Shown here piece by piece: positions 1-64,000 of a stretch of 64,000 nucleotides of DNA; position 1 is the stretch's first letter, and every line of letters starts with the position of its first letter. The stretch lies in assembly GCA_903826405.1 (NCBI GenBank), contig CAIKEH010000012.1, positions 1 through 64,000 on the forward strand, written 5' to 3'. This DNA comes from an uncultured bacterium. GTDB lineage: Bacteria > Bacteroidota > Bacteroidia > Chitinophagales > Chitinophagaceae. Position numbers and translations under genes: made by a program. The notes below the pieces were generated by a model, which was not told the DNA's origin, did not search any database, and worked only from the letters and a program-made list of their open reading frames with translations.

Positions 1-1070
1 TACGCCATATTCTCATTGGCACCGTGGATCCTCAGACGGGTCAAGCCAAAAGAAGCGACAGCGCAGCTAAAAAACTTGCCGATAGTGTTTTTGCTTTAGT
101 TAAAGGCGGCGGAGATTTCAAAGCCTTGGCAGCATCGTTTAGTGAAGACGAGGGAAGCAAGACCATCGGTGGAGAATACAACATCGCATCATCGGATATC
201 AATCTGGCCAAGGAATTCTGGGATTTCTCCTTCTTTAAAAAAGCCGGTGACCGTGATATTGTCAAAACCGTTTTCGGTTATCACATCATGGAGGTATTGA
301 ACCAAAGGAACTATGAGGAAGCATACAAGATCGCGTATGTGGCCAAGGCCATCGTAAGCAGTCCTGAAACAGATAATGCTGCTTCAGCTGCAGCCACTCA
401 ATTCTCGGGAAACAGCCGTAGTCAAAAGGGATTCGATGATAATGTGATGAAGATGAAGTTGAACAAACGTTTGGCGGACAATATACGTGAGATGGATTAT
501 GCCGTCGGTGGCATGCCCTCGCGTCAGATGGTTAAATGGATATTCGACAACAATGTCGGTTCTGTTTCTGAACCCTTTGACCTGAAGGATAAATATGTTG
601 TTTTAGCTGTTACAGGAAGTTATGAGGAAGGTGTCCAGTCTGCTGCTGTGGCCAGGACCATGGTTGAGCCTATCCTCCGCAACCGGAAGAAGGCCGCGGA
701 GATCATCAGCAAGACAGCGGGCTCAAACACGCTTGAAGCCATTGCAGCAAAGCATGCTGTTCAGGTAGGAACGGCGGATTCTGTCAGGTTTTCCGAGGCA
801 TTCGTTCGTGATCTGGGGAGCGAACCCAAGGTGATCGGTGCATCATTCGACAAGAACAACCAAACCAAGGTATCGGCGCCGATTGAAGGAGCCAATGGTG
901 TTTATTATGTTCAGGTGAAAAGTCTTGGAGCGGTTTCCAATCCCACTTCCATAGATCAGCTACGAAAGGCAGCGGAAGCCCAAATACGCCAATATGCCAA
1001 TTTCAGTTCCATGGAAGCACTTCGCAAGGCGGCAGATGTAAAGGACACCCGTCGTGCTGCAGGATATTGA
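1..1070 (+). CDS. PpiD/SurA-like peptidylprolyl isomerase, 3' part
   Basis: The gene is cut by the left edge; its frame is open from base 3 and the first codons read RHILIG, the typical start of a parvulin (PpiC) rotamase domain. That domain runs to about residue 95 of the visible part (motifs GDFKALAASFSED and FGYHIMEV). A second, more divergent parvulin-like region follows around residues 180-310. Proteins of this kind in Bacteroidota are membrane-anchored periplasmic chaperones of roughly 700 residues that help outer-membrane proteins fold, so about half is missing here, including any signal or membrane anchor. A good terminator follows 20 bases after the stop. PpiD and SurA-like naming cannot be separated without the N-terminus. 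Confidence 0.85.
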   Translation, partial: RHILIGTVDPQTGQAKRSDSAAKKLADSVFALVKGGGDFKALAASFSEDEGSKTIGGEYNIASSDINLAKEFWDFSFFKKAGDRDIVKTVFGYHIMEVLNQRNYEEAYKIAYVAKAIVSSPETDNAASAAATQFSGNSRSQKGFDDNVMKMKLNKRLADNIREMDYAVGGMPSRQMVKWIFDNNVGSVSEPFDLKDKYVVLAVTGSYEEGVQSAAVARTMVEPILRNRKKAAEIISKTAGSNTLEAIAAKHAVQVGTADSVRFSEAFVRDLGSEPKVIGASFDKNNQTKVSAPIEGANGVYYVQVKSLGAVSNPTSIDQLRKAAEAQIRQYANFSSMEALRKAADVKDTRRAAGY

Positions 1071-1089
1071 TACCTCAAGAAAATAAGGA

Positions 1090-1114
1090 AAGCCGCCAAG
1101 GGGCGGCTTTTTTC
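1090..1114 (+). terminator. Rho-independent terminator of the PPIase gene
   Basis: An 8-bp stem (AAGCCGCC / GGCGGCTT) with a four-base loop is followed directly by a run of T. It lies 20 bases after the PPIase stop codon and before the promoter of the next gene. Confidence 0.85.
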
Positions 1115-1131
1115 ATGCCCTTGCTTCTGCT

Positions 1132-1139
1132 TACCTTTG
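1132..1139 (+). promoter_or_regulatory. -7 box TACCTTTG abutting the DUF2480 start
   Basis: A perfect match to the Bacteroidota -7 consensus TAnnTTTG. Only four bases (AAGC) separate it from the ATG at 1144, so transcription would begin at or next to the start codon. A T-rich stretch (the terminator tail) sits at the -33 position. See the leaderless finding. Confidence 0.55.
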
Positions 1140-1143
1140 AAGC

Positions 1144-1656
1144 ATGGGAGACATGATTGTCAATAAAGTGGCGGAAAGTGGCCTCATTACCCTTGATCCC
1201 TCCAGTTTTATTCCCAAGGAGGATATTGCTTCAGTTGACCTGAAGGATTTCTTGTTCAGGGGAATAATCCTGAAAGAAAAGGATTTCCGGGAATCGATGC
1301 AGACAAAAAACTGGTCTGCATACGCTGGTATGAAAGTCTCCGTATTCTGTTCCGCAGACGCGATCATTCCCATGTGGGCCTACATGCTCATTGCTGCACA
1401 ACTAACTGCTGTCGGGGCGCAGGCTTTTTCCGGAACGCCCGACGAATTTCGTAAAAGCATCTTCATAGGCAATCTGGGAAACATCGATCCGGAAAAATAC
1501 CGGGATCAACGCGTAGTGGTCAAGGGATGTGGGGATGAACCCATCGGTGAATACGCATACTTGGAGATCACGAAAAAGCTACAACCCTATGTGAAAAGCC
1601 TGATGTACGGGGAGGCTTGCAGTGCAGTGCCGGTATATAAAAAAAAGATGGTGTAA
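1144..1656 (+). CDS. DUF2480 family protein
   Basis: This 170-residue protein matches the DUF2480 family of Bacteroidota: start IVNKVAESGLITLD, then FREKDFRE-like ILKEKDFRES, the CSADAIIPMWAYM segment and a C-terminal GxxCSxVP region (GEACSAVPVYKK). No signal peptide or membrane segment is seen, so it is probably cytosolic. Its function is unknown. A conserved cysteine in CSADA and a C-terminal cysteine could matter for metal binding or redox chemistry, but that is only a guess. The ATG at 1144 fits the family start better than the one at 1153. It converges with the RidA gene, with only three bases between the stops. Confidence 0.85.
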   Translation: MGDMIVNKVAESGLITLDPSSFIPKEDIASVDLKDFLFRGIILKEKDFRESMQTKNWSAYAGMKVSVFCSADAIIPMWAYMLIAAQLTAVGAQAFSGTPDEFRKSIFIGNLGNIDPEKYRDQRVVVKGCGDEPIGEYAYLEITKKLQPYVKSLMYGEACSAVPVYKKKMV

Positions 1657-1659
1657 GTC

Positions 1660-2181
1660 TTATTCCAGCTCAACCACCATTTCCACTTCCACGGGGATAT
1701 TACCCGGAAGAGAGTTCACGCCGATCGCGGATCTGGCATGCCGGCCTTTCTCTCCGAATATTTCCACCATGAGATCGGAACACCCATTGATGACCGCAGG
1801 TTGTTGAGTGAACGAAGGAACGCAGTTTACCAAACCGAGCAGTTTCACGACACGCTTCACTTTTCTCAGGTCTCCGCCTGTGGCATCTTGCAAGGTGGCG
1901 ATCAGTTGTATGCCAGTGAGCCTCGCGGCCTCATATCCATCCTTCAACTCAAGACCTTCTCCAATTTTCCCGGTGACCTGTTCACCATTGGCCTTATTGG
2001 GCCCATGTCCAGATACGAAGACCAGGTTTCCTGTTCGTACATATTTCACATAGTTGGCGATGGGCTTGGTGGGAACGGGAAGGTCGATGCCCGCTTTCTT
2101 TAGATTGGCATATGGGTCGTCCTGAGCTGAAGAATCAGTTGTGTAGAAAAGGACCGATAATAACAGGATCATTTTATTCAT
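1660..2181 (-). CDS. exported RidA (YjgF) family protein
   Basis: A RidA/YjgF fold protein of 173 residues. In the cytosol RidA hydrolyses reactive enamines and imines made by PLP enzymes. The core is seen from about residue 30 (VPTKPIANYVKYVRTGNLVFVSGHGP) to the C-terminus, with the substrate-binding arginine in HARSAIGV and the family ending VEVEMVVELE. Unlike the usual 125-130 residue form, it begins with a clear signal peptide (MNKMILLLSVLFYTTDSSAQ), so it should be periplasmic. Its substrate there is unknown. It is likely transcribed alone, convergent with the DUF2480 gene. Confidence 0.88.
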   Translation of the reverse strand: MNKMILLLSVLFYTTDSSAQDDPYANLKKAGIDLPVPTKPIANYVKYVRTGNLVFVSGHGPNKANGEQVTGKIGEGLELKDGYEAARLTGIQLIATLQDATGGDLRKVKRVVKLLGLVNCVPSFTQQPAVINGCSDLMVEIFGEKGRHARSAIGVNSLPGNIPVEVEMVVELE

Positions 2182-2199
2182 AAAATGGGTTTTTATTTG

Positions 2200-3294
2200 T
2201 CAGAACCATCCTCTTTTCCGGAATGCCCAAAGCATCCAGAGCGGAATGAGGAGCATCATGGTGACCGCGAAATAAAACCCCCAATGTTGGTGTGCATAGG
2301 GGATGATATCGAAATTCATTCCGAAGATACCGCCGATCACAGTAGCCGGAGCGAGCAGACAGGTTACAATGGCCATCACCTTCATCACTTCATTCATCTT
2401 CAGATTGACATTGTTGATGTATAGATCCTGCAGCCCGACCATCATGTCACGATAGTTCTCTGCGAGGTCATAAGCCTGATTGATGTGATCAGAAACATCC
2501 TTGAAATATTTCATGGTCCGGTCCTCCAGCAGGTCGCTTTCGCTTCGGACCATATTGTTGACAAGGTCTCTGACGGGGCCTGTGTTCCTTTTCAGCACGA
2601 TGAGTTCCTTTCGGAGTTGGTTGATCTTGGCGAGAGCCCTCGTGCTGCTTCGGCGAATGACTTCTTCCTCCAACAGCTCGATCTGTTCGCCTAGTTTCTC
2701 CATGACCACAAAATAATTGTCGACGATCATATCCAGCATCGCATAACAGAGGTAATCGCTTTTCCTCATCCTGATTTGGCTTTTCGGCATATGAATCTTC
2801 ACCCTGATGGGATCGAAAACATCACGGGATGAATCTTCCTGGAAGGAAAGCAGAAAATCCGCACCCAGAACGATGCTGATCTGTTCGGTCTCCACCGTCT
2901 TGTTCTCTTCATTGAAATAAAGCATGTTCAGCAGGCAGAATACCACATTTTCCACTTCGTCCATTTTGGGACGTTGCCCCATGCTCAATATATCTTCAAC
3001 CAGGAGACTATGAACGCCATAATGATTACAGACCAACTCCACCTCCGCTTTCCTGATCCCGTCGATGTTTATCCAGGTTACGCGTTTTGAATTCTTGTAA
3101 TTCAGGCAATCCTCTATACGCTCCGAACGGGATTCATTCAGGTGATCTTCATCGTAGTCATATATCAGCAGGCTGCTGGATTCCGCATCCACCCGTGATG
3201 AGGCGGCGGTAGGGTTGACGATGAGGATCTCTTTTGTCCTTTCCGTACCGAACAAGGTCGGGAGGCCCAGAAATTTTAGGTAGCTGTTGCTCAT
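2200..3294 (-). CDS. corA: CorA-type magnesium/cobalt transporter
   Basis: A 364-residue CorA family channel for Mg2+ (and Co2+). The large N-terminal cytosolic domain (about 1-300) is followed by two C-terminal membrane helices. The signature GMN motif (GGIFGMNFD, near residue 325) ends the first helix, and the last helix is rich in M and L before a basic end (FRKRGWF). The ATG at 3294 has a good ribosome site (TAAGGA) directly upstream, and a 7/8 -7 box (TAATTTTT) lies 20 bases before it. No partner gene is seen; the downstream RidA gene lies 18 bases away on the same strand and might be cotranscribed. Confidence 0.93.
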   Translation of the reverse strand: MSNSYLKFLGLPTLFGTERTKEILIVNPTAASSRVDAESSSLLIYDYDEDHLNESRSERIEDCLNYKNSKRVTWINIDGIRKAEVELVCNHYGVHSLLVEDILSMGQRPKMDEVENVVFCLLNMLYFNEENKTVETEQISIVLGADFLLSFQEDSSRDVFDPIRVKIHMPKSQIRMRKSDYLCYAMLDMIVDNYFVVMEKLGEQIELLEEEVIRRSSTRALAKINQLRKELIVLKRNTGPVRDLVNNMVRSESDLLEDRTMKYFKDVSDHINQAYDLAENYRDMMVGLQDLYINNVNLKMNEVMKVMAIVTCLLAPATVIGGIFGMNFDIIPYAHQHWGFYFAVTMMLLIPLWMLWAFRKRGWF

Positions 3295-3363
3295 TCCTTA
3301 AGAATATCAGCAGAAAAATTACTGAATAAAACCCAATGATGGATACCCGGGTTGGAACTGTTA

Positions 3364-4713
3364 TCAGCGCAGCGTCTGTTTCCCCCTTGCTTTGTTATAA
3401 GCGATTCGGGCAACGAGAAAATCATGGAGTTGTCGGTAAAGGGTATCCTGTTCCAGAAGCAGTTGGGTATCCTCATCAAGAAGGTCCTGTGGTCTGGCCC
3501 TTCCTTCCTGCAATCGGCTTTTTACAAGAGTGATCCTATCTTCACGGATGGCTATGCGTTCTTTCTGAAGATGGACAAGCTTCCATTGGTAGGCCAGATT
3601 TTGTCTTGTTTTCACAAGGTCGTAGTAAAATTGCTGTCTCAGTTTCCGAACCGTATTGGTTTGCTGTTCAGCCTGTATGCCGGCCTGATCCACCTCATAG
3701 CGTGTAGCCCCCCCTTTGTACAGGGGCCAGCGTAAACTCAGGCCAAGAAAGCTATTGCCATACCAATTCATGAAAGGGTTGAACTGCTGATTGAAATGAT
3801 TTGCGCCGAGGAATCCCTCGAAATTCAGTTTGGGCAGGCGTTCCGCTTTCTTGCTGTCCAATTCCAGATTCTTGATGTCCAGGTTGATCTTTTCCTCTTC
3901 AAGTTCAGGCCTGTTTTCTGCACCTTCCGCAGCGTCTATTTCTGACATCCAGGTGCTGTCTCGGAGCGCAGGGACCTCCATCAATCTTTCGGAAGGCGTG
4001 ATGAGCAGGAGGCTGTCGTATCCTAAAAGGGCGCTTAGATTGACTTGTCCTGTGAGGATATCCTGTTCGATCTTCTCTTTTTCGATTCTGGCGGTACGGA
4101 TGCGTAATCGGGCATCCATCAGATCATTGTCGAGGGCACGTCCGCTCTTCAATTGTTCTTCGATGATATTGGCATTGCCTTTTGCCCGTTCTTCGTCTTT
4201 AGCGGAAAAGGTGATCCTAGACCTGTCGAGCAGCAGGGAGAACCAAGCTTGCGCGATCTCTTCCTCTCGGTCCGCTTTCAATCTTTTCTCCTGTGCCAGC
4301 GCCAAGTTCTCAACCGTCTTGGTATTGTTTATAGCCACCAGTTTGGTCGGGTCATAAAGTGGTTGGATGAGTCGCAGGCCTGCTGCTGTGTTCCAGGCCG
4401 TGTTGAATTTGATGGGGATGAGCTTGTTCGGGTCTCCAGTAGGGTTGAGTGCGTTTCCGGGCAGGATGTTTGTGGGGACGATGGTGTTGTAGCGCATGTC
4501 GGTTTCCAGCGTAAGTTGTGGCAGATAGCCCGCTTTCGCCACTTTAGTGGATGCTTGTGCGTATCGGATGTTGGCGTGGGCGTTCTGCAGGTCCGGCTGT
4601 TGTCGTGCGGCTATGGTCAGCGCCTCGTCGAGACTCATGGTGACGCTTCGGGGTTGCTGAGCGTTTGCATGAAGTCCGATCACGATCAAGGCAAATAGGT
4701 ATCTGATACGCAT
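3364..4713 (-). CDS. TolC-family outer-membrane efflux protein
   Basis: A 449-residue outer-membrane channel subunit with a signal peptide (MRIRYLFALIVIGLHANAQ) and the two repeated helical-hairpin/beta segments of the OEP family (around 28-215 and 245-435). It should trimerise into the outer-membrane exit duct of the exporter encoded just upstream. It is the last gene of the ATPase-adaptor-permease-TolC operon, starting 11 bases after the permease stop. Substrate specificity cannot be read from the sequence. Confidence 0.92.
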   Translation of the reverse strand: MRIRYLFALIVIGLHANAQQPRSVTMSLDEALTIAARQQPDLQNAHANIRYAQASTKVAKAGYLPQLTLETDMRYNTIVPTNILPGNALNPTGDPNKLIPIKFNTAWNTAAGLRLIQPLYDPTKLVAINNTKTVENLALAQEKRLKADREEEIAQAWFSLLLDRSRITFSAKDEERAKGNANIIEEQLKSGRALDNDLMDARLRIRTARIEKEKIEQDILTGQVNLSALLGYDSLLLITPSERLMEVPALRDSTWMSEIDAAEGAENRPELEEEKINLDIKNLELDSKKAERLPKLNFEGFLGANHFNQQFNPFMNWYGNSFLGLSLRWPLYKGGATRYEVDQAGIQAEQQTNTVRKLRQQFYYDLVKTRQNLAYQWKLVHLQKERIAIREDRITLVKSRLQEGRARPQDLLDEDTQLLLEQDTLYRQLHDFLVARIAYNKARGKQTLR

Positions 4714-4724
4714 AACCGAATATT

Positions 4725-5852
4725 TTATCCCCTGAAGACCGATGCGGGTTCAAGAGAGATGATCCTTTTGATGGCAAATGAGGCCCCTCCGATCGATATC
4801 ACCAGGGTGACCACGAAAAAAGCGAAGATGATCCCCGGAGTGAATTCAAAGACCGTTCCTGCTTTGGACACACCACGCCGGAAGAGGTCTATGAACAGGT
4901 ATCCTAGAGCGAAGCCGACCAATGAAAACAGGAATGCCTGAAGCAGGATGAGTCGAACTATATATCCATTGGAGGCTCCGATACCTTTGAGTGTTCCGTA
5001 GTCCCGGATGCGATCGAGTGCTGCGGAATACATGGTCAGTCCGATGATGAAGAATCCGGCTATGAGCGCAAAAACGATCAGTGATCCGATGCTGAAACCG
5101 ATCCCGCTGTTGGAGAGCAGGAAATTGACCGTGGACGCTTCGAAGTCCTTTGAAGTCCAAGCCCGCACGCCGAAAACAGACTTGTTTATCCTGTCCCTGA
5201 CCATAATGGGGTCTGTCCCGGGAGTGACATCAAGAAGAACCGCACTAACCGTATTATTGGACTGATTTCCAAAAAACCTTGCTTTTTCGATGTTCGTGAA
5301 CAGGAACACACCCCCGAACCCCCGTACACCTCGAGTTTGGACGGCGATCACCGCTTTCTTGCCGTTTATTTCGAAACGAGTGCCCAATAAGGCACCACCG
5401 AGTGTGGCCCGATCGAAATAATCGGCACTCACCGCGCCATCCTCAAGTAGGTCCTCTATCTTTCCTCCGATGATTTTTTCTTTCTTCAGGCCGATCCTAT
5501 AGGCGGGCTCATCACTACCGATAACCTGTACGCCCGCCGTTGTCCCATTGTCGAATTGTGCAGTACCCCCGGCAACGACCACGGGAAAAACTTGGGCAAC
5601 ACCTTCCACGCTTTGGATCTCACGAACTTTCCGTATGTCCAGTTTTCCCAGTGCATTGGCATTGACCGTCTTGCTGTCCACCACCCAGAGATCGGACTTC
5701 GAGTTGACCACTAGGGCTTTCATCGCATTCGTGAGGAATATGAAAATGCCGGTCTGCTGACCAATCAGGAAGATGCTGATGATGATTCCGATGACGATGC
5801 CCAGACTTTTGGCCTTGTCGTATTTCATGAATTGCCAAGCGTATCGCAACAT
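4725..5852 (-). CDS. ABC exporter permease (FtsX/MacB/DevC type)
   Basis: An inner-membrane permease of 375 residues. One membrane helix near the N-terminus (GIVIGIIISIFLIG) is followed by a periplasmic domain of about 200 residues, then three C-terminal helices (around residues 250-370) ending in the FtsX-like domain. This 1+3 topology is that of MacB/DevC mechanotransmission exporters. The frame extends 29 codons further upstream, but the ATG at 5852 (MLRYAWQFMKYDKAK) gives the normal family start and avoids overlapping the adaptor gene, which ends at 5863. It acts with the ATPase and adaptor upstream and TolC downstream. Confidence 0.88.
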   Translation of the reverse strand: MLRYAWQFMKYDKAKSLGIVIGIIISIFLIGQQTGIFIFLTNAMKALVVNSKSDLWVVDSKTVNANALGKLDIRKVREIQSVEGVAQVFPVVVAGGTAQFDNGTTAGVQVIGSDEPAYRIGLKKEKIIGGKIEDLLEDGAVSADYFDRATLGGALLGTRFEINGKKAVIAVQTRGVRGFGGVFLFTNIEKARFFGNQSNNTVSAVLLDVTPGTDPIMVRDRINKSVFGVRAWTSKDFEASTVNFLLSNSGIGFSIGSLIVFALIAGFFIIGLTMYSAALDRIRDYGTLKGIGASNGYIVRLILLQAFLFSLVGFALGYLFIDLFRRGVSKAGTVFEFTPGIIFAFFVVTLVISIGGASFAIKRIISLEPASVFRG

Positions 5853-5862
5853 GTCCGATGGC

Positions 5863-6816
5863 TTATTGAGTGATGATGTGGCATTCCACTTGCCTGTTGA
5901 TGAGCATGTCCTGATTATCGAGGAGGATGCGCACTTCACGCACTCGACGATCCTCCTTCTCTCCCACCTGATCGCTGAAGAGTGATTTCTTCTTGAGGTA
6001 AGGTGCGGTGTAGAGTACGGTGCCCGTTGAAATGGTATCAGGGTATCCTTTATAGGTTATATAAGATCGTTGTCCATTCTTCACTTGCTCAGCGAAAAGC
6101 TCGTCCACTTCGCATAGTGCAGTTAGTTTGCCCGCAGGAGCGAGTTGAGCAAAGGAGATGCCTGGGCTAACTGCCGAACCTGAACGTGCGGTGACCAGAA
6201 GAATGAGTCCATCAGCGGGGGCACGCACCACATATTTTCCAGAACCTGCTTTGGCAGTATTGATCTGGGCTTGAGACTCAGCCACCTTTTTCTCCGTCAC
6301 CCGCAAGCTGGCCATTTCATTCTGTACGGCGATCTTCTTTTTTTCCAATTCATTCTTCGCATTATCCAGCTGCTCCTGTGTTTCAGCCTTCTTTTCCACC
6401 AACCGGCTTGTCCGATCGAAATCGATCTGTGCTTTTTGGAGGTTGTTCTGTGCATCATTGATCCGTGTCTGTTGGAGAGCCGTCTCCTGCTGCTGGGAAC
6501 GCAGTTTAGCTTCAGCCTCTGCGACTTGTGCAGATTGAATACTATTATCCAATATCAGCATGGGCATGTCTTTTTTCACGGACTGACCCTCTTTGATGAG
6601 GACTTGGCGGATGATACCTGAAACATCGGCAGAAAGATCCGTGATGCCACTCTCAGGTTCGATACGCCCGGTGGCATTGACCTTGTTGATGACGGGCCTG
6701 ATCAAAGTATCCGTTTTTTGGTCTCCCGGTTGAGCTGTCTTTTCCTGTTTTCCACCCTTGCAGGCCGTTATGCCGGCTAAAAGGAGAAGGGTGATTCCTA
6801 AGATGGATGTGCGCAT
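5863..6816 (-). CDS. lipoprotein periplasmic adaptor (HlyD/MacA/DevB family)
   Basis: A 317-residue membrane-fusion protein bridging the permease and TolC. It starts with a lipoprotein signal (MRTSILGITLLLLAGITAC, lipobox AGITAC), so it is lipid-anchored. Next come a lipoyl/barrel-sandwich half (GRIEPESG...GIIRQVLIKEGQSVKK), a long coiled-coil hairpin rich in Q, E and A (about residues 95-190), the returning lipoyl half (VRAPADGLILLVTARSG) and a beta-barrel domain. The coiled coil is long, as in DevB. The start at 6816 is chosen because it gives the lipobox; upstream codons would overlap the ATPase gene. Confidence 0.9.
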   Translation of the reverse strand: MRTSILGITLLLLAGITACKGGKQEKTAQPGDQKTDTLIRPVINKVNATGRIEPESGITDLSADVSGIIRQVLIKEGQSVKKDMPMLILDNSIQSAQVAEAEAKLRSQQQETALQQTRINDAQNNLQKAQIDFDRTSRLVEKKAETQEQLDNAKNELEKKKIAVQNEMASLRVTEKKVAESQAQINTAKAGSGKYVVRAPADGLILLVTARSGSAVSPGISFAQLAPAGKLTALCEVDELFAEQVKNGQRSYITYKGYPDTISTGTVLYTAPYLKKKSLFSDQVGEKEDRRVREVRILLDNQDMLINRQVECHIITQ

Positions 6817-6823
6817 GGTGTGG

Positions 6824-7516
6824 TCAAATGTTTTGAATGATCTCGGTTTTGCTGATCTCGCCGTTGTCCACATATATGATCTCATCGGCGAAAGGTTTCA
6901 ACCTCATGTCATGGGTAACAATGGCAACGGCTTTTCCTTCTCTCGCCAACGCCCTCAATTCCTCCATGACCAACTGTGCACTCGCGGAGTCAAGGCTGGC
7001 AGTAGGTTCGTCACAAAGCATGATCGGGGGCTCGGTCACCAGTGCGCGTGCAATGGCGATCCTTTGTTGTTCTCCACCGCTCATCATTTTGGGTAGACTG
7101 GATGCCCGATGCGACATGTTCACTTTGGTCATGGCATCCTTTACCCGTTTTTTGGCTTCTGATGCGGAGATGTTCATCAGGGTGAGCGGAAGCATGATAT
7201 TCTGTTCTGCACTGAGTGGCGCCAGCAGATTGAACTGTTGAAATACGAAACCTATCTTGTTGAGGCGAAGGCCAGCCATCTTGCGGGCATTCAAAGAACT
7301 CGTTTTCACCCCGTCTATGATCACTTCTCCCGAAGTGGGGTAAATGACACATCCAATCAGGGAGAGTAAGGTTGTTTTTCCGGAACCCGATGGCCCCAGT
7401 ATCAGCGTGAGCTTGCCTGCTTCCAGTTGCATGCTGGAGGGTTTCAAAGCCGTGATGATGGAGTCCCCGCTTTTGAATTCCTTGGATGCTTTGATGACTT
7501 GTGCTATGGGAGACAT
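6824..7516 (-). CDS. ABC exporter ATP-binding protein (MacB/LolD class)
   Basis: A 230-residue ATPase with Walker A GPSGSGKTT, Q-loop FQQFNLL, the signature MSGGEQQRIAIAR, Walker B IMLCDEPTASLD and the H-loop IVTHD. It powers the FtsX-type permease encoded two genes downstream. It is the first gene of the exporter operon; the adaptor ATG lies 7 bases after its stop. The short single-domain form plus separate permease is DevA/LolD-like rather than the fused MacB layout. Confidence 0.93.
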   Translation of the reverse strand: MSPIAQVIKASKEFKSGDSIITALKPSSMQLEAGKLTLILGPSGSGKTTLLSLIGCVIYPTSGEVIIDGVKTSSLNARKMAGLRLNKIGFVFQQFNLLAPLSAEQNIMLPLTLMNISASEAKKRVKDAMTKVNMSHRASSLPKMMSGGEQQRIAIARALVTEPPIMLCDEPTASLDSASAQLVMEELRALAREGKAVAIVTHDMRLKPFADEIIYVDNGEISKTEIIQNI

Positions 7517-7538
7517 ATGGGTTGTTCAGGGTCCTAAA

Positions 7539-7573
7539 CAAAGGAACGCAAGTATTGTTTTACAAAGCTCAAA
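7539..7573 (-). promoter_or_regulatory. candidate promoter of the exporter operon
   Basis: On the minus strand, TTTG (7570-7573), a 23-base spacer and TTCCTTTG (7539-7546, 7/8 match to TAnnTTTG) precede the ATPase start by 22 bases. A second TTTG lies at 7563-7566. The match is imperfect, so this is tentative. Confidence 0.35.
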
Positions 7574-8642
7574 GACGTTCGAAAAGTGTCCGGAGTTTTT
7601 TGCGGGTCATGATACGTTCCCAATCTTTACCCAGAGCATTCTCCCAAAGCGGGCTCATGCCCATGGAAACATCGATCATGGTATCGAACTGAACATCTGA
7701 AAGACCTTTTGTAATCCCTTGAGGAATGTCGACCCCATTCTTCTCCACCATTTTCCGGAAAACCTCTACCCCTTCAGGATAATATTCTTCCAACTGATTC
7801 ATGACGATGCAATTCCCGATGCCATGACGCGTACCCAGCAGATAGCTCAATCCATAACTGACCGCATGGGCAACACCAACCTGACTGTAGGCTATACTCA
7901 TGCCTCCCGCATAGGATGCCATCATCAACTGGTCGTCCGACTCATCGTTCCATTCTGATTTGTTCAAAAAAACCTCTTCACAAAGCAGGAGCGCCTTTTC
8001 TCCATGAGATTTGCTGAATTCATTAAGGAAAGTTCCCTTCAGGCTTTCCACGCAGTGTATATAGCAATCCATGCCCGTGTAGAAACGCTGGTTTACAGGT
8101 GCGTTGGAGGTCAGTTCCGGATCCAGCACGATCTGGTCGAATGGCGTGAAATCCGAGTTCATGCCCAGTTTCTTGGTTGGACCGGTGAGCACACAGGTGC
8201 GGCTCACTTCGGCCCCGGTTCCACTGAGGGTGGGGATGCCTACTTTGTACACCCCCGGATTTTGGACAAGATCCCATCCTTGATAATCGGCCGAAGAGCC
8301 CGGATTGTTCATCATGAGTGAAACAGCTTTGGCCAGGTCCATAACTGAACCGCCACCTATCCCGATGATGCCGCTCACAGAACCAAATTCTTTTTTCAAT
8401 CCGGCGGATATATCGTCCACGTAGCTGGTTTTGGGCTCAGAAGACACATCGGCAAAAATGATCTTGTCGTTTCCGCTAATAGGGATTCGGGAAGTAAGGG
8501 GTTTTTGCTCGAAAAAATGATCGACGAGGAAGATCATCGGAAGCCCTGATTTCCGGTGTGGCCTGATGATCTCATCCAGCTGGTCTAAACATCCACGTCC
8601 ATATACCACACGATCGACCATTTTCAAATTGCGGAACCCCAT
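7569..8642 (-). CDS. kdnB: iron-containing alcohol dehydrogenase, KdnB-like (Kdo 8-oxidase)
   Basis: A group III metal-dependent alcohol dehydrogenase of 357 residues. It shows the nucleotide loop GGGSVMDLAKA, the PTLSGTGAEVSR segment and the metal ligands D and H in MDCYIHCVES plus the histidines in HAVSYGLS and RHGIGN. The closest family I recognise is KdnB, which oxidises Kdo at C8 so that KdnA can aminate it to 8-amino-Kdo for lipopolysaccharide. A kdsB homologue lies 6 kb away; kdnA is not in this window. The start has a good ribosome site (AAAGGTG). The general family is sure; the KdnB assignment is less so. Confidence 0.75.
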   Translation of the reverse strand: MGFRNLKMVDRVVYGRGCLDQLDEIIRPHRKSGLPMIFLVDHFFEQKPLTSRIPISGNDKIIFADVSSEPKTSYVDDISAGLKKEFGSVSGIIGIGGGSVMDLAKAVSLMMNNPGSSADYQGWDLVQNPGVYKVGIPTLSGTGAEVSRTCVLTGPTKKLGMNSDFTPFDQIVLDPELTSNAPVNQRFYTGMDCYIHCVESLKGTFLNEFSKSHGEKALLLCEEVFLNKSEWNDESDDQLMMASYAGGMSIAYSQVGVAHAVSYGLSYLLGTRHGIGNCIVMNQLEEYYPEGVEVFRKMVEKNGVDIPQGITKGLSDVQFDTMIDVSMGMSPLWENALGKDWERIMTRKKLRTLFERL

Positions 8643-8678
8643 ACACCTTTATTTATTGGCCCTTACCGGACCAGAAGC

Positions 8679-8694
8679 AAATTTCGCGAAATTT
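8679..8694. promoter_or_regulatory. perfect 16-bp palindrome upstream of kdnB
   Basis: AAATTTCGCGAAATTT is its own reverse complement and lies 37 bases before the kdnB ATG, between kdnB and the end of the GH32 gene. It has no T-run after it, so it looks more like a binding site for a dimeric regulator than a terminator. No regulator gene lies next to it. Confidence 0.4.
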
Positions 8695-8726
8695 ATCTGA
8701 GCCTGAACAGGAAAGCCAAAGCTTGT

Positions 8727-10226
8727 TCATTTCCACGCGGATCGCAGATTCGAGAATCTGATATACTGTACTCTGGATCTGGATAGCTGGCTGCTTATTC
8801 GAAGCTCCTCCTCTTTTTCATCCGGAAAAACCTGAGCGGTCAGCACGTATTCACCGTCGTTGACAAAGACTTCCACTATGCTCTGGTCGAAATAGATATC
8901 CAACTTGAGGTCTCCATGGTTCAATGACATCGGAATGGAGTAGCGGGATAGTTTTTGGAAGGCAGGGTGGATGAAGGAACCAGAATGACTTCTATCAAGG
9001 AACAATTCCTTTTGCTTAGTATCATAACCTACCCGTGTCTCCTGTTCGTGACCTTTGGCCAGCTGTATCTGAACCTGATCTGAATCTGCTACGGTCCATT
9101 TTACGGTCAAGTGCCAAGACTTTCCAGCCATTGGAATAGAGTAGGGAAAGTTACCCGGTTCTTTCATTTCCACCCCTTTTTCTTCTTCGAGTGCAGCAAT
9201 GGCATCCACAGGTTTTTGGATGAGCCTCCAGCCCTTGTCGGTATACCTGACCATCAGTGCGCGAGGGATCGACATGCTCCCCTTCCACGGTGTGGTGGGG
9301 ATATCGTTGGCATAGTTCCAGTTGTTGATCCATCCGATACTCACGGGATTCATATCCCTTGGAAGGTTTTCGTATGTGATGGCGGCATAGTAGTCCGGGC
9401 CGTGATCCGGTCTGAGTACCGTGGCGTTTTCATTTTCTGAACGGAAACTATTTCCGTCGAATTCACCGATGAAATATTGCATATAGGGTGAAGGGGATTG
9501 CATGAGTACATATTTATATGTGCCCGTCTTTCCTTCAACTGGAACTTTGAACAGTCCCGGGCATTCCCATATACCGGTGGTGTCGCCAGCAGGACCAAAG
9601 TTGCTCAGGTGGGTCCAGTCTTTCAGATCCTTTGAACGAAAGAAGGAAACCTGTTTTTCCAATGGCTGAGAAACTGTCATCAGCCAGAATCCGCCGGGGG
9701 CATACCAACTGACTTGTGGGTCTCGAAAATCCTTTTTATGCAGGTCAAGAACGGGGTTTCCCTCAAAAAAGGTCCAGGTGAGCCCCTTATCTAGGCTGAA
9801 GGATAAGTATTGGGACTGGTTTTTTCCTTCACGATGTGCCGTGAAGATGGCCACGATGGGAGGAGGTCCGCCCGGCTTCGCAAATCCAGTGGTATTTTGA
9901 ACATCCACCACCGCGCAGCCAGAGAATATCATGAAATCCTTTTGTTCCGGGATGGCAACGGGAAGCTGCTTCCAGTGCACGAGATCTTTGCTGATGGCAT
10001 GCCCCCAGCTCATGTGCCCCCAATGATTCCCAAATGGATTGTGCTGATAGAAAAGGTGATAGGTGCTGTCCATGTATACGAGTCCGTTAGGGTCGTTGAT
10101 CCAATTCTTTTCAGGTGTGAAATGGAACTTCGGGCGCCAGGGCTCTTCATAAGTGCCGATATTTTGCTGGGCGACCGCCTGAAGGATGCTGGTGGCGAGC
10201 AGAATGGCAAGGAATACTTTTTTCAT
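8727..10226 (-). CDS. glycoside hydrolase family 32 (levanase/invertase type)
   Basis: A secreted beta-fructosidase of 499 residues. A signal peptide (MKKVFLAILLATSILQAVAQ) precedes the five-blade propeller with the nucleophile motif WINDPNG (Asp45), the stabiliser RDP (FRDPQVSW) and the acid/base EC (WECPG). A beta-sandwich of about 150 residues follows. It should release fructose from levan, inulin or sucrose in the periplasm or outside. It lies 46 bases behind a ROK sugar kinase on the same strand and opposite a sugar porter, a coherent uptake set. The ATG at 10226 gives the cleanest signal peptide; a TTG three codons upstream is less likely. Confidence 0.93.
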   Translation of the reverse strand: MKKVFLAILLATSILQAVAQQNIGTYEEPWRPKFHFTPEKNWINDPNGLVYMDSTYHLFYQHNPFGNHWGHMSWGHAISKDLVHWKQLPVAIPEQKDFMIFSGCAVVDVQNTTGFAKPGGPPPIVAIFTAHREGKNQSQYLSFSLDKGLTWTFFEGNPVLDLHKKDFRDPQVSWYAPGGFWLMTVSQPLEKQVSFFRSKDLKDWTHLSNFGPAGDTTGIWECPGLFKVPVEGKTGTYKYVLMQSPSPYMQYFIGEFDGNSFRSENENATVLRPDHGPDYYAAITYENLPRDMNPVSIGWINNWNYANDIPTTPWKGSMSIPRALMVRYTDKGWRLIQKPVDAIAALEEEKGVEMKEPGNFPYSIPMAGKSWHLTVKWTVADSDQVQIQLAKGHEQETRVGYDTKQKELFLDRSHSGSFIHPAFQKLSRYSIPMSLNHGDLKLDIYFDQSIVEVFVNDGEYVLTAQVFPDEKEEELRISSQLSRSRVQYIRFSNLRSAWK

Positions 10227-10272
10227 GATGGTCAATGATTATTCAAGATGATGGCCATTGTCGGGTCAGACG

Positions 10273-11178
10273 TCATGACACGAGAGCTGCAGCGCCGAAT
10301 ACTCCAGCACTGTCGCCCAATGTCGGTTTGACGATAGGCACCTGAACACGATTGTTGAAAATGAATTTGCCGATGGCGGCGCGTCCTTCAGCATAAATGC
10401 TGTCGATATTGCCCACGCCTCCTCCAATGATGATGATGTCCGGATCCAGCAGGTTGATGACCGTGGAGACGGCTTTGCCGAAGAATTCATGGAGGCGCTG
10501 TAGCGTTGCATGAGCTAAGGGATCGTTGCCGGCATCCTTGACGATCTGTTTCAGGGATTTTTCCGTTCCCCCCGACTGGGTATAAAATTTTTGCAGTCCG
10601 GATCCTGACAACACGGTCTCCACACACCCGATCTTACCACAATAACAAGGACCTCCGGAATCATCCAAATGGTTATGTCCCCATTCACCTGCGATGCCAT
10701 GATGCCCTCCCCAGATCTTTCCTTCATGAACGATACCCCCGCCGACCCCTGTTCCCATGATGATCCCAAAAACCATGCGGGAGTCGGGAAAACGCTCTTT
10801 CACCACGCCCCAATGCGTTTCTGCCAGAGCGAAGCAGTTGGCATCATTGGCCAATTGAACAGGGACTGCAAGTTTCTTTTCCAGGTCGGCCTTCAGAGGC
10901 ATTCCATTCAATGCCGTGCTGTTGCAATTTTTCATCGTCTGCGACAGGGGATCCAAAACCCCCGGTGTGCCGAATCCTATACGATGGGGCTGCAGGCCGG
11001 TTCTCTTGGAGAGTTCTTCCACCAGACTGGAGATGCGGTCGATGATGTGGCGATAACCGAGTTGGCCCTGGGTATCGATCCGATGACGGACGATCGGCCT
11101 TGGGTCGTTCAGGGATGGCAGTATCACTCCTTCTATTTTGGTGCCGCCAAGGTCGATGCCCCAAAGGGGATGGCTCAT
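10273..11178 (-). CDS. ROK family sugar kinase, probable fructokinase
   Basis: A 301-residue ROK kinase with the phosphate-binding start WGIDLGGTKIEG, the second loop IIMGTGVGGG, the zinc-binding motif around GPCYCGKIGCVE and the catalytic aspartate region LANDANCFA. It phosphorylates a hexose with ATP. Fructose is the likely substrate because the next gene on the strand encodes a GH32 fructosidase and the divergent gene a sugar porter; the sequence alone would also fit a glucokinase or mannokinase. Confidence 0.87.
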   Translation of the reverse strand: MSHPLWGIDLGGTKIEGVILPSLNDPRPIVRHRIDTQGQLGYRHIIDRISSLVEELSKRTGLQPHRIGFGTPGVLDPLSQTMKNCNSTALNGMPLKADLEKKLAVPVQLANDANCFALAETHWGVVKERFPDSRMVFGIIMGTGVGGGIVHEGKIWGGHHGIAGEWGHNHLDDSGGPCYCGKIGCVETVLSGSGLQKFYTQSGGTEKSLKQIVKDAGNDPLAHATLQRLHEFFGKAVSTVINLLDPDIIIIGGGVGNIDSIYAEGRAAIGKFIFNNRVQVPIVKPTLGDSAGVFGAAALVS

Positions 11179-11269
11179 ATTCTTGTTTGATTGGTTCTAT
11201 CAAAATAGGATTTATCTTTTTGAAATGCAGGCAATTTCATGGATATTTATCCATACCCAATCTGCTGCC
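11179..11269. promoter_or_regulatory. divergent promoter region of the fructose-sugar genes
   Basis: The 91 bases between the ROK kinase and sugar porter genes hold two overlapping candidate promoters. On plus, TTTG (11186-11189), 23 bases, then TATCTTTT (11213-11220, 7/8 match). On minus, TATTTTG (11201-11207), a shortened -7 box, about 22 bases before the kinase start. Overlapping opposed promoters allow joint control of both arms. No operator is evident. Confidence 0.45.
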
Positions 11270-12583
11270 ATGAGTTATCCTGTTCGCATCGCTCTGATCG
11301 CCGCCCTCGGGGGCTTTCTTTTTGGATTTGAGACCGCTGTGATCTCCGGAGCGGAGAAGACGATCCAGCATCTTTGGACCCTGTCTTCTTTTTGGCAGGG
11401 TTTCACCGTAGCCTCCAGCCTGATCGGTACGGTCATCGGTTCCATGGTCGCGGGGATGCCGGCAAGGATATATGGTCGAAAGGCGGTGCTGACCACGATT
11501 GCGGTCATGTACCTGATCTCTGCCATGGGCTGTGCATTGGTGCCGAACTGGTTTCTATTCGTGACGTTCAGATTCATCGGAGGTATCGCGGTTGGTGCCT
11601 CCTCCGTAGTGGGTCCCATGTATATTTCAGAAATATCGCCCGCACATCTCAGGGGCAGACTGGCTGGTTCTTTCCAATTGAACATCGTCTTGGGCATCTT
11701 AGTAGCCTACCTGACCAATTTCCTTTTCATTGATCTTGGAGAGAACAGTTGGCGCTGGATGCTCGGCATCATGGTTGTTCCCGCAGGGCTGTTCGCTGCT
11801 TTAGTACGTACCATCCCGGAAAGTCCACGCTGGCTGATCCTGAACCACCGGGATGAGGAAGCGATTCCCATCATGGATAGAGTTGGAGAATTGGATCCGA
11901 AACAGGCCATCACGGACATACGGAATTCCGTGGCTAGTCATACTGAAAAACTTTTTCAGTCCAAATATGTCAAACCAACCACATATGCGGTGCTTCTGGC
12001 CATGTTCAATCAGCTGGCAGGTATCAACGCGATCATATACTATGCACCACGGATCTTTGAAATGGCAGGATTCACTGGTCAGCAATCGTACCTCCAACCG
12101 ATCTATATAGGAGCTGCCAACCTTTTGTTCACCCTGCTGGCAATGGCCGTTATCGATAAGATCGGCAGGAAAACCTTGTTACTGATCGGATCCTTCGGAA
12201 TGATCCTTTTTCTGGGACTGACCGCAATGGCGTTCAAGGATCCGGGCGTCGCAGATAAGAATGTGATCTTCTACCTGATCGGATTCATCGCCTTTTTTGC
12301 TTTTTCCCAAGGCGCGGTGATCTGGGTATTCATATCGGAGATCTTTCCGAACTCCGTACGTTCGCAAGGTGGGTCATTGGGAAGTTTCACTCATTGGATC
12401 ATGGCGGCGATCATTTCCTGGACCTTTCCGATCATCGTGGAGAGCAGCCCGATGGGTGGATTTTATTCCTTCATTTTTTACTGTATCATGATGGTGCTGC
12501 ATCTGATATTCGTTTGGAAATTCCTCCCGGAGACAAAGGGAAGAACGCTGGAAGAGATACAGAAGGAATTGGGTATAGAATGA
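11270..12583 (+). CDS. MFS sugar porter
   Basis: A 437-residue member of the sugar porter branch of the major facilitator superfamily, with 12 predicted helices. Diagnostic motifs are visible: GGFLFGFETAVISGA in helix 1, GRK in the 2-3 loop, RFIGGIAVGASS, PESPRW before the central loop, QLAGINAIIYY in helix 7 and the ending PETKGRTLEEIQ. It most likely imports the monosaccharide released by the GH32 enzyme. The frame is open 44 codons further upstream, overlapping the divergent kinase gene, but family proteins start near MSYPVRIALIAALGG, so the ATG at 11270 is chosen. Confidence 0.92.
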   Translation: MSYPVRIALIAALGGFLFGFETAVISGAEKTIQHLWTLSSFWQGFTVASSLIGTVIGSMVAGMPARIYGRKAVLTTIAVMYLISAMGCALVPNWFLFVTFRFIGGIAVGASSVVGPMYISEISPAHLRGRLAGSFQLNIVLGILVAYLTNFLFIDLGENSWRWMLGIMVVPAGLFAALVRTIPESPRWLILNHRDEEAIPIMDRVGELDPKQAITDIRNSVASHTEKLFQSKYVKPTTYAVLLAMFNQLAGINAIIYYAPRIFEMAGFTGQQSYLQPIYIGAANLLFTLLAMAVIDKIGRKTLLLIGSFGMILFLGLTAMAFKDPGVADKNVIFYLIGFIAFFAFSQGAVIWVFISEIFPNSVRSQGGSLGSFTHWIMAAIISWTFPIIVESSPMGGFYSFIFYCIMMVLHLIFVWKFLPETKGRTLEEIQKELGIE

Positions 12584-12765
12584 TCAGTGTGGATCGTACT
12601 TTCTCTCGGTCGAAGCGGGTGTTGTTCCGGGTTCTTTAAATGAATGGATGCTTCATTCGATCAATGCCCGGAGTTCATGACTTTTTGGAACATGAGATAC
12701 TACCGCCCATCCTTTTCTCACGCCCCGATCTTGCATCGATACTTACTTTGCTAAAAAATCCATTC

Positions 12766-14640
12766 ATGAAACGTATTTTTTCTTTGATCCTGCTGTTGTC
12801 CAGTCTAGGTTCCGGTGCTCAGGAGCTCTACATACCGCGTGATATGCAGGAAGCTTATCGTAAGGAAACGCGTTCCATGGATGGGATGCCGGGACGCAAC
12901 TATTGGCAGAACCGGGCGAGATATGATATACAGGTAACGGCCATGCCTCCCAATCGGATCATCAGCGGAAGCGAGATCATTACCTACTACAACAATAGCC
13001 CGGACACCTTGCGAAATCCGGTGATCAGACTATTCATGAACGTTCATAAACCTGGTGCACCGAGGGACATGACGGCGATGCCGGATTACCTTACCCGGGG
13101 CGTACAGGTGGAGAAGTGTACAGTGAACGGGAAGCCATATGCCTGGCAGGACATTCCTTACTTGCAGACCTGGCAGCCGATGAGATTACCACAGCCATTG
13201 GCCCCCCATGATTCCATTCGGCTGACCTTCGACTGGAACTATGAGATTTCCCTGCAAAGTGGTCGCGAGGGCATGATCGATTCCACTACTTGGTTCCTTG
13301 CCTATTTTTACCCCCGTGTTGCCGTTCTGGATGATTATGCAGGTTGGGATCGAATGGATTTCGTTGACGGCAAAGAATTTTATAGCGATTTCAATGACTA
13401 CTCCGTCACGCTTCATGTACCTAAAAATTTTCTGGTCGTCGGCACCGGTACCTTGCAATATCCCGAGAAGATCCTGCAACCGGATATTCTGAAAAAATAT
13501 CGTGAAACACTCACTTCCGACCAGACAATAAGGATCGTCACCAAGGAGGATCTGGAAGCCAAAAGGGTTACCGCTCAGAATGCCATCAACCATTGGGAAT
13601 TCCGAGCAACGAACATTCCCGACATGTCTTTTTCGATCAGCGATCATTACAATTGGGATGGATGCAGTGTGGTCGTCGATGACCGCACAGGGCGGCGTTC
13701 AGGCGCCTACGCTTCGTACAGTGATGATGCAAAGGATTTCCATTACATGTCGCAATTTGCGCGGCATGCACTGGATTGGTTCTCCCACAATTGGCCCGGA
13801 ATTCCATACCCCTACGAAAAGACGACGGTCGTACAGGGGTTCGCAGGCATGGAATATCCCATGATGGTCAATGATGAAACTTATGAGGATACCACTTTCT
13901 CCAGATTTGTCGCTGAACACGAGATCGCACATACCTATATGCCCTTCTACATGGGCATCAACGAATCCCGCTATGGATTCATGGATGAGGGGTGGGCGAC
14001 TACTTTCGAATTGCTGATCGGAAGGGACGATATGGGAAAACAGAAAGCAGAAGAACTATACAGGCAGTTCCGCGTGGCAGGATGGATAGGTGACGTTAAT
14101 CAGGCCGAGGATATTCCGATCATAACACCTGCGAGCAGTCTCACGGGTGCCGGATTAGGAAACAATGAATATGGAAAACCCTCTTTAGGATATCTGGCCA
14201 TGAAGGACCTGCTGGGAGATTCCCTTTTCCGTAAATGCCTGAACGGTTACATGATACGCTGGAATGGGAAACATCCGACACCATGGGATTTCTTCTTCAC
14301 GTTCAACGATATCGCGGGCAGGAACCTGAACTGGTTCTGGAACAGTTGGTATTTCAGCACTAGTTATATCGATCTGGCGGTTAAGGAAAGGAAGAAAACC
14401 AAGAATGGGTATTCCGTGACCCTTACCAATCATGGCGGGATGCCCGCTCCAACCGATCTCATCGTCAATTATACGGATGGCTCCTCCGACACTCTTCACC
14501 AGAGTCCTGGAATCTGGGAAAAAAATAGCCGTGAAGCCACGGTCACTATCATCACCAGGAAGGAGATCAAAAGCCTGTTACTGAATGGAGGTATATGGAT
14601 GGATGCCGACGAACGCAATAACACCCTTCCAATACAATAG
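12766..14640 (+). CDS. M1 family metallopeptidase, exported
   Basis: A 624-residue zinc aminopeptidase of the gluzincin M1 family. After a signal peptide (MKRIFSLILLLSSLGSGAQ) come the N-terminal beta domain and the catalytic domain. The zinc site is HEIAH (His385, Glu386, His389) with Glu408 in FMDEGWAT, a correct HExxH-18-E spacing. The substrate-anchoring motif is GMEYPMM in place of GAMEN. It should trim N-terminal residues from peptides in the periplasm. The ATG at 12766 is chosen for the signal peptide; the open frame begins 42 codons earlier. It converges with kdsB. Confidence 0.92.
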   Translation: MKRIFSLILLLSSLGSGAQELYIPRDMQEAYRKETRSMDGMPGRNYWQNRARYDIQVTAMPPNRIISGSEIITYYNNSPDTLRNPVIRLFMNVHKPGAPRDMTAMPDYLTRGVQVEKCTVNGKPYAWQDIPYLQTWQPMRLPQPLAPHDSIRLTFDWNYEISLQSGREGMIDSTTWFLAYFYPRVAVLDDYAGWDRMDFVDGKEFYSDFNDYSVTLHVPKNFLVVGTGTLQYPEKILQPDILKKYRETLTSDQTIRIVTKEDLEAKRVTAQNAINHWEFRATNIPDMSFSISDHYNWDGCSVVVDDRTGRRSGAYASYSDDAKDFHYMSQFARHALDWFSHNWPGIPYPYEKTTVVQGFAGMEYPMMVNDETYEDTTFSRFVAEHEIAHTYMPFYMGINESRYGFMDEGWATTFELLIGRDDMGKQKAEELYRQFRVAGWIGDVNQAEDIPIITPASSLTGAGLGNNEYGKPSLGYLAMKDLLGDSLFRKCLNGYMIRWNGKHPTPWDFFFTFNDIAGRNLNWFWNSWYFSTSYIDLAVKERKKTKNGYSVTLTNHGGMPAPTDLIVNYTDGSSDTLHQSPGIWEKNSREATVTIITRKEIKSLLLNGGIWMDADERNNTLPIQ

Positions 14641-14646
14641 CTGTGC

Positions 14647-14666
14647 GTTGACCCATATAGGTCAAC
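14647..14666. repeat. inverted repeat between convergent genes
   Basis: GTTGACC and GGTCAAC flank a six-base loop, 6 bases after the M1 peptidase stop and 33 before the kdsB stop. Neither strand has a T-run after the stem, so a role as terminator is possible but not supported by the usual pattern. Confidence 0.35.
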
Positions 14667-14698
14667 TCCAAAAAATAGGATAATTATTTATTGTTTGA

Positions 14699-15424
14699 TC
14701 AAAGCAATCCCGAAGCCCTTTCCAGATCTTCCGGTGTATCGATCTCTACGCCCATATAGGAGGTAACAACCATGCGTAAACGTATTCCATGCTCGAGATA
14801 GCGCAGACATTCAATTTTTTCCGAAGCTTCAAGAGGTGAGACGGGCCAGGAAGTGAAATCCATCAGGGCTTTTTTACGGAACGCATAAACGCCGATATGC
14901 TCGTAGTAGGTGATCGGTGCTTGTCGGTCTCTTGGAAAGGGGATGACACTTCGGGAGAAAAAAAGCGAATCACCTTTCAAGTCGACCGCGACTTTGACAT
15001 AATTGGGATCGTTGATGAATTTTTCTTCTGTCATTTCTTGCATCAAAGATGCCACTTGAACCTTCTCCCCTTCAGGCCCATGAAAAACGGAAAGTAATTC
15101 CTGCAGCGGTTCTTTTTTCACGAAAGGCTCATCACCCTGTACGTTCACGATGATATCCACTTCCATGTCGATTGCCGCTTCGGCGATGCGGTCGCTGCCG
15201 CTCTCATGTTGCCGAAGGCTCATCTTTGCCTTTCCCCCCTGCGAAACGATCTCGTTGAAGATGATCTCGCTGTCCGTTGCCACCCATACTTCATCAAAAA
15301 GACCTGTCGCCACGGTATTATCGTAAGTATGGCTTATGACCGACTTGGATCCGAGTTTCTGCATCAATTTGGCAGGGAATCGGGTGGCTGCATAACGGGC
15401 GGGAATGAGAGCAATGATCTTCAC
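14699..15424 (-). CDS. kdsB: 3-deoxy-manno-octulosonate cytidylyltransferase
   Basis: CMP-Kdo synthetase of 241 residues, which activates Kdo (or 8-amino-Kdo) with CTP for lipopolysaccharide core assembly. Motifs: IALIPARYAATRFPAKLM at the start, VWVATDSEII, QGDEPFV and GVEIDTPEDLERA at the end. The start codon is GTG at 15424; no nearby ATG fits the family N-terminus. A -7-like box lies four bases before this GTG. Whether it prefers Kdo or 8-amino-Kdo, as the Shewanella homologue paired with KdnAB does, cannot be seen here. Confidence 0.94.
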   Translation of the reverse strand: MKIIALIPARYAATRFPAKLMQKLGSKSVISHTYDNTVATGLFDEVWVATDSEIIFNEIVSQGGKAKMSLRQHESGSDRIAEAAIDMEVDIIVNVQGDEPFVKKEPLQELLSVFHGPEGEKVQVASLMQEMTEEKFINDPNYVKVAVDLKGDSLFFSRSVIPFPRDRQAPITYYEHIGVYAFRKKALMDFTSWPVSPLEASEKIECLRYLEHGIRLRMVVTSYMGVEIDTPEDLERASGLL

Positions 15425-15428
15425 TGGA

Positions 15429-15436
15429 CGAAATTA
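15429..15436 (-). promoter_or_regulatory. -7-like box TAATTTCG abutting the kdsB GTG
   Basis: A 7/8 match to TAnnTTTG with four bases (TCCA) between it and the GTG start. It has the same spacing as several perfect boxes in this window, which strengthens it. Confidence 0.4.
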
Positions 15437-15514
15437 GGAATTAGTGGTTTAATGAGTGGGTGGATTAATTAAGTGCACGTAACGAAACTAAATAAAGCAG
15501 GCATCTACCAGCAC

Positions 15515-16354
15515 CTATCCAGAAATATGCTGATCTCCGACTTTTTCAAACGGCTTTTTCATGAGTGCGAAGAAATCCTCGTCCTTTTCATTTGAGTAAT
15601 ATCGGTCGAGCCCATAGCGCAACTTGGATGGATCCAGTTTTCTGAAGGTGCCGAGGAGCCGGTCCCAGATGGAGAGAACGGCGCCGTAGTTGCTGTCCGT
15701 ATAAGGCTGTTCATGGTGGTGATGTACCTTGTGCATATTGGGAGAAACGAGGATGAAGCTCAGCATGCGGTCGAGTGATTTTGGCAGACTGATGTTGGCA
15801 TGCGTGAAGCCCGTGATAAATACCAGCAGTGTTTGGTAGATCATGACCGCGTAGGTCGGTGATCCGGCAAAGAACAATCCGATGAAAAAGAATAGACCCC
15901 GCCATACGCTTTCCAGCGGATGGTGACGAAGCCCCGTGGTCACGTCCACATTATTGTCCGCATGGTGAATAAGGTGGAAGCGCCAAAACAAAGGCACTTT
16001 GTGTTCCACCCAATGGCATAGCCAGCCGCCAAAGAAATCCAGGACCAGTATGGTGATGAGGATCGTCGATAGGGGGCCGGCTCCCACCCAATGTACGATG
16101 CCGAAGCCGTGTTCGCTGGTCCAGTTGCCGATCATCACGATGAAAATGGCCAGGAAAGTATGGATGATGAAATGGAGAAAAGTGAAACCGAGGTTAACTC
16201 CCGCGTGGCGTGTTTTGTTCTTTTTATACTTGAGGAAAACCAGAGGGGAAAGGTTCTCAAAGAACCAGAGCAGCATGATACCCGAAACGAAATAAGCACC
16301 ACGTTCGAGAGGACGGTGTTCCAGTCCCTGAAAATACCCGATGATACTTTGCAT
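15515..16354 (-). CDS. sterol desaturase / fatty acid hydroxylase superfamily
   Basis: An integral-membrane di-iron enzyme of 279 residues with several hydrophobic helices and the three histidine clusters of the family: HWVEHK, HLIHHADNN plus TGLRHHPLE, and NMHKVHHHHEQPYTD. It hydroxylates or desaturates a lipid. Bacterial members act on fatty acyl chains, carotenoids or alkyl lipids, and the true substrate is not evident. It stands alone, 90 bases upstream of kdsB on the same strand. A link to outer-membrane lipid modification is speculation. Confidence 0.88.
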   Translation of the reverse strand: MQSIIGYFQGLEHRPLERGAYFVSGIMLLWFFENLSPLVFLKYKKNKTRHAGVNLGFTFLHFIIHTFLAIFIVMIGNWTSEHGFGIVHWVGAGPLSTILITILVLDFFGGWLCHWVEHKVPLFWRFHLIHHADNNVDVTTGLRHHPLESVWRGLFFFIGLFFAGSPTYAVMIYQTLLVFITGFTHANISLPKSLDRMLSFILVSPNMHKVHHHHEQPYTDSNYGAVLSIWDRLLGTFRKLDPSKLRYGLDRYYSNEKDEDFFALMKKPFEKVGDQHISG

Positions 16355-16397
16355 GGTGAATGAGTTGGGCCATGAATGTAACCAAATTCAGGGCATG

Positions 16398-16430
16398 AAA
16401 AAAGCCCTGTTTAAGGGAACAGGGCTTTCA
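16398..16430 (-). terminator. terminator of dnaN
   Basis: On the minus strand the hairpin AAAGCCCTGT / ACAGGGCTTT is followed by a T-run. It lies about 20 bases after the dnaN stop and before the next minus-strand gene, so dnaN is transcribed separately. Confidence 0.8.
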
Positions 16431-16447
16431 TGAATCTGTCGGAAACA

Positions 16448-17563
16448 TCATTGATTCAGCATCAGGGGCATCACGAGCATCAACAGCTCTTCATTTTCAT
16501 CCTCTTCAACGGGTTTCAGTATCCCGGCCTTGGTGGCCGTGGAAAGTTCCATCTTCACTTCATCGCTGGGAGTACCGCTGAGCATTTCGATGAGGAATTT
16601 TGCATTGAATGCGATCTGCATGTCCTCGCCATCATACTGACATTTCATGCGTTCGTTGCCTTCGAAACTGAAATCTACATCCTGCGCAGCCAGCTGCAGT
16701 TCGCTACCACTGATATTCAGGGCCACTTGATTCGTGCTTTTATTGGAGAAGATGCTCACTCGGCGCAGAGCGCTCTGGAAATCCATGCGTCCTACCGTCA
16801 TCTTGTAAGGATTATCGGCAGGGATGACAACTTTATAGTCCGGGAAGCGTGCATCGATCAATCGACAGACCATCTGCGTGGAGCCGTGGTTGACAAAAAG
16901 GTGGTTGCTGTTATAGGAAATCGTCAGCTCATCCTCGTTGTCGGGGAGTGCGCTTTTGAGCAGGTTGAGTGGTTTTTTGGGAACGATGAAATTGTCAGAC
17001 TTCGGGCAGTTCACATCTTTCCTGCGATACCGCACGAGCCTGTGGGCATCGGTGGCCACGAAAGTCATGCCCTTCTTGTCCAACTCGAAATAGACGCCGG
17101 TCATTGCTGGACGCAGGTCGTCATTGCTGACCGCGAACAAAGTCTTGTTGATGGCGGTGAGTAGCGCTGTTGAACTGATGCTGAAGCCATTGGTTTCATC
17201 TGAAGCGGGTTCTTTGGGAAAGTTGTCGGGGTTCTCTCCCATGACCTTGTACTTCCCGTTGTCGGAAGTTATCTCCACTCCGTAGTTCTTGTCAATGTTG
17301 AAGGTCAATGGCTGATCGGGCAGGTTCTTTAGAGAGTCCATCAGGATTCGGGCTGGGATGCAAACCCGTCCGCTTTCCTTGGCTTCAATGTCCATCCTGA
17401 TCTTCATAACGGTCTCCAGATCGGTGGCCACCACGGTCAGTGTATTCTTGCCGATCTCGAAGAGAAAATCCTCGAGGATGGGAAGCACCGTGTTGGTGTT
17501 GATGACGCCATTGATCTGCTGGAGTTGTTTCAGCAGGGCCGATGAGGAGACGATGAACTTCAT
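16448..17563 (-). CDS. dnaN: DNA polymerase III beta sliding clamp
   Basis: The 371-residue processivity clamp, with three clamp domains of about 120 residues each. The start MKFIVSSSALLKQLQQINGVI and motifs VATDLETVMKI, FVATDAHRLV and FNAKFLIEML are typical. The C-terminus LLMLVMPLMLNQ replaces the common VMPMRL ending. It rings DNA as a dimer and holds the polymerase. No dnaA or recF lies next to it, so this is not the classic origin-proximal dnaA-dnaN arrangement. A perfect -7 box precedes it and a terminator follows. Confidence 0.96.
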   Translation of the reverse strand: MKFIVSSSALLKQLQQINGVINTNTVLPILEDFLFEIGKNTLTVVATDLETVMKIRMDIEAKESGRVCIPARILMDSLKNLPDQPLTFNIDKNYGVEITSDNGKYKVMGENPDNFPKEPASDETNGFSISSTALLTAINKTLFAVSNDDLRPAMTGVYFELDKKGMTFVATDAHRLVRYRRKDVNCPKSDNFIVPKKPLNLLKSALPDNEDELTISYNSNHLFVNHGSTQMVCRLIDARFPDYKVVIPADNPYKMTVGRMDFQSALRRVSIFSNKSTNQVALNISGSELQLAAQDVDFSFEGNERMKCQYDGEDMQIAFNAKFLIEMLSGTPSDEVKMELSTATKAGILKPVEEDENEELLMLVMPLMLNQ

Positions 17564-17589
17564 GATTTATGGCAAGATTTGTGTTCTGG

Positions 17590-17597
17590 CAAATATA
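17590..17597 (-). promoter_or_regulatory. -7 box TATATTTG of dnaN
   Basis: A perfect TAnnTTTG box on the minus strand, 26 bases before the dnaN ATG, so a short leader is expected. No clear -33 TTTG is seen at 19-23 bases upstream. Confidence 0.5.
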
Positions 17598-17627
17598 GGG
17601 GGCGGATACATACCGATATCCCGATTT

Positions 17628-17660
17628 TTTGAACATTTTAACACGTACCAGCCTATCTTG
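17628..17660 (+). promoter_or_regulatory. candidate promoter of the 17.7-20.1 kb module
   Basis: TTTG (17628-17631), a 22-base spacer and TATCTTG (17654-17660), a shortened -7 box, lie 21 bases before the ATG at 17682. It is divergent from the dnaN promoter. Confidence 0.45.
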
Positions 17661-17681
17661 TAAGCCGCATCTACAGAACTT

Positions 17682-19007
17682 ATGGACGTGTTGGACAAAC
17701 TCTTTGGATGGTATCGCAAAAAGGAAGATGGGAAGCCGGATATCCGCTTCGGAAGGTATTCCGACAACAACAAATCCGTGGAGAAAGTTGCACGATGGAA
17801 TGACGCAGAACAACTGTTCAAGGAACGGAGATTCGCAGAGAGTATCGATGCCTTCATGGATTATCTGAGGGATGACCATGATCGAAATGTCTTCACTGAA
17901 AGGGATGGCGACATACTTGATTTCCAAATCTATCAGGGATCAAAAGTGGTGCGTGGGAAATGCACGCCGGAACACCTTGTAGCCGAAGTCAGTCTGGCCC
18001 GCATGCCAGAGCCCATCGTGCCGGTCATGCGCCGTCTGCTCGAATTGAATTTCACCCTTTATTACTGCCGGTATGCAATCGACAAGGATCGGCTCTGCAT
18101 GCGTTTTGAAACAACCAGGGATTCCGCCAATCCCAACAAATTGTATTACGGTCTCAAAGAACTCGCCATACGCTCCGACAAGCAGGATGACCTGTTGCTG
18201 GATGATTTCCATCAACTGGAACCCATGGATCAGGAACACGTCCAACCCATGCCGGATAAAGAAAGGGGAGTGAAATGCCGCCATTTTCGAAAATTCATTC
18301 GGGAGGAATTGGATTTCATTGCTGGTCTTGACCCCGACAAGCTGTCCACCGCTGTATCCTATCTGCTGCTTACGCTTGCCTATCGACTCGATTATCTCAT
18401 CGGGCCCGTGGGTATACTCCAGCAGGAGTTGGAAAAGGTGATAACCATTTTCTATGGTCGGGAGGATATGTCCGTTCTGGAAAAAAACAGTCTGATGATC
18501 GCCGCATTCAGCAAACTGGTCGACAGAACTGACGAGGAGATCTCCTTTTCTTTGTCCAGGTCCGTATTCACCTTTTCCATCTCAGCTCCACAACCTTTAA
18601 AAGTAGTTTCAGACTCTCTGCACACTTCGATACAGAACATGCTGGCATTCCGTGAAGCCAAGCAGTATGTCATCGCACAACAGATACTGGAGTATGGATT
18701 CTCCTTCTGTCAGTTCTCCTATAGCCTGCCTCGTCCGATGACGGAATTATATCAGTTGTTCATGCAAGTCAATCATCCCGATTATTTCCGTGAGCTGGGA
18801 TTCCCGATATCCTATTACGACAAGGGAAAAAATGCATTCAACAAGGATATGATCGATGAAGATATTCAGCTCATCATCGAAAGCTGGAAAGGAAAATATC
18901 CCGGTATGGCGTGGAAAAAACAGAACATCCGGTATGACTCATTGTTGAATTTCAACCATAGTTTTATCAATGAAGTACAAAATCTGAACCTGGTATCACC
19001 GACATGA
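17682..19007 (+). CDS. uncharacterised protein, possible YbjN/CesT-like domain, paired with a protease
   Basis: A 441-residue soluble protein I do not recognise. It has no signal peptide or membrane segment. Residues about 40-70 form a helical repeat-like stretch (NDAEQLFKERRFAESIDAFMDYL), reminiscent of a single TPR. Residues about 78-175 resemble the YbjN / type III chaperone-like fold: alternating strands around LARMPEPIVPVMRRLLELN and LCMRFETT, ending KQDDLLLDDF. Residues 200-440 are mostly helical and match nothing I know. A similar segment appears at the C-terminus of the next protein, and the two genes overlap by four bases (ATGA), which implies coupled translation and a shared job. 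The domain call is by eye and uncertain. Confidence 0.8.
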   Translation: MDVLDKLFGWYRKKEDGKPDIRFGRYSDNNKSVEKVARWNDAEQLFKERRFAESIDAFMDYLRDDHDRNVFTERDGDILDFQIYQGSKVVRGKCTPEHLVAEVSLARMPEPIVPVMRRLLELNFTLYYCRYAIDKDRLCMRFETTRDSANPNKLYYGLKELAIRSDKQDDLLLDDFHQLEPMDQEHVQPMPDKERGVKCRHFRKFIREELDFIAGLDPDKLSTAVSYLLLTLAYRLDYLIGPVGILQQELEKVITIFYGREDMSVLEKNSLMIAAFSKLVDRTDEEISFSLSRSVFTFSISAPQPLKVVSDSLHTSIQNMLAFREAKQYVIAQQILEYGFSFCQFSYSLPRPMTELYQLFMQVNHPDYFRELGFPISYYDKGKNAFNKDMIDEDIQLIIESWKGKYPGMAWKKQNIRYDSLLNFNHSFINEVQNLNLVSPT

Positions 19008-20128
19008 GCATGAATGGACCCGATATCGGCATAACGCAGAAATTGATCGAGGCTTTCCAGCGCGTCATCATCCAGATATCGAGCCATCATGGGAGCGGTA
19101 CGGGATTCTATGTACGTGAATTTGACACTATCGTCACCAATAAGCATGTGGTAGGCGAACAATCGGAGGTGACCATTTCTGGAAGGGATTTTGAGAAGAG
19201 GCTTTCCAATGTGTGGTATTCTGACAGCAAACATGATCTGGCTTTCTTGGAGCCACCACGGGGTGTGGAGCTCCCAGAAGTGCGTTTAGGGGACTATGCG
19301 CAGGTATCGGACGGGGATACTGTCATAGCCATAGGCCATCCGTACGGACTCAGTTATTCCGCCACTCAAGGTGTGGTGAGCAAAATGGACAGGATCCGTG
19401 ATGGTATAAGGTACATCCAGATCGATGCCGCCATCAATCCCGGGAATAGTGGTGGCCCACTGGTTGATGCCCATGGTGAGATAATAGGCGTGAATTCCTT
19501 TATCATCCGTGGTGGAGACAACCTGGGGTTCGCGCTTCCTGTAAGTTACTTGCGGACCGCACTGATGATGTATTCGGGGACAAGGGGAAAAGTCGCCATT
19601 CGTTGCCCAACCTGTGATCACCTCGTGACGGCTGAGAATATCGACAACGGGAAATACTGCCCCAGTTGTGGTACCGGCATCACCATTCCTGGAATCGAAG
19701 AAATGGAAAGCCGTCCGGTAGGGATCACCCTTACGATAGAAGAGATCCTGCAGGAATTGGGGAAGGATGTCAAGTTGGCAAGAATGGGTCCAGACAACTG
19801 GGAGGTCCGTGAAGGCAGTGCCCGGATCCGGATCAGTTATAATCACGAAAACTCTTTCATCGCTGCCGATGCATATCTGTGCATACTGCCGAAAGAACCC
19901 GCTTTCATAAAACCGCTCTATGCTTATCTTCTGAGCGAGAATCACTTCTTGGACGACCTCACGCTGAGCTGTCATCATAACAACATTGTCCTGTCCTGCA
20001 TCATTTATGACCTGGACCTCAACAAGGAACGCGGTGCCTCCACTTTTCGAAATCTGTTCCTGAAAGCCGATCATTACGATGATTTGTTGAAGGTGGAATA
20101 TGGCTGTACGGACATACTTGAGGAATAG
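19004..20128 (+). CDS. HtrA-like serine protease with zinc ribbon and C-terminal YbjN-like domain
   Basis: A 374-residue trypsin-fold protease. The catalytic triad is complete: His48 in TNKHVV, Asp78 in SKHDLAFL and Ser149 in NPGNSGGPL. No signal peptide or membrane helix precedes it, so it should be cytosolic, unlike DegP/DegS. In place of a PDZ domain there is a four-cysteine zinc ribbon (Cys201, Cys204, Cys219, Cys222; CPTC and CPSC) and then a C-terminal region (about 240-370) with the pattern of the YbjN-like segment in the upstream protein, ending in a comparable HYDDLL. Target and trigger are unknown. The start overlaps the upstream stop; ATG codons at 19004 and 19010 are both possible. 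recX follows 5 bases later. Confidence 0.86.
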   Translation: MSMNGPDIGITQKLIEAFQRVIIQISSHHGSGTGFYVREFDTIVTNKHVVGEQSEVTISGRDFEKRLSNVWYSDSKHDLAFLEPPRGVELPEVRLGDYAQVSDGDTVIAIGHPYGLSYSATQGVVSKMDRIRDGIRYIQIDAAINPGNSGGPLVDAHGEIIGVNSFIIRGGDNLGFALPVSYLRTALMMYSGTRGKVAIRCPTCDHLVTAENIDNGKYCPSCGTGITIPGIEEMESRPVGITLTIEEILQELGKDVKLARMGPDNWEVREGSARIRISYNHENSFIAADAYLCILPKEPAFIKPLYAYLLSENHFLDDLTLSCHHNNIVLSCIIYDLDLNKERGASTFRNLFLKADHYDDLLKVEYGCTDILEE

Positions 20129-20133
20129 GAGAA

Positions 20134-20655
20134 TTGGTCTGCAAGAAAAACACAAATAATCTGGAATCACGCAAACGCATATTGACCCCTGAGATGGCCC
20201 TGCAGAAACTCAGGCATTATTGTGCCTATCAGGAAAGATCACATCAGGAAGTGAAGGTCAAAGCCTATGGCTATGGATTGAAAAAAACGGATGTCGATGT
20301 ACTGATCTCTAAAATGATCGAAGAAGGTTACCTGAATGAGGAACGCTTCGCCAAGCTCTTTGCAGGAGGACGTTTCCGTGTGAAGAAATGGGGGAAGCAA
20401 AAGATCGCCTTTGAACTCCGGCAACGCAGGGTCAGTGATTACAGCATTCGGGTCGCATTGCAGGAGATTCCTGGTGAAGATTATCAGAAAGTTGCTGACC
20501 AAATCGCCAAGAAGAAATGGAGCAGCATCAGGGGTGAAGTGGTTACTGACTACACCCGACAGAGCAAGACGCGTCAGTATCTGCTGCAACGCGGTTTCGA
20601 AAATGCCGTGATCTCCGCTGCCATCCGAAAGATCATGGGCAGGAATGATGATTGA
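20134..20655 (+). CDS. recX: RecX-family regulatory protein
   Basis: A 173-residue RecX protein, which binds RecA filaments and modulates recombination and SOS induction. The triple three-helix repeats are visible: ALQKLRHYCAYQERSHQEVK, then a GYLNEERFAKLFAGGRFRVKKWGKQKI core and a C-terminal TRQYLLQRGFE repeat. No ATG fits the N-terminus; the TTG at 20134 has an AGGAG ribosome site two bases upstream and is taken as the start. It starts 5 bases after the protease gene and so shares its operon. recA is not in the window. Confidence 0.88.
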   Translation: MVCKKNTNNLESRKRILTPEMALQKLRHYCAYQERSHQEVKVKAYGYGLKKTDVDVLISKMIEEGYLNEERFAKLFAGGRFRVKKWGKQKIAFELRQRRVSDYSIRVALQEIPGEDYQKVADQIAKKKWSSIRGEVVTDYTRQSKTRQYLLQRGFENAVISAAIRKIMGRNDD

Positions 20656-20677
20656 TCTGAGAATCGACCCGCTGGTG

Positions 20678-20685
20678 TACATTTG
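20678..20685 (+). promoter_or_regulatory. -7 box TACATTTG abutting the yafV start
   Basis: A perfect TAnnTTTG box separated from the ATG at 20690 by only four bases (GTGC). A TTG triplet lies 23 bases upstream at the -33 position. It predicts a leaderless transcript that starts after recX. Confidence 0.5.
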
Positions 20686-20689
20686 GTGC

Positions 20690-21514
20690 ATGTCCGATCT
20701 CTCCATCACCACCATCCAGACTGATCTTTCCTGGGAAGACCCTGCCGCGAATTTGAGCATGCTCGAACACAAGATCCGGGGCATTAACACGCATACTGAA
20801 GTCGTCATCCTTCCAGAGATGTTCTCCACCGGTTTCAGCATGCGACCTGAGGTATTCGCGGAAGAGATGGATGGGCCATCTGTTCTGTGGATGAAGCGAT
20901 TGGCGAGGGAGAAGAACATCATACTGACCGGTAGCCTGATGATTCGTGAGGTAGGCACAGGTTCAAACGAAGGAGCGGCTTATTTCAACCGGCTCATTTG
21001 GATGTTGCCCAATGGACAGTACGGATATTACGATAAGCGCCACTGTTTCGGATTGGCCGGTGAGGATAGGCATTACCGGTCGGGGAACAAACGCCTCATC
21101 GCTTCGGTGAAGGGATGGAGAGTGAACCTGCTCATCTGTTACGATCTACGTTTCCCGATATGGTCAAGGCAAACACCTCAGCAGAACAATGGCGGAGCGG
21201 TGCAGCCGGAATTCGATCTGATGGTTTTTGTGGCCAACTGGCCGGAACGCCGTGTTCATGCGTGGAGAACGCTGCTCCAGGCCCGCGCCATCGAAAACCA
21301 ATGTTATGTGGCTGGGGTCAACAGGGTGGGTAAGGATGGCGGCGAGATCTACCACAGTGGTGATAGCCTTGTTGCTGGACCACTGGGCGAAATACTTTAT
21401 CACCGCGAACATGATGAGGATGTGCATACCCTCACACTTTCCCGAAAGCTTCTGGATGAAACCCGGGAGAAACTGCCTTTTTGGAAAGATGCGGACAGGT
21501 TCACGATACTTTGA
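20690..21514 (+). CDS. omega-amidase, YafV/Nit2-like carbon-nitrogen hydrolase
   Basis: A 274-residue nitrilase-superfamily enzyme. The catalytic triad is seen as Glu in VVILPEMFSTGFS, Lys in YYDKRHCFGLAGE and Cys in LLICYDLRFP. YafV-type members hydrolyse alpha-ketoglutaramate, the by-product of glutamine transamination, to 2-oxoglutarate and ammonia. The start MSDLSITTIQTDLSWEDP fits this subfamily, so the ATG at 20690 is used and not the earlier one that overlaps recX. It is cytosolic and converges with the S41 gene. Confidence 0.9.
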   Translation: MSDLSITTIQTDLSWEDPAANLSMLEHKIRGINTHTEVVILPEMFSTGFSMRPEVFAEEMDGPSVLWMKRLAREKNIILTGSLMIREVGTGSNEGAAYFNRLIWMLPNGQYGYYDKRHCFGLAGEDRHYRSGNKRLIASVKGWRVNLLICYDLRFPIWSRQTPQQNNGGAVQPEFDLMVFVANWPERRVHAWRTLLQARAIENQCYVAGVNRVGKDGGEIYHSGDSLVAGPLGEILYHREHDEDVHTLTLSRKLLDETREKLPFWKDADRFTIL

Positions 21515-21532
21515 TCACCTGATCATCATATT

Positions 21533-23068
21533 TTATTCGTACAGATAACCTGCATCGATCAGTTCATTTGCTTTTTGCATCTTGAGGTCGATCCCTTTTC
21601 GAACGGCATCTGCATGTGGACCCACTGGGTAATCCGGCATTATCCCTCGGCCATCTTTGGACGGATGATTATACTGTATGATCCTGAAGAGGGGCATCCG
21701 CACCCGGATACCAGTGTTCGGTAAAGTGATATTGGGGATCATCAGTCCGTTGTTACCATAGTGCCCCCCACCCGTCTCTTCACCAATGAGCTTGATATTA
21801 CCTTGATCATGAACGGTATGACAGAAAAGTGTGGATGCGGAGAAAGTGGGACCATTGACCAGAACGAATACTTTACCGTTGAAATGATCTTTCTTTTTGG
21901 GGAGGAACTCTTTGTTCTCCCACCACCTGAAATGATATAAACTATCACCTTTTCGGGATGTCAGGAATGCCAACCCGATGCCATTCAGAAAATGTCCTGT
22001 GAAAAACGGGCCATCTTTCCCGAACGAGTTCCTTACCGCGTATGCGCTGTCTGCCACCTTGAAACCCTTATTCATAAGGTAACGGGCCAATTGGGTATAA
22101 TTATTCACCTTTCCACCGCCATTGCTCCGTATATCGATGACCAGATTCCTGATACCGCGCTTGGAGATCTGATGGAATGATCGACGATAGAAAGCGAATA
22201 GGTTGCCTCCGTCATCAAAACTGTTGATGGTCATGATGGCCGAACTCCGAGAACTGTCGAAGCCCAGGGAACGGAACATCTCCAGTCTTACCTTTCGGGT
22301 CGTCTTTTTTTCCTTTTTCCATGCTGCCTCACCAGGTGCTGGCTTCCGCGCTTGTAGAGAGGAGTCATCTTTCGGTCGGAAAACAGGGAGTATCGTATTT
22401 TTTTCCTGACCGGAACTGTCCAGATAGGATACAGGATAGCTCTTCTGAAGGCCGAAGATATTCCGGTGGTAATAGGGAAATGCGCTGCTGAGACGGATAT
22501 TATTGATGTTGGTTGAATAGCCGTCTGTAGGCATGTAGGGGAACATCGTATCCTGCAATGCACGGGCGTCCATACCATTGATGCGTGTGATCTGCGTGCC
22601 TTTGATGATCACACTGTCATTCTTATCCAGGTTCCTGATGACGATCATCGTGTCACCCCAAATTTTCAGGTAAAGCGGGAAAGATGGAAGGGAAAGGTCC
22701 CGAAAGAATCGATTGTATCTCTTGGAGAAGGAAAAAGAAGTATGCCCACATCGGATGGGTGTGATGGAAGGGGCCAGGATCCGGAATCCGAACTGCTGTT
22801 CCGTCATCGAATCGGTGATCGCTGACCTGTATCGTTCAAAACAGCCGTCCATACTGTCTTTAGGAGTGTACCAGTATAATGATGGGTGGAATTTTTCCAT
22901 CAGATGACGCATGATATCGAAATCCTCCCGAAGTTTTTCAGCTTCTATTTTTCTGGACGGATCATATCCGGTTATCGTGGATGCACAACCGAAAAGAAAA
23001 ACGATCGCTAATGGAGCCAGCCATGTTCCAGACAATAGCATGCTCCCGATTTGGTGGTTTCTTTTCAA
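21533..23068 (-). CDS. S41 family (C-terminal processing) peptidase, lipoprotein
   Basis: A 511-residue protease of the tail-specific S41 family. The N-terminus is a lipoprotein signal ending FLFGCAST, so it should be lipid-anchored in the cell envelope. The catalytic core lies in the second half: NLVIDIRSNGGGKVNN, VLVNGPTFSASTLF with the catalytic serine and IGEETGGGHYGNNG. Start is TTG at 23068, which supplies the basic MKRNHQ needed by the signal peptide; the ATG nine codons on would leave no positive charge. It lies 40 bases behind thiL. Its substrate is unknown. Confidence 0.88.
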   Translation of the reverse strand: MKRNHQIGSMLLSGTWLAPLAIVFLFGCASTITGYDPSRKIEAEKLREDFDIMRHLMEKFHPSLYWYTPKDSMDGCFERYRSAITDSMTEQQFGFRILAPSITPIRCGHTSFSFSKRYNRFFRDLSLPSFPLYLKIWGDTMIVIRNLDKNDSVIIKGTQITRINGMDARALQDTMFPYMPTDGYSTNINNIRLSSAFPYYHRNIFGLQKSYPVSYLDSSGQEKNTILPVFRPKDDSSLQARKPAPGEAAWKKEKKTTRKVRLEMFRSLGFDSSRSSAIMTINSFDDGGNLFAFYRRSFHQISKRGIRNLVIDIRSNGGGKVNNYTQLARYLMNKGFKVADSAYAVRNSFGKDGPFFTGHFLNGIGLAFLTSRKGDSLYHFRWWENKEFLPKKKDHFNGKVFVLVNGPTFSASTLFCHTVHDQGNIKLIGEETGGGHYGNNGLMIPNITLPNTGIRVRMPLFRIIQYNHPSKDGRGIMPDYPVGPHADAVRKGIDLKMQKANELIDAGYLYE

Positions 23069-23107
23069 GCTGGCATGTTTGAATACGATAACGGGTCTCG
23101 CCGCCGA

Positions 23108-24136
23108 TCATTTTTTGAAAGCGTTCCAGCCCTGTGCGGTGATAGGGTGTGTGTTGCCACCCTTGGTGATGATCCTGGCACCTTCGGCCGCATCAGTCAT
23201 ATAGCCGATAACGGTGATCTGGTCGTACTGGAGTAGCTGGTCATAATCCTTTTGATCGACCGTGAATAACAACTCATATTCTTCCCCGCCACTGAGCGCA
23301 CACGCTGTGGGGTCGAGTTCGAATTTGTAGGCAGCCTTCCGGGTCTCCTCCATGATGGGTATTTTTTCTTCATAGAGTACGGCACCAACACTGCTGCTTT
23401 CGCAGATATGCAGTATCTCCGAGCTCAATCCATCACTGATGTCCATCATCGCCGTTGGTAATATTCCGCCTTGTTCGAAGAATTGAATGATATCCTGCCG
23501 TGCTTCGGGCTTAAGCAGACGTCCTATCACATAGTCTTCCCCTTCCAGGTCTGGTTGTATATTGGGATTTTCGAGATAGATCTTCTTTTCCCTTTCCAGG
23601 AATAATAGCCCTAGATAAGGGGCGCCCAAAGCTCCGCTGCAACAGAGCAGATCACCCTTCTTCGCGCCACTTCTTTTAACCAGTTTGTCCGCTGCCACCT
23701 CGCCGATAGCCGTGATCGAAATGATGAATCCCTTTTGAGAGGAAGCTGTATCCCCACCCACCAGATCGACACCATAAGTGTCACATGCGGCGTAAACGCC
23801 CTCATAAAATTCTTCCAGCGCCTCCACGGGAAAACGGTTGCTGATGCCGAGACTCAAGGTGATCTGTGTCGGTTGAGCGTTCATGGCGAAAATATCGCTG
23901 ATGTTCACAACGACACTTTTGTATCCGAGGTGTTTGAGCGGGGTGTACATGAGGTCGAAGTGCACTCCTTCGATGAGCAAGTCCGTAGTGACGACCGTTT
24001 GCTTCCCATAGTGGTCGATGACTGCTGCATCATCTCCCACACCCAATATGGAGGACACGTTCTGAAGTTCGATGTTTTTGGTCAGGTGACGGATGAGTCC
24101 GAATTCCCCATAGTCAGCGATCTCTGTTCTTTCCAT
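23108..24136 (-). CDS. thiL: thiamine-monophosphate kinase
   Basis: A 342-residue PurM-like ATP-dependent kinase that phosphorylates thiamine monophosphate to the coenzyme thiamine diphosphate. Motifs: GEFGLIRHL, LGVGDDAAVID, TTDLLIEGVHFD, GGDTASS and MMDISDGLSSEI. No other thiamine gene lies nearby. The family start MERTEIADYGEFG fixes the ATG at 24136, and a perfect -7 box lies four bases before it. The C-terminal half is of normal length. Confidence 0.95.
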   Translation of the reverse strand: MERTEIADYGEFGLIRHLTKNIELQNVSSILGVGDDAAVIDHYGKQTVVTTDLLIEGVHFDLMYTPLKHLGYKSVVVNISDIFAMNAQPTQITLSLGISNRFPVEALEEFYEGVYAACDTYGVDLVGGDTASSQKGFIISITAIGEVAADKLVKRSGAKKGDLLCCSGALGAPYLGLLFLEREKKIYLENPNIQPDLEGEDYVIGRLLKPEARQDIIQFFEQGGILPTAMMDISDGLSSEILHICESSSVGAVLYEEKIPIMEETRKAAYKFELDPTACALSGGEEYELLFTVDQKDYDQLLQYDQITVIGYMTDAAEGARIITKGGNTHPITAQGWNAFKK

Positions 24137-24140
24137 CCTG

Positions 24141-24148
24141 CAAAATTA
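24141..24148 (-). promoter_or_regulatory. -7 box TAATTTTG abutting the thiL start
   Basis: A perfect TAnnTTTG box on the minus strand with four bases (CAGG) before the thiL ATG. It predicts an mRNA that begins at the start codon. Confidence 0.5.
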
Positions 24149-24187
24149 CGACTTGTTTTCCAGCAGGCAGGTATGCATATGACCGCA

Positions 24188-26776
24188 TCATTTCAGATCA
24201 ACCGTACGGCTGGCCTTTCCCGCGGCATCAAAGCAACGCAGGCGAAAGGTACCCGATGCCTCCACTGGACCGACATATACCTTTGACCTGGCATCTGGCT
24301 CGCTTCCATCGGCCGTATAACGGATCGTGAGTCCGGGCATGGACGAATTGGCAAGCAGGCGACCATTCTCGATGACTGCACCGGGTGGCGGAACGCGGTA
24401 GTTATAACCACCGTTCAAGTAACTCATCCGGGGAAGATCCCGGGCAGCAAGGGTATTGGCAAAAATGTTCCACCGATCCTGAATGATCTTTTCCCGCGCA
24501 GTGCTGTCGGCGATGTCCTCCCAGGGCCGGTGCATGGACCAGGCGCTTTGTGAGAAACCCAACAGCTTGGGCAGCACGGAGTATTCGAGCATGTTACGTC
24601 CCTTGATGGTCTCGCTCCAGATCTGTGCTTCCACCCCGATGATGTTCTTTCGTGAACCCGGTTTGAGCTTCTCCACATTTTTGAATTGCATGGGCCTTCC
24701 CATGGCATCGGTGTAAGTGGTGTGGAACATGTCGAAAGGATCGAAGGCGAAAGCATCCCAGGTATCATCGAATCCAGCCCAATAGAGGCCAGGCTCCTCG
24801 GGACTGTTGTTGTATGAAAGGTCAAAATAGAAGTTGGTAACGTTGCATAGGACGATCTGATACCCTGCATTGGCCATGCGGTATCCCAAATCTGGATCAT
24901 AAAGGTTGTTCCAGATGTAGGGTATGATTTTTCCCGCGAACTCGGGGTTCACGTTATAGCCACCGCCTTTCTTGTACCAGAGGCCCGCCTCCTCCCATCC
25001 ATGTACACGGAGCTTGCGTTTTTGCAGGGAGGGGAGGATGGTCCTGATGAAATAGGCATGTAAGTTCTTGTAGGTATCCCAGGTCGGGTTCTTGTTGAAC
25101 AAGTCCACTGCGGCGGCGGAACCTGTCCATGCACCTGTGGCCACTTCATCACCACCCATATGGATCACATCCATCGTCAGGCCCGCTTCTTTGTACATAT
25201 CTGCGAGTTCGTCCATCACTTTTTCATAGAAGTGGTAGACGGATGGACGCGTTACATCCACTACATTATCCCTGTAACCCTGTGCGGAGACGTATTTTGA
25301 TGTGTCTTTCAGATCACTCAGCAAATATTCTTCAGCTTCCTTCTGCTTGCCGGCCGCACTCCATTTTTCATAGCGGGCTTGCATGGACTTGATCGCTGCG
25401 CGCGCATGGCCGGGGAAGTTGAGTTCGGGAATCACATGGATGTGACGGGTCTTCGCATATTTCAGGATCTCGATGAAATCAGCACGTGTATAAAAACCGC
25501 TGCCATGGCGGCCATCCGTGTTCGCATCGGGGCCGGATCCATAACCGGGATGCAAGCCTGCACTCTTGTAGCCGGACTGATGTTTTCGGTGTGCGCCAAC
25601 TTCCGTGAGTTCAGGAAGGCCTCTGATCTCTATGCGCCATCCTTCATCCTCAGTGGTGTAGAAAAGCAGCTGATTCACTTTGTATAAGGCCAGCAGATCC
25701 AGCAGACGCAGTACGGTCTCTTTTTCCTGAAAATTCCGACCCACATCGAAGTGGAGGCCACGGAAGCCGAATCCAGGTGCATCTTCGATACCAATGGATT
25801 GCCATACAAGCACTTTGTGATCCTGAAAATTACTGAGCGGAATGAGGGCCAGCAGGCTCTCGACTCCATAGAAAACACCAGCGGCATCATTACCGGTGAT
25901 CACCACGCCATCTTTGTTCACGGTTAGCTTGTATGCTTCGGCGGTCACACCATTTACGTTGACCGATCCTTTGCGCAGAAAAATGCCACCTGTACCCGGT
26001 GTGCCATTTCGTACATCAAGGCTTCGACCAACTATCGGAGTAAGTTTTTCAGCTAGAAAGGCCGCTTCATTTTCCAGACCCTCATCCGCTGCGATGAAGG
26101 TTCTCTCCGTTACGGTGAAAGAATCCTTGCCCCAAGCGTACTTCACTGGTTCGGGGATCAACGGCAATCGCTTCTCCTGTGGAAGCAATGAAACAGCAAG
26201 GTTCTTTGCATAATCCAGCTTGGGGGTCTGAATGGGCATTTGGTCATCTTTTCCGCGCAGCTGTTGTTCGCGGGTGGCGAAAGGCAGCACTTTGGCATTG
26301 CCCAGGTCTACTACATCCCTTTCCTTCCCATTTGCATCATAACGCACGATATACATACCCAGTGGCGCATCGGTCTCTTTGATCACGGCTTCTTCCGATC
26401 GATAGTTGATCTCGATGGTCTTTCCGGATTCGAGGATAAAACCCTTGTCTGGAACCAGTTTGAACCAATCTCCATTGATGTGCTCGACATGGGCTGGCTG
26501 CGGAGTCTCCATGGGCACAGGCATACGTGGAGAGATGTTGAAGAAAATCGCCCAGCCCGTTTCACCCAAGGGCTCTTCCCCTTTGTTGGTGATGATGAAT
26601 TTGGCATCACTTTGTCCAGCGTGGTCCGTGAAATTGCTCACAAGCTGCCAGGAGACTTCCAGTAAAGGCGCCTTATCGTTACCTGCTTTCGAACCGGACC
26701 GACATGCAGGGAGCGACAAAGCTAAGAGGAGAGCAAAGATCGTTGACTTTGATAAAGAGGTTTGGATGTGCCGCAT
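24188..26776 (-). CDS. glycoside hydrolase family 20 beta-N-acetylhexosaminidase, lipoprotein
   Basis: An 862-residue enzyme that removes terminal GlcNAc or GalNAc from chitin fragments or glycans. In order: lipoprotein signal (lipobox LSLPAC), an N-terminal CHB_HEX carbohydrate-binding domain (about 35-150), the GH20b alpha/beta domain (about 180-310), the catalytic barrel with the Asp-Glu pair in HMGGDEVATGAW near residue 540, and a C-terminal CHB_HEX_C-like sandwich (IRYTADGSEPDARS). The domain set matches chitobiases. It lies 51 bases upstream of thiL on the same strand, with a separate thiL promoter between. The ATG at 26776 yields the lipobox. Confidence 0.93.
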   Translation of the reverse strand: MRHIQTSLSKSTIFALLLALSLPACRSGSKAGNDKAPLLEVSWQLVSNFTDHAGQSDAKFIITNKGEEPLGETGWAIFFNISPRMPVPMETPQPAHVEHINGDWFKLVPDKGFILESGKTIEINYRSEEAVIKETDAPLGMYIVRYDANGKERDVVDLGNAKVLPFATREQQLRGKDDQMPIQTPKLDYAKNLAVSLLPQEKRLPLIPEPVKYAWGKDSFTVTERTFIAADEGLENEAAFLAEKLTPIVGRSLDVRNGTPGTGGIFLRKGSVNVNGVTAEAYKLTVNKDGVVITGNDAAGVFYGVESLLALIPLSNFQDHKVLVWQSIGIEDAPGFGFRGLHFDVGRNFQEKETVLRLLDLLALYKVNQLLFYTTEDEGWRIEIRGLPELTEVGAHRKHQSGYKSAGLHPGYGSGPDANTDGRHGSGFYTRADFIEILKYAKTRHIHVIPELNFPGHARAAIKSMQARYEKWSAAGKQKEAEEYLLSDLKDTSKYVSAQGYRDNVVDVTRPSVYHFYEKVMDELADMYKEAGLTMDVIHMGGDEVATGAWTGSAAAVDLFNKNPTWDTYKNLHAYFIRTILPSLQKRKLRVHGWEEAGLWYKKGGGYNVNPEFAGKIIPYIWNNLYDPDLGYRMANAGYQIVLCNVTNFYFDLSYNNSPEEPGLYWAGFDDTWDAFAFDPFDMFHTTYTDAMGRPMQFKNVEKLKPGSRKNIIGVEAQIWSETIKGRNMLEYSVLPKLLGFSQSAWSMHRPWEDIADSTAREKIIQDRWNIFANTLAARDLPRMSYLNGGYNYRVPPPGAVIENGRLLANSSMPGLTIRYTADGSEPDARSKVYVGPVEASGTFRLRCFDAAGKASRTVDLK

Positions 26777-26851
26777 ACGATTCTGAGTTGATGGAATAGA
26801 TCCGATCAAGTTAATCCAAAAACGGGCAACGGAAAAATGATGGGGGCATGA

Positions 26852-27625
26852 TCAAGCCTGATCGTTGATCCAACGCAGCAACTCGTCGTGGATCCTGCCG
26901 TTGGTGGCCACTATGCGTGGCTGGTAGGGGGAATAGGGATCCCCCTTGAAATCTGTGACACGTCCACCGGCTTCTTCAACGAGCAGGAAGCCCGCCGCGC
27001 TGTCCCAAGCGTTGAGCTTATGTTCATAGAAACCATCGAAGCGCCCAGCAGCCACCCAACATAGATCGATCGCTGCAGAACCCAGTCGACGGACCGGAAT
27101 GCCTTTTCGTATCAGACGGGCAAAGACTTCAAGGGGGCCATTGGGCATGTCGAGATAGGTATAGGGAAATCCAGTGACCAGACAGGACTGGATCACCTCG
27201 GTCTTATTGCTGACATGTATGGGCTTCCCGTTGAGGAAAGCTCCCTTTCCTCTCTCGGTGAAATACATCTCCTCTAAAAAAGGATTGTAGATGGCACCCA
27301 TGATCATGACCCCCTCATTCTCGAGGCCAATACTCACACAGCAGAGGGGTATCCCGTTCGCATAATTGACCGTACCGTCTATGGGGTCGATGATCCATTT
27401 GTACGGCGAGTCGGTACTGACCTCGCCGATCTCCTCACTCAGGATGAAATGATCCGGAAATTGTTCACGGATGATGTCCATGATCAGTTTTTCCGAAGCA
27501 TGGTCAACTTCGGTGACCAGATTATTGATCCCTTCTTTGTTGTCGATCCTGAAACCACTGTTGAAGCGGGATTTCATCAGTTGACCCGCTTCCTGTGCGG
27601 CCTTGAGTATGGTCGTTTTCAGCAT
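26852..27625 (-). CDS. suhB: inositol monophosphatase family protein
   Basis: A 257-residue Mg2+-dependent phosphatase. Motifs: metal-binding LVTEVDHASEKLI, EEIG, WIIDPIDGTVNYANGIP and WDSAAGFLLVEEAGG. It dephosphorylates inositol-1-phosphate or related sugar phosphates; bacterial SuhB proteins also act in rRNA transcription, and this cannot be told apart here. ATG at 27625 fits the family N-terminus; a TTG six codons earlier lies inside the -7 region and is unlikely. A perfect -7 box lies four bases before the start. Confidence 0.9.
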   Translation of the reverse strand: MLKTTILKAAQEAGQLMKSRFNSGFRIDNKEGINNLVTEVDHASEKLIMDIIREQFPDHFILSEEIGEVSTDSPYKWIIDPIDGTVNYANGIPLCCVSIGLENEGVMIMGAIYNPFLEEMYFTERGKGAFLNGKPIHVSNKTEVIQSCLVTGFPYTYLDMPNGPLEVFARLIRKGIPVRRLGSAAIDLCWVAAGRFDGFYEHKLNAWDSAAGFLLVEEAGGRVTDFKGDPYSPYQPRIVATNGRIHDELLRWINDQA

Positions 27626-27629
27626 GGCC

Positions 27630-27637
27630 CAAAGGTA
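27630..27637 (-). promoter_or_regulatory. -7 box TACCTTTG abutting the suhB start
   Basis: A perfect TAnnTTTG box on the minus strand with four bases (GGCC) before the ATG at 27625. It predicts a leaderless mRNA. Confidence 0.5.
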
Positions 27638-27831
27638 TGCCAAGACCGCCTGACGGAACGTATCAATTTAACCGTTGTAAGTGCACAGGACAGCTTCATG
27701 GTATCTGTCACCAACGGCCGATCCCAAATGGGAAAAGGGGTATGGCGAGGGTGATATAACCATTTCCTCAGTTCGTTTCCTGGCTAGGAACAGCATTGTC
27801 ATATTAAGTCTGTATTTTACCCGCGCGAATC

Positions 27832-29772
27832 ATGCGTGTAACCGTCATCATCGTGAATTATAATGTGCGCTACTTCCTGGAACAGTGCCTCTGTTCCGTG
27901 GAGAAAGCGGCACGCGAAGTGGAAACGGAGATCATCGTAGTGGATAACGCATCTAGTGACGGCAGCCGGGCCTGGCTGGAACCACGTTTTCCCCAAGTGC
28001 GTTTCCTCTGGAATCTGGAAAACAATGGTTTTGCCAAGGCGAACAATCAGGCTTTGTCGATGGCGACCGGTGATTTCATTCTATTCCTCAATCCGGACAC
28101 CATCATTCCGGAGGATACCCTGAAGCAGTGCATCTCCTTCATGGATGCGCATTCCGATGCCGGTGCACTTGGCGTCAGGATGCTTGATGGAAGTGGAAGC
28201 TTCCTTAGGGAGAGCAAGCGCGCTTTTCCATCACCCATGACCTCGTTCTTCAAATTATCCGGGTTGTCCGGTCTTTTCCCGAGGTCATCTGTATTCGCCC
28301 GATACCATCTTGGTCATTTGGAAATGCGCAAAGACCATGAAGTGGAAGTTCTTGCCGGGGCTTTCATGTTCATCAGGAGAGTGGTACTGGAAAAGATCGG
28401 GGGTTTCGACGAGGTCTTCTTCATGTACGGTGAGGATATTGACCTGAGTTATCGTATTCGAAAGGCCGGTTACAGGAATTACTATCTGGCCGATCCGGCA
28501 ATCATCCACTTCAAGGGGGAAAGCACAAAAAAGGGATCCCTCAACCACGTGGCGATGTTCTACAATGCAATGGGGATTTTCGTACGCAAACATTATGGAG
28601 GGGCCAGGGCGGGTCTTTTCCATATTTTCATAACCATCGCGATATGGATCCGGGCCATGTTGACCGCAGTAGGTAATTTGATACGTAGAGTCGGACTTCC
28701 TCTTATCGATGCGGTCTTGATCCTCATCGCATTCTGGCTGGCCAAGTATAGTTGGAGCCATTTGGTGAAACCCGACATAATTTATTCACGTAGTCTACTT
28801 ACTATCGCTTTCCCGGCATTTACCTGCATCTATCTGTTGGCCGCATATTATGCCGGTCTGTATGATCGATATGAGATAAGGGGAAGACTGGTACGATCCA
28901 CTATGATCGCCACCGTAGCTGTTTTGACGGTGTATTCCCTGCTGCCGGAACAATACCGATTTTCGCGGGCCATATTGCTGCTTGGCAGCCTGTTTTCGTT
29001 CGCGTTATTAAGCTTGTCTCGTTACCTTTTGCTTCGGGTAGGGGTACTATCCAATGAATCGCTGGAAAAACGTCAGACCTTAGTTGCGGGGACGTCTGGG
29101 GAATACGCAAGGGTAATGGAATTGATGGGGGCATTGGGATTACAGGATCGAGTATTGGGACGTGTTGCCGTGGATGAGGGGAAATACGATTCGCTCACAA
29201 CTATGGAGGAACTCGTCCCTTTTATCAGGAGTTTGCCGGTGCGCGAGGTTATATTCTGTGAGAACAGTTTGCGATTTTCTGAGATCATCCGAAAGGCTGA
29301 CGAGCTGCGCGGAAGGGTCAGGATCCGTATCACTGCTCAGGGTTCGGGAAGCATAGTAGGCAGTGACTCAAAGGATAGTTCAGGTGACACCTTTTCCATG
29401 GACAGGAGATATCAGATCGACGCCCCTGAAAATCGGAGGGGCAAACGTGGAGTGGATATATTCGTCGCATTGATCATTCTCTCGCTGTTGCCCCTACATT
29501 TCTTCTTCAACCGTCATCCATTCGGAGTGATCGCCAATGCCTTTCTTGTATTGGGAGGTACCCGAACCTGGATAGGTTATACCACAACTGGCGTTGACCT
29601 TCCCCGTTTAAGAAGAGGTGTACTGGGTTCCAATGGGTGGCCGATCGTACCCGAAACACATGAGCATTCTGATGGATCTTATCTGCTCGACCAGCTCTAC
29701 GCACGCGATTATTCTGCCTTTGCTGACATCGAAAGGGTCTGGAAGGGTTACGGTCATCTGGGCGAAGCCTGA
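27832..29772 (+). CDS. GT2 glycosyltransferase fused to a degenerate polyprenyl phosphoglycosyltransferase-like region
   Basis: A 646-residue protein of two parts. Residues 1-265 are a GT-A family 2 glycosyltransferase (VTVIIVNYN, VDNASSDGS, LFLNPDT, FMYGEDIDLSYR near 202), similar to rhamnosyltransferases. Residues 265-410 hold about five membrane helices, then a Rossmann-like stretch (LVAGTSGEYARVMEL) and a final part starting KRGVDIFVALIILSLL. This resembles the N-terminal and linker regions of polyprenyl glycosylphosphotransferases, but the catalytic core motifs (FRTM, DELPQ) are missing. It probably makes a lipid-linked or surface polysaccharide at the inner membrane. No other polysaccharide genes flank it; a GH3-fold gene follows. 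Confidence 0.85.
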   Translation: MRVTVIIVNYNVRYFLEQCLCSVEKAAREVETEIIVVDNASSDGSRAWLEPRFPQVRFLWNLENNGFAKANNQALSMATGDFILFLNPDTIIPEDTLKQCISFMDAHSDAGALGVRMLDGSGSFLRESKRAFPSPMTSFFKLSGLSGLFPRSSVFARYHLGHLEMRKDHEVEVLAGAFMFIRRVVLEKIGGFDEVFFMYGEDIDLSYRIRKAGYRNYYLADPAIIHFKGESTKKGSLNHVAMFYNAMGIFVRKHYGGARAGLFHIFITIAIWIRAMLTAVGNLIRRVGLPLIDAVLILIAFWLAKYSWSHLVKPDIIYSRSLLTIAFPAFTCIYLLAAYYAGLYDRYEIRGRLVRSTMIATVAVLTVYSLLPEQYRFSRAILLLGSLFSFALLSLSRYLLLRVGVLSNESLEKRQTLVAGTSGEYARVMELMGALGLQDRVLGRVAVDEGKYDSLTTMEELVPFIRSLPVREVIFCENSLRFSEIIRKADELRGRVRIRITAQGSGSIVGSDSKDSSGDTFSMDRRYQIDAPENRRGKRGVDIFVALIILSLLPLHFFFNRHPFGVIANAFLVLGGTRTWIGYTTTGVDLPRLRRGVLGSNGWPIVPETHEHSDGSYLLDQLYARDYSAFADIERVWKGYGHLGEA

Positions 29773-29814
29773 ATCGGAATGCCTTTCTCTGAGTAAATAA
29801 TTATATTGCAGACG

Positions 29815-31341
29815 ATGCCTCTTATTGACATCCATCTGCCCAAAACGATCGCTAAAGCCCTCAACCTGCCAGCGAATTCACCCAAACGCCAGCAGATACG
29901 GGTGCTTAAGAAATTGCTTAAAAAGGCCAGGCATACCGCTTTCGGCCAGAAGTATTACTTTGACCAAATCCTGTTGAGTAGGCATCCCGGCAAGAAATTC
30001 CAGGAACTGGTACCTACTTATGACTATAATACCATTTACGAGGAATGGTGGAACCAGACCCTGAATGGTATTCCTGATCTCTGTTGGCCCGGCAAGATCA
30101 AATATTTCGCATTGAGTTCGGGGACTTCGGAATCAGCTAGCAAATACATACCCATCACTAACGACTTGATGCGCGGCAACCGTGTTGTCATGGTGAAGCA
30201 GTTGCTTTCGCTTCGCACCTACGAAGAGCTTCCTTGGAAATCGGTCGGCAAGGGCTGGCTGATGTTGGGAGGAAGTACCGACCTGCAAAGGAGTGCCGGC
30301 TACTACGCCGGCGACCTGAGTGGTATCACCGCCAAGAAAGTACCTATCTGGTTCAGCCCTTTCTACAAACCCGGGAAAAAGATAGCCCGCACCAAGGACT
30401 GGAACACCAAACTGGAGGAGATCGTTTCGCAAGCGCCTAATTGGGATATCGGTTTCGTAGTGGGGGTCCCGGCCTGGATCCAGATGTGCATGGAAATGGT
30501 GATCGAACGGTACAAATTGAATCATATACATGAGATCTGGCCCAACCTCGCTTTTTTCGTGCACGGTGGGGTGGCCTTTGAACCCTACAAGAAAGGGTTC
30601 GAAAAATTGCTTTCTCATCCGCTGATCTATATCGAAACCTATCTGGCTTCTGAAGGCTTCATCGCATACCAGGACAAACAAGGAGCTCAGGGCATGCGAC
30701 TCGCGACCTACGACCATATCTTTTTCGAATTCGTTCCATTCGATGAAAAGAATTTCGACCTCAATGGGAATATGTTGCGAAACCCTGAGGCTTTGATGAT
30801 CCATGAGGTGGAGGAAGGAAGGGATTATGCCATCCTGCTGAGCACTTCAGCAGGGGCATGGCGCTACCTGATCGGCGATACGGTGCGTTTTGTGAACAAG
30901 GAAAGAAGTGAGATCATCATCACCGGCCGAACCAAGCACTACCTGAGCCTCGTTGGTGAACACCTGAGTGTGGACAATATGAACAAGGCGGTGCAACTCG
31001 CTGCCGAAGAAATGAATGCCGTGATCCCGGAGTTCACTGTTGCAGGTGTTCCTTGCGATAATTTTTTCGCACATCATTGGTACATCGCATCGGACGATCA
31101 GATCGATCCTGAACAATTGCGGACCAAGATCGATGGTCATTTGAAAATCCTGAATGATGATTATGCAGTGGAGAGAAGAAGTGCACTGAAGGAAGTATAC
31201 CTTGATGTCTTACCGGAGCACATATTCATGGATTTCATGCGTGCCAAGGGTAAAGTGGGAGGGCAACATAAATTCCCGCGCGTTCTGAAAGGGAAAATGA
31301 TGGAGGACTGGCAGCAATTCATCAGGAGCGGATCAATATGA
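29815..31341 (+). CDS. GH3 auxin-responsive-promoter family protein (acyl-adenylate/amide synthetase fold)
   Basis: A 508-residue member of the GH3 family, adenylate-forming enzymes related to firefly luciferase that in plants conjugate amino acids to carboxylate hormones. The ATP-binding motif FALSSGTSESASKYIP lies near residue 100, followed by the YIETYLASEGF and YLIGDTVRF / IIITGRTKHYLSLVGEHLS segments. Bacterial members are common in Bacteroidota, without an assigned substrate. The ATG at 29815 is preferred to an upstream TTG. A short -7-like box, TATATTG, lies six bases before it. The gene follows the glycosyltransferase by 42 bases. Confidence 0.87.
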   Translation: MPLIDIHLPKTIAKALNLPANSPKRQQIRVLKKLLKKARHTAFGQKYYFDQILLSRHPGKKFQELVPTYDYNTIYEEWWNQTLNGIPDLCWPGKIKYFALSSGTSESASKYIPITNDLMRGNRVVMVKQLLSLRTYEELPWKSVGKGWLMLGGSTDLQRSAGYYAGDLSGITAKKVPIWFSPFYKPGKKIARTKDWNTKLEEIVSQAPNWDIGFVVGVPAWIQMCMEMVIERYKLNHIHEIWPNLAFFVHGGVAFEPYKKGFEKLLSHPLIYIETYLASEGFIAYQDKQGAQGMRLATYDHIFFEFVPFDEKNFDLNGNMLRNPEALMIHEVEEGRDYAILLSTSAGAWRYLIGDTVRFVNKERSEIIITGRTKHYLSLVGEHLSVDNMNKAVQLAAEEMNAVIPEFTVAGVPCDNFFAHHWYIASDDQIDPEQLRTKIDGHLKILNDDYAVERRSALKEVYLDVLPEHIFMDFMRAKGKVGGQHKFPRVLKGKMMEDWQQFIRSGSI

Positions 31342-31433
31342 TCTGAAGTCGCTGGTCTTTCAACATCCGGTGTACTTGTCTTATCTTTCCGTCCTGATTT
31401 CTTCGCATTGACACGATTAAAACCTGGGCTCTA

Positions 31434-32075
31434 ATGACCGAAGCGATCCTGAAAGGTTTCGGACTGGGGTTGATACTTGCGCTTTCCGTTGGTCCGGTGA
31501 TCTTCACCATACTCAAGCAGAGCATCAACAACGGCTATCGTGGTGGCTTCAGTTTTGTTGCCGGCGTTTGGGTGAGCGACATATTCCTTGTCGTACTCAG
31601 CAATACCTTCTCCCAGTTGGTCACCGATGCACTGGAGTTTCGATCCACGATAGGTTACGTGGGGAGCATCTTCCTGATCGGAATGGGCATCTATTTCGTC
31701 TTTTTCAAAAAAGTGAAGATGTCGGGCGAAGATGGGAGTATGACCCCAACCTTCAGCCGTAGTGATTTCATGAAGGTCTTTTTGTCCGGTTTCTTCATCA
31801 ATACGCTAAACCCCAGCGTGATTCTTTTTTGGCTGGTCAATGCTACTGCCTTTGCAGCCAATCACAGTCTATGGCAGCGCGTGCTTATATTTTCCGTTTG
31901 CCTCGGTCTGAACATGATTGCAGATATCATCAAGGTGCTGATGGCGGGGAAAATCAGGCAAAAACTGAATGCACAGAACATATCCGTCATCAATAAGATC
32001 TCCGGTACTATTCTTATGCTTTTTGGTGCGGCACTCATTTATGGCCTACTTTTCCTCAAGCAACAACAGGGCTAG
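31434..32075 (+). CDS. LysE family exporter
   Basis: A 213-residue membrane protein with six hydrophobic helices and the LysE/RhtB start LGLILALSVGPVIFTILKQSI. FFINTLNPSVILFW in the middle is also typical. Relatives export amino acids or their derivatives; the substrate is not determined here. A 91-base gap separates it from the GH3-fold gene. It ends 52 bases before the next start. Confidence 0.88.
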   Translation: MTEAILKGFGLGLILALSVGPVIFTILKQSINNGYRGGFSFVAGVWVSDIFLVVLSNTFSQLVTDALEFRSTIGYVGSIFLIGMGIYFVFFKKVKMSGEDGSMTPTFSRSDFMKVFLSGFFINTLNPSVILFWLVNATAFAANHSLWQRVLIFSVCLGLNMIADIIKVLMAGKIRQKLNAQNISVINKISGTILMLFGAALIYGLLFLKQQQG

Positions 32076-32127
32076 GACATTGACTGATTTTTCTCACGTA
32101 ACGAGTGTAACTTCAGTAATACAGCAC

Positions 32128-32676
32128 ATGATCAGATCAGCGCTCTTGTTATTCTCAATGGCATTTTTTCTGCAGTCCAATGGTCAAGGATGGGATATGC
32201 TTCTGTTCAGGCGGAACAGTAAAACCATGACCACCATCATGCCCGGTGCCAGGATCTCGATATCTGACAAAGATGGACGATATGCGGAAGGAACGATCAA
32301 GAAGATCGATCGGGACACCCTATTCATCACGGAGTATGATGTTCGAAAGGCGTATAATATGTGGTACACTTCCGTTTTGGATACCGTCAGTGCATTCCTC
32401 ACTCCTATTTATTATAAAGATATCACGAAGGTGTACCGACGATCTTCCGGATTTGAGTTCATACGGGACGGCACTTTGTTCATGCTTGGCGGTGCTGTGT
32501 ATATGATACTCCATCTCGTCAATTCGGCCATACAGCATCAGCCAGTACAGGCTTCATCTATGGCTATCGCCGGTGGCGTCACCGTTGCCGGCTTGATGAT
32601 GCATAAACTACGGAAGCATTATTACGCGGTTGGCCATAAGTACCATTTCGAATACATCCGGGTGACAGGTAAGTAA
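32128..32676 (+). CDS. uncharacterised exported protein
   Basis: A 182-residue protein not recognised. It starts with a signal peptide (MIRSALLLFSMAFFLQSNGQ). Residues about 35-115 form a small beta-rich domain (ARISISDKDGRYAEGTIKKIDRD), like an SH3 or Sm-type barrel, and residues 130-165 contain two hydrophobic stretches that could be membrane helices (TLFMLGGAVYMILHLV and a second at SSMAIAGGVTVAGLM). The frame continues upstream into lysE, but the ATG at 32128 gives the clear signal. It sits 15 bases before mtgA, so a link with the cell wall is possible but unproven. Confidence 0.75.
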   Translation: MIRSALLLFSMAFFLQSNGQGWDMLLFRRNSKTMTTIMPGARISISDKDGRYAEGTIKKIDRDTLFITEYDVRKAYNMWYTSVLDTVSAFLTPIYYKDITKVYRRSSGFEFIRDGTLFMLGGAVYMILHLVNSAIQHQPVQASSMAIAGGVTVAGLMMHKLRKHYYAVGHKYHFEYIRVTGK

Positions 32677-32691
32677 GGGCAAAGGCGTATT

Positions 32692-33408
32692 TTGCGACTG
32701 AAACAAAACCATCCGTTGGCACACCCACTTTCCAAGGCCTGGAGCTGGACCAAAAGGATCCTCCTGTTCCTGATCATCTCTCAGTTCATTTACCTCGTAG
32801 CCCTGAAATGGATCTATCCTCCGTTGACCATTACCCAATTGTCCAGTTTTCTGAGTGGTGAAGGCATGTCCCGCGATCATGTGGGCGGAGCGAACATTTC
32901 CCGGAATCTGAAACTGGCTGTCGTCGCTTCGGAAGACCAGCTCTTTCCAGACCATAATGGATTTGATTTCAAAAGTATCCAGAGAGCCATGGCCTACAAT
33001 AAAAAGAAGCCTGGTCGTATCCGAGGTGCCTCGACCATAAGCCAGCAGGTTGCCAAGAACGTATTCCTCTGGCAGGGCCGCAGCTGGTTCCGGAAAGCAC
33101 TCGAAGTTTATTTCACGTTCATGATTGAGTTGGTCTGGGGGAAGGGCCGTATACTGGAAATATACCTCGATGTTGCCGAGATGGGCAAGGGCGTTTTTGG
33201 TGCGGAAGCGGCCGCGCAACAGCTATTCCACAAGTCTGCCCGGAATCTGACCATATCGGAATCCGCCATGATCGCCGCCTCATTACCTAATCCGAGGGCT
33301 TACACGGTAAAACCCATGTCCCGCTACGTTTCCGTCAAATACCCTTGGATCATTCGCCAGATGAGTAATCTTTCGGATGATCCTGATGTGCTTGCCCTGA
33401 TAAAATGA
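32692..33408 (+). CDS. mtgA: monofunctional biosynthetic peptidoglycan transglycosylase
   Basis: A 238-residue GT51 enzyme that polymerises lipid II into glycan strands without a transpeptidase domain. One N-terminal membrane anchor (ILLFLIISQFIYLVAL) precedes the catalytic domain with the glutamate in VVASEDQLFPDHNGFD and the motifs RGASTISQQVAKNVFL and KGRILEIYLDVAEMG. No ATG exists before the membrane anchor; the start is TTG at 32692 or CTG at 32698. A TATTTTG box overlaps this point. Confidence 0.92.
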   Translation: MRLKQNHPLAHPLSKAWSWTKRILLFLIISQFIYLVALKWIYPPLTITQLSSFLSGEGMSRDHVGGANISRNLKLAVVASEDQLFPDHNGFDFKSIQRAMAYNKKKPGRIRGASTISQQVAKNVFLWQGRSWFRKALEVYFTFMIELVWGKGRILEIYLDVAEMGKGVFGAEAAAQQLFHKSARNLTISESAMIAASLPNPRAYTVKPMSRYVSVKYPWIIRQMSNLSDDPDVLALIK

Positions 33409-33413
33409 TGGAT

Positions 33414-33968
33414 TCAGCTTTTGTTCCAGTGGTCCAATGCCTGCACGGCAGTTTGAAATCTATGTTCCGGATCAGACCCGCTGATCAATTGCCAGGGAGT
33501 GCTCTGATTGATCATGATATCCTGATACATGCGGAACAGGTTGTCCCTTGTCACCGGATCGGGATACTCACGGAGATCGTCACTTACCCAAGGAAGGTCT
33601 GTATTGCACAATAGGTAAAGATCATATTCTCGTTCAACGACCTGTTGAAGGATCCAGGGATGGCATTTGCCGAAAACAAATTCGCTCCAAACTTTCATTA
33701 CATACATGTCCGTGTCGATGAATAGCATCGACCTATTTTCCTCTGGATCTGTACCGCCTTGCGACATGCTGCTATATTCATCTTCTTTGGCCAACTGACC
33801 CTTTGCGATAACCAGAAGATCATCATAAGTATACTCCATGCCATTGGTGAGCAGGAATTCGCGAGCATACTCCGGACACCAATGGGTACCATAATGCAGG
33901 GCAAGCCTCTCGCAGAGGGTGCTCTTCCCCGTACTTTCCGGTCCGATGACGACGATCTTTTTTAGCAT
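33414..33968 (-). CDS. nadR: NadR-like ATPase/ribosylnicotinamide kinase
   Basis: A 184-residue P-loop kinase (GPESTGKSTL at residues 8-17) of the AAA_28/NadR C-terminal type. CPEYAREFL and the LFIDTDMYVMKVW segment are typical. It should phosphorylate nicotinamide riboside to NMN. The adenylyltransferase and DNA-binding domains of enteric NadR are absent. It lies 27 bases after the pnuC transporter gene, which makes the NAD salvage role convincing. ATG at 33968 is used; a TTG five codons upstream is less likely. Confidence 0.88.
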   Translation of the reverse strand: MLKKIVVIGPESTGKSTLCERLALHYGTHWCPEYAREFLLTNGMEYTYDDLLVIAKGQLAKEDEYSSMSQGGTDPEENRSMLFIDTDMYVMKVWSEFVFGKCHPWILQQVVEREYDLYLLCNTDLPWVSDDLREYPDPVTRDNLFRMYQDIMINQSTPWQLISGSDPEHRFQTAVQALDHWNKS

Positions 33969-33995
33969 TTTTTGAACATTCAAGCTGTTTCCCGA

Positions 33996-34649
33996 TCACA
34001 TTATTTTCATGGTATCCTGAGATGCATTCCGATGTTGCATGGCCTTGCGCTGCCATTCACTCAAACCAGCGAACGCCAGAAAGAGCAGTACGAAATAATA
34101 AACGCTGGTGAACACATAATGCTTGACGAAATAAAGTGGTATGGAAGCGAGGTTGGTGAGGATCCACCAGTACCAGCTTTCCACTTTCTTGCGCGCCATC
34201 AGCCACATGCCAGTATATGCGGTTGCAGAAGCAAACGCATCGGCCCATGGGATGGCCCCGGGGGCAAACTCCTTCTGAAGAAAACGCAGAACCGCAAAAA
34301 GTATGACATAGGAAACCGTGAAAAACAAGATTTCTTGAATCCACTCCCTTCGGGATGAAAAAGTGACATGCACCAGCCTTTCCTGCGAGTTCTGTTCCCG
34401 CCTCATCCATATCGCCCACCCATATAGGCTCATTACGGTGTAGTAGAAATTCACGCTGGCCTCTCCATAAAGGTGTCCTTTTAGGCTCAGGTACACGTAT
34501 ATCATGGTATTGATCAACCCGACCGGATACACCAGTATGTTCTCCTTTTTGGAATACCAGACGCTGGCTATACCTGCGAATACGGCTATGTATTCGAGCC
34601 ATCCCGTGTGGTACATATCATCGACGAACTGTTGCCAAATGCCTTGCAT
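33996..34649 (-). CDS. pnuC: nicotinamide riboside transporter
   Basis: A 217-residue PnuC membrane protein with about seven helices and the family motifs VWYSKKENILVYPVGLINT, YGWAIWMRR and the C-terminal WWILTNLASIPLYF. It moves nicotinamide riboside into the cell, where the downstream kinase traps it. The ATG at 34649 has a GGAG ribosome site four bases upstream; a TTG three codons earlier is ignored. It is divergent from the SDR gene. Confidence 0.93.
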   Translation of the reverse strand: MQGIWQQFVDDMYHTGWLEYIAVFAGIASVWYSKKENILVYPVGLINTMIYVYLSLKGHLYGEASVNFYYTVMSLYGWAIWMRREQNSQERLVHVTFSSRREWIQEILFFTVSYVILFAVLRFLQKEFAPGAIPWADAFASATAYTGMWLMARKKVESWYWWILTNLASIPLYFVKHYVFTSVYYFVLLFLAFAGLSEWQRKAMQHRNASQDTMKIM

Positions 34650-34701
34650 GGTCTCCAAAAATGGATACTAAATTCTACATTGCCTAAATAAATTGAAAAT
34701 C

Positions 34702-35511
34702 ATGGGCAGTTTCTCGAACGCGACCGTACTGATCACCGGAGGTGCATCCGGTATCGGAAAGCTGATGGGCGAATCCGTGCTGAAGAAAGGTGCGCGCACC
34801 CTCGTGATCTGGGATCAAGATAGTAATGGGCTGAATCGAGTGGTGCAGGAATTCACCAGTAAGGGATATTCCGTGCATGGGCAGTTGGTGGACGTCACGG
34901 ACCTGGACTCGATCCGGTCTGCAGCAGCGGAATTGAAAGACCGTTTCGACGGAGTGGATTTTCTATTCAATAATGCGGGAATCATCGTCGGCAAATTATT
35001 TGAGGAACATACGCATGCAGACATCACGAGGACCATGTTGGTGAATGCGGATGCGCCGATGCACATCACCTTGGAATTCCTGCCCGGAATGATCGGGAAA
35101 GGCATGGGCCATATCATCAACATTGCCTCGGCGGCGGGCATGACCGCAAATCCCAACATGGCTGTATATGTAGCCAGCAAGCATTCATTATTGGGATGGA
35201 GTGAATCGCTGCGGCTAGAGCTGGAAAAAAAACCGGGACGACTCCGGGTCACCACGGTCACACCCTTTTATATTGATACCGGTATGTTCGAAGGAGTCAG
35301 GTCACCCATAATACCCATTGTTCGACCTGAAAAAGCGGCAGCAAAGATCATCCGGGATACGGAGAATGAAAAGATCTTCAGTCGAATGCCCGCCATAGTT
35401 TATGCCATTCCGTTCTTCAAAGGCTTACTTCCCCAGCGCTGGTACGACGTCGTGGTAGGCAAGTGGTTCGGGATTTTCAGATCCATGAACGCTTTCAAAG
35501 GCAGGCTTTGA
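34702..35511 (+). CDS. short-chain dehydrogenase/reductase
   Basis: A 269-residue classical SDR. NAD(P) motif TGGASGIG, the NNAG motif, the serine in NIASAAGM and YVASKHS of the catalytic Tyr-Lys are all visible. The C-terminal part (YAIPFFKGLLPQRWYDVVVGK) is close to the hydrophobic tail of the RDH/11-beta-HSD-like SDRs, which favours a lipid or steroid-like substrate, but this is inference. ATG at 34702 is used in place of an earlier TTG. Confidence 0.9.
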   Translation: MGSFSNATVLITGGASGIGKLMGESVLKKGARTLVIWDQDSNGLNRVVQEFTSKGYSVHGQLVDVTDLDSIRSAAAELKDRFDGVDFLFNNAGIIVGKLFEEHTHADITRTMLVNADAPMHITLEFLPGMIGKGMGHIINIASAAGMTANPNMAVYVASKHSLLGWSESLRLELEKKPGRLRVTTVTPFYIDTGMFEGVRSPIIPIVRPEKAAAKIIRDTENEKIFSRMPAIVYAIPFFKGLLPQRWYDVVVGKWFGIFRSMNAFKGRL

Positions 35512-35581
35512 GCTTCCCCATTCTTAAAAACTGGCTTCGATTCGTGTTCCGCACACTACCTTAGGGCTTAAATCAACGATC

Positions 35582-36703
35582 ATGAAGATTGCCATACTTG
35601 GAGCGGGAATGGTAGGCAGGGCAATGGCCCTCGATCTTGCCGTCCGTCATACCGTCACCTCCTTTGATATAAGCCCAACGCATCTGGACATACTCCGTAA
35701 AAGGAACTCAGCCATCCACACACAGGAGGCAGATCTTTCAGATTACGACCATTATCCCGCCCTTCTAGCGCATTTTGATCTAGTGATCACGGCAGTACCT
35801 GGATTCATGGGGTATGATGCATTGGAAGCCGTCATCAAGGCCCGGAAGAATGTGGCCGATATTTCTTTTTTCCCCGAGAATGCCTTGGACCTGGATGCCT
35901 TGGCCAAGGAGAAGGGGGTGACCGTCATCACGGACTGTGGTGTTGCGCCGGGTATGAGTAATTATATCATAGGAAGGTATAACGAGGAGGTCGATCTGAA
36001 GGCGTTTGAGATTTATGTGGGGGGATTGCCCAAGATCCGCACCAAGCCTTTCGAGTACAAAGCTCCTTTTTCTCCGGTGGACGTCATTGAAGAGTATACT
36101 CGTCCCGCACGGATGATGGAGAATGGATATATCGTGGTGCGTGAGGCGCTCAGTGACCGCGAGTGGATGGAGTTCGAAGGCTTGGGCACGCTCGATGCCT
36201 TCAATACCGATGGGCTCAGATCTTTACTTTATACGATGTCCCATATTAAGAATCAAAAGGAAAAAACTTTACGTTATCCGGGACATGTCGATCTCATTCT
36301 ATCCCTTCGTGAGAGTGGTTTCCTATCGCATGAACCTGTACACATTGCTGGACGCGACATACGTCCCATCGACTTCGCCTCTAAAGTGCTGTTCAATGAA
36401 TGGAAGCTTGGAGAAGAGGAAGAGGAGCTGACGGTGATGAAGGTCATCCTGCATGGCGAGCAGAACGGGCAGGCATACAGGAGCACCTGGAGTTTGCTGG
36501 ATCGTTACGATCCCGAAACAAAGATCTCTTCCATGAGCCGTACCACAGGATATACCTGCACCGCCACGGCCGAGATGATCGGCAGCGGGTTGTTCACTGA
36601 GAAAGGCGTTTTCCCACCCGAGATGGTAGGTAAATACAAGGCCTGCTTCGATCATGTCATTTCATATCTTAAAGAGCGTGGAGTGATCTGGAAGGAAAGT
36701 TAA
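35582..36703 (+). CDS. saccharopine dehydrogenase family protein
   Basis: A 373-residue NAD(P)-dependent enzyme. A Rossmann start (KIAILGAGMVGRAMALDL) is followed by TAVPGFMGYDALEAVI and DCGVAPGMSNYI, then the saccharopine reductase C-terminal domain. Such proteins catalyse reductive amination or deamination in lysine or polyamine-related pathways; the substrate is not shown. A -7-like TACCTTAG lies 17 bases before the start. A gap of about 210 bases follows, holding only the terminator of the opposite gene. Confidence 0.88.
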   Translation: MKIAILGAGMVGRAMALDLAVRHTVTSFDISPTHLDILRKRNSAIHTQEADLSDYDHYPALLAHFDLVITAVPGFMGYDALEAVIKARKNVADISFFPENALDLDALAKEKGVTVITDCGVAPGMSNYIIGRYNEEVDLKAFEIYVGGLPKIRTKPFEYKAPFSPVDVIEEYTRPARMMENGYIVVREALSDREWMEFEGLGTLDAFNTDGLRSLLYTMSHIKNQKEKTLRYPGHVDLILSLRESGFLSHEPVHIAGRDIRPIDFASKVLFNEWKLGEEEEELTVMKVILHGEQNGQAYRSTWSLLDRYDPETKISSMSRTTGYTCTATAEMIGSGLFTEKGVFPPEMVGKYKACFDHVISYLKERGVIWKES

Positions 36704-36807
36704 CTCAGTGAGCAACGGTGCTGGGTGGATGGTCTTAGGCAGCTTGAATGCAGCAAGGGTTTGGTCTGGCAGTGAATCTGAGTTCCTCCGCCGAGTAAAG
36801 CTGGTGG

Positions 36808-36838
36808 CAAAAAAAGGCGGAAGTACAACTTCCGCCTG
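36808..36838 (-). terminator. terminator of the Nfu gene
   Basis: On the minus strand a 10-bp stem (AGGCGGAAGT / ACTTCCGCCT) with a three-base loop is followed by seven T. It lies about 80 bases after the nfu stop. Confidence 0.8.
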
Positions 36839-36915
36839 AATATCTATGTAGTGTTTGAGGATACTTCATTCGACCATCCCATCTGCAGACTGACTGCCTT
36901 CCGTTGGCTGAACCT

Positions 36916-37512
36916 TTATTCCGCTTCAGCCACCACTTCCTGCACTTCGGGGATCATACGTTTCATCATCCCTTCGATGCCGGCCTTCAGAGTGATCATG
37001 GATGATGGACATCCGCTGCAACTTCCCTGTAACATGAGTTTCACCACTCCGTTCTCAAAACTTTTGAACTGTATGGCACCGCCGTCCATTTCGACCGCAG
37101 GTTTCACATAGTTCTCCAGGAGTTCCTTCACTTTTTTCACTACGTCTCCGTCTTCTGCCAGAACGATGTTGCTGCTTTCCGTCTTCACGGTGGCCACCTG
37201 ATCCTCGTCTATAACAGGCTTTCCTTCCTCGAGGTACTCCTTGAGGAAAGTGCGTATGGTCGGCTTCACGTCATCCCACTCTGTATCGGGAGTGCGGGTC
37301 AGGGTGACGAAGTTGCTGGCGATGAAAACGCTTTTCACGAAGGGAAAACTGAAGAGTTCTTGTGCCAATTGGGATGGCTTGGCACTATCCAGATCCGGGA
37401 AGTCAATGCTCCGGCCAGGATAGAGGAGTTTGTTCGCCACGAACTTCATGGTCTCCGGATTTGGGGTCATCTCCGTATAAATGCTCACGACAAGGTTTCC
37501 AGTCTGTATCAT
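36916..37512 (-). CDS. nfu: NifU-like iron-sulfur scaffold (Nfu)
   Basis: A 198-residue Fe-S cluster carrier. The N-terminal Nfu_N domain (residues 10-100, TPNPETMKFVANKLLYPG) is followed by the NifU C-terminal domain with the cluster-binding CxxC in GSCSGCPSS. It receives or delivers [4Fe-4S] clusters to apoproteins. ATG at 37512 matches the family start; 24 open codons upstream contain the promoter. It is transcribed alone. Confidence 0.93.
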   Translation of the reverse strand: MIQTGNLVVSIYTEMTPNPETMKFVANKLLYPGRSIDFPDLDSAKPSQLAQELFSFPFVKSVFIASNFVTLTRTPDTEWDDVKPTIRTFLKEYLEEGKPVIDEDQVATVKTESSNIVLAEDGDVVKKVKELLENYVKPAVEMDGGAIQFKSFENGVVKLMLQGSCSGCPSSMITLKAGIEGMMKRMIPEVQEVVAEAE

Positions 37513-37534
37513 ATATGTCTCTTTAATTCGATCA

Positions 37535-37542
37535 CAAAGGTA
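37535..37542 (-). promoter_or_regulatory. -7 box TACCTTTG of nfu
   Basis: A perfect TAnnTTTG box on the minus strand 22 bases before the ATG. TTTC, one base off TTTG, lies 23 bases further upstream. Confidence 0.5.
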
Positions 37543-37650
37543 ACATGGAAGGGTGGCATTTTGTTGAAAACAGCTGACTGACACACATCTGACAAGCTAA
37601 GGAGAGCAGAATTTTCCAAATTCGTAAGGGGAGGTGTGGGAAGAATGCGC

Positions 37651-38550
37651 TCAGTATAAGGCTTTTAACCGGTATCCATTCTTTTTCAGTAGGGCGATCA
37701 ATCCCTCTTTGCCTGCCAGATGACCAGCTCCCACAGCGAAGAAACTGGGCATTTCCGACATTGCGCTCTCCATGACCGGTATCCAGTTCTGGTTCCGGTC
37801 TCGGAGCAGGATATCCTCATATCCGACAATATCTGGTGCATCGTTGAGTTGTTCGCCAAGGGCTACAAGATCCCGCTTCTTGTATGCGGAAAGCATCTTC
37901 TCGAAATCTGCCTTTTGCTCACTACTCTGGTCGATCATGTACATGATCATTCGTGCCTGGGCACTGTCCGGAATCCGGTCGAACACACCGAACTGGTATT
38001 CCAGGGTTTCAAGTCCCTTCAATTCCATGTTCCTGGCCTTAGCCATATCCTGGAAATGCTGCTCATAGGATTCCATCTTTTCGCAAGGCAGTTGTTTTGC
38101 AGCGAGCAGGCTGGTGATGGCGATCGGTTTCAGCTGGTTGAAGAGCATCATGGGCATCCCGAAATTATCCTTCAGGTATTTCTCCAATCGGGCATAATCC
38201 GCTGGTGTGAAAATATCCTTCAATGTCTTGTCTTTCATCATCGACAGCTTCATGGTTTTCATCGCCATCGTGGGGTCGTCCATGTCCAATTCAAGATATA
38301 GTTGTCTGCTTTTTCCAAAAGCCTTTGTGATGGTATCACTCATGCTGAAATCAGCAGCGCATATCATATGGATGGTACCGTACAGATAGGAAGGCTCCTT
38401 GATGCCTGCACTCCTGATTTCCCAAAGCAGACCATTCTCCTTTTTCGGTTCGACCATTTTTTGGACGGGCGAACAGGCTTGCAACAGGTTAAGCACAGCG
38501 AATAGCAGTATGATAAGTCGAGCGATTGTTCGGGAGTGATATCTGTTCAT
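37651..38550 (-). CDS. TraB/GumN family lipoprotein
   Basis: A 299-residue protein of the TraB/PrgY/GumN family, whose members are thought to be metal-dependent peptidases of the Tiki type. The lipobox LLQACSP gives a lipid anchor. The two conserved motifs are YLYGTIHMI near residue 55 and VGAGHLAGKEGLIALLKKNG at the C-terminus. The start overlaps the stop of the upstream membrane-protein gene by four bases (ATGA), so it is part of the ECF sigma operon and may be a target or effector of that regulator. Confidence 0.9.
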   Translation of the reverse strand: MNRYHSRTIARLIILLFAVLNLLQACSPVQKMVEPKKENGLLWEIRSAGIKEPSYLYGTIHMICAADFSMSDTITKAFGKSRQLYLELDMDDPTMAMKTMKLSMMKDKTLKDIFTPADYARLEKYLKDNFGMPMMLFNQLKPIAITSLLAAKQLPCEKMESYEQHFQDMAKARNMELKGLETLEYQFGVFDRIPDSAQARMIMYMIDQSSEQKADFEKMLSAYKKRDLVALGEQLNDAPDIVGYEDILLRDRNQNWIPVMESAMSEMPSFFAVGAGHLAGKEGLIALLKKNGYRLKALY

Positions 38551-39197
38551 GATGGCAAGTTAATCCTTTCCTCTTCCTGCATGTCTTCAAGAATGGATCG
38601 AAGCTTGTTGATATGTTTACCGTAAAGCATTTGTATGTACCACTTGTTCAAGATAAAAACAACGACCGTGACCAAGACGACAGAAAAGATCCAGGCCAGA
38701 ACAACTTTCACCAGCGGATTCTCGGTGGATACGAAAAATGGATTATGGGGATCTATATCGGGTAATTTTTTCCAGGTCAACCATCCAATGAATCCCATGG
38801 TGATAGGCCCGAGTGCGGTTCCTGCCCATAGATAAAAGCGCATGAAGGAATCGAGTGAATGTATTTTTCCTTCCAATGCATCATGCACGCTACCTCCCAT
38901 GTCTTCAAGCGAACGGAGCAGTTTGTTTTTCCGATAGTAATATATGCTGAAGATGATGCCAATGGTCAGGGTGAACCACGATATCTCCTGCATATAGCCA
39001 CGGAAACCAAAGAAATAAACAATGGTAATGATCGGGTATGTAACCAACATTAAGATGGTTTCGATGCGAAGGTTGCGCAGCATTCGTCGAACCGGTGAAT
39101 GGATATTCCCTTTTCTCGTATCTAGCCGCTGAATGGCGTCCGGATCTGCAGTTGCGCTGATCCTTTTCCAATCCGATCTCATTTCATCGAGTTCCAT
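38547..39197 (-). CDS. membrane protein linked to an ECF sigma factor (possible anti-sigma)
   Basis: A 216-residue protein that begins with a cytosolic segment of about 45 residues (MELDEMRSDWKRIS) followed by four hydrophobic helices (about 48-68, 73-90, 120-142, 165-188) and a basic cytosolic end. Proteins starting LDEMKxxW next to this class of sigma factor are common in Bacteroidota and are plausible anti-sigma factors, though they lack the usual zinc-binding anti-sigma motif. It starts 4 bases after the sigma gene and overlaps the TraB gene. Confidence 0.78.
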   Translation of the reverse strand: MELDEMRSDWKRISATADPDAIQRLDTRKGNIHSPVRRMLRNLRIETILMLVTYPIITIVYFFGFRGYMQEISWFTLTIGIIFSIYYYRKNKLLRSLEDMGGSVHDALEGKIHSLDSFMRFYLWAGTALGPITMGFIGWLTWKKLPDIDPHNPFFVSTENPLVKVVLAWIFSVVLVTVVVFILNKWYIQMLYGKHINKLRSILEDMQEEERINLPS

Positions 39198-39201
39198 AAT
39201 A

Positions 39202-39696
39202 TCAGATTTGGGTTAGTTTTCTCAGTTTTTCGCGGATCCTGGTCATCCGTACGCGAAGGGTGTTCTGCGCCACTCCCAGGATCTCTTCCATCTCCTCATA
39301 GCTTTTATCCTCGAGATAAAGCATCACGAGTGCGCGCTCCCACTCGGAAAGGCCACGAATGGCATCATACATTTTTTTTCTTCTTTCTTCACCTTCGGTA
39401 TCCATTTCCTCCGCAGGGACATCGTGTATATTATCAACGCCCATCAACCTGATACGCCCCTTTTTTCTTCTCCATCCAGTGATGGCGGTGTTGAGTGCAA
39501 TGCGGTATATCCAGGTGCTGATTCGGGAGTCCCCCCTGAACCTGGGCCAAGCTTTCCATACTTGGTATGTGATCTCCTGGAAAAGATCCTCCCGGTCAGA
39601 TGCGAGATGCTCATATAGGTGACATACCTTATGGAGAATGGCCTTGTGCGTCCCCAGCACTTTCATGAACTCTGCTTCTTTTTCGTAAGGCTCCAA
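39202..39696 (-). CDS. ECF-type RNA polymerase sigma factor
   Basis: A 164-residue sigma-70 family factor. Region 2 is seen as DREDLFQEITYQVWKAWPRFRG and region 4 as LVMLYLEDKSYEEMEEILGVAQNTLRVRMTRIREKL. It redirects RNA polymerase to an unknown regulon. Start: the TTG at 39696, directly after an in-frame stop; the ATG at 39666 is an alternative and still contains both regions. It heads an operon with the membrane protein and the TraB lipoprotein. Confidence 0.9.
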   Translation of the reverse strand: MEPYEKEAEFMKVLGTHKAILHKVCHLYEHLASDREDLFQEITYQVWKAWPRFRGDSRISTWIYRIALNTAITGWRRKKGRIRLMGVDNIHDVPAEEMDTEGEERRKKMYDAIRGLSEWERALVMLYLEDKSYEEMEEILGVAQNTLRVRMTRIREKLRKLTQI

Positions 39697-39818
39697 GGGT
39701 TATTTTTGATTCGTCATTAGTCGGAAAGAACAGGAAAATATTACAGCGTTCGCGTACACTTCCGGTCGACGGTATCGCGGCATCTATTTTCAAATATCAC
39801 CACTTCAATTCAGGTATC

Positions 39819-40193
39819 ATGCCTAAACATTCATTGGACAGGACCGTTTTTTTCCTGGGCAGTTGCTCCACCTGCCAGAACATAATACGGGAGAACAGGC
39901 TGGAACAAAGGGGTTTCCGTCTTAGGGATATCAAGGAATCGCCCATCACTCCGGAGGAACTGGATGCGATGAAGGAGCTCTCTTCCACTTACGAAAGCCT
40001 GTTCAGCCGTCGAGCGATCAAGTATCGGCAAATGGGGTTGGGTGATCTGGACCTAAAGGAAAAGGATTATCGTAAACTGATTCTGCAGGAGTATACTTTT
40101 CTGAAGCGCCCGGTCATAATTCAGGATGGAATGATCTTCGTGGGAAGCGAGAAGGCAACGAGGGCCATGCTGCAGGAAAAACTGGGGAAATGA
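39819..40193 (+). CDS. ArsC/Spx-family thioredoxin-fold protein
   Basis: A 124-residue protein of the arsenate reductase (ArsC/YffB/Spx) family. The N-terminal CSTC motif provides the redox cysteine, followed by the family pattern (RLEQRGFRLRDIKESPITPEEL) and the C-terminal KRPVIIQDGMIFVGS. It may reduce arsenate with a thiol donor or act as an unassigned oxidoreductase. The classic Arg of YffB/ArsC in the RP motif (KRP) is present. No arsenic genes are nearby, so arsenate is not implied. Confidence 0.85.
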   Translation: MPKHSLDRTVFFLGSCSTCQNIIRENRLEQRGFRLRDIKESPITPEELDAMKELSSTYESLFSRRAIKYRQMGLGDLDLKEKDYRKLILQEYTFLKRPVIIQDGMIFVGSEKATRAMLQEKLGK

Positions 40194-40220
40194 AAAAGCC
40201 GGGACATAAGCCCCGGCCTT
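40193..40220 (-). terminator. terminator of the fasciclin-like gene
   Basis: On the minus strand a GC-rich stem (GCCGGG / CCCGGC) is followed by five T. It starts 19 bases after the fasciclin gene stop and touches the stop of the convergent ArsC-like gene. Confidence 0.75.
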
Positions 40221-40238
40221 CCCATATGTATGTAGCAA

Positions 40239-40685
40239 TTATTTCAGGATTCCATCAAGTACTTGGATGACACCTCCTTTGGTGGGGATGCTTTGGCTGA
40301 TTTTTGCACCACCCAGATTAAAGGCATTGCCGGCGGCATCCTTCAGGCCGCTTCCAGCCAGCTGAGTAGGATCAAGCTTTCCCGGAACAACATATTTTTT
40401 CAGCATGTTGGTGAGCTGGTCTTTGTTCTCGGGTTTGAGCAGGTTGTCCAGAGCGCCTTTACCCATGGATGCCAATGCGTTGTCGCTGGGAGCCAGGAGA
40501 GTGAAGGGACCTTTTCCGACCAGGTTGCCCAGTCCACCTGCACCTTTCAACAGGCTGGTAGCGCCGGATAGGTTAGGTACTTTACCGAGTGAACCCAAGA
40601 GGGCGTTGGCAGGAGAGGAACAGTTGTAGTTGATGCCGGCCAACAGGAATAGGACCAGTGTCACTTTGAGGAGATTGTAACGCAT
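40239..40685 (-). CDS. small fasciclin (FAS1) domain lipoprotein
   Basis: A 148-residue exported protein. A signal peptide ends near AGINYNCSS, probably a lipoprotein, although the residues before the Cys are not a standard lipobox. One FAS1 domain follows, with the conserved GPFTLLAPSDNALASM and the terminal GGVIQVLDGILK. FAS1 domains mediate adhesion and protein contacts. A short Gly/Leu-rich stretch (LLGSLGKVPNLSGATSLL) precedes it. ATG at 40685 is used; the upstream open frame has no typical start. It is probably monocistronic. Confidence 0.85.
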   Translation of the reverse strand: MRYNLLKVTLVLFLLAGINYNCSSPANALLGSLGKVPNLSGATSLLKGAGGLGNLVGKGPFTLLAPSDNALASMGKGALDNLLKPENKDQLTNMLKKYVVPGKLDPTQLAGSGLKDAAGNAFNLGGAKISQSIPTKGGVIQVLDGILK

Positions 40686-40809
40686 AAAAGATTGATTTAA
40701 TTGAAGATTTTTTCTAGTGAATGTGGAAAGTAGTGTTTTTGGTAAATCCGTACCCAACATCCACAACCAACTTTGCACCCTTTTTTAATCTCTTACAAAT
40801 CTACTTCTG

Positions 40810-43146
40810 CTAGTCCACGATCCTCAGTTTGGCGTAATTGAGCATGATCTTCTTCTCCCCATTGGTCTCGAATTTGATGGTAGCCACCGGGTTGTGTGAT
40901 GCTCCCTCCAGTTTGATGATCTCGCCGAAACCGAATTTCAAATGTTCCACCTTATGCCCTGCCCGGATTTCGCTGGTTTCGCTGGGTTTGAAATCTTGTG
41001 TAGGGACGTGCTCTTTGGTCGTGGATTTGGTAGGCGGTGTGAGGTAGGTGGGTTTGCTTTCCCTTGCCGTGTTTCGGTTGGTCCCCCCGGTGGAATTTCC
41101 TCCGCGCGCACTTCCATGCATACGTTCATATGCAGATGCGCCCCCGCTCCAACCACTGCTTGTAGGATTCCTGCTGCTGCTGATCTGACTGTTATCCAGA
41201 TATTCATTGGGCAGCTCTTCAATGAAACGGCTGGGTTCATTTTGAACCAATTGACCGAATTTATAACGGGTATTAGCGTAAGTGATCCAGAGTTTTTGTT
41301 TTGCTCTGGTGATGACCACGTAGAAAAGTCTTCGTTCTTCCTCCAATTCCTCCCGGGTGTTTATGGCCATGGCATTGGGGAAGAGCATCTCTTCCAGCCC
41401 TGCTGCGAAAACACAACCGAATTCAAGGCCTTTGGCTGCGTGGATGGTCATCAGTTTTACTGTGTCTGCATGTTCATCCTTCTGGTCGGAGTCCGTCAGC
41501 AGGGTGATCTGTTGAAGATAGGCGCCGAGACCCTTATCCACCAGTTCTCCATCTTCATTGTCCGGACTTTCCACCCACTCCTTTATGGAATTGAGCAATT
41601 CCTGTATGTTCTCGTAGCGTTGAACACCTTCTGTGCTTTTGTCGTTGAAGAGTTCTCGCACGAAATTGGTCTGCTTACCCACATGCACCGAAACCTCCCA
41701 GGCGTTCTTGTTCTGGAGCATGCTGGCGAAACTCTTGATCATGGTGACGAAGTTCTCGATGGCTTCCAGTGTACCCGCCTTGAATCCGAAGCGTGCAGCC
41801 TGATCGAGCACATCCCACATGGTCAGGTTGTTCTCGTTGGCGAACAGAATCGTCTTGTCCACTGTGGTCTTTCCGATACCGCGCGCGGGATAGTTGACGA
41901 TCCGCTTCAGCGCCTCTTCATCCTTTGGGTTGATGAGCACACGCAGGTAGGCGACATAATCCTTGATCTCCTTACGTTGATAAAAACTGATGCCGCCGAA
42001 AATGGTATAAGGGATCCCCATGCGACGCAGGGATTCCTCGAATGCACGACTCTGTGCATTGGTACGGTACAGGATGGCAAAATCACGGTTGTGGAAGTGA
42101 TTTCGCAACTTCTGCTCCTGTATGGTGTCTGCAACGAATTTACCTTCATCATTATCACTCTGTGTTCGGACGAGTTGGATCTTTTCACCGCTGGCATTCT
42201 CGGTCCAAAGCGCTTTGGGTATCTGGTTCTTGTTGTTCTTTATGACCTCATTGGCAACGTGTAGGATGGATTGTGTGCTGCGATAATTCTGTTCAAGCTT
42301 GATCACCTGCACCTCTTCATAATCCTTCTGGAACTGAAGGATATTCTCAATCGTGGCACCCCGAAAAGAGTAGATGCTCTGGGCATCGTCACCGACCACG
42401 CAGACATTCTCATGTGCTGCTCCAAGCAGCTTGATGATCTCATATTGCGCCGGATTGGTATCCTGGTACTCGTCGATCAGGATATACCTGAATTTGTTCT
42501 GGTACTTGGAAAGGGCCTCAGGAAAATGCCTGAGCAGGTCATGGAATTTCAGGAGCAGATCATCGAAGTCCATCGCCCCATTCTTAAAGCAGCGTTTTAC
42601 ATAAGCGGAATATATCTGGGAGATGGCTGGCCTGTTCGCGCGCATGTCCTCCTGCTGGAGGTAATAATCCGTCGCATATTCGTCCGGCCCCACGAGTGCA
42701 TTTTTTGCGGAAGAAATGCGGTTATAGACGGTGTTCGGCTTGTAATGCTTGTCGTCGAGGTTCAGTTCGTTGATCACGGTTTTGACTACGCTCTTGGCAT
42801 CATCCGTATCGTATATGGTAAAGTTGACGGGATATCCGAGTCGGGTGGCCTCACTGCGCAGGATCCGTGCGAAGACACTGTGGAAGGTGCCTATATAAAG
42901 ATTACGTGCCTCTGAGTTGCCGAGTATGCGCTCCACGCGCTCTTTCATTTCCTTTGCTGCCTTGTTGGTGAAGGTCAGGGCGAGGATCCGGAATGAATCC
43001 ACTCCATTGGCCATGAGGTGGGCTATGCGGGTGGTCAGCACTTTGGTTTTTCCGCTTCCCGCACCTGCAACGATCATCAGCGGACCTTCGAGATGGAGTA
43101 CGGCCTCACGTTGTTTTTCATTCAGTTCCTGGAGGTAATCCTTCAT
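40810..43146 (-). CDS. pcrA: ATP-dependent DNA helicase PcrA/UvrD
   Basis: A 778-residue superfamily 1 helicase, moving 3' to 5' on DNA. Motifs: Walker A GAGSGKTKV near residue 28, TFTNKAAKEM, DEYQDTN, GDDAQSIYSFRGA, EQNYRSTQ, and VKLMTIHAAKGLEF and VITRAKQ near the end of the core. The tail carries the PcrA-type C-terminal domain (HLKFGFGEIIKLEG). It serves repair and replication-fork maintenance. It is transcribed alone. Confidence 0.95.
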   Translation of the reverse strand: MKDYLQELNEKQREAVLHLEGPLMIVAGAGSGKTKVLTTRIAHLMANGVDSFRILALTFTNKAAKEMKERVERILGNSEARNLYIGTFHSVFARILRSEATRLGYPVNFTIYDTDDAKSVVKTVINELNLDDKHYKPNTVYNRISSAKNALVGPDEYATDYYLQQEDMRANRPAISQIYSAYVKRCFKNGAMDFDDLLLKFHDLLRHFPEALSKYQNKFRYILIDEYQDTNPAQYEIIKLLGAAHENVCVVGDDAQSIYSFRGATIENILQFQKDYEEVQVIKLEQNYRSTQSILHVANEVIKNNKNQIPKALWTENASGEKIQLVRTQSDNDEGKFVADTIQEQKLRNHFHNRDFAILYRTNAQSRAFEESLRRMGIPYTIFGGISFYQRKEIKDYVAYLRVLINPKDEEALKRIVNYPARGIGKTTVDKTILFANENNLTMWDVLDQAARFGFKAGTLEAIENFVTMIKSFASMLQNKNAWEVSVHVGKQTNFVRELFNDKSTEGVQRYENIQELLNSIKEWVESPDNEDGELVDKGLGAYLQQITLLTDSDQKDEHADTVKLMTIHAAKGLEFGCVFAAGLEEMLFPNAMAINTREELEEERRLFYVVITRAKQKLWITYANTRYKFGQLVQNEPSRFIEELPNEYLDNSQISSSRNPTSSGWSGGASAYERMHGSARGGNSTGGTNRNTARESKPTYLTPPTKSTTKEHVPTQDFKPSETSEIRAGHKVEHLKFGFGEIIKLEGASHNPVATIKFETNGEKKIMLNYAKLRIVD

Positions 43147-43258
43147 GGGGTGAAGTTACGAAGGACGGTCCATGAGGCCGGTAGCTGTGGGTAAGTTATG
43201 AAAGTTTTAAACAGGTATTTTATACACGGGCATGTGGGAAAAGAACAATGCCAGCCGA

Positions 43259-45001
43259 TCAATCTTTCTTGGCCGCATACACGATCTTCCCTTCGAACAT
43301 CGTCCACAGAACACGTGTTTCCCAGAGTTTTTCAGGAGATACGGAAAAAACATCTCGGTCCACCAGGATAAGGTCGGCGGATTTACCTGTCTCCAATGAA
43401 CCGATCTTTCCTTCCATCATCATGCATTTTGCCGCATGGATGGTATATGCCATGAACATGTCTTTTCGAGGCAGACATTGTGATGGATCCAATACTCCCT
43501 TGTCACCTAGACGTGTCTCCGCTCGGGAAATGGCTTCAAATGGGTTGGCGGAACTCACTGGCCAGTCGGAAGCTCCACATAGAAGGGCACCAGCATCACG
43601 CAGGGAACGGGCCGGATATTGCCAGCGATAGATGCTCTGATCGACATAGGGCTTCACGATATCAATGGTCGTCGCATCCCCGAATGCCCAGAGCAGTTGA
43701 ACCGAGGCGGGTACATTCAGGGCAGCGAAGCGAGGCATGTCTTCAGGAGAAATGAATTGAAGATGCGTGATGGAATGCGGCAAACTATTGTTGCTGTTCG
43801 CCTTGCGTGCAGATTCTATGGCGTTCAGTGTTTCCGTGACCGCCCGATCGCCGATGGCATGGGTATGGACGATCAGTCCGGCTTTGTCTGCTTCCACCAC
43901 AAATTTCCTGAATCTTAAGGGGTCATAGAGCAGATCGCCGAAGTAGCCGCTGTTCTTATAGGGTTTGGACAACGCAGCAGTCTGTGTCGGGTATTCAACA
44001 ACGCCATCAGCGAATATCTTGAATCCGAGAAGAGTTATATGTCGGAGTCCGGAATATCTTTTCTTCAGGTCATTGACCACTGCGATCTGAGCGGCTGGGT
44101 CAGCATTGCCATCTGCCAATACCACACCTGCCATATGCATGTTCAGTTCACCGGCACGTTCCAACCCGGCATAGGTCTCCAGATCATGATTGTCCGGCCC
44201 ATTACTGGTTTCTCCTACATGAGGGTCAAGTAAAGAGGTTATGCCCAAAGCATGAAGGTGGGCCAAGGCCGTACGAAGAGCCTGTGGGTTCTTTGCATCC
44301 TGATCGGGCAGGGCATGGAACAATTTGGTACTTCCGCTATCCGCTGCAAAACCGGTAGGTGTCCCATCAGCGTCCAAGTTGTAAAAATGTCGGCTGGGTA
44401 TGGGTAAAGAAAGGATGTAGTTCCGATCCAGACCTGCCTTCTTCATAAACATTGCATTGGCGAAGCAAGTGTGCCCGTCAGAACCTTCAAGCAAAATGGG
44501 CATGGATCCCAGCCGACCGCTGTCCAGAGCCCTTTTCAGTCCGGGCAGGTCGGACCAGGTGGAGATGTTGATACCAGTGCCGTACAGGATGTCACCTGCC
44601 ATCATCTCAGGTTGCAGGGATGCGCTGTCCAGGTAGGTATAGAGTTTGGTAATGCTGCAGGGACGGTCATACAAGTTCGGCATCGACAAAGTCTGACCTC
44701 CACCAATGGTATGGATATGGCTATCGATGAGGCCGGGGAGTATGAATCCACCTTTCATATCGATCAAAACCGCATTTTTACCGGCTGCTCTTTTCACTGC
44801 ATCAGTTTCACCTACGGCAATGATCCTGTTCCCGCTTATGGCAATGGCATGGGACATCGTTCGCTTGACGTCTGCAGTAAATATGTTTGCATTGTAGAGT
44901 ACTTTGACTGACGCATTCAATCCCGAATTTGATTGTGCGGACAAGGCACTGGAAAAAATCAGGCAGATCGCAAGAATGATCAGATGATGGATCTTTTTCA
45001 T
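43259..45001 (-). CDS. exported amidohydrolase, YtcJ-like
   Basis: A 580-residue metal-dependent hydrolase (Amidohydro_3) with a signal peptide (MKKIHHLIILAICLIFSSALSAQ). Core motifs: LPGLIDSHIHTIG, KIFADGVVEYPTQT, IVHTHAIGDRAV and CGASDWPVSSANPFE. YtcJ-type enzymes hydrolyse N-substituted amides or formamides; the natural substrate here is unknown. It sits between pcrA and an outer-membrane barrel gene on the same strand. Being periplasmic, it likely acts on imported or external compounds. Confidence 0.9.
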   Translation of the reverse strand: MKKIHHLIILAICLIFSSALSAQSNSGLNASVKVLYNANIFTADVKRTMSHAIAISGNRIIAVGETDAVKRAAGKNAVLIDMKGGFILPGLIDSHIHTIGGGQTLSMPNLYDRPCSITKLYTYLDSASLQPEMMAGDILYGTGINISTWSDLPGLKRALDSGRLGSMPILLEGSDGHTCFANAMFMKKAGLDRNYILSLPIPSRHFYNLDADGTPTGFAADSGSTKLFHALPDQDAKNPQALRTALAHLHALGITSLLDPHVGETSNGPDNHDLETYAGLERAGELNMHMAGVVLADGNADPAAQIAVVNDLKKRYSGLRHITLLGFKIFADGVVEYPTQTAALSKPYKNSGYFGDLLYDPLRFRKFVVEADKAGLIVHTHAIGDRAVTETLNAIESARKANSNNSLPHSITHLQFISPEDMPRFAALNVPASVQLLWAFGDATTIDIVKPYVDQSIYRWQYPARSLRDAGALLCGASDWPVSSANPFEAISRAETRLGDKGVLDPSQCLPRKDMFMAYTIHAAKCMMMEGKIGSLETGKSADLILVDRDVFSVSPEKLWETRVLWTMFEGKIVYAAKKD

Positions 45002-45113
45002 GTAGTTATCTGGTTTTAATCATTTTCCCCTTTCCTTGATTTTTCAATAGGATACGATATGCGAATAAGCGGGAAGGTCGTGGAATTTTGTATTTTAATA
45101 ATAACGTTGGGCA

Positions 45114-45148
45114 TAAAAAAACTCCGGCACCCTTCGAGCCGGAGTTTG
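45114..45148 (-). terminator. terminator of the first barrel gene
   Basis: On the minus strand, ACTCCGGC and GCCGGAGT form an 8-bp stem followed by seven T. It starts about 20 bases after the stop of the gene at 45167. Confidence 0.8.
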
Positions 45149-45166
45149 AAATTTATTTTGAGAGGA

Positions 45167-45838
45167 TCAGAAGGTGAAGCCCAGTCCGAATCCCACGTGC
45201 AAGGCAGCGATATTCTGGTCGAGGTCGTTACCACCGGAGTATTTGAATTTCGGGCTCATGTAGATGTAATCCAAATTACCCAGGATGAATATGCGGTTGC
45301 TGATATGATATTTCAGGTCGAATCCGGGTTTGAATGCGAACGTGCTGGCTCTTACCTCATCCAACAAAATACCGTCTTTGTTGGGCACAGCGGAACGGAC
45401 ACGCGCGGTACCGGCAGCGATCTTCACATGGGCTGAAAGTCTTTTGGAAAGGGGGATACCCAGGGATGGACCAATGGTGAAACCGGAATATTTCCAGTAA
45501 TCCAGAAAATATCCTGAGTTGGACAGGGCATTTTCATGGATACCGAAGCGGGAGAAGAAATAGTCTGCCTCGATGGATAGGTTCTTGGCAACGACAATGC
45601 CTCCATGGAGGGTAAAATTATACCCAGTGGTGGCATAGCCTTTGGCCACGTCAAGGATGTCGTGTGATCCGAAGTTGCCTTCCGGAATTGCCCATCCGTA
45701 TGTGGCAGCCAGGGAGAAATTTCCTGTTGGCGTAACGGTATGGGTGGTTTTGGTCTTCGTCGTGGTCACATCAGTCTGCGCGGTAGCAATCATACTGACC
45801 AGGAGAAGACCGGTCAGCAGGGGATACAGCTTTTTCAT
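45167..45838 (-). CDS. outer-membrane beta-barrel protein
   Basis: A 223-residue exported protein (signal MKKLYPLLTGLLLVSMIATAQ) with alternating hydrophobic strands, many glycines and aromatic girdles, and a C-terminal phenylalanine (GFGLGFTF), all typical of a small OmpA- or OmpW-like barrel of the beta-brl_2/OMP_b-brl type. Function is unknown. It has a similar neighbour upstream on the same strand and its own terminator. A 7/8 -7 box (TATCTTTA, 45876-45883) lies 37 bases upstream. Confidence 0.85.
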   Translation of the reverse strand: MKKLYPLLTGLLLVSMIATAQTDVTTTKTKTTHTVTPTGNFSLAATYGWAIPEGNFGSHDILDVAKGYATTGYNFTLHGGIVVAKNLSIEADYFFSRFGIHENALSNSGYFLDYWKYSGFTIGPSLGIPLSKRLSAHVKIAAGTARVRSAVPNKDGILLDEVRASTFAFKPGFDLKYHISNRIFILGNLDYIYMSPKFKYSGGNDLDQNIAALHVGFGLGFTF

Positions 45839-45930
45839 GACAGCAGTTTTTGGTTTTGGTGCCTTATGGCAGGGCTAAAGATAAGTATTGGCATCCATTT
45901 TTCATCGGCCGTCTTACCGCTCCGGGCACG

Positions 45931-45959
45931 AAAAATCCCGACACCAAAGGTGCCGGGAT
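45931..45959 (-). terminator. terminator of the second barrel gene
   Basis: On the minus strand an 11-bp stem with one G-U pair (ATCCCGGCACC / GGTGTCGGGAT) is followed by five T. It starts about 24 bases after the stop of the gene at 45983. Confidence 0.75.
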
Positions 45960-45982
45960 GCTCGTTCAGGACTTCCTTCATT

Positions 45983-46615
45983 TCAGAAACGCCAACCCAG
46001 TCCCAATCCGAGGTGCATGCCTACGATGATCTGATCATAGCTGCCTGTATTGAGTATTTTGAATGTGGGCCTCATGTCGGTATAGTCCAGATCGGCAATG
46101 AGATAGGTGCTTTTTGAGATCATGTATCTGAGATCCGTCCCCAGCTGCCAGGTGAATGCACTGGACCAGTCCTCACCCAAAGTTTGATTCTCCAGTGTGA
46201 ACAAAGGGTAATTAGCTCGGGCCATCCCCCCAAAAAGTTTGAAATCCCAAGTCACTTTCGGGCTGCTCACCGCGCGTATGTATGGGCCTACCGCAATTCC
46301 ATAGTACTGCCAATGATCTGCCTTCAGACTGCTGTTATTGAATGGCAAAGTGTTGACGGTATAAGTGGAATAGAAGAGATTGCCGCCAATTCCCAATCTG
46401 TTTGCGATCAGATAACCTCCATTGAGGGTGAAATTGAATCCTGTCTTGGCAAATCCACCATGCTGCATACTGGTGGAGGCGAAGTCGCTCATCGGCAGGG
46501 CCAGACCTGCGGAAAACCCAAAATGGCCTTTGTTCTCTGTAGTCTTCTTTTTCTCTTGGGCAAATAAGGACATGCCGGCAAGCATGACCAATGCCAAAAT
46601 CAGTGTTTTTTTCAT
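45983..46615 (-). CDS. outer-membrane beta-barrel protein, similar to its neighbour
   Basis: A 210-residue exported protein (signal MKKTLILALVMLAGMSLFAQ) of the same barrel type as the next gene. Similar landmarks appear in both: GGYLIANRLGIGGNLFYS in this protein, GGIVVAKNLSIEADYFFSR in its neighbour, and the ending GLGLGWRF / GFGLGFTF. They look like diverged paralogues arranged in tandem, each with a separate terminator. Function is unknown. Confidence 0.85.
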   Translation of the reverse strand: MKKTLILALVMLAGMSLFAQEKKKTTENKGHFGFSAGLALPMSDFASTSMQHGGFAKTGFNFTLNGGYLIANRLGIGGNLFYSTYTVNTLPFNNSSLKADHWQYYGIAVGPYIRAVSSPKVTWDFKLFGGMARANYPLFTLENQTLGEDWSSAFTWQLGTDLRYMISKSTYLIADLDYTDMRPTFKILNTGSYDQIIVGMHLGLGLGWRF

Positions 46616-46937
46616 GATCAGGTTTTTTTATGAAATGATAATTATGAAAACATGGTGTTCATTACCGGATCATGGATGTTGATGGATGTTCAATGAATAG
46701 GATTTTGACGAGTGAGTGAATGTATCCCCTTTTATCTGCCGATTCCTATGACCAACGACATGCTCCTCCATGACAAATAAGGTAAGGCCTCCCCAAAGCA
46801 ACTTTTTCGTAGATCTCCATGATGGGTGAAGATTTGATGATCATGATCAGTTTACGGAATGACTACCATGCATCAAGACATATTCATAATATGGATATCT
46901 CTGTGATCACATTCATTCATTGATCACAACAAGAATC
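46616..46937. other. 322-base intergenic region before ppdK
   Basis: No gene is seen. It separates the divergent barrel gene and ppdK and must hold both promoters, but no clear TTTG/TAnnTTTG pair was found for either. It contains short direct repeats (GGATGTTGATGGATGTT, CATTCATTCATT) of no obvious meaning. Confidence 0.6.
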
Positions 46938-49847
46938 ATGTCAGTATCAAAATCAAAAAGATCGACATATCGGGTCATGGCATCCGGCAAACTTTCTCTG
47001 GATGCAGGGGCCGCAAACCAGCCTCCGGGGTTAGGGAATGGGAAAACTTCTAAGTCGTACGCATTCTCTTTGCGAACTATCCCATCCGGACTTAATGGAG
47101 TAAAAGATCGCGGGACTAAATACGTCTATTTCTTTGGTGGTGGTAAGGCTGACGGCAATGAATCGATGAAGGATCTGCTGGGAGGCAAAGGCGCGAACCT
47201 GGCTGAGATGGCAGGACATCCCCAACTGAGGCTTCCTGTTCCTCCCGGATTCACCGTGACCACGGAGGTGTGTACCTACTTTTTCCAGAATAAGAGGAAA
47301 TTTCCAGCCATACTCAAACCGCAGGTGGAATCATCCCTCAAAAGGATGGAGAAGATGACCGGTAAAACTTTCGGTGATGCACGTTCTCCTTTGCTGGTTT
47401 CGGTACGTTCGGGCGCTCGCAGATCCATGCCGGGCATGATGGAGACAGTACTAAACGTAGGGTTGAATGAGGCCACTCTAGAAGGATTGATTGAAAAATC
47501 GGGCGATGCCCGGTTCGCTTACGATGCATACCGACGCTTGATCATGATGTATGCAGATGTGGTGATGGAAAAAGCTGCGGGCATAGAACCCCAAGGAAAG
47601 GGTATCCGTAAACTGCTTGACGAGCAGCTGGGCAAGATCAAGAAAGGAAGGGGATACTCCAGTGATACGGAGTTGACCATTGATGAATTGAAAAGGCTGG
47701 TGAAGGATCATAAGTCCACCGTCAAAAAACATCTGGGCAAGGCTTTTCCTGAAGATCCCCATGAGCAGCTATGGGGAGCCATAAGTGCCGTTTTCTCCAG
47801 TTGGAATGGCAAACGCGCCGTGGATTATCGAAGGATAGAGAAGATCCCTGATGAATGGGGGACTGCGGTGAATGTTCAGGTCATGGTATTCGGGAACATG
47901 GGGAATGACAGTTGTACCGGGGTGGCCTTTACGAGGAACCCAGGCACGGGTGAGAACCGATTCTATGGTGAATATCTCTTGAATGCACAGGGAGAGGATG
48001 TGGTTTCGGGAATACGTACTCCTGCTCCCGTCAACGAATACTCGAAGAATCAGCAGAGCAGGCACATGCCAACCCTGGAGAAGACCATGCCGGTATTATA
48101 CAAGGAGCTGTTCCAATACCAGCAGCGTCTGGAAAAGCACTACAAGGACATGCAGGACATCGAGTTCACCATAGAAAAAGGGGTGCTCTACATGTTACAG
48201 TGCCGTGTGGGTAAGCGCAATGGTGTGGCCGCTGTTCGCATGGCCACGGAGATGCATGCCGCCAGGCTGATCGATGCTCGAACTGCTGTCCAGCGAGTGG
48301 CGCCAGACCAGTTGGTTGAACTGCTGCTGCCCATGATAGACCCCGCTGCCGAGAAACTGACCATCCCGATCGCCAAGGGATTGCCTGCAGGCCCCGGAGG
48401 GTCCGTAGGCCGTGTGGTGTTTTCCTCGGAAGATGCCGTTGAATGGGCACATCGGGGGGAGAAAGTCATCCTCGTTCGGGAAGAAACCTCCCCGGAAGAT
48501 GTGGATGGCATGCACAAATCACAGGCCATCCTGACCACCAAAGGAGGAATGACATCACATGCGGCCCTTGTGGCTCGTGGTTGGGGCAAGTGTTGTATCG
48601 TGGGCTGTGGAGACATAGAGATCCATCAGGAGTCCAAAAGCTTTCGTGCCAGCAACGGCACCATCATACATGAAGGCGATCTCATCAGCCTGAATGGAAC
48701 CAAGGGCTTGGTATATGGAGGGGATATCCCATTGATTCAGATCGACATCAACGGGAACAGGTCATATGAGAACCTGATGAAAATGGTCGACAAGTTGCGT
48801 ACCCTGGGTGTGCGTACCAATGCAGACACCCCAAAAGATGCCGCTCAGGCCATGAAGTTCGGCGCAGAAGGCATAGGCCTGTTCCGAACGGAACACATGT
48901 TCTACGGCGACCATAGTGCGGAGCCACTTTTCCTGCTCCGTAAAATGATCGTAAGCAAGACTCATGAGGAAAGGAAGAAAGCATTGGACGAGCTTTTCAT
49001 TCATGTGAAAAAAGATATCAAAGCGACGTTGGAGATCATGAAAGGCAATCCCGTCACGATACGTCTGCTTGACCCACCGTTACATGAATTCGTCCCGCAT
49101 GATGCGGAGAAACTGCATCAGCTGAGTGCAGAACTGGGAATTCGCCTGAGCGTGCTGAAGAGACGTGTACTTGCATTACATGAGAACAATCCCATGCTCG
49201 GGCACCGTGGCGTACGTTTGGGCATCAGTTATCCCGAGATCACGGAAATGCAGGTCCGCGCCATTTTCGAGGCTGCAGCAGAGTTGAATAAAGCCGGCAG
49301 GAAAACATACCCGGAGATCATGATACCGGTTACCTGCACAGTGAATGAACTGGTGAATCAGAAAAAGATCGTGGATGAGGTGTACAAGGAAGTATGCACG
49401 AGGCTCCGGGTGAAGAAGATACCTTACTTGTACGGAACGATGATCGAGACTCCCCGCGCTGCACTTCTGGGGCAGCGGATGGCTGAAGTGGCCGACTTTT
49501 TCAGTTTCGGCACGAACGACCTTACCCAGATGAGTTTTGGCTTCAGCAGAGATGATATAGGTGGTTTTCTTCCGAATTATCTGGATGGGAAGATTCTTCG
49601 TGATGATCCTTTCGTTACTATCGATCAGGATGGTGTGGGTGAACTGGTCCGATTGGGCATCGAACGTGGCCGGATGACCAAACCAGGGTTGAAGGTGGGC
49701 ATATGCGGAGAGCATGGAGGTGATGCGAACAGCGTGAAGTTCTTTCACCGGATAGGGATGAATTATGTGAGCTGTTCGCCATACAGGGTACCCATCGCCA
49801 AGTTGGCCGCCGCTCAGGCAGCCATTGAGGGAAAAAGAGGGAAATGA
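46938..49847 (+). CDS. ppdK: pyruvate, phosphate dikinase with an N-terminal extension
   Basis: A 969-residue enzyme that interconverts pyruvate, ATP and phosphate with phosphoenolpyruvate, AMP and diphosphate. The nucleotide-binding domain starts at VYFFGGGKADG; the phospho-histidine domain holds GGMTSHAALVARGWGK (His near residue 540), and the C-terminal PEP-binding barrel ends with GICGEHGGD (catalytic Cys near 921). Usual family proteins begin just before VYFFGGG, so about 60 extra residues, rich in Ser, Gly and Lys, precede the normal start. No start codon that would remove them lies near. It allows gluconeogenic or pyrophosphate-linked carbon flow. Confidence 0.93.
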   Translation: MSVSKSKRSTYRVMASGKLSLDAGAANQPPGLGNGKTSKSYAFSLRTIPSGLNGVKDRGTKYVYFFGGGKADGNESMKDLLGGKGANLAEMAGHPQLRLPVPPGFTVTTEVCTYFFQNKRKFPAILKPQVESSLKRMEKMTGKTFGDARSPLLVSVRSGARRSMPGMMETVLNVGLNEATLEGLIEKSGDARFAYDAYRRLIMMYADVVMEKAAGIEPQGKGIRKLLDEQLGKIKKGRGYSSDTELTIDELKRLVKDHKSTVKKHLGKAFPEDPHEQLWGAISAVFSSWNGKRAVDYRRIEKIPDEWGTAVNVQVMVFGNMGNDSCTGVAFTRNPGTGENRFYGEYLLNAQGEDVVSGIRTPAPVNEYSKNQQSRHMPTLEKTMPVLYKELFQYQQRLEKHYKDMQDIEFTIEKGVLYMLQCRVGKRNGVAAVRMATEMHAARLIDARTAVQRVAPDQLVELLLPMIDPAAEKLTIPIAKGLPAGPGGSVGRVVFSSEDAVEWAHRGEKVILVREETSPEDVDGMHKSQAILTTKGGMTSHAALVARGWGKCCIVGCGDIEIHQESKSFRASNGTIIHEGDLISLNGTKGLVYGGDIPLIQIDINGNRSYENLMKMVDKLRTLGVRTNADTPKDAAQAMKFGAEGIGLFRTEHMFYGDHSAEPLFLLRKMIVSKTHEERKKALDELFIHVKKDIKATLEIMKGNPVTIRLLDPPLHEFVPHDAEKLHQLSAELGIRLSVLKRRVLALHENNPMLGHRGVRLGISYPEITEMQVRAIFEAAAELNKAGRKTYPEIMIPVTCTVNELVNQKKIVDEVYKEVCTRLRVKKIPYLYGTMIETPRAALLGQRMAEVADFFSFGTNDLTQMSFGFSRDDIGGFLPNYLDGKILRDDPFVTIDQDGVGELVRLGIERGRMTKPGLKVGICGEHGGDANSVKFFHRIGMNYVSCSPYRVPIAKLAAAQAAIEGKRGK

Positions 49848-49964
49848 TCACAGATGGATCTTTGTTCGAAGGGGCAATTGAACGGGGTAACTTCATGCAG
49901 TGCTCAGGTTTTGCTCAGTAGTGAAGGATGTTCCTGTTTTATTCTACCACTTTCCCGGATTCCC

Positions 49965-49972
49965 TAATTTTG
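49965..49972 (+). promoter_or_regulatory. -7 box TAATTTTG of the asparaginase-like gene
   Basis: A perfect TAnnTTTG box 18 bases before the ATG at 49991. TTTT occupies the -33 area 24 bases upstream. Confidence 0.45.
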
Positions 49973-49990
49973 AGGGTATAATGCAACTGT

Positions 49991-50479
49991 ATGCCTATCA
50001 GGATCTTCGTCACAGGGGGCACTTTCGACAAGGAATACAATGAGATAACCGGTGAGCTGTTCTTCAAGGACACGCATATGTCCGAGATCCTCAAGTTGGG
50101 CAGGAGCCGTGTGGACGTAACCATTCGGACACTCATGATGATCGACAGCCTGGAAATGACAGATGAAGACAGGATGATGATCGCACAGCATTGTGAAAGA
50201 ACAGAAGAAGACCGGATCATCATCACACATGGCACCGATACGATGGCGGCTACAGCGCATGTACTGGCGGGAAAAAAGATATCCAAGACCATAGTCCTCA
50301 CCGGCGCGATGATACCATACAAATTCGGCAGTTCAGATGGACTTTTCAATCTCGGAAGTGCATTGGCCTTTGTACAATCCCTTCCTCATGGGGTTTATGT
50401 AGCCATGAACGGTCGTTATTTCCATTGGGATAATGTGCGCAAGAACCGGAAGACGGGTGAATTCGAGGAACTGAATTGA
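49991..50479 (+). CDS. single-domain asparaginase-like protein
   Basis: A 162-residue protein that matches only the N-terminal half of type I/II L-asparaginase. Active-site threonine motif VTGGTFDK, the second motif HGTDTMAATA, LTGAM and GSSDGLFNLGSAL are present. The C-terminal domain is missing and no remnant of it follows the stop, so it is a natural short form and not a frameshift. Stand-alone asparaginase-domain proteins of this length are common in bacteria, without proven activity. It converges with the acyltransferase gene. Confidence 0.85.
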   Translation: MPIRIFVTGGTFDKEYNEITGELFFKDTHMSEILKLGRSRVDVTIRTLMMIDSLEMTDEDRMMIAQHCERTEEDRIIITHGTDTMAATAHVLAGKKISKTIVLTGAMIPYKFGSSDGLFNLGSALAFVQSLPHGVYVAMNGRYFHWDNVRKNRKTGEFEELN

Positions 50480-50488
50480 GTCAGCAAT

Positions 50489-51085
50489 TCACGAAGTTGC
50501 TTCATCCCCCAGATGGCGCATGTCATAGTCTGGGTTTTTCCCACGCACCCCTCGGTAGAATTCCATCACTTTTTTCAGGTCGGCCTGTTCATCTCCCGTG
50601 GGACGGAAGGGTTCGGAGAACCAGACCGCCTTTTTACTGTAATCAATGGCAGACAAGATGATAGGCACTCCTGCCGATCGGGCGATATGGTAGAAGCCTG
50701 TTTTGAGCCGGTCTACTTTTTTACGTGTTCCTTCAGGTGCTATGGCCAGCAGGAAATGTTCATGTTCCTGGAACACCTGTGTGACCTGTTCTACCATGTT
50801 GAGTTTATGTGCACGGTCCACAGGTACACCACCTGTCCATCGGAAGAGCCATCCGAAAGGACCATCGAATAATTCTTTCTTGCCGAGGTAATGGGCATTA
50901 TTCATTCTGGTGATGCTGCGAGTGGCCATTCCTATCAGAATGTCCTGCCAACTGGTGTGTGGCCCTACGGCAATGACAGCCTTGGGCACTTGGGGAAAAG
51001 GGTTGAGCACTTTCCATCCCGCAGCGGCAAAAAAAATTTTCCATACTGGTCGTAAAATCGACATACTTGTATTTTGAAGGCTCAT
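50489..51085 (-). CDS. lysophospholipid acyltransferase (PlsC-like)
   Basis: A 198-residue 1-acylglycerol-3-phosphate acyltransferase-like protein. It has the HX4D motif in GPHTSWQD, the glycerol-phosphate binding EGTR in IAPEGTRKK and the hydrophobic FGWLFRWTGGVPV. It transfers acyl chains to a lysolipid at the inner membrane. The start at 51085 has AGGGTAGGG upstream; the ATG at 51064 is an alternative. It is divergent from the KAS III-like gene, consistent with a lipid role for both. Confidence 0.85.
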   Translation of the reverse strand: MSLQNTSMSILRPVWKIFFAAAGWKVLNPFPQVPKAVIAVGPHTSWQDILIGMATRSITRMNNAHYLGKKELFDGPFGWLFRWTGGVPVDRAHKLNMVEQVTQVFQEHEHFLLAIAPEGTRKKVDRLKTGFYHIARSAGVPIILSAIDYSKKAVWFSEPFRPTGDEQADLKKVMEFYRGVRGKNPDYDMRHLGDEATS

Positions 51086-51148
51086 CCCTACCCTTGGAGA
51101 GGGTCCAGGATGTGCCAAATTATGAAAATGCACGCGCACCCGGCGACA

Positions 51149-51182
51149 TTTGAGCACCTTCTTTCCATAATGAGTATATTTG
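51149..51182 (+). promoter_or_regulatory. strong promoter of the KAS III-like gene
   Basis: TTTG (51149-51152), a 22-base spacer and TATATTTG (51175-51182) match both halves of the Bacteroidota consensus exactly. The leader to the ATG at 51228 would be about 40 bases. Confidence 0.65.
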
Positions 51183-51227
51183 GTCGAAGTGCAGGCCTGT
51201 GATCACCAACCCAGGCGCCAACACCAC

Positions 51228-52298
51228 ATGAACAGATCCGTCATCACCGGAACAGGGGCATGCATTCCTTCTGAGATCAAAGCGAATCGTGATTTCACCG
51301 TACATGATTTTTATGGGGAGGACAGCAAACGAATCGATACACCATCCACGGTGATCGTGGAAAAGTTTGCTGCAATCACGGGTATTGATGAAAGAAGGTA
51401 TGTGATGTCTGAACTCAACACCTCTGATATTGCTTCCATCGCGGCACGTGAAGCCATCATCGATAGCGGGGTGGATCCTGAGACGCTGGATCAGATCATC
51501 ATGGCACATAATTTCGGTAACGTCCTCAAGAATACGATCCAGTGTGATGCCGTTCCATCACTTGCCAGCAGGGTCAAACACCAGCTCGGGATCAGAAACC
51601 CCAACTGTGTTGCTTACGATATTCTTTTCGGTTGCCCAGGATGGGTACAAGGTGTGATTCAGGCAGATGCTTATTTCAAGGCGGGGATGGCAAAAAAATG
51701 TCTCGTGATCGGTGCGGAAACCCTTTCCCGTGTGATCGACGCCTACGACAGGGATAGCATGATCTTTTCCGACGGAGCAGGGGCTACAGTGATGGAATAC
51801 CGTGAAGTTGCTGAAAACGGACCCGGAATATTGGGTCATGGGGTACAATCCCACTGTTTGGATGAGGCTTATTACATATACATGGGTATGTCGAACTTCC
51901 CGGAAAGCGACCCCCATGTTCGTTACATCAAGATGAAAGGGCGCAAGGTTTATGAATATGCCATCGTCCACGTACCGCTTGCGATGAAGGAATGCTTAGA
52001 CAAGAGCGGCATCCCCATCGAACAAGTGAAGAAAGTCTTCATACATCAGGCCAACGAGAAGATGGATGAAGGCATCATCAAGGCTTTTTACAAACTGTAT
52101 GGCGCAACCGCACCAAAGGACATCATGCCCATGAGCATCCATTGGCTAGGCAACAGCTCGGTGGCCACCGTTCCCACTCTGTACGATCTGGTACGAAAAG
52201 GAAAAGAAAAAGACCACAACCTGAAGGCAGGTGATGTGGTCCTTTTCGCATCCGTTGGAGCCGGAATGAATATCAATGCGGTCTGCTACCGCTATTGA
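51228..52298 (+). CDS. 3-oxoacyl-ACP synthase III family protein
   Basis: A 356-residue thiolase-fold condensing enzyme. The catalytic cysteine is in DILFGCPGWVQG, with His in VFIHQANEKM and Asn in HWLGNSSVAT. FabH condenses acetyl-CoA with malonyl-ACP; members of this size with FGCPGW in place of the usual ACSGF are FabH-like enzymes probably using other acyl starters, for branched or aryl-type lipids. This is inference. It is not in a fab operon, so the symbol fabH is not given. ATG at 51228 matches the family start MNRSVITGTGACIPS. Confidence 0.86.
   Translation: MNRSVITGTGACIPSEIKANRDFTVHDFYGEDSKRIDTPSTVIVEKFAAITGIDERRYVMSELNTSDIASIAAREAIIDSGVDPETLDQIIMAHNFGNVLKNTIQCDAVPSLASRVKHQLGIRNPNCVAYDILFGCPGWVQGVIQADAYFKAGMAKKCLVIGAETLSRVIDAYDRDSMIFSDGAGATVMEYREVAENGPGILGHGVQSHCLDEAYYIYMGMSNFPESDPHVRYIKMKGRKVYEYAIVHVPLAMKECLDKSGIPIEQVKKVFIHQANEKMDEGIIKAFYKLYGATAPKDIMPMSIHWLGNSSVATVPTLYDLVRKGKEKDHNLKAGDVVLFASVGAGMNINAVCYRY
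52199..52241 (-). terminator. OmpA-gene terminator inside the convergent gene
   Basis: On the minus strand GACCACA pairs with TGTGGTC, with an inner CCTG/CAGG stem, and is followed by TTTTTCTTTTCC. It lies 60-100 bases after the OmpA stop, within the coding end of the KAS III-like gene. Confidence 0.5.
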
Positions 52299-52300
52299 TC

Positions 52301-53170
52301 TTATCCTTTTTTAGGTTCGAGCAAGTTGAAGAATTGATCCAGCTGGGGTAGGATCACGATGCGTGTGCGGCGGTTCGTGGCCTTGCCTTCTGGCGTATTG
52401 TTCGGAGCCACCGGTACGAACTCGGCCCTGCCCGCAGCAGCGATCTTCTTTGGGTCCATTCCATATTGTTTCTGCAGGATCCGTACCACGGATGTTGCCC
52501 GTTTCACACTGAGATCCCAGTTATCCACCAGTACTCCTTTGCTGAAAGGGGCATCATCCGTATGCCCTTCCACCATATATTCGATATCAGGTTGATTCTT
52601 GAGCACCATTGCAACTTTACCCAGCACTTCCTTTGCATGGTCAGTCACATCATAACTCCCGCTCTTGAAAAGCAGCTTGTCCGAAATATCGATGAAAACG
52701 ACACCCTTGTCCACCTTGATGTTGATATCCTTATCCTCCATGTTGCCGATCGCACCTTTCAGGTTCATGACCAAAGCCATATTGAGGGAGTCCTTGCGCG
52801 ACATCTCCGTCTGCAAGGTTTGGATATAGGCATCTTTAGCACCGATGTTCTCCATTGACTTTTTTATGCTCTCCGCCTGCTGTGAAGAAATGACGGACAT
52901 GTCCTGCAGGGATTTAATAGTCTGTGAGTTGTTCTCCTTGAGGAAGGTGACTTTGTCGTTAAGCGCATTGACCTGACTTTCCAGTCCTGCTTTGTCACGC
53001 ATCAGCAGTGATTTGTCATTTTCACAACCCTTGAGGGTGTTTTGCAGATCGGAATACTTTTTGTTTAGGTCGGCCACTTTTGCCTCTTCTGCCTTGAATT
53101 GTTTGCTGCTGACGCAGGAAAAGAGCAGGACTGACAGTGTCGCTGAAAACAGGAGATGATGAGTTTTCAT
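52301..53170 (-). CDS. OmpA family lipoprotein
   Basis: A 289-residue lipoprotein (lipobox LLFSCVSS). Residues about 25-150 form a coiled coil (KAEEAKVADLNKKYSDLQN), and residues about 170-289 are the OmpA peptidoglycan-binding domain with YMVEGHTDDAPFS, NWDLSVKRATSVVRIL and NRRTRIVI. It links the outer membrane to the cell wall. It converges with the KAS III-like gene with only two bases between the stops. Confidence 0.93.
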   Translation of the reverse strand: MKTHHLLFSATLSVLLFSCVSSKQFKAEEAKVADLNKKYSDLQNTLKGCENDKSLLMRDKAGLESQVNALNDKVTFLKENNSQTIKSLQDMSVISSQQAESIKKSMENIGAKDAYIQTLQTEMSRKDSLNMALVMNLKGAIGNMEDKDINIKVDKGVVFIDISDKLLFKSGSYDVTDHAKEVLGKVAMVLKNQPDIEYMVEGHTDDAPFSKGVLVDNWDLSVKRATSVVRILQKQYGMDPKKIAAAGRAEFVPVAPNNTPEGKATNRRTRIVILPQLDQFFNLLEPKKG

Positions 53171-53480
53171 GATGTTGAATGGTTTTATAATTGGAGTTGG
53201 GATACCAAATTAAGACTTTATCCGCTCAGGATTGCAAGCGGTGCAAAAAAAGTGAAGGGTGAAACGGAATAGGGGAACAGGATATACCCCTGGAAAAGCA
53301 CCAGCAATCCGTTGCTGATTTAAATAGTGCAAGCCAAGGTAGGTGCACGCATGTGGGCTTTTCATTTCCTGACTTTTAAAATTGAACTCTCGGCATTTGT
53401 CCTCAAGCCATGCGGATGTACTTCCATCGTGGTCATACAGCTAAAAAGAGGCGCCGGAATATTCTCAGTATCTTGCATGC
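53171..53480. other. 310-base intergenic region between ompA-like and obgE
   Basis: It separates two divergent genes. A shortened -7 box lies at the very end (see obgE); no clear promoter for the OmpA-like gene and no RNA structure were found. Confidence 0.6.
53469..53476 (+). promoter_or_regulatory. shortened -7 box TATCTTGC near the obgE start
   Basis: A shortened form of TAnnTTTG (one T missing) four bases before the ATG at 53481, the same spacing as at yafV, thiL, suhB and DUF2480. No TTTG is found at -33. Confidence 0.35.
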
Positions 53481-54485
53481 ATGGAGCGTTCCAATTTCGT
53501 CGATCAGATCAGGGTGTTCTGTAAAAGTGGTCATGGAGGAGCCGGAAGCCGCCATTTCATGCGTACCAAGTTCAATCCACAGGCAGGTCCCGACGGTGGC
53601 GATGGAGGCAGGGGGGCACATATCATCCTTCGGGGTAACAAGAACCTGTGGACCCTTCTTCACCTCCGGTATTATAAAAATGTACTGGCTGAAGATGGCA
53701 AAGGTGGTGATAAGAATAATATGACCGGACGCGATGGAAAGGATATCATTATTGAAGTACCATTAGGTACGATCGCGAGGGATGAGGAAACTGAGGGCAA
53801 AGAAGCCGAGATCCTGGAGGATGGGCAGGAGATCATCTGGCTTAGGGGAGGCAGGGGAGGATTGGGCAATAAGAATTTCGCCACCGCCACCAATCAGGCT
53901 CCGGAATATGCTCAACCCGGTGAGTCCGGGGTCGAGGGTTGGAAAGTCCTTGAACTGAAGGTGCTGGCTGACGTGGGACTCGTGGGCTTCCCGAATGCCG
54001 GGAAATCCACCCTGCTGTCGTCCATCACCGCCGCAAAACCCAAGATCGCCGATTACGCCTTCACCACCCTCATCCCGCAGTTGGGCATGGTTGAATATCG
54101 AGACGGACGTTCTTTCTGTGTAGCCGATCTTCCGGGCATCATCGAGGGTGCAGCGGAAGGACGTGGTCTTGGACACCGTTTCCTCAGACATATTGAAAGG
54201 AACCCCGTGCTCCTATTCCTGATACCGGCAGACAGTAAAGACCATGGTGCGGAATGGAGGATACTGCTGCACGAACTGGAGAAATATAATTCCGAATTAC
54301 TCGATAAAAAGATCATCATCGCCATCAGTAAAAGTGACATGCTCGATTCGGAACTGAAGATCGCCATCGAAAAGGAACTTCCCCGGGACATCCCACATAT
54401 CTTCATATCCTCCGTCACGGGTCTGGGTTTACAACCGCTGAAGGACTTGCTCTGGAAGAGCCTGCAGGAAGATCCTGCTGTCTGA
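53481..54485 (+). CDS. obgE: GTPase Obg (CgtA)
   Basis: A 334-residue essential GTPase of ribosome assembly and stress control. The glycine-rich Obg fold (1-158, [20 protein letters not shown]) precedes the G domain with P-loop [12 protein letters not shown]3 [16 protein letters not shown] and G4 ISKSD. The C-terminal OCT domain of longer Obg proteins is absent, as is frequent in this phylum. It is monocistronic by layout. Confidence 0.95.
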
Positions 54486-54569
54486 GACAGGCGCTACCTC
54501 ATATATCCCATCCAGATCGGACGGGCTCTGTATTCACCTATGCAAAGGCCGTGTTTCAGCAGGCGGCTC

Positions 54570-54603
54570 TTTGGAGCCAAATGCCCAATAAAGTGTAGGT
54601 TTG
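54570..54603 (+). promoter_or_regulatory. strong promoter of the S46 peptidase gene
   Basis: TTTG (54570-54573), a 22-base spacer and TAGGTTTG (54596-54603) match both consensus halves exactly. The leader to the ATG at 54623 is about 13 bases. The spacer length equals that of the KAS III-like promoter. Confidence 0.65.
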
Positions 54604-54622
54604 TCGCCTAAAGCATGGCGAT

Positions 54623-56785
54623 ATGAAAAAGATACTGATCACTCTTTCCCTTTCCCTCCTTTTCATCAGAGGTATGGCAGATGAGGGTATGTGGCTTCCC
54701 CTACTTTTAGGTCAGCAGGTATATGATGATATGGTGAAGAAAGGTCTGAAACTGACCAAAGAACAATTGTACAGCATCAACAAAGCATCCGTGAAAGATG
54801 CGATCATCATATTCGGTGGTGGATGCACCGGAGAGATAGTGAGTTCCAAAGGGCTCATCTTCACCAATCATCACTGTGGATATGCGGCCATTGCTGCGGC
54901 CAGCTCCGTTCAGAATAATTACCTCCGAGATGGTTTTTATGCCCGCACGCAGGCAGATGAGATCCCTGCAACCGGATACAGCGTTCAGTTCCTGCTGAAG
55001 ATCGAGGATGTGACCAATCGTATGGATAGTGTCCTGAAAGGGCTTAGCGGTACCGAGCGTTCCAAAAAAGCTGCAGACGCCATGGCAGCGATCAATCAAC
55101 AATATTCCGATGTCGCATCGGGTGTCGAGGCAAGGGTGAATGCGCTTTTCAAAGGCAACCAATACATGGTCTTCGTCTATCAGCGATACAAGGATATTCG
55201 ATTGGTGGGTGCGCCACCGGAGAGTGTAGGCAAATTCGGTGGTGATACTGACAACTGGGAATGGCCCAGACATACGGGAGATTTTTCCGTATTCCGTGTT
55301 TATGCAGACAAAGATGGGAAACCTGCCGACTATGCCCCTTCCAACACACCGCTGAAACCCAAATATTACCTGCCGGTCTCCATCAAGGGTTTGAAGGACG
55401 GCGACTTTTCCATGATCTACGGTTATCCCGGTGGTACGAACCGCTATGAGAGTTCCTATGGCGTGAAATTGAAAACGGATATCGAAAACCCTTCCCTGGT
55501 CGAATTGCGCGATATGCGGCTGAAGTACATGTTCGAGCAGATGAAGAACGATCCTGCAGTGAAACTCAAACTGGCATCGAACTATGCGAGCATAGCCAAT
55601 TATTGGAAATTCTTTGATGGAGAGACCAAACAGCTCCTGAAGTACAGGGTATATGAACAAAAACAAGCGGAGGAGCAGGCTTTCCTCAATTGGGCAAAGG
55701 GCAAGCCCGAGTATGAGCAAATCTTCAACGATTGGAAAAAGGCTTATGATCAATGGAGGCCATATGCGAGACACCGCATGTACATGACAGAGGGTATAAT
55801 CGGTTCCCCGCTACTGGCGTATGCCTCGTCTCTCATGCAACTCGAAAATGAAATGGTCAAGAAAGGGGTGGACCATGCGGATACCAAGAAAGCCCTTTCC
55901 GCTGCCGACAAGGCCCGAACCAATTATCTATCGGAGTCCAACACCACCTCAGATAAAAAGATCGTCGCTGATGCCCTTAGACTGTTTCACGATAATATAA
56001 ACAAGGACCAGCATCCCATTGGATTTTATGAAGGTATGCGCAATACCTATGGCGACCTCAAGGATAATGCGACGTATGCTAAATTCAGTGAGAACATATT
56101 TACGAACACAATGATACTTGATGATGCCAAGTGGAAAGCATTCATGGCGAAGCCGGATGCGCTCACCCTGCAGAATGATGCGGCCTATTCCACCGCGAGT
56201 ACATTCGTCCGAAACTACAACAGCAAATACGGTCCTTTCCGCCAGCAGTTCATTGCCGCCAACGACGACCTTCAGCGCCTGTACTTGAAGGGAGTCATGC
56301 AGATGAATCCGGGGAAGAAAATGTATCCGGATGCCACCTTCACCATGCGTGTGAGTTATGGCAATGTAAAAAGCTATCAGCCTCGTGATGCCGTCAAGTA
56401 CGATTATGTCTGTACGATGGCGGGCGTAATCGACAAATACAAACCCGGGGATTATGAATACGACCTACCTGCCAGATTGATTGAACTCGCAAAGAAGAAG
56501 GATTATGGCCAATATATTGACAGGCAGAGGAATGATCTGGTGGTCACTTTCATCACCACCAACGATATCACTGGTGGAAATTCCGGCTCTCCGGTGATGA
56601 ACGCCAAGGGTGAACTCATCGGGCTGGCTTTTGATGGAAACTACGAAGCGCTCAGCCATAAGATTGCTTTTGACAAGGACTTGAACCGGACCATTTGCGT
56701 GGACGTCCGCTATGTGCTCTGGTGCATAGATAAGTTGGGCGGTGCTCCGCAGATCGTCAATGAGTTGAAGTTGGTTAAGCAATGA
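54623..56785 (+). CDS. S46 family dipeptidyl-peptidase, DPP7-like
   Basis: A 720-residue exported serine exopeptidase of the DPP7/DPP11 family, which removes dipeptides from polypeptide N-termini in the periplasm. Signal peptide at 1-19; catalytic His84 in TNHHCGY, Asp in the GDTDNWEWPRHTGDFS segment and Ser654 in GGNSGSPV. The S1 pocket residue after GLAFD is Gly672, which in P. gingivalis marks DPP7 (hydrophobic P1), while DPP11 has Arg there (acidic P1). A strong promoter precedes it and a perfect hairpin follows. It suits growth on peptides together with the M1 and S41 peptidases. Confidence 0.94.
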   Translation: MKKILITLSLSLLFIRGMADEGMWLPLLLGQQVYDDMVKKGLKLTKEQLYSINKASVKDAIIIFGGGCTGEIVSSKGLIFTNHHCGYAAIAAASSVQNNYLRDGFYARTQADEIPATGYSVQFLLKIEDVTNRMDSVLKGLSGTERSKKAADAMAAINQQYSDVASGVEARVNALFKGNQYMVFVYQRYKDIRLVGAPPESVGKFGGDTDNWEWPRHTGDFSVFRVYADKDGKPADYAPSNTPLKPKYYLPVSIKGLKDGDFSMIYGYPGGTNRYESSYGVKLKTDIENPSLVELRDMRLKYMFEQMKNDPAVKLKLASNYASIANYWKFFDGETKQLLKYRVYEQKQAEEQAFLNWAKGKPEYEQIFNDWKKAYDQWRPYARHRMYMTEGIIGSPLLAYASSLMQLENEMVKKGVDHADTKKALSAADKARTNYLSESNTTSDKKIVADALRLFHDNINKDQHPIGFYEGMRNTYGDLKDNATYAKFSENIFTNTMILDDAKWKAFMAKPDALTLQNDAAYSTASTFVRNYNSKYGPFRQQFIAANDDLQRLYLKGVMQMNPGKKMYPDATFTMRVSYGNVKSYQPRDAVKYDYVCTMAGVIDKYKPGDYEYDLPARLIELAKKKDYGQYIDRQRNDLVVTFITTNDITGGNSGSPVMNAKGELIGLAFDGNYEALSHKIAFDKDLNRTICVDVRYVLWCIDKLGGAPQIVNELKLVKQ

Positions 56786-56854
56786 TCACTTGGCATTCAG
56801 CATTCGTTTGTTCTTTTACTGCGGCTGTGCTATTTTATTAATCATATATATGAA

Positions 56855-56893
56855 ATTCCCGGCGGAGAGTACTCTCCGCCGGATTTGTTTTGG
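56855..56893 (+). terminator. perfect-palindrome terminator after the S46 gene
   Basis: A 24-base perfect palindrome (56859-56882, half-site CCGGCGGAGAGT) is followed by ATTTGTTTTG. It lies 73 bases after the S46 stop and can fold into a long hairpin on either strand, so it may also end the convergent glycosylase transcript. Confidence 0.6.
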
Positions 56894-56945
56894 TGTATTC
56901 ATAATGGGAAAAATCAGACCAATTGGATTTCGGGTCCGGGAAGGG

Positions 56946-57545
56946 TCAGACACCGTCCTTCCAGCGCCATAAATAAAGGCAGGCATAAGTTCTGTAAGGG
57001 GACCATTTTGCTGCAATCCGTTGCATGTCCTCTTTCAATTTTTTCTTGGGTTCCTTTTCTAGTTTGTAGAGGCTGATCATCCCCTGCTGTATGCCCAGGT
57101 CATCCACAGCGAACACATCTTCCCGTTTCAGCGAGAACATGAGCAGCATTTCCACGGTCCATCTGCCTACACCTTTGATCTGCGTGAGGAGATGGATCAC
57201 CGCCTCATCGTTCATCTTCCGGATCTGTTTATTAGATAGGCCTTTTTCGATGAAGAATCTGGCTACGTTATGCATGTACTGAGCCTTGGCTAGGGAAAGG
57301 CCGATGGAGCGCAACACTTCAAGGGATGAAGCCAGCACCTGCTCTGCCGTAGGTTTCTTCCCTGAATAAAGATCAAGGAAACGTGAATGTATCACACGGG
57401 CCACCTTGGTGGAGAGTTGCTGACTGATGATGCTGGCAAATAGATCATTCATCAGGTCATTTGAACCGCGCAATTCTACTGGGCCGACTGCAGTCATCGC
57501 TTTTTTCAGGCGTTTATCCCGGGAAAGATGTTCTATATGAGACAT
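56946..57545 (-). CDS. DNA-3-methyladenine glycosylase (AlkA-like, HhH-GPD)
   Basis: A 199-residue base-excision glycosylase. The helix-hairpin-helix motif QIKGVGRWTVEMLLMF is followed by the catalytic aspartate in VFAVDDLGIQ. The AlkA-type ISQQLSTKVARVI lies near residue 42. It should remove alkylated purines from DNA. The N-terminal beta domain of E. coli AlkA is absent, so it is closer to the short yeast MAG / Bacillus type. Start is the ATG at 57545; a -7 box lies three bases before it. Confidence 0.9.
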   Translation of the reverse strand: MSHIEHLSRDKRLKKAMTAVGPVELRGSNDLMNDLFASIISQQLSTKVARVIHSRFLDLYSGKKPTAEQVLASSLEVLRSIGLSLAKAQYMHNVARFFIEKGLSNKQIRKMNDEAVIHLLTQIKGVGRWTVEMLLMFSLKREDVFAVDDLGIQQGMISLYKLEKEPKKKLKEDMQRIAAKWSPYRTYACLYLWRWKDGV

Positions 57546-57548
57546 AAT

Positions 57549-57556
57549 CAAAAGTA
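57549..57556 (-). promoter_or_regulatory. -7 box TACTTTTG abutting the glycosylase start
   Basis: A perfect TAnnTTTG box on the minus strand with three bases (ATT) before the ATG at 57545; it predicts a leaderless or nearly leaderless mRNA. Confidence 0.45.
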
Positions 57557-57599
57557 CGATGTGTGATCTGTAATGAAGTTCCTGGTATGGGCGGTGAAT

Positions 57600-60512
57600 T
57601 CAGACAAGTGCATCGAACAGGATGTCCACGGTATGGAATGCCTGCTGCCCCGTCCCGTCCTTGATCTGGTGACGACAACTGGTGCCCGGTGCGGCTACGA
57701 TGGTATCCTGTTCTTTCATCCTGACGGAAGGGAAAAGTACGAGCTCCCCGATCTTCATCGATACTTCATAATGTTCTTTCTCGTATCCGAAAGAGCCGGC
57801 CATGCCGCAGCAACCGGAAGGGATGGTCTCGACCGAATAGTTCCTGGGGAAAGAAAGTGCTTTCACGCTGGGAGCGGTACCCATCAGCGCCTTCTGCTGG
57901 CAATGCCCGTGTAGCAACACCTTTTTACGTTGATCGGTGAATTGTTCTTTTTTGATGATGCCCTTGTCCATTTCGGAAGCGAGGAATTCATCGATCAGAA
58001 AACTGTTCATGGCCAGTTTTTTTGCATCATCGAGTTGTGCATCGCTGGCGAGGTCGGGGTATTCATCACGAAAAGTGAGTATAGCAGAAGGTTCAATACC
58101 GATGAGAGGTGTTTTCTCAGTGATCAAATGGGACAGCGACGAAAGATTCCGTTCGACTATCTTCTTGGCCTCGCGGACCAGGCCCTTTGAAAGCCAGGTA
58201 CGTCCACTTTCTTCATGTTGCGGAATGATCACGCTGTATCCTAGTCTTTCCAAAAGCAATATGGCTTTGATACCTGTATCGGTATCGTTGTAATTGGTGA
58301 ATTCATCGCAGAACAAGTAAACGGACCTTTCTTGTTTCGGCGCGACAGGGCGATGTTTCCGGTACCAGCTTCGAAGGGTTTGTTTCTGTAAGGTGGGCAT
58401 GGACCTTTCCACGGCGAAACCGGATGCTTTTTTTATCAGCGGTGCAAGGATGTTGTTCGTCATCACGAAATTGTATGCCTGAGGCAACAAGGCGCCTATT
58501 CGTGACGTACGGGTGAACTGGGCAATGAGTTTTGAGCGGAAGGGAACACCATTCGCATCGTGATAATGTTGCAGGAATTCGGCCTTGAGTTTGGCCATAT
58601 CCACATTGGAAGGGCACTCACTTTTACATCCTTTGCAGCTCAGACACAGATCCATGATCTCATAGATCTCCTTGTGGTCGTACCGGTTGATCTTTTCTGA
58701 ATGGGTCAGGAATTCCCTCAGGATGTTGGCTCTTGCGCGAGTAGAGTCTTTTTCATCACGTGTGGCCATGAATGAAGGGCACATGGTACCTCCGGATAGA
58801 TGGGATTTCCTACAATCCCCCGATCCGTTGCATTGTTCCGCATGCTGGAGTATATCCTGATCATGGAAACGGAAATGAGTTTTGAATTCAGGAGTTTTTT
58901 GGCCGGGCGAATAACGGAGGAAGCTGTTCATGGAAGGGGTATCCACAATCTTGTTCGGGTTGAATATGTTCTCTGGATCCCAGGTCTGCTTGATGGTGCG
59001 CATCAGTGCATAGTTCTTATCACCCACCATCTGGCGTATGAATTCGCCCCGCAGCCGACCATCCCCATGTTCTCCGCTGAGTGAGCCTTTGTATTTTTTC
59101 ACCAGAGTAGCGATCTCCTCCGCGATGGTCCGGAACATGCGGTTGCCTTCCTCGGTTTTTAGATTTAGTATAGGACGCAAATGCAGTTCACCCGAACCGG
59201 CGTGTGCATAATGGACCGAGTAGAGATCGTATTTCCGGAGGATCTCATTGAAGTCGCGGATATAAGCGGGAAGATCCTCCACGTCAACGGCGGTATCTTC
59301 AATGACGGGTACCGCTTTTTCATCACCAGGCAGGTTACTCAACAGTCCGAGACCTGCTTTCCGGAGCGTCCATATCTTCTTGGTATCCTCGCCGAACAGC
59401 AAAGGGAAGTGATAACCTAATCCTGATGCCCGCATCTCCGATTCCACCTTTTCGGCAACGGCCCGGATCTCTTCGCGGTCGTCGCTATGGAACTCCACAA
59501 CCAGTATCGCACCCGGATCACCCTGTACGAAGAAGCGGTTCTTACGCTGTTCTATGTTGTCCTTGGTGCATTCCAGGATGAAGTGATCTATCAGTTCACT
59601 TGCACTGGGTTTATATTTCAATGCGATCAGGTTGGCGCGAAGGGATTCGTCGATCGAATGAAAATGCACACAGAGCAGGCCTGTTTCTTTGGGTGGCAGG
59701 GGGACGAGATTCAGTTTCATCTCCGTGATCAAGGCGAGGGTGCCTTCGGATCCCGCAATGAGTTTACAGAAGTTGAAGGCAGGCTTTCCGGCCATGAACG
59801 GATCAGTTCCCATCAAGATGTCAAGTGCGTATCCCGTGTTCCGACGTTCTACGGAGGCTTTCGGGAATTCACGGGCAATCTCCTGCTGATTGTCGTAGTT
59901 GCCGAGCAGTGTACGAACCGTTCTGTATATGTTTGCTTCAAGGGTCGACCCTTCACATTTGGCATGGAAGTCCGCCGTATCCAATGTGCCGAAGATCGCC
60001 TCAGTGCCATCACTGAGCAGGGCCTTCACTTCAAGAAGATGCTCCCGGGTGCTTTTGTATACCACGGAATTCGATCCGCAGGAATTATTACCCACCATAC
60101 CACCCATCATGGCCCGATTGGCGGTGGAGGTTTCTGGACCGAAAAGCAGTCCGTGGGTTTTGAGATGCAGATTCAGTTCATCACGAACCACACCGGGCTG
60201 TACGCGCACCCAATTTTCTTTTACGTTAACCTCGAGTATGCGGTTGAAATGCTTTGACACATCTACGATGATGCCATTGCCCACTACCTGTCCTGCTAAT
60301 GAAGTACCTGCTGTTCTAGGTATTAGGGAAGTCTTGTTCAGGCGTGCGAAAGCGATGAGTTTCCTGAGGTCTTCTTCTGTTTTGGGTATGGCCACGGCGA
60401 GGGGCATTTCCCGGTATGCGGATGCATCTGTTGCATATATGGTCCTGATCGCCTCTTCCGTATGAAGGTCGCCATCCAGTTCAAGTGCCAATTTCCTCAG
60501 TTCATTCACCAT
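57600..60512 (-). CDS. FAD-linked oxidase fused to an Fe-S/CCG subunit (YdiJ-like)
   Basis: A 970-residue fusion. The N-terminal half is a GlcD/D-lactate dehydrogenase-type FAD oxidase (IPRTAGTSLAGQVVG and GGMVGNNSCGSNSVVYKS flavin-binding segments; C-terminal cap ending SLSGEHGDGRLRGEFI). The second half is GlcF-like, with two 4Fe-4S clusters (CNGSGDC...MCPSF and CLSCKGCKSECPSN) and a CCG domain (GHCQQKALMG, SGCCGMAGSFGYE). It oxidises a D-2-hydroxy acid, possibly D-lactate or D-2-hydroxyglutarate, and passes electrons to the respiratory chain. The natural substrate is not determined. It is transcribed alone. Confidence 0.92.
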   Translation of the reverse strand: MVNELRKLALELDGDLHTEEAIRTIYATDASAYREMPLAVAIPKTEEDLRKLIAFARLNKTSLIPRTAGTSLAGQVVGNGIIVDVSKHFNRILEVNVKENWVRVQPGVVRDELNLHLKTHGLLFGPETSTANRAMMGGMVGNNSCGSNSVVYKSTREHLLEVKALLSDGTEAIFGTLDTADFHAKCEGSTLEANIYRTVRTLLGNYDNQQEIAREFPKASVERRNTGYALDILMGTDPFMAGKPAFNFCKLIAGSEGTLALITEMKLNLVPLPPKETGLLCVHFHSIDESLRANLIALKYKPSASELIDHFILECTKDNIEQRKNRFFVQGDPGAILVVEFHSDDREEIRAVAEKVESEMRASGLGYHFPLLFGEDTKKIWTLRKAGLGLLSNLPGDEKAVPVIEDTAVDVEDLPAYIRDFNEILRKYDLYSVHYAHAGSGELHLRPILNLKTEEGNRMFRTIAEEIATLVKKYKGSLSGEHGDGRLRGEFIRQMVGDKNYALMRTIKQTWDPENIFNPNKIVDTPSMNSFLRYSPGQKTPEFKTHFRFHDQDILQHAEQCNGSGDCRKSHLSGGTMCPSFMATRDEKDSTRARANILREFLTHSEKINRYDHKEIYEIMDLCLSCKGCKSECPSNVDMAKLKAEFLQHYHDANGVPFRSKLIAQFTRTSRIGALLPQAYNFVMTNNILAPLIKKASGFAVERSMPTLQKQTLRSWYRKHRPVAPKQERSVYLFCDEFTNYNDTDTGIKAILLLERLGYSVIIPQHEESGRTWLSKGLVREAKKIVERNLSSLSHLITEKTPLIGIEPSAILTFRDEYPDLASDAQLDDAKKLAMNSFLIDEFLASEMDKGIIKKEQFTDQRKKVLLHGHCQQKALMGTAPSVKALSFPRNYSVETIPSGCCGMAGSFGYEKEHYEVSMKIGELVLFPSVRMKEQDTIVAAPGTSCRHQIKDGTGQQAFHTVDILFDALV

Positions 60513-60544
60513 GTTCCGTTCTGTTGCTCGTTTGAATGATGGTG

Positions 60545-60575
60545 CAAAATTACCCCCTTTTCCCCTCTGGGCAAG
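60545..60575 (-). promoter_or_regulatory. promoter of the FAD/Fe-S oxidoreductase gene
   Basis: On the minus strand CTTG (60572-60575), a 19-base spacer and a perfect TAATTTTG (60545-60552) precede the ATG at 60512 by 32 bases. Confidence 0.5.
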
Positions 60576-60613
60576 GGGTAAGCTTGGAGTTCAGTTGGAT
60601 AGGTAAGGAATGA

Positions 60614-62122
60614 TCAGGAACTGAATGACCAGCTGATCCTTCCATCTTTTTCGTCCTTAAGCTGTATCCCCATCGCAAGCAACTGATTGCGGATGCGGTC
60701 GGAGGTCATGAAATCCTTTTTGGAGCGGGCATCTCGGCGGATCTCGATGAGCAGTTGCAGCACTTCGTCCAGTTTATCGTTGGCGAACGACTTTTCCTCC
60801 TGAAGTCCGAAGATGTCGACCAGATAAAGTTTGAGTCCGGTCTTCATTCGTTGCATGGTCTTTTGTGAGATCATGCTCGAGCTGACCTGACCATCCCGAA
60901 TGGAGTTGATGACCGGCACCAATTCGAAAATATTGGCAAGGACCTTGGCGGTATTGAAATCATCAGCTATGAATTCATCCAATTCGTTCAGCAGCTTGTT
61001 GCATTTATCGTCCATCAAGGGGTCGCCTGCTTCTTGACCACCTTCGCCCAGCCCGGCCAGATGGCCGAACGCTTCCCAAAGTCTCTTGAGCCCTTTTTCG
61101 GAAGCTTGCAGAGCCTCATTGCTGAAGTCCAGTGTGCTGCGGTAATGGGTTTGAAGGATGAAGAAGCGGATGGTCATCGGGCTGTATGCGTTAGTGAGCA
61201 GGGGGTGCTCACCCGTGAAGAGCTCACTGAGTTTGATGACATTATTGTAGCTCTTGCCCATCTTCCTCCCGTTGATGGTGATCATGTTGTTGTGCAACCA
61301 GTATCTGGCAGGGATCTCGTGGTTACAAACAGCACTTTGGGCTATCTCGCATTCGTGGTGCGGGAACTGCAGGTCCATCCCACCTCCATGGATGTCGAAT
61401 CGCTTACCCAGGTACTTGGTACTCATGGCGGAACATTCGATGTGCCAACCCGGGAACCCCATGCCCCAAGGACTTTTCCATTGCATGATATGTTCTGGGG
61501 CTGCATGCTTCCATAGTGCGAAGTCGGATCTGTTCCTTTTCTCTTCCTGAGCCTCGAGTTCACGTGTCGTTTCAAGCTGCTCCTCCAGCACGCGACCACT
61601 GAGTATTCCGTAGGGCATGCCCCGGGTGCTGAAGTCGGTGTTGTATTTCTCTACGTCGAAATAGACCGATCCGTTCACTACATAGGCGTAACCATCTTTG
61701 ATGATCTTCTCGATCATCGTGATCTGCTCCACGATATGACCGGTCGCTGTAGGCTCGATGGTGGGATCCAGATTATTGAACTGACGCATGGCCCAATGGA
61801 AGAGGTTCGTGTATTTCTGCACGAGTTCCATCGGCTCCAGTTTCTCCAGAATGGCTTTGCTGGAGATCTTATCCTCGGCTTCTCGTCCTTCTTCCTCAAA
61901 ATGACCTGCATCGGTGATATTGCGCACATATCGGACCTTGAAACCTTTGGAGAGGAAATATCGGTTGACGATGTCGAAGGTGATGAAGGGTCGGGCATGG
62001 CCCAGATGACTTTCGCCGCTGACCGTGGGCCCGCATACATACATGCCCACATGACCTGGGGTAATGTTGCTGAAAATCTCTTTCTCCCGCGTCAGGGAGT
62101 TGTATACTTTGAGTTCGGCCAT
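60614..62122 (-). CDS. cysS: cysteinyl-tRNA synthetase
   Basis: A 502-residue class I aminoacyl-tRNA synthetase that charges tRNA-Cys. The zinc ligand and nucleotide motif appear as MYVCGPTVSGESHLGHARP (HLGH replacing HIGH), the second zinc motif as WHIECSAM and HHECEIAQS, and the KMSKS loop as GRKMGKSYNN. The C-terminal DALR domain follows. Start: the ATG at 62122 (MAELKVYNSLTREKE) matches the family; the open frame extends 43 codons upstream into its promoter and is not used. Confidence 0.96.
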   Translation of the reverse strand: MAELKVYNSLTREKEIFSNITPGHVGMYVCGPTVSGESHLGHARPFITFDIVNRYFLSKGFKVRYVRNITDAGHFEEEGREAEDKISSKAILEKLEPMELVQKYTNLFHWAMRQFNNLDPTIEPTATGHIVEQITMIEKIIKDGYAYVVNGSVYFDVEKYNTDFSTRGMPYGILSGRVLEEQLETTRELEAQEEKRNRSDFALWKHAAPEHIMQWKSPWGMGFPGWHIECSAMSTKYLGKRFDIHGGGMDLQFPHHECEIAQSAVCNHEIPARYWLHNNMITINGRKMGKSYNNVIKLSELFTGEHPLLTNAYSPMTIRFFILQTHYRSTLDFSNEALQASEKGLKRLWEAFGHLAGLGEGGQEAGDPLMDDKCNKLLNELDEFIADDFNTAKVLANIFELVPVINSIRDGQVSSSMISQKTMQRMKTGLKLYLVDIFGLQEEKSFANDKLDEVLQLLIEIRRDARSKKDFMTSDRIRNQLLAMGIQLKDEKDGRISWSFSS

Positions 62123-62197
62123 CTTTGAGTTTCGCTTTTCAACTAGATCCGTTGGTCTGAGCAAGTGCACAGCAGGGTTGCTGTTTTTCCGGAAGGG

Positions 62198-62205
62198 CAA
62201 AGGTA
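62198..62205 (-). promoter_or_regulatory. -7 box TACCTTTG upstream of cysS
   Basis: A perfect TAnnTTTG box on the minus strand 75 bases before the cysS ATG, in the gap after the upstream gene's stop at 62220. No clear -33 element. Confidence 0.4.
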
Positions 62206-62219
62206 AATAAACCTTGGCA

Positions 62220-63380
62220 TCATTCCCCTTTTGGCAGGGAAACATCCACAACCAATGCTCTGTGGTCGGACAACTTTCGGTTCATCTGGGTGAATTGTTC
62301 GGTATGAACTCCATCACTCAGAAATACATAATCTATACGCAGCGTGGGAAGCCAGTCGAGAAAACGGGAATTACCACTGGCGAAGGTCTTACCCAGTCCA
62401 AAACCTTTTTCCAGAAAAGCGTCTTTTCTGTCGCCCCGCAGGGTGAAATAGGCATAGGAATTGGGTACATCGTTGAGGTCGGTGCAGAGGATGTAAGGAT
62501 AAGGGCTATTGCTGATATGTGAACGGGTTTCTTCCGCCTGAACCGCCCTTTTCTGGAAGGCCTTTCTCATTTTGTAAAAAATGCTTTTTGATGCGGCCAG
62601 TCCTGTGTCTTCCTGATCCCGGATCTTGCGCATGTCATTGTAATCCTTTTTTCGGAATGAGAAGGATTGAAGGTGGGTGGTGTAAATCCGTATGGTATCG
62701 TGCCCGATATGTAAATCTGCTGAGATCAGGCTTTCCGTCGCCTGGCTGTTGTTGTCGGGGAAGGTGTACCGCAGGGAATCGATCACGGGATATTTGGAGA
62801 AGATTGCCGTACCGCTCCACACTTTGTTCAGGTAGCCATGATCACGTGCGAATACGGCATGGCAGTATCCCAGATCCTTGCAGAATCTGCCGATATTGTC
62901 CGAACCCCATTCGGCGTTGGTGGAATAGAATTCCTGAAGACAAATCACATCGGGTTGATATCTGCTTATCTCGCCGAATATACTTTTAAGGTTGTCCGTA
63001 TCATTGGGATCGAACTTCTCCGTATAAAAAGGCGTGAACCTCCTGACATTCCAGTCCATCACCCTGAGATTCCCTTTTTCTTTTTCCATCCGGAATGTAC
63101 TCGGTTTATTCATGCCGAGCATGACACGGATATTGGTTGCTCCGATCAGAAATGCTGCCAGGGAGATGAGTATGCGTCGGGGTCGAACGACAGTCCAGAT
63201 GAAGATGAAAATGATCAGCGTAAAAAAAAGCCATGGGAGAAGCAGGCCGCTGAATCCTACGAACCACCAATTGGCAGGATTCAGATAAGGCGCCAAGCAC
63301 GTGATCAGGAAAAGTACGACCACCACCAGATTGAGGAGGAGCAGGAGTCTGGAGGCGAATCTTTTCAACTTATCGGCCAT
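62220..63380 (-). CDS. membrane-anchored endonuclease/exonuclease/phosphatase family protein
   Basis: A 386-residue protein with three N-terminal membrane helices (residues about 10-95) and a DNase I-like phosphohydrolase domain from about 100. Motifs: VMDWNVRRF, VICLQEFYS, TDLNDVPNSYAYF and LSDHRALVVDV (the catalytic Asp-His pair). The domain faces the periplasm or cytosol depending on topology. Substrate could be a nucleic acid, phospholipid or sugar phosphate. It starts 8 bases after the rhomboid gene and probably forms an operon with it. Confidence 0.88.
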   Translation of the reverse strand: MADKLKRFASRLLLLLNLVVVVLFLITCLAPYLNPANWWFVGFSGLLLPWLFFTLIIFIFIWTVVRPRRILISLAAFLIGATNIRVMLGMNKPSTFRMEKEKGNLRVMDWNVRRFTPFYTEKFDPNDTDNLKSIFGEISRYQPDVICLQEFYSTNAEWGSDNIGRFCKDLGYCHAVFARDHGYLNKVWSGTAIFSKYPVIDSLRYTFPDNNSQATESLISADLHIGHDTIRIYTTHLQSFSFRKKDYNDMRKIRDQEDTGLAASKSIFYKMRKAFQKRAVQAEETRSHISNSPYPYILCTDLNDVPNSYAYFTLRGDRKDAFLEKGFGLGKTFASGNSRFLDWLPTLRIDYVFLSDGVHTEQFTQMNRKLSDHRALVVDVSLPKGE

Positions 63381-63388
63381 GGCTGAAT

Positions 63389-64000
63389 TTAAATATCCTC
63401 CTCGCTTGCACGACGCAGTAGATCTTTTTCCTCCTCGGTCAATCGATCATATCCACCTTTCTGGTTGATCTTATCGAGAATGTCATCTATCCTTTGCTGG
63501 GTCAGATTGGAAGTCTTTTTGAAAGGACTCTTCCCCTTCGTATCATAGAAGACCTCCACTTTGACCCTTTTTTTGACCTTTTGTTTTACAGCCGGGTTGA
63601 AGAGGTTCACGAACCATTCATATGCCTGGTTCATGCTTTCAGACCAGTCTTTCCCTCTGTTCAGGGAAACAGCGAAACCATACCCCGTCAATCCACTTGC
63701 CAGATGAGCGGCAACTAGCGCCGAGTTCCCTGCCAGGGAGGAGAGATCGATCAATATAAAGATCATCGTTACCACCCAAAGGGGGATGCCACCCGATATC
63801 ATCGGAAAGAAACGGTATTGCGGTGAAAGGATGGTCGACGCGATGGCGATGGCCACAACACCTACGGAAGCACCATTGAACATGGATCCTTCGATACTCG
63901 TTCTGGACAGGAGTGTGCTAGTGATCAGAAAAACAATAGCGCCCAAGAGCCCACCGTAAATGAAGAGTGGGACGATACGTCGGTTCCCGGTCAGGTCCTG
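63389..64000 (-). CDS. rhomboid family intramembrane serine protease, 5' truncated
   Basis: The gene enters at the right edge and about 203 residues are visible, reading TGNRRIVPLFIYGGLLGAIVFLI at the edge side. The catalytic serine appears as FNGASVG (GASxG-type loop, where GxSG would be usual) and the histidine as AAHLASGLTGYGF. About four helices are followed by a hydrophilic C-terminal tail of about 85 residues with the acidic ending EEKDLLRRASEEDI. The N-terminal helices, and any upstream genes, lie outside the window. Confidence 0.85.
   Translation of the reverse strand, partial: QDLTGNRRIVPLFIYGGLLGAIVFLITSTLLSRTSIEGSMFNGASVGVVAIAIASTILSPQYRFFPMISGGIPLWVVTMIFILIDLSSLAGNSALVAAHLASGLTGYGFAVSLNRGKDWSESMNQAYEWFVNLFNPAVKQKVKKRVKVEVFYDTKGKSPFKKTSNLTQQRIDDILDKINQKGGYDRLTEEEKDLLRRASEEDI

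Follow-up and report, generated by a model that had tools for sequence, protein, structure and literature searches.

A set of genes in the genome of an uncultured Chitinophagaceae bacterium carries the −7 promoter box TAnnTTTG with four bases between it and the start codon (spacing 4), and these genes are very probably leaderless, their mRNAs being predicted to begin with the AUG itself, give or take about one base. The spacing is fixed, it forms a peak at gene starts, it recurs at orthologous start codons, and it separates these genes from those with normal leaders. The +1 position is most likely the A of this codon, as start sites mapped in a different species of the phylum suggest: in Flavobacterium johnsoniae, the −7 box of many promoters precedes the first transcribed base by 4 or 5 nt (PMC6847099). 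By that measure, a box at spacing 4 would make the A of the start codon +1. In the proposed mechanism, the Bacteroidota housekeeping sigma factor would bind TAnnTTTG, RNA polymerase would start about 4 nt beyond it, the start codon at +1 would thus form the 5' end of the mRNA, give or take a base, and ribosomes would initiate there without a leader. Ribosomes can initiate on a 5'-terminal AUG.

The window, the whole stretch of DNA analysed, comprises positions 1 to 64,000 of contig CAIKEH010000012.1 (assembly GCA_903826405.1). It contains 22 TAnnTTTG matches on the two strands, five of which are start-codon boxes at spacing 4 or 3; neither tRNA genes nor Rfam families reaching the gathering score were found in it. 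An earlier sequence-only reading had reported four perfect boxes at spacing 4, and all four lie at the coordinates it gave, each before an ATG. On the forward strand, TACCTTTG (1132..1139) precedes a DUF2480 gene (1144..1656, 170 aa; Pfam DUF2480, E 6.9e-66) and TACATTTG (20678..20685) precedes a yafV-like carbon-nitrogen hydrolase gene (20690..21514, 274 aa; CN_hydrolase, E 1.8e-31); on the reverse strand, TAATTTTG (24141..24148) precedes thiL (23108..24136, 342 aa; AIRS, E 1.1e-30) and TACCTTTG (27630..27637) precedes the ATG at 27625 of suhB, an inositol monophosphatase family gene (26852..27625, 257 aa; Inositol_P, E 3e-72). The perfect box reported at spacing 3 is likewise present, as TACTTTTG at 57556-57549 on the reverse strand, before the ATG of an AlkA-like HhH-GPD gene (56946..57545, 199 aa; HhH-GPD, E 3.3e-15). 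All five genes are predicted to be leaderless, thiL in its own genome only. Two weaker boxes described at the four-base spacing were also recovered, as the variants TAATTTCG before the GTG of kdsB (15429..15436, reverse strand; Pfam CTP_transf_3) and TATCTTGC before the ATG of obgE, the weakest member (53469..53476, forward strand; GTP1_OBG). Pfam matches agree with the names originally given to all seven genes. For yafV, a longer open frame begins 45 bases upstream, within recX; the yafV orthologues start at the ATG chosen in the sequence-only reading. The kdsB-type variant TAnnTTCG occurs at five sites at spacing 4 and four at spacing 5 (other spacings, mean 1.3, maximum 4), and the obgE-type variant TAnnTTG[CT] at three and eight sites, respectively.

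Gene-level enrichment was assessed in 1.20 Mb of this 3.585-Mb genome (the window and 60 other stretches, with 1020 called genes and 4435 bases masked as N); the remaining genome-scale results are pattern counts. TAnnTTTG was found at spacing 4 at 16 sites in 16 of the 1020 genes, whereas 29 permuted motifs averaged 0.9 such sites and never exceeded 3, and the second control, positions deep inside genes, gave no box at spacing 4 in the sample. The spacing profile shows a sharp peak at 4, few boxes at 5 to 14, and a second hump at 15 to 25. With one box assigned per gene, 14 genes had spacing 4 (permuted motifs 0.6, maximum 2), 3 had spacing 3 (0.3 expected, maximum 2), 3 had spacing 5, and 29 had spacings of 15 to 19; the excess at spacing 4 amounts to 13.4 of the approximately 119 excess strict-box genes in the sample. 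Four of the 16 sites fall in the 64-kb window and 12 in the other 1.136 Mb, and the window, being unusually rich in such boxes, may have been chosen for that richness. All 16 sites precede ATG, with no GTG or TTG candidates, and GTG starts are few overall. An AUG start, as opposed to GUG or UUG, is expected of leaderless mRNAs; kdsB, whose box is a variant, would start with GTG.

The same spacing is in excess across the family. In 98 Chitinophagaceae genomes, spacing-4 matches outnumbered spacing-10 matches by 9231 to 4806 and were the more frequent in 97 of the 98, while a reversed-pattern control gave 6995 versus 6209 and was higher in 71. The genome-wide enrichment at −12 that the sequence-only reading had predicted is therefore present, both as the sharp peak in a third of the genome and as this family-wide excess. 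Counts from 5 genomes of the same order (521 pattern matches versus 304 for the reversed control) and 36 of the same class (3894 versus 2662) serve as a lead only, the reversed control being the sole comparison there. The other 149 genomes of the phylum were judged by eye, unsummed: many lack an excess (G161, 0 versus 8; G100, 2 versus 7), and some have one (G236, 56 versus 8).

Conservation is clearest for suhB, for which the box at the start codon is common to dozens of related genera. A suhB match is present in 95 of the 98 family genomes; with the 22 lowest-ranking left out of the box counts, the box lies 3 to 5 bases before the ATG in 60 of the 70 genomes examined, at exactly 4 in 34 and at 3 in 22. 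Since the lowest-ranking and most distant copies examined mostly lack the box, 60 of 70 overstates its frequency in the family as a whole. Three further family copies have it at 3 (G004), 5 (G014), and 22 (G031). Among 80 named loci, the best 80 of 541 relatives and hence the nearest ones, the box is at 3 to 5 in 75 and at 4 in 68. Sampling covered the family and loci outside the class, leaving out the same order and the other families of the class; of 23 loci outside the class, 6 have a box 23 to 35 bases upstream and 16 have none, and in L318 a box stands four bases before an ATG that lies four codons above the expected start.

The other members are more variable. Across 30 loci including its own genome, the DUF2480 box is at 4 in 5, at 5 in 2, elsewhere in 15, and absent in 8, and yafV has spacing 4 in 2 of 30 loci, again with its own genome included; genome G065, which is outside the 30 yafV loci, keeps spacing 4 for both. 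Spacing 4 is thus only partly conserved for these two genes. As conserved leaderless genes, thiL and obgE were rejected: thiL has spacing 4 in 1 of 30 loci, its own genome, and obgE has a strict box at 4 in 1 of 30, elsewhere in 19, and nowhere in 10. The leaderless set proposed by the sequence-only reading is accordingly mixed, supported as a class by the spacing-4 peak and the family excess and conserved for suhB, but not for thiL or obgE. Between genera, spacing 4 is common to this genome and G065 at 5 of 11 testable orthologues (0.17 expected) and to this genome and G003 at 3 of 7 (0.11 expected). It is conceivable, although we regard it as doubtful, that leaderless initiation has been selected for in a conserved Chitinophagaceae gene set, with suhB foremost, and that these genes are translated by a route distinct from that of most mRNAs, which have leaders but no Shine-Dalgarno site, and open to separate regulation. 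Besides suhB, such a set would comprise MnmE, a Glu/Gln-type tRNA synthetase, quinolinate phosphoribosyltransferase, an ABC-F-like ATPase, and an E1 dehydrogenase, which two or three of the genera under comparison have in common.

In the published −7 consensus of F. johnsoniae, TAHHTTTG, the two n positions rarely hold G (PMC6847099); here, G occurs at them in 3 of 32 frame-opening sites of this genome versus 8 of 25 other matches, in 11 of 72 and 8 of 72 leadered strict boxes, and in 1 of 68 and 0 of 68 named suhB loci at spacing 4. The base after the box is C in 8 of 14 spacing-4 boxes versus 42 of 72 leadered promoters. In those 68 suhB loci, no base exceeds 37 of 68 between −50 and −14, and the T excess at −36 to −34, the region of the −33 TTTG element, is weak (31, 37, and 34 of 68); this element is weak in F. 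johnsoniae too (PMC6847099). C at −1 is not enriched in the set from this genome (15 of 32 versus 41% at other starts, P 0.58) and is commoner in G065 (30 of 48), G003 (20 of 32), and suhB (59 of 68), relative to a background taken from this genome only. The sequence-only reading had also stressed the lack of a Shine-Dalgarno site, which holds but does not set these genes apart, as predicted starts throughout the sample are without one (39 of 735 ATG starts have a core in −18 to −4, and a control position gave 67 of 735). An additional upstream promoter may give a leadered mRNA as well.

Several other explanations can be weighed against leaderless initiation, and the only one with a substantial, if minority, chance of being correct overlaps with it: the transcripts may start 1 to 3 nt upstream of the AUG and be nearly leaderless. 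The range of box-to-ATG spacings from 3 to 5 among suhB relatives fits such ultra-short leaders, and in the 22 genomes with spacing 3 transcription would have to start one base closer to the box than it usually does, whereas for spacing 4 the published distance of 4 or 5 nt between box and start site makes the A itself +1 (PMC6847099). That the box instead acts in translation, as a signal that the mRNA carries at a constant distance from its start codon, is improbable. The fixed distance alone would be compatible with this, as would a test for avoidance of tight operons by spacing-4 genes, an avoidance expected of a promoter but not of a translation signal; this test had little power (1 of 14, P 0.27). 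Against a role in translation, TAnnTTTG is known as the −7 promoter consensus, and the second hump at 15 to 25 bases fits promoters with short leaders.

It is similarly improbable that the predicted ATG is not the true start and that transcription from the box yields an ordinary leadered mRNA whose start codon lies farther downstream. The starts are predicted ones, and only 32 of the 57 matches to the 15-base pattern in this genome open a frame of at least 80 codons or one open to the stretch end; against a wrong start, codon Leu-2 of suhB, next to the ATG, varies synonymously among relatives, which supports the ATG at 27625, and cross-genus alignments of the ABC-F-like protein, DUF2480, YafV, SuhB, MnmE, and GcpE begin at the first residue of each partner. 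That a short motif has matched by chance is the least probable explanation and is refuted for the class by the permuted-motif and deep-gene controls, the excess in nearly every family genome, and suhB conservation, although the remaining 25 of the 57 matches open no long frame and individual boxes, those of obgE or thiL for example, could be fortuitous. The original argument against chance, an expectation of 1 in 4096 per position, is loose as reasoned; the permuted-motif test nevertheless arrives at the same answer.

Leaderless initiation at these genes would have implications for how start codons are chosen in Bacteroidota, which make little use of Shine-Dalgarno sites and in which start-codon choice by ribosomes is unsettled. 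With its box at the start codon in dozens of genera, suhB lends itself to a clean natural test, within this phylum, of whether ribosomes initiate on a 5'-terminal AUG. The data also suggest that surveys seeking Pribnow-like boxes have undercounted leaderless genes in Bacteroidota and that the pattern TAnnTTTG-N4-ATG can help correct predicted start codons.

Compared with the known Bacteroidota sigma-A promoter, the boxes described here have the same −7 consensus, few G at the n positions, and the same following base as leadered promoters; no difference was seen in the box itself, and what sets it apart is where it lies with respect to the start codon. Literature searches found no earlier report of a conserved leaderless set in Chitinophagaceae. 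Zheng 2011 predicted leaderless genes computationally in Actinobacteria and Deinococcus-Thermus, likewise from promoter boxes spaced a set number of bases from the start codon, but, as the authors state, only Pribnow-like boxes were sought, and 1 of 37 Bacteroidetes/Chlorobi genomes was called (PMC3160421). Nakagawa 2017 already proposed leaderless mRNAs in Bacteroidetes from sequence, interpreting biased base composition upstream of start codons as a sign of leaderless mRNA and/or of protein S1 sites; that work averages over the genes of 4 species, and its available text contains neither a −7 box at fixed spacing nor named genes (PMC5397173). Leaderless mRNAs are already known in Bacteroidota at a few percent: leaderless or near-leaderless mRNAs are reported for 5.5% of 890 CDSs in Flavobacterium psychrophilum (PMC9723704), leaders under 10 nt account for about 3.7% in Bacteroides thetaiotaomicron (PMC7366714), and 87% of leaders exceed 10 nt in F. 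johnsoniae (PMC6847099). As in these reports, the genes described here would be a small minority in a phylum without Shine-Dalgarno sites; the reported cases were mapped from RNA in other families, whereas those presented here are predicted from sequence, recur within one family, and include orthologues that keep the spacing.

Four perfect TAnnTTTG boxes, the -7 promoter element of Bacteroidota, end four bases before the start codons of DUF2480, yafV, thiL, and suhB in the window, and a fifth ends three bases before an AlkA-like (HhH-GPD) gene. A sequence check placed all five exactly where the sequence-only reading had put them, and the gene content agrees with the names it had given. The same reading expected a genome-scale enrichment of boxes at this spacing (the number of bases between box and start codon), and this was borne out in 1.20 Mb, a third of the 3.585-Mb, 55-contig draft GCA_903826405.1, containing 1020 genes called by a coding-only model that is blind to the motif and predicts the start codons. 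Before 1814 in-frame ATGs near gene starts, the box occurred 16 times at spacing 4, 4 times at spacing 3, and 3 times at spacing 5, whereas 29 reorderings of its letters averaged 0.9 at spacing 4 and never exceeded 3. Far into the same genes, the spacing-4 count was 0. With one box counted per gene, spacing 4 accounted for 14 genes versus 0.6 expected (maximum 2), and wider spacings for 8 (6-9), 5 (10-14), 29 (15-19), and 16 (20-24). The distribution is two-humped, with the box either at the start codon or followed by a leader of ~11 bases and more. Taken over all spacings from 0 to 100, the box exceeds permuted motifs by ~119 genes, 13.4 of these at spacing 4. Some near-consensus boxes also peak here, with 10 TAnnTTTA (mean elsewhere 1.7), 5 TAnnTTCG (4 at spacing 5; mean elsewhere 1.3), and 5 TAnnTTTT (mean elsewhere 1.3, maximum 5) at spacing 4, and none of the remaining one-base variants stood out.

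An excess of this arrangement is seen in nearly all family genomes counted. Across 98 Chitinophagaceae genomes, the spacing-4 pattern TANNTTTGNNNNATG had 9231 matches versus 4806 for its 10-base version and was the commoner in 97, the sole exception (G075) having fewer, while the same patterns read backwards gave 6995 versus 6209, with the first commoner in 71 of 98. The median excess was 45.5 per genome, our own having an excess of 22; some of the comparison genomes are drafts. The pattern also exceeded its reversed control, here not spacing-matched, in 5/5 same-order and 33/36 same-class genomes, and the leaderless class may therefore extend beyond the family.

Many matches open a reading frame that either spans 80 codons or more or runs off the end of the stretch: 32 of 57 in our genome, 48 of 55 examined in comparison genome G065 (144 matches in all), and 32 of 48 examined in G003 (124 in all). 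Where spacing-4 genes of G065 and G003 had an orthologue in the 1.20-Mb sample, 5 of 11 and 3 of 7 orthologues, respectively, were also at spacing 4. The base rate of 16/1020, which counts in genes without their own promoter, predicts 0.17 and 0.11 (binomial P = 4e-7 and 1e-4), and the share of spacing 4 among strict-box genes (13.4 of ~119) predicts ~1.2 and ~0.8. In a Pfam scan of 20 frame-opening genes (18 of ours, 2 from G003), those common to two or three genomes included an ABC-F-like ATPase, an E1 dehydrogenase, MnmE, a Glu/Gln-type tRNA synthetase, and quinolinate phosphoribosyltransferase. Our own spacing-4 loci L349, L327, L347, L337, and L321 include peptide deformylase, a FolD-like protein, protein-isoaspartate methyltransferase, RNA uracil-5-methyltransferase, and a tRNA-binding protein; several of these products touch translation.

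Upstream comparison makes suhB the clear case of a conserved start-codon box. In 70 family genomes, ours included and nearer relatives taken first, the box is at spacing 4 in 34, 3 in 22, and 5 in 4, and 10 have no strict box at the start. The same-genus genome G053 carries TAACTTCG at spacing 4 instead, and in two loci (L146, L480) TAATCTTTG, with one extra base, adjoins the start. Seven without the strict box there (L511, L514-L519) are more distant copies, 57-61% identical, with a box at 36 in one and none in six. Four of these (L515-L518, from G097, G069, G062, and G020) have similar upstream sequences that by eye resemble another gene's end, and these copies may sit in an operon. In family member G031, the box is at spacing 22. 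In named records, the closest relatives of our suhB are assigned to Chitinophagaceae, Chitinophagales, Niastella, Sediminibacterium, Flavihumibacter, and similar taxa, making Chitinophagaceae the most likely family; among the best 80 of 541, spacing is 4 in 68, 3 in 6, and 5 in 1, and the 5 without a strict box show, by eye, near-boxes at the same place. From -50 to -14, the commonest base at any position reaches at most 37/68, so the box has been retained amid drifting flanks, and the Leu-2 codon directly after the ATG varies synonymously, supporting the predicted start. In the phylum's other classes, 23 loci were compared: the box lies 23-35 bases upstream in 6 and is absent from 16, and in the remaining one, L318, an unclear box at spacing 4 precedes an ATG that lies upstream of the expected suhB start.

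The other window genes were compared at 30 orthologous loci each, our genome included. For DUF2480, 22/30 loci carry a box, at spacing 4 in 5 and spacing 5 in 2; yafV has spacing 4 in 2 and spacing 6 in 1; thiL has spacing 4 in our genome only (1/30); and obgE has a strict box at spacing 4 in 1 and elsewhere in 19. The variant box of obgE in the window (53469-53476) is of the TAnnTTG[CT] type. Before start codons in our sample, this type counts 8 sites at spacing 5; elsewhere within the 0-25 range, one spacing has 7 and most have 0-3. Such boxes are similar to the SM5 promoter motif described for F. psychrophilum (PMC9723704) and may form a second promoter class.

In many F. johnsoniae promoters, transcription is reported to start 4 or 5 nt past the box (PMC6847099); by this distance, transcription from a spacing-4 box would begin on the A of the ATG. 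Shine-Dalgarno cores between -18 and -4 are rarer at predicted starts than at a control position (39/735 versus 67/735), which points to initiation without a Shine-Dalgarno site as the rule in our genome, and the predicted leaderless genes would be a special case within it.

A literature search, judged mostly by title and with subscription journals largely outside it, returned no report of a conserved Chitinophagaceae leaderless set or of leaderless suhB. Of the 37 Bacteroidetes/Chlorobi genomes in Zheng 2011, 1 was assigned leaderless genes, the search being restricted, by the authors' own remark, to Pribnow-like boxes (PMC3160421). Nakagawa 2017 interpreted biased base usage in Bacteroidetes as a sign of leaderless mRNA and/or S1 sites (PMC5397173). 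In the Bacteroidota mapped in published reports, leaderless mRNAs are given as a minority: 5.5% in F. psychrophilum (PMC9723704), while leaders shorter than 10 nt make up ~3.7% in B. thetaiotaomicron (PMC7366714) and those of at most 10 nt make up 13% in F. johnsoniae (PMC6847099).
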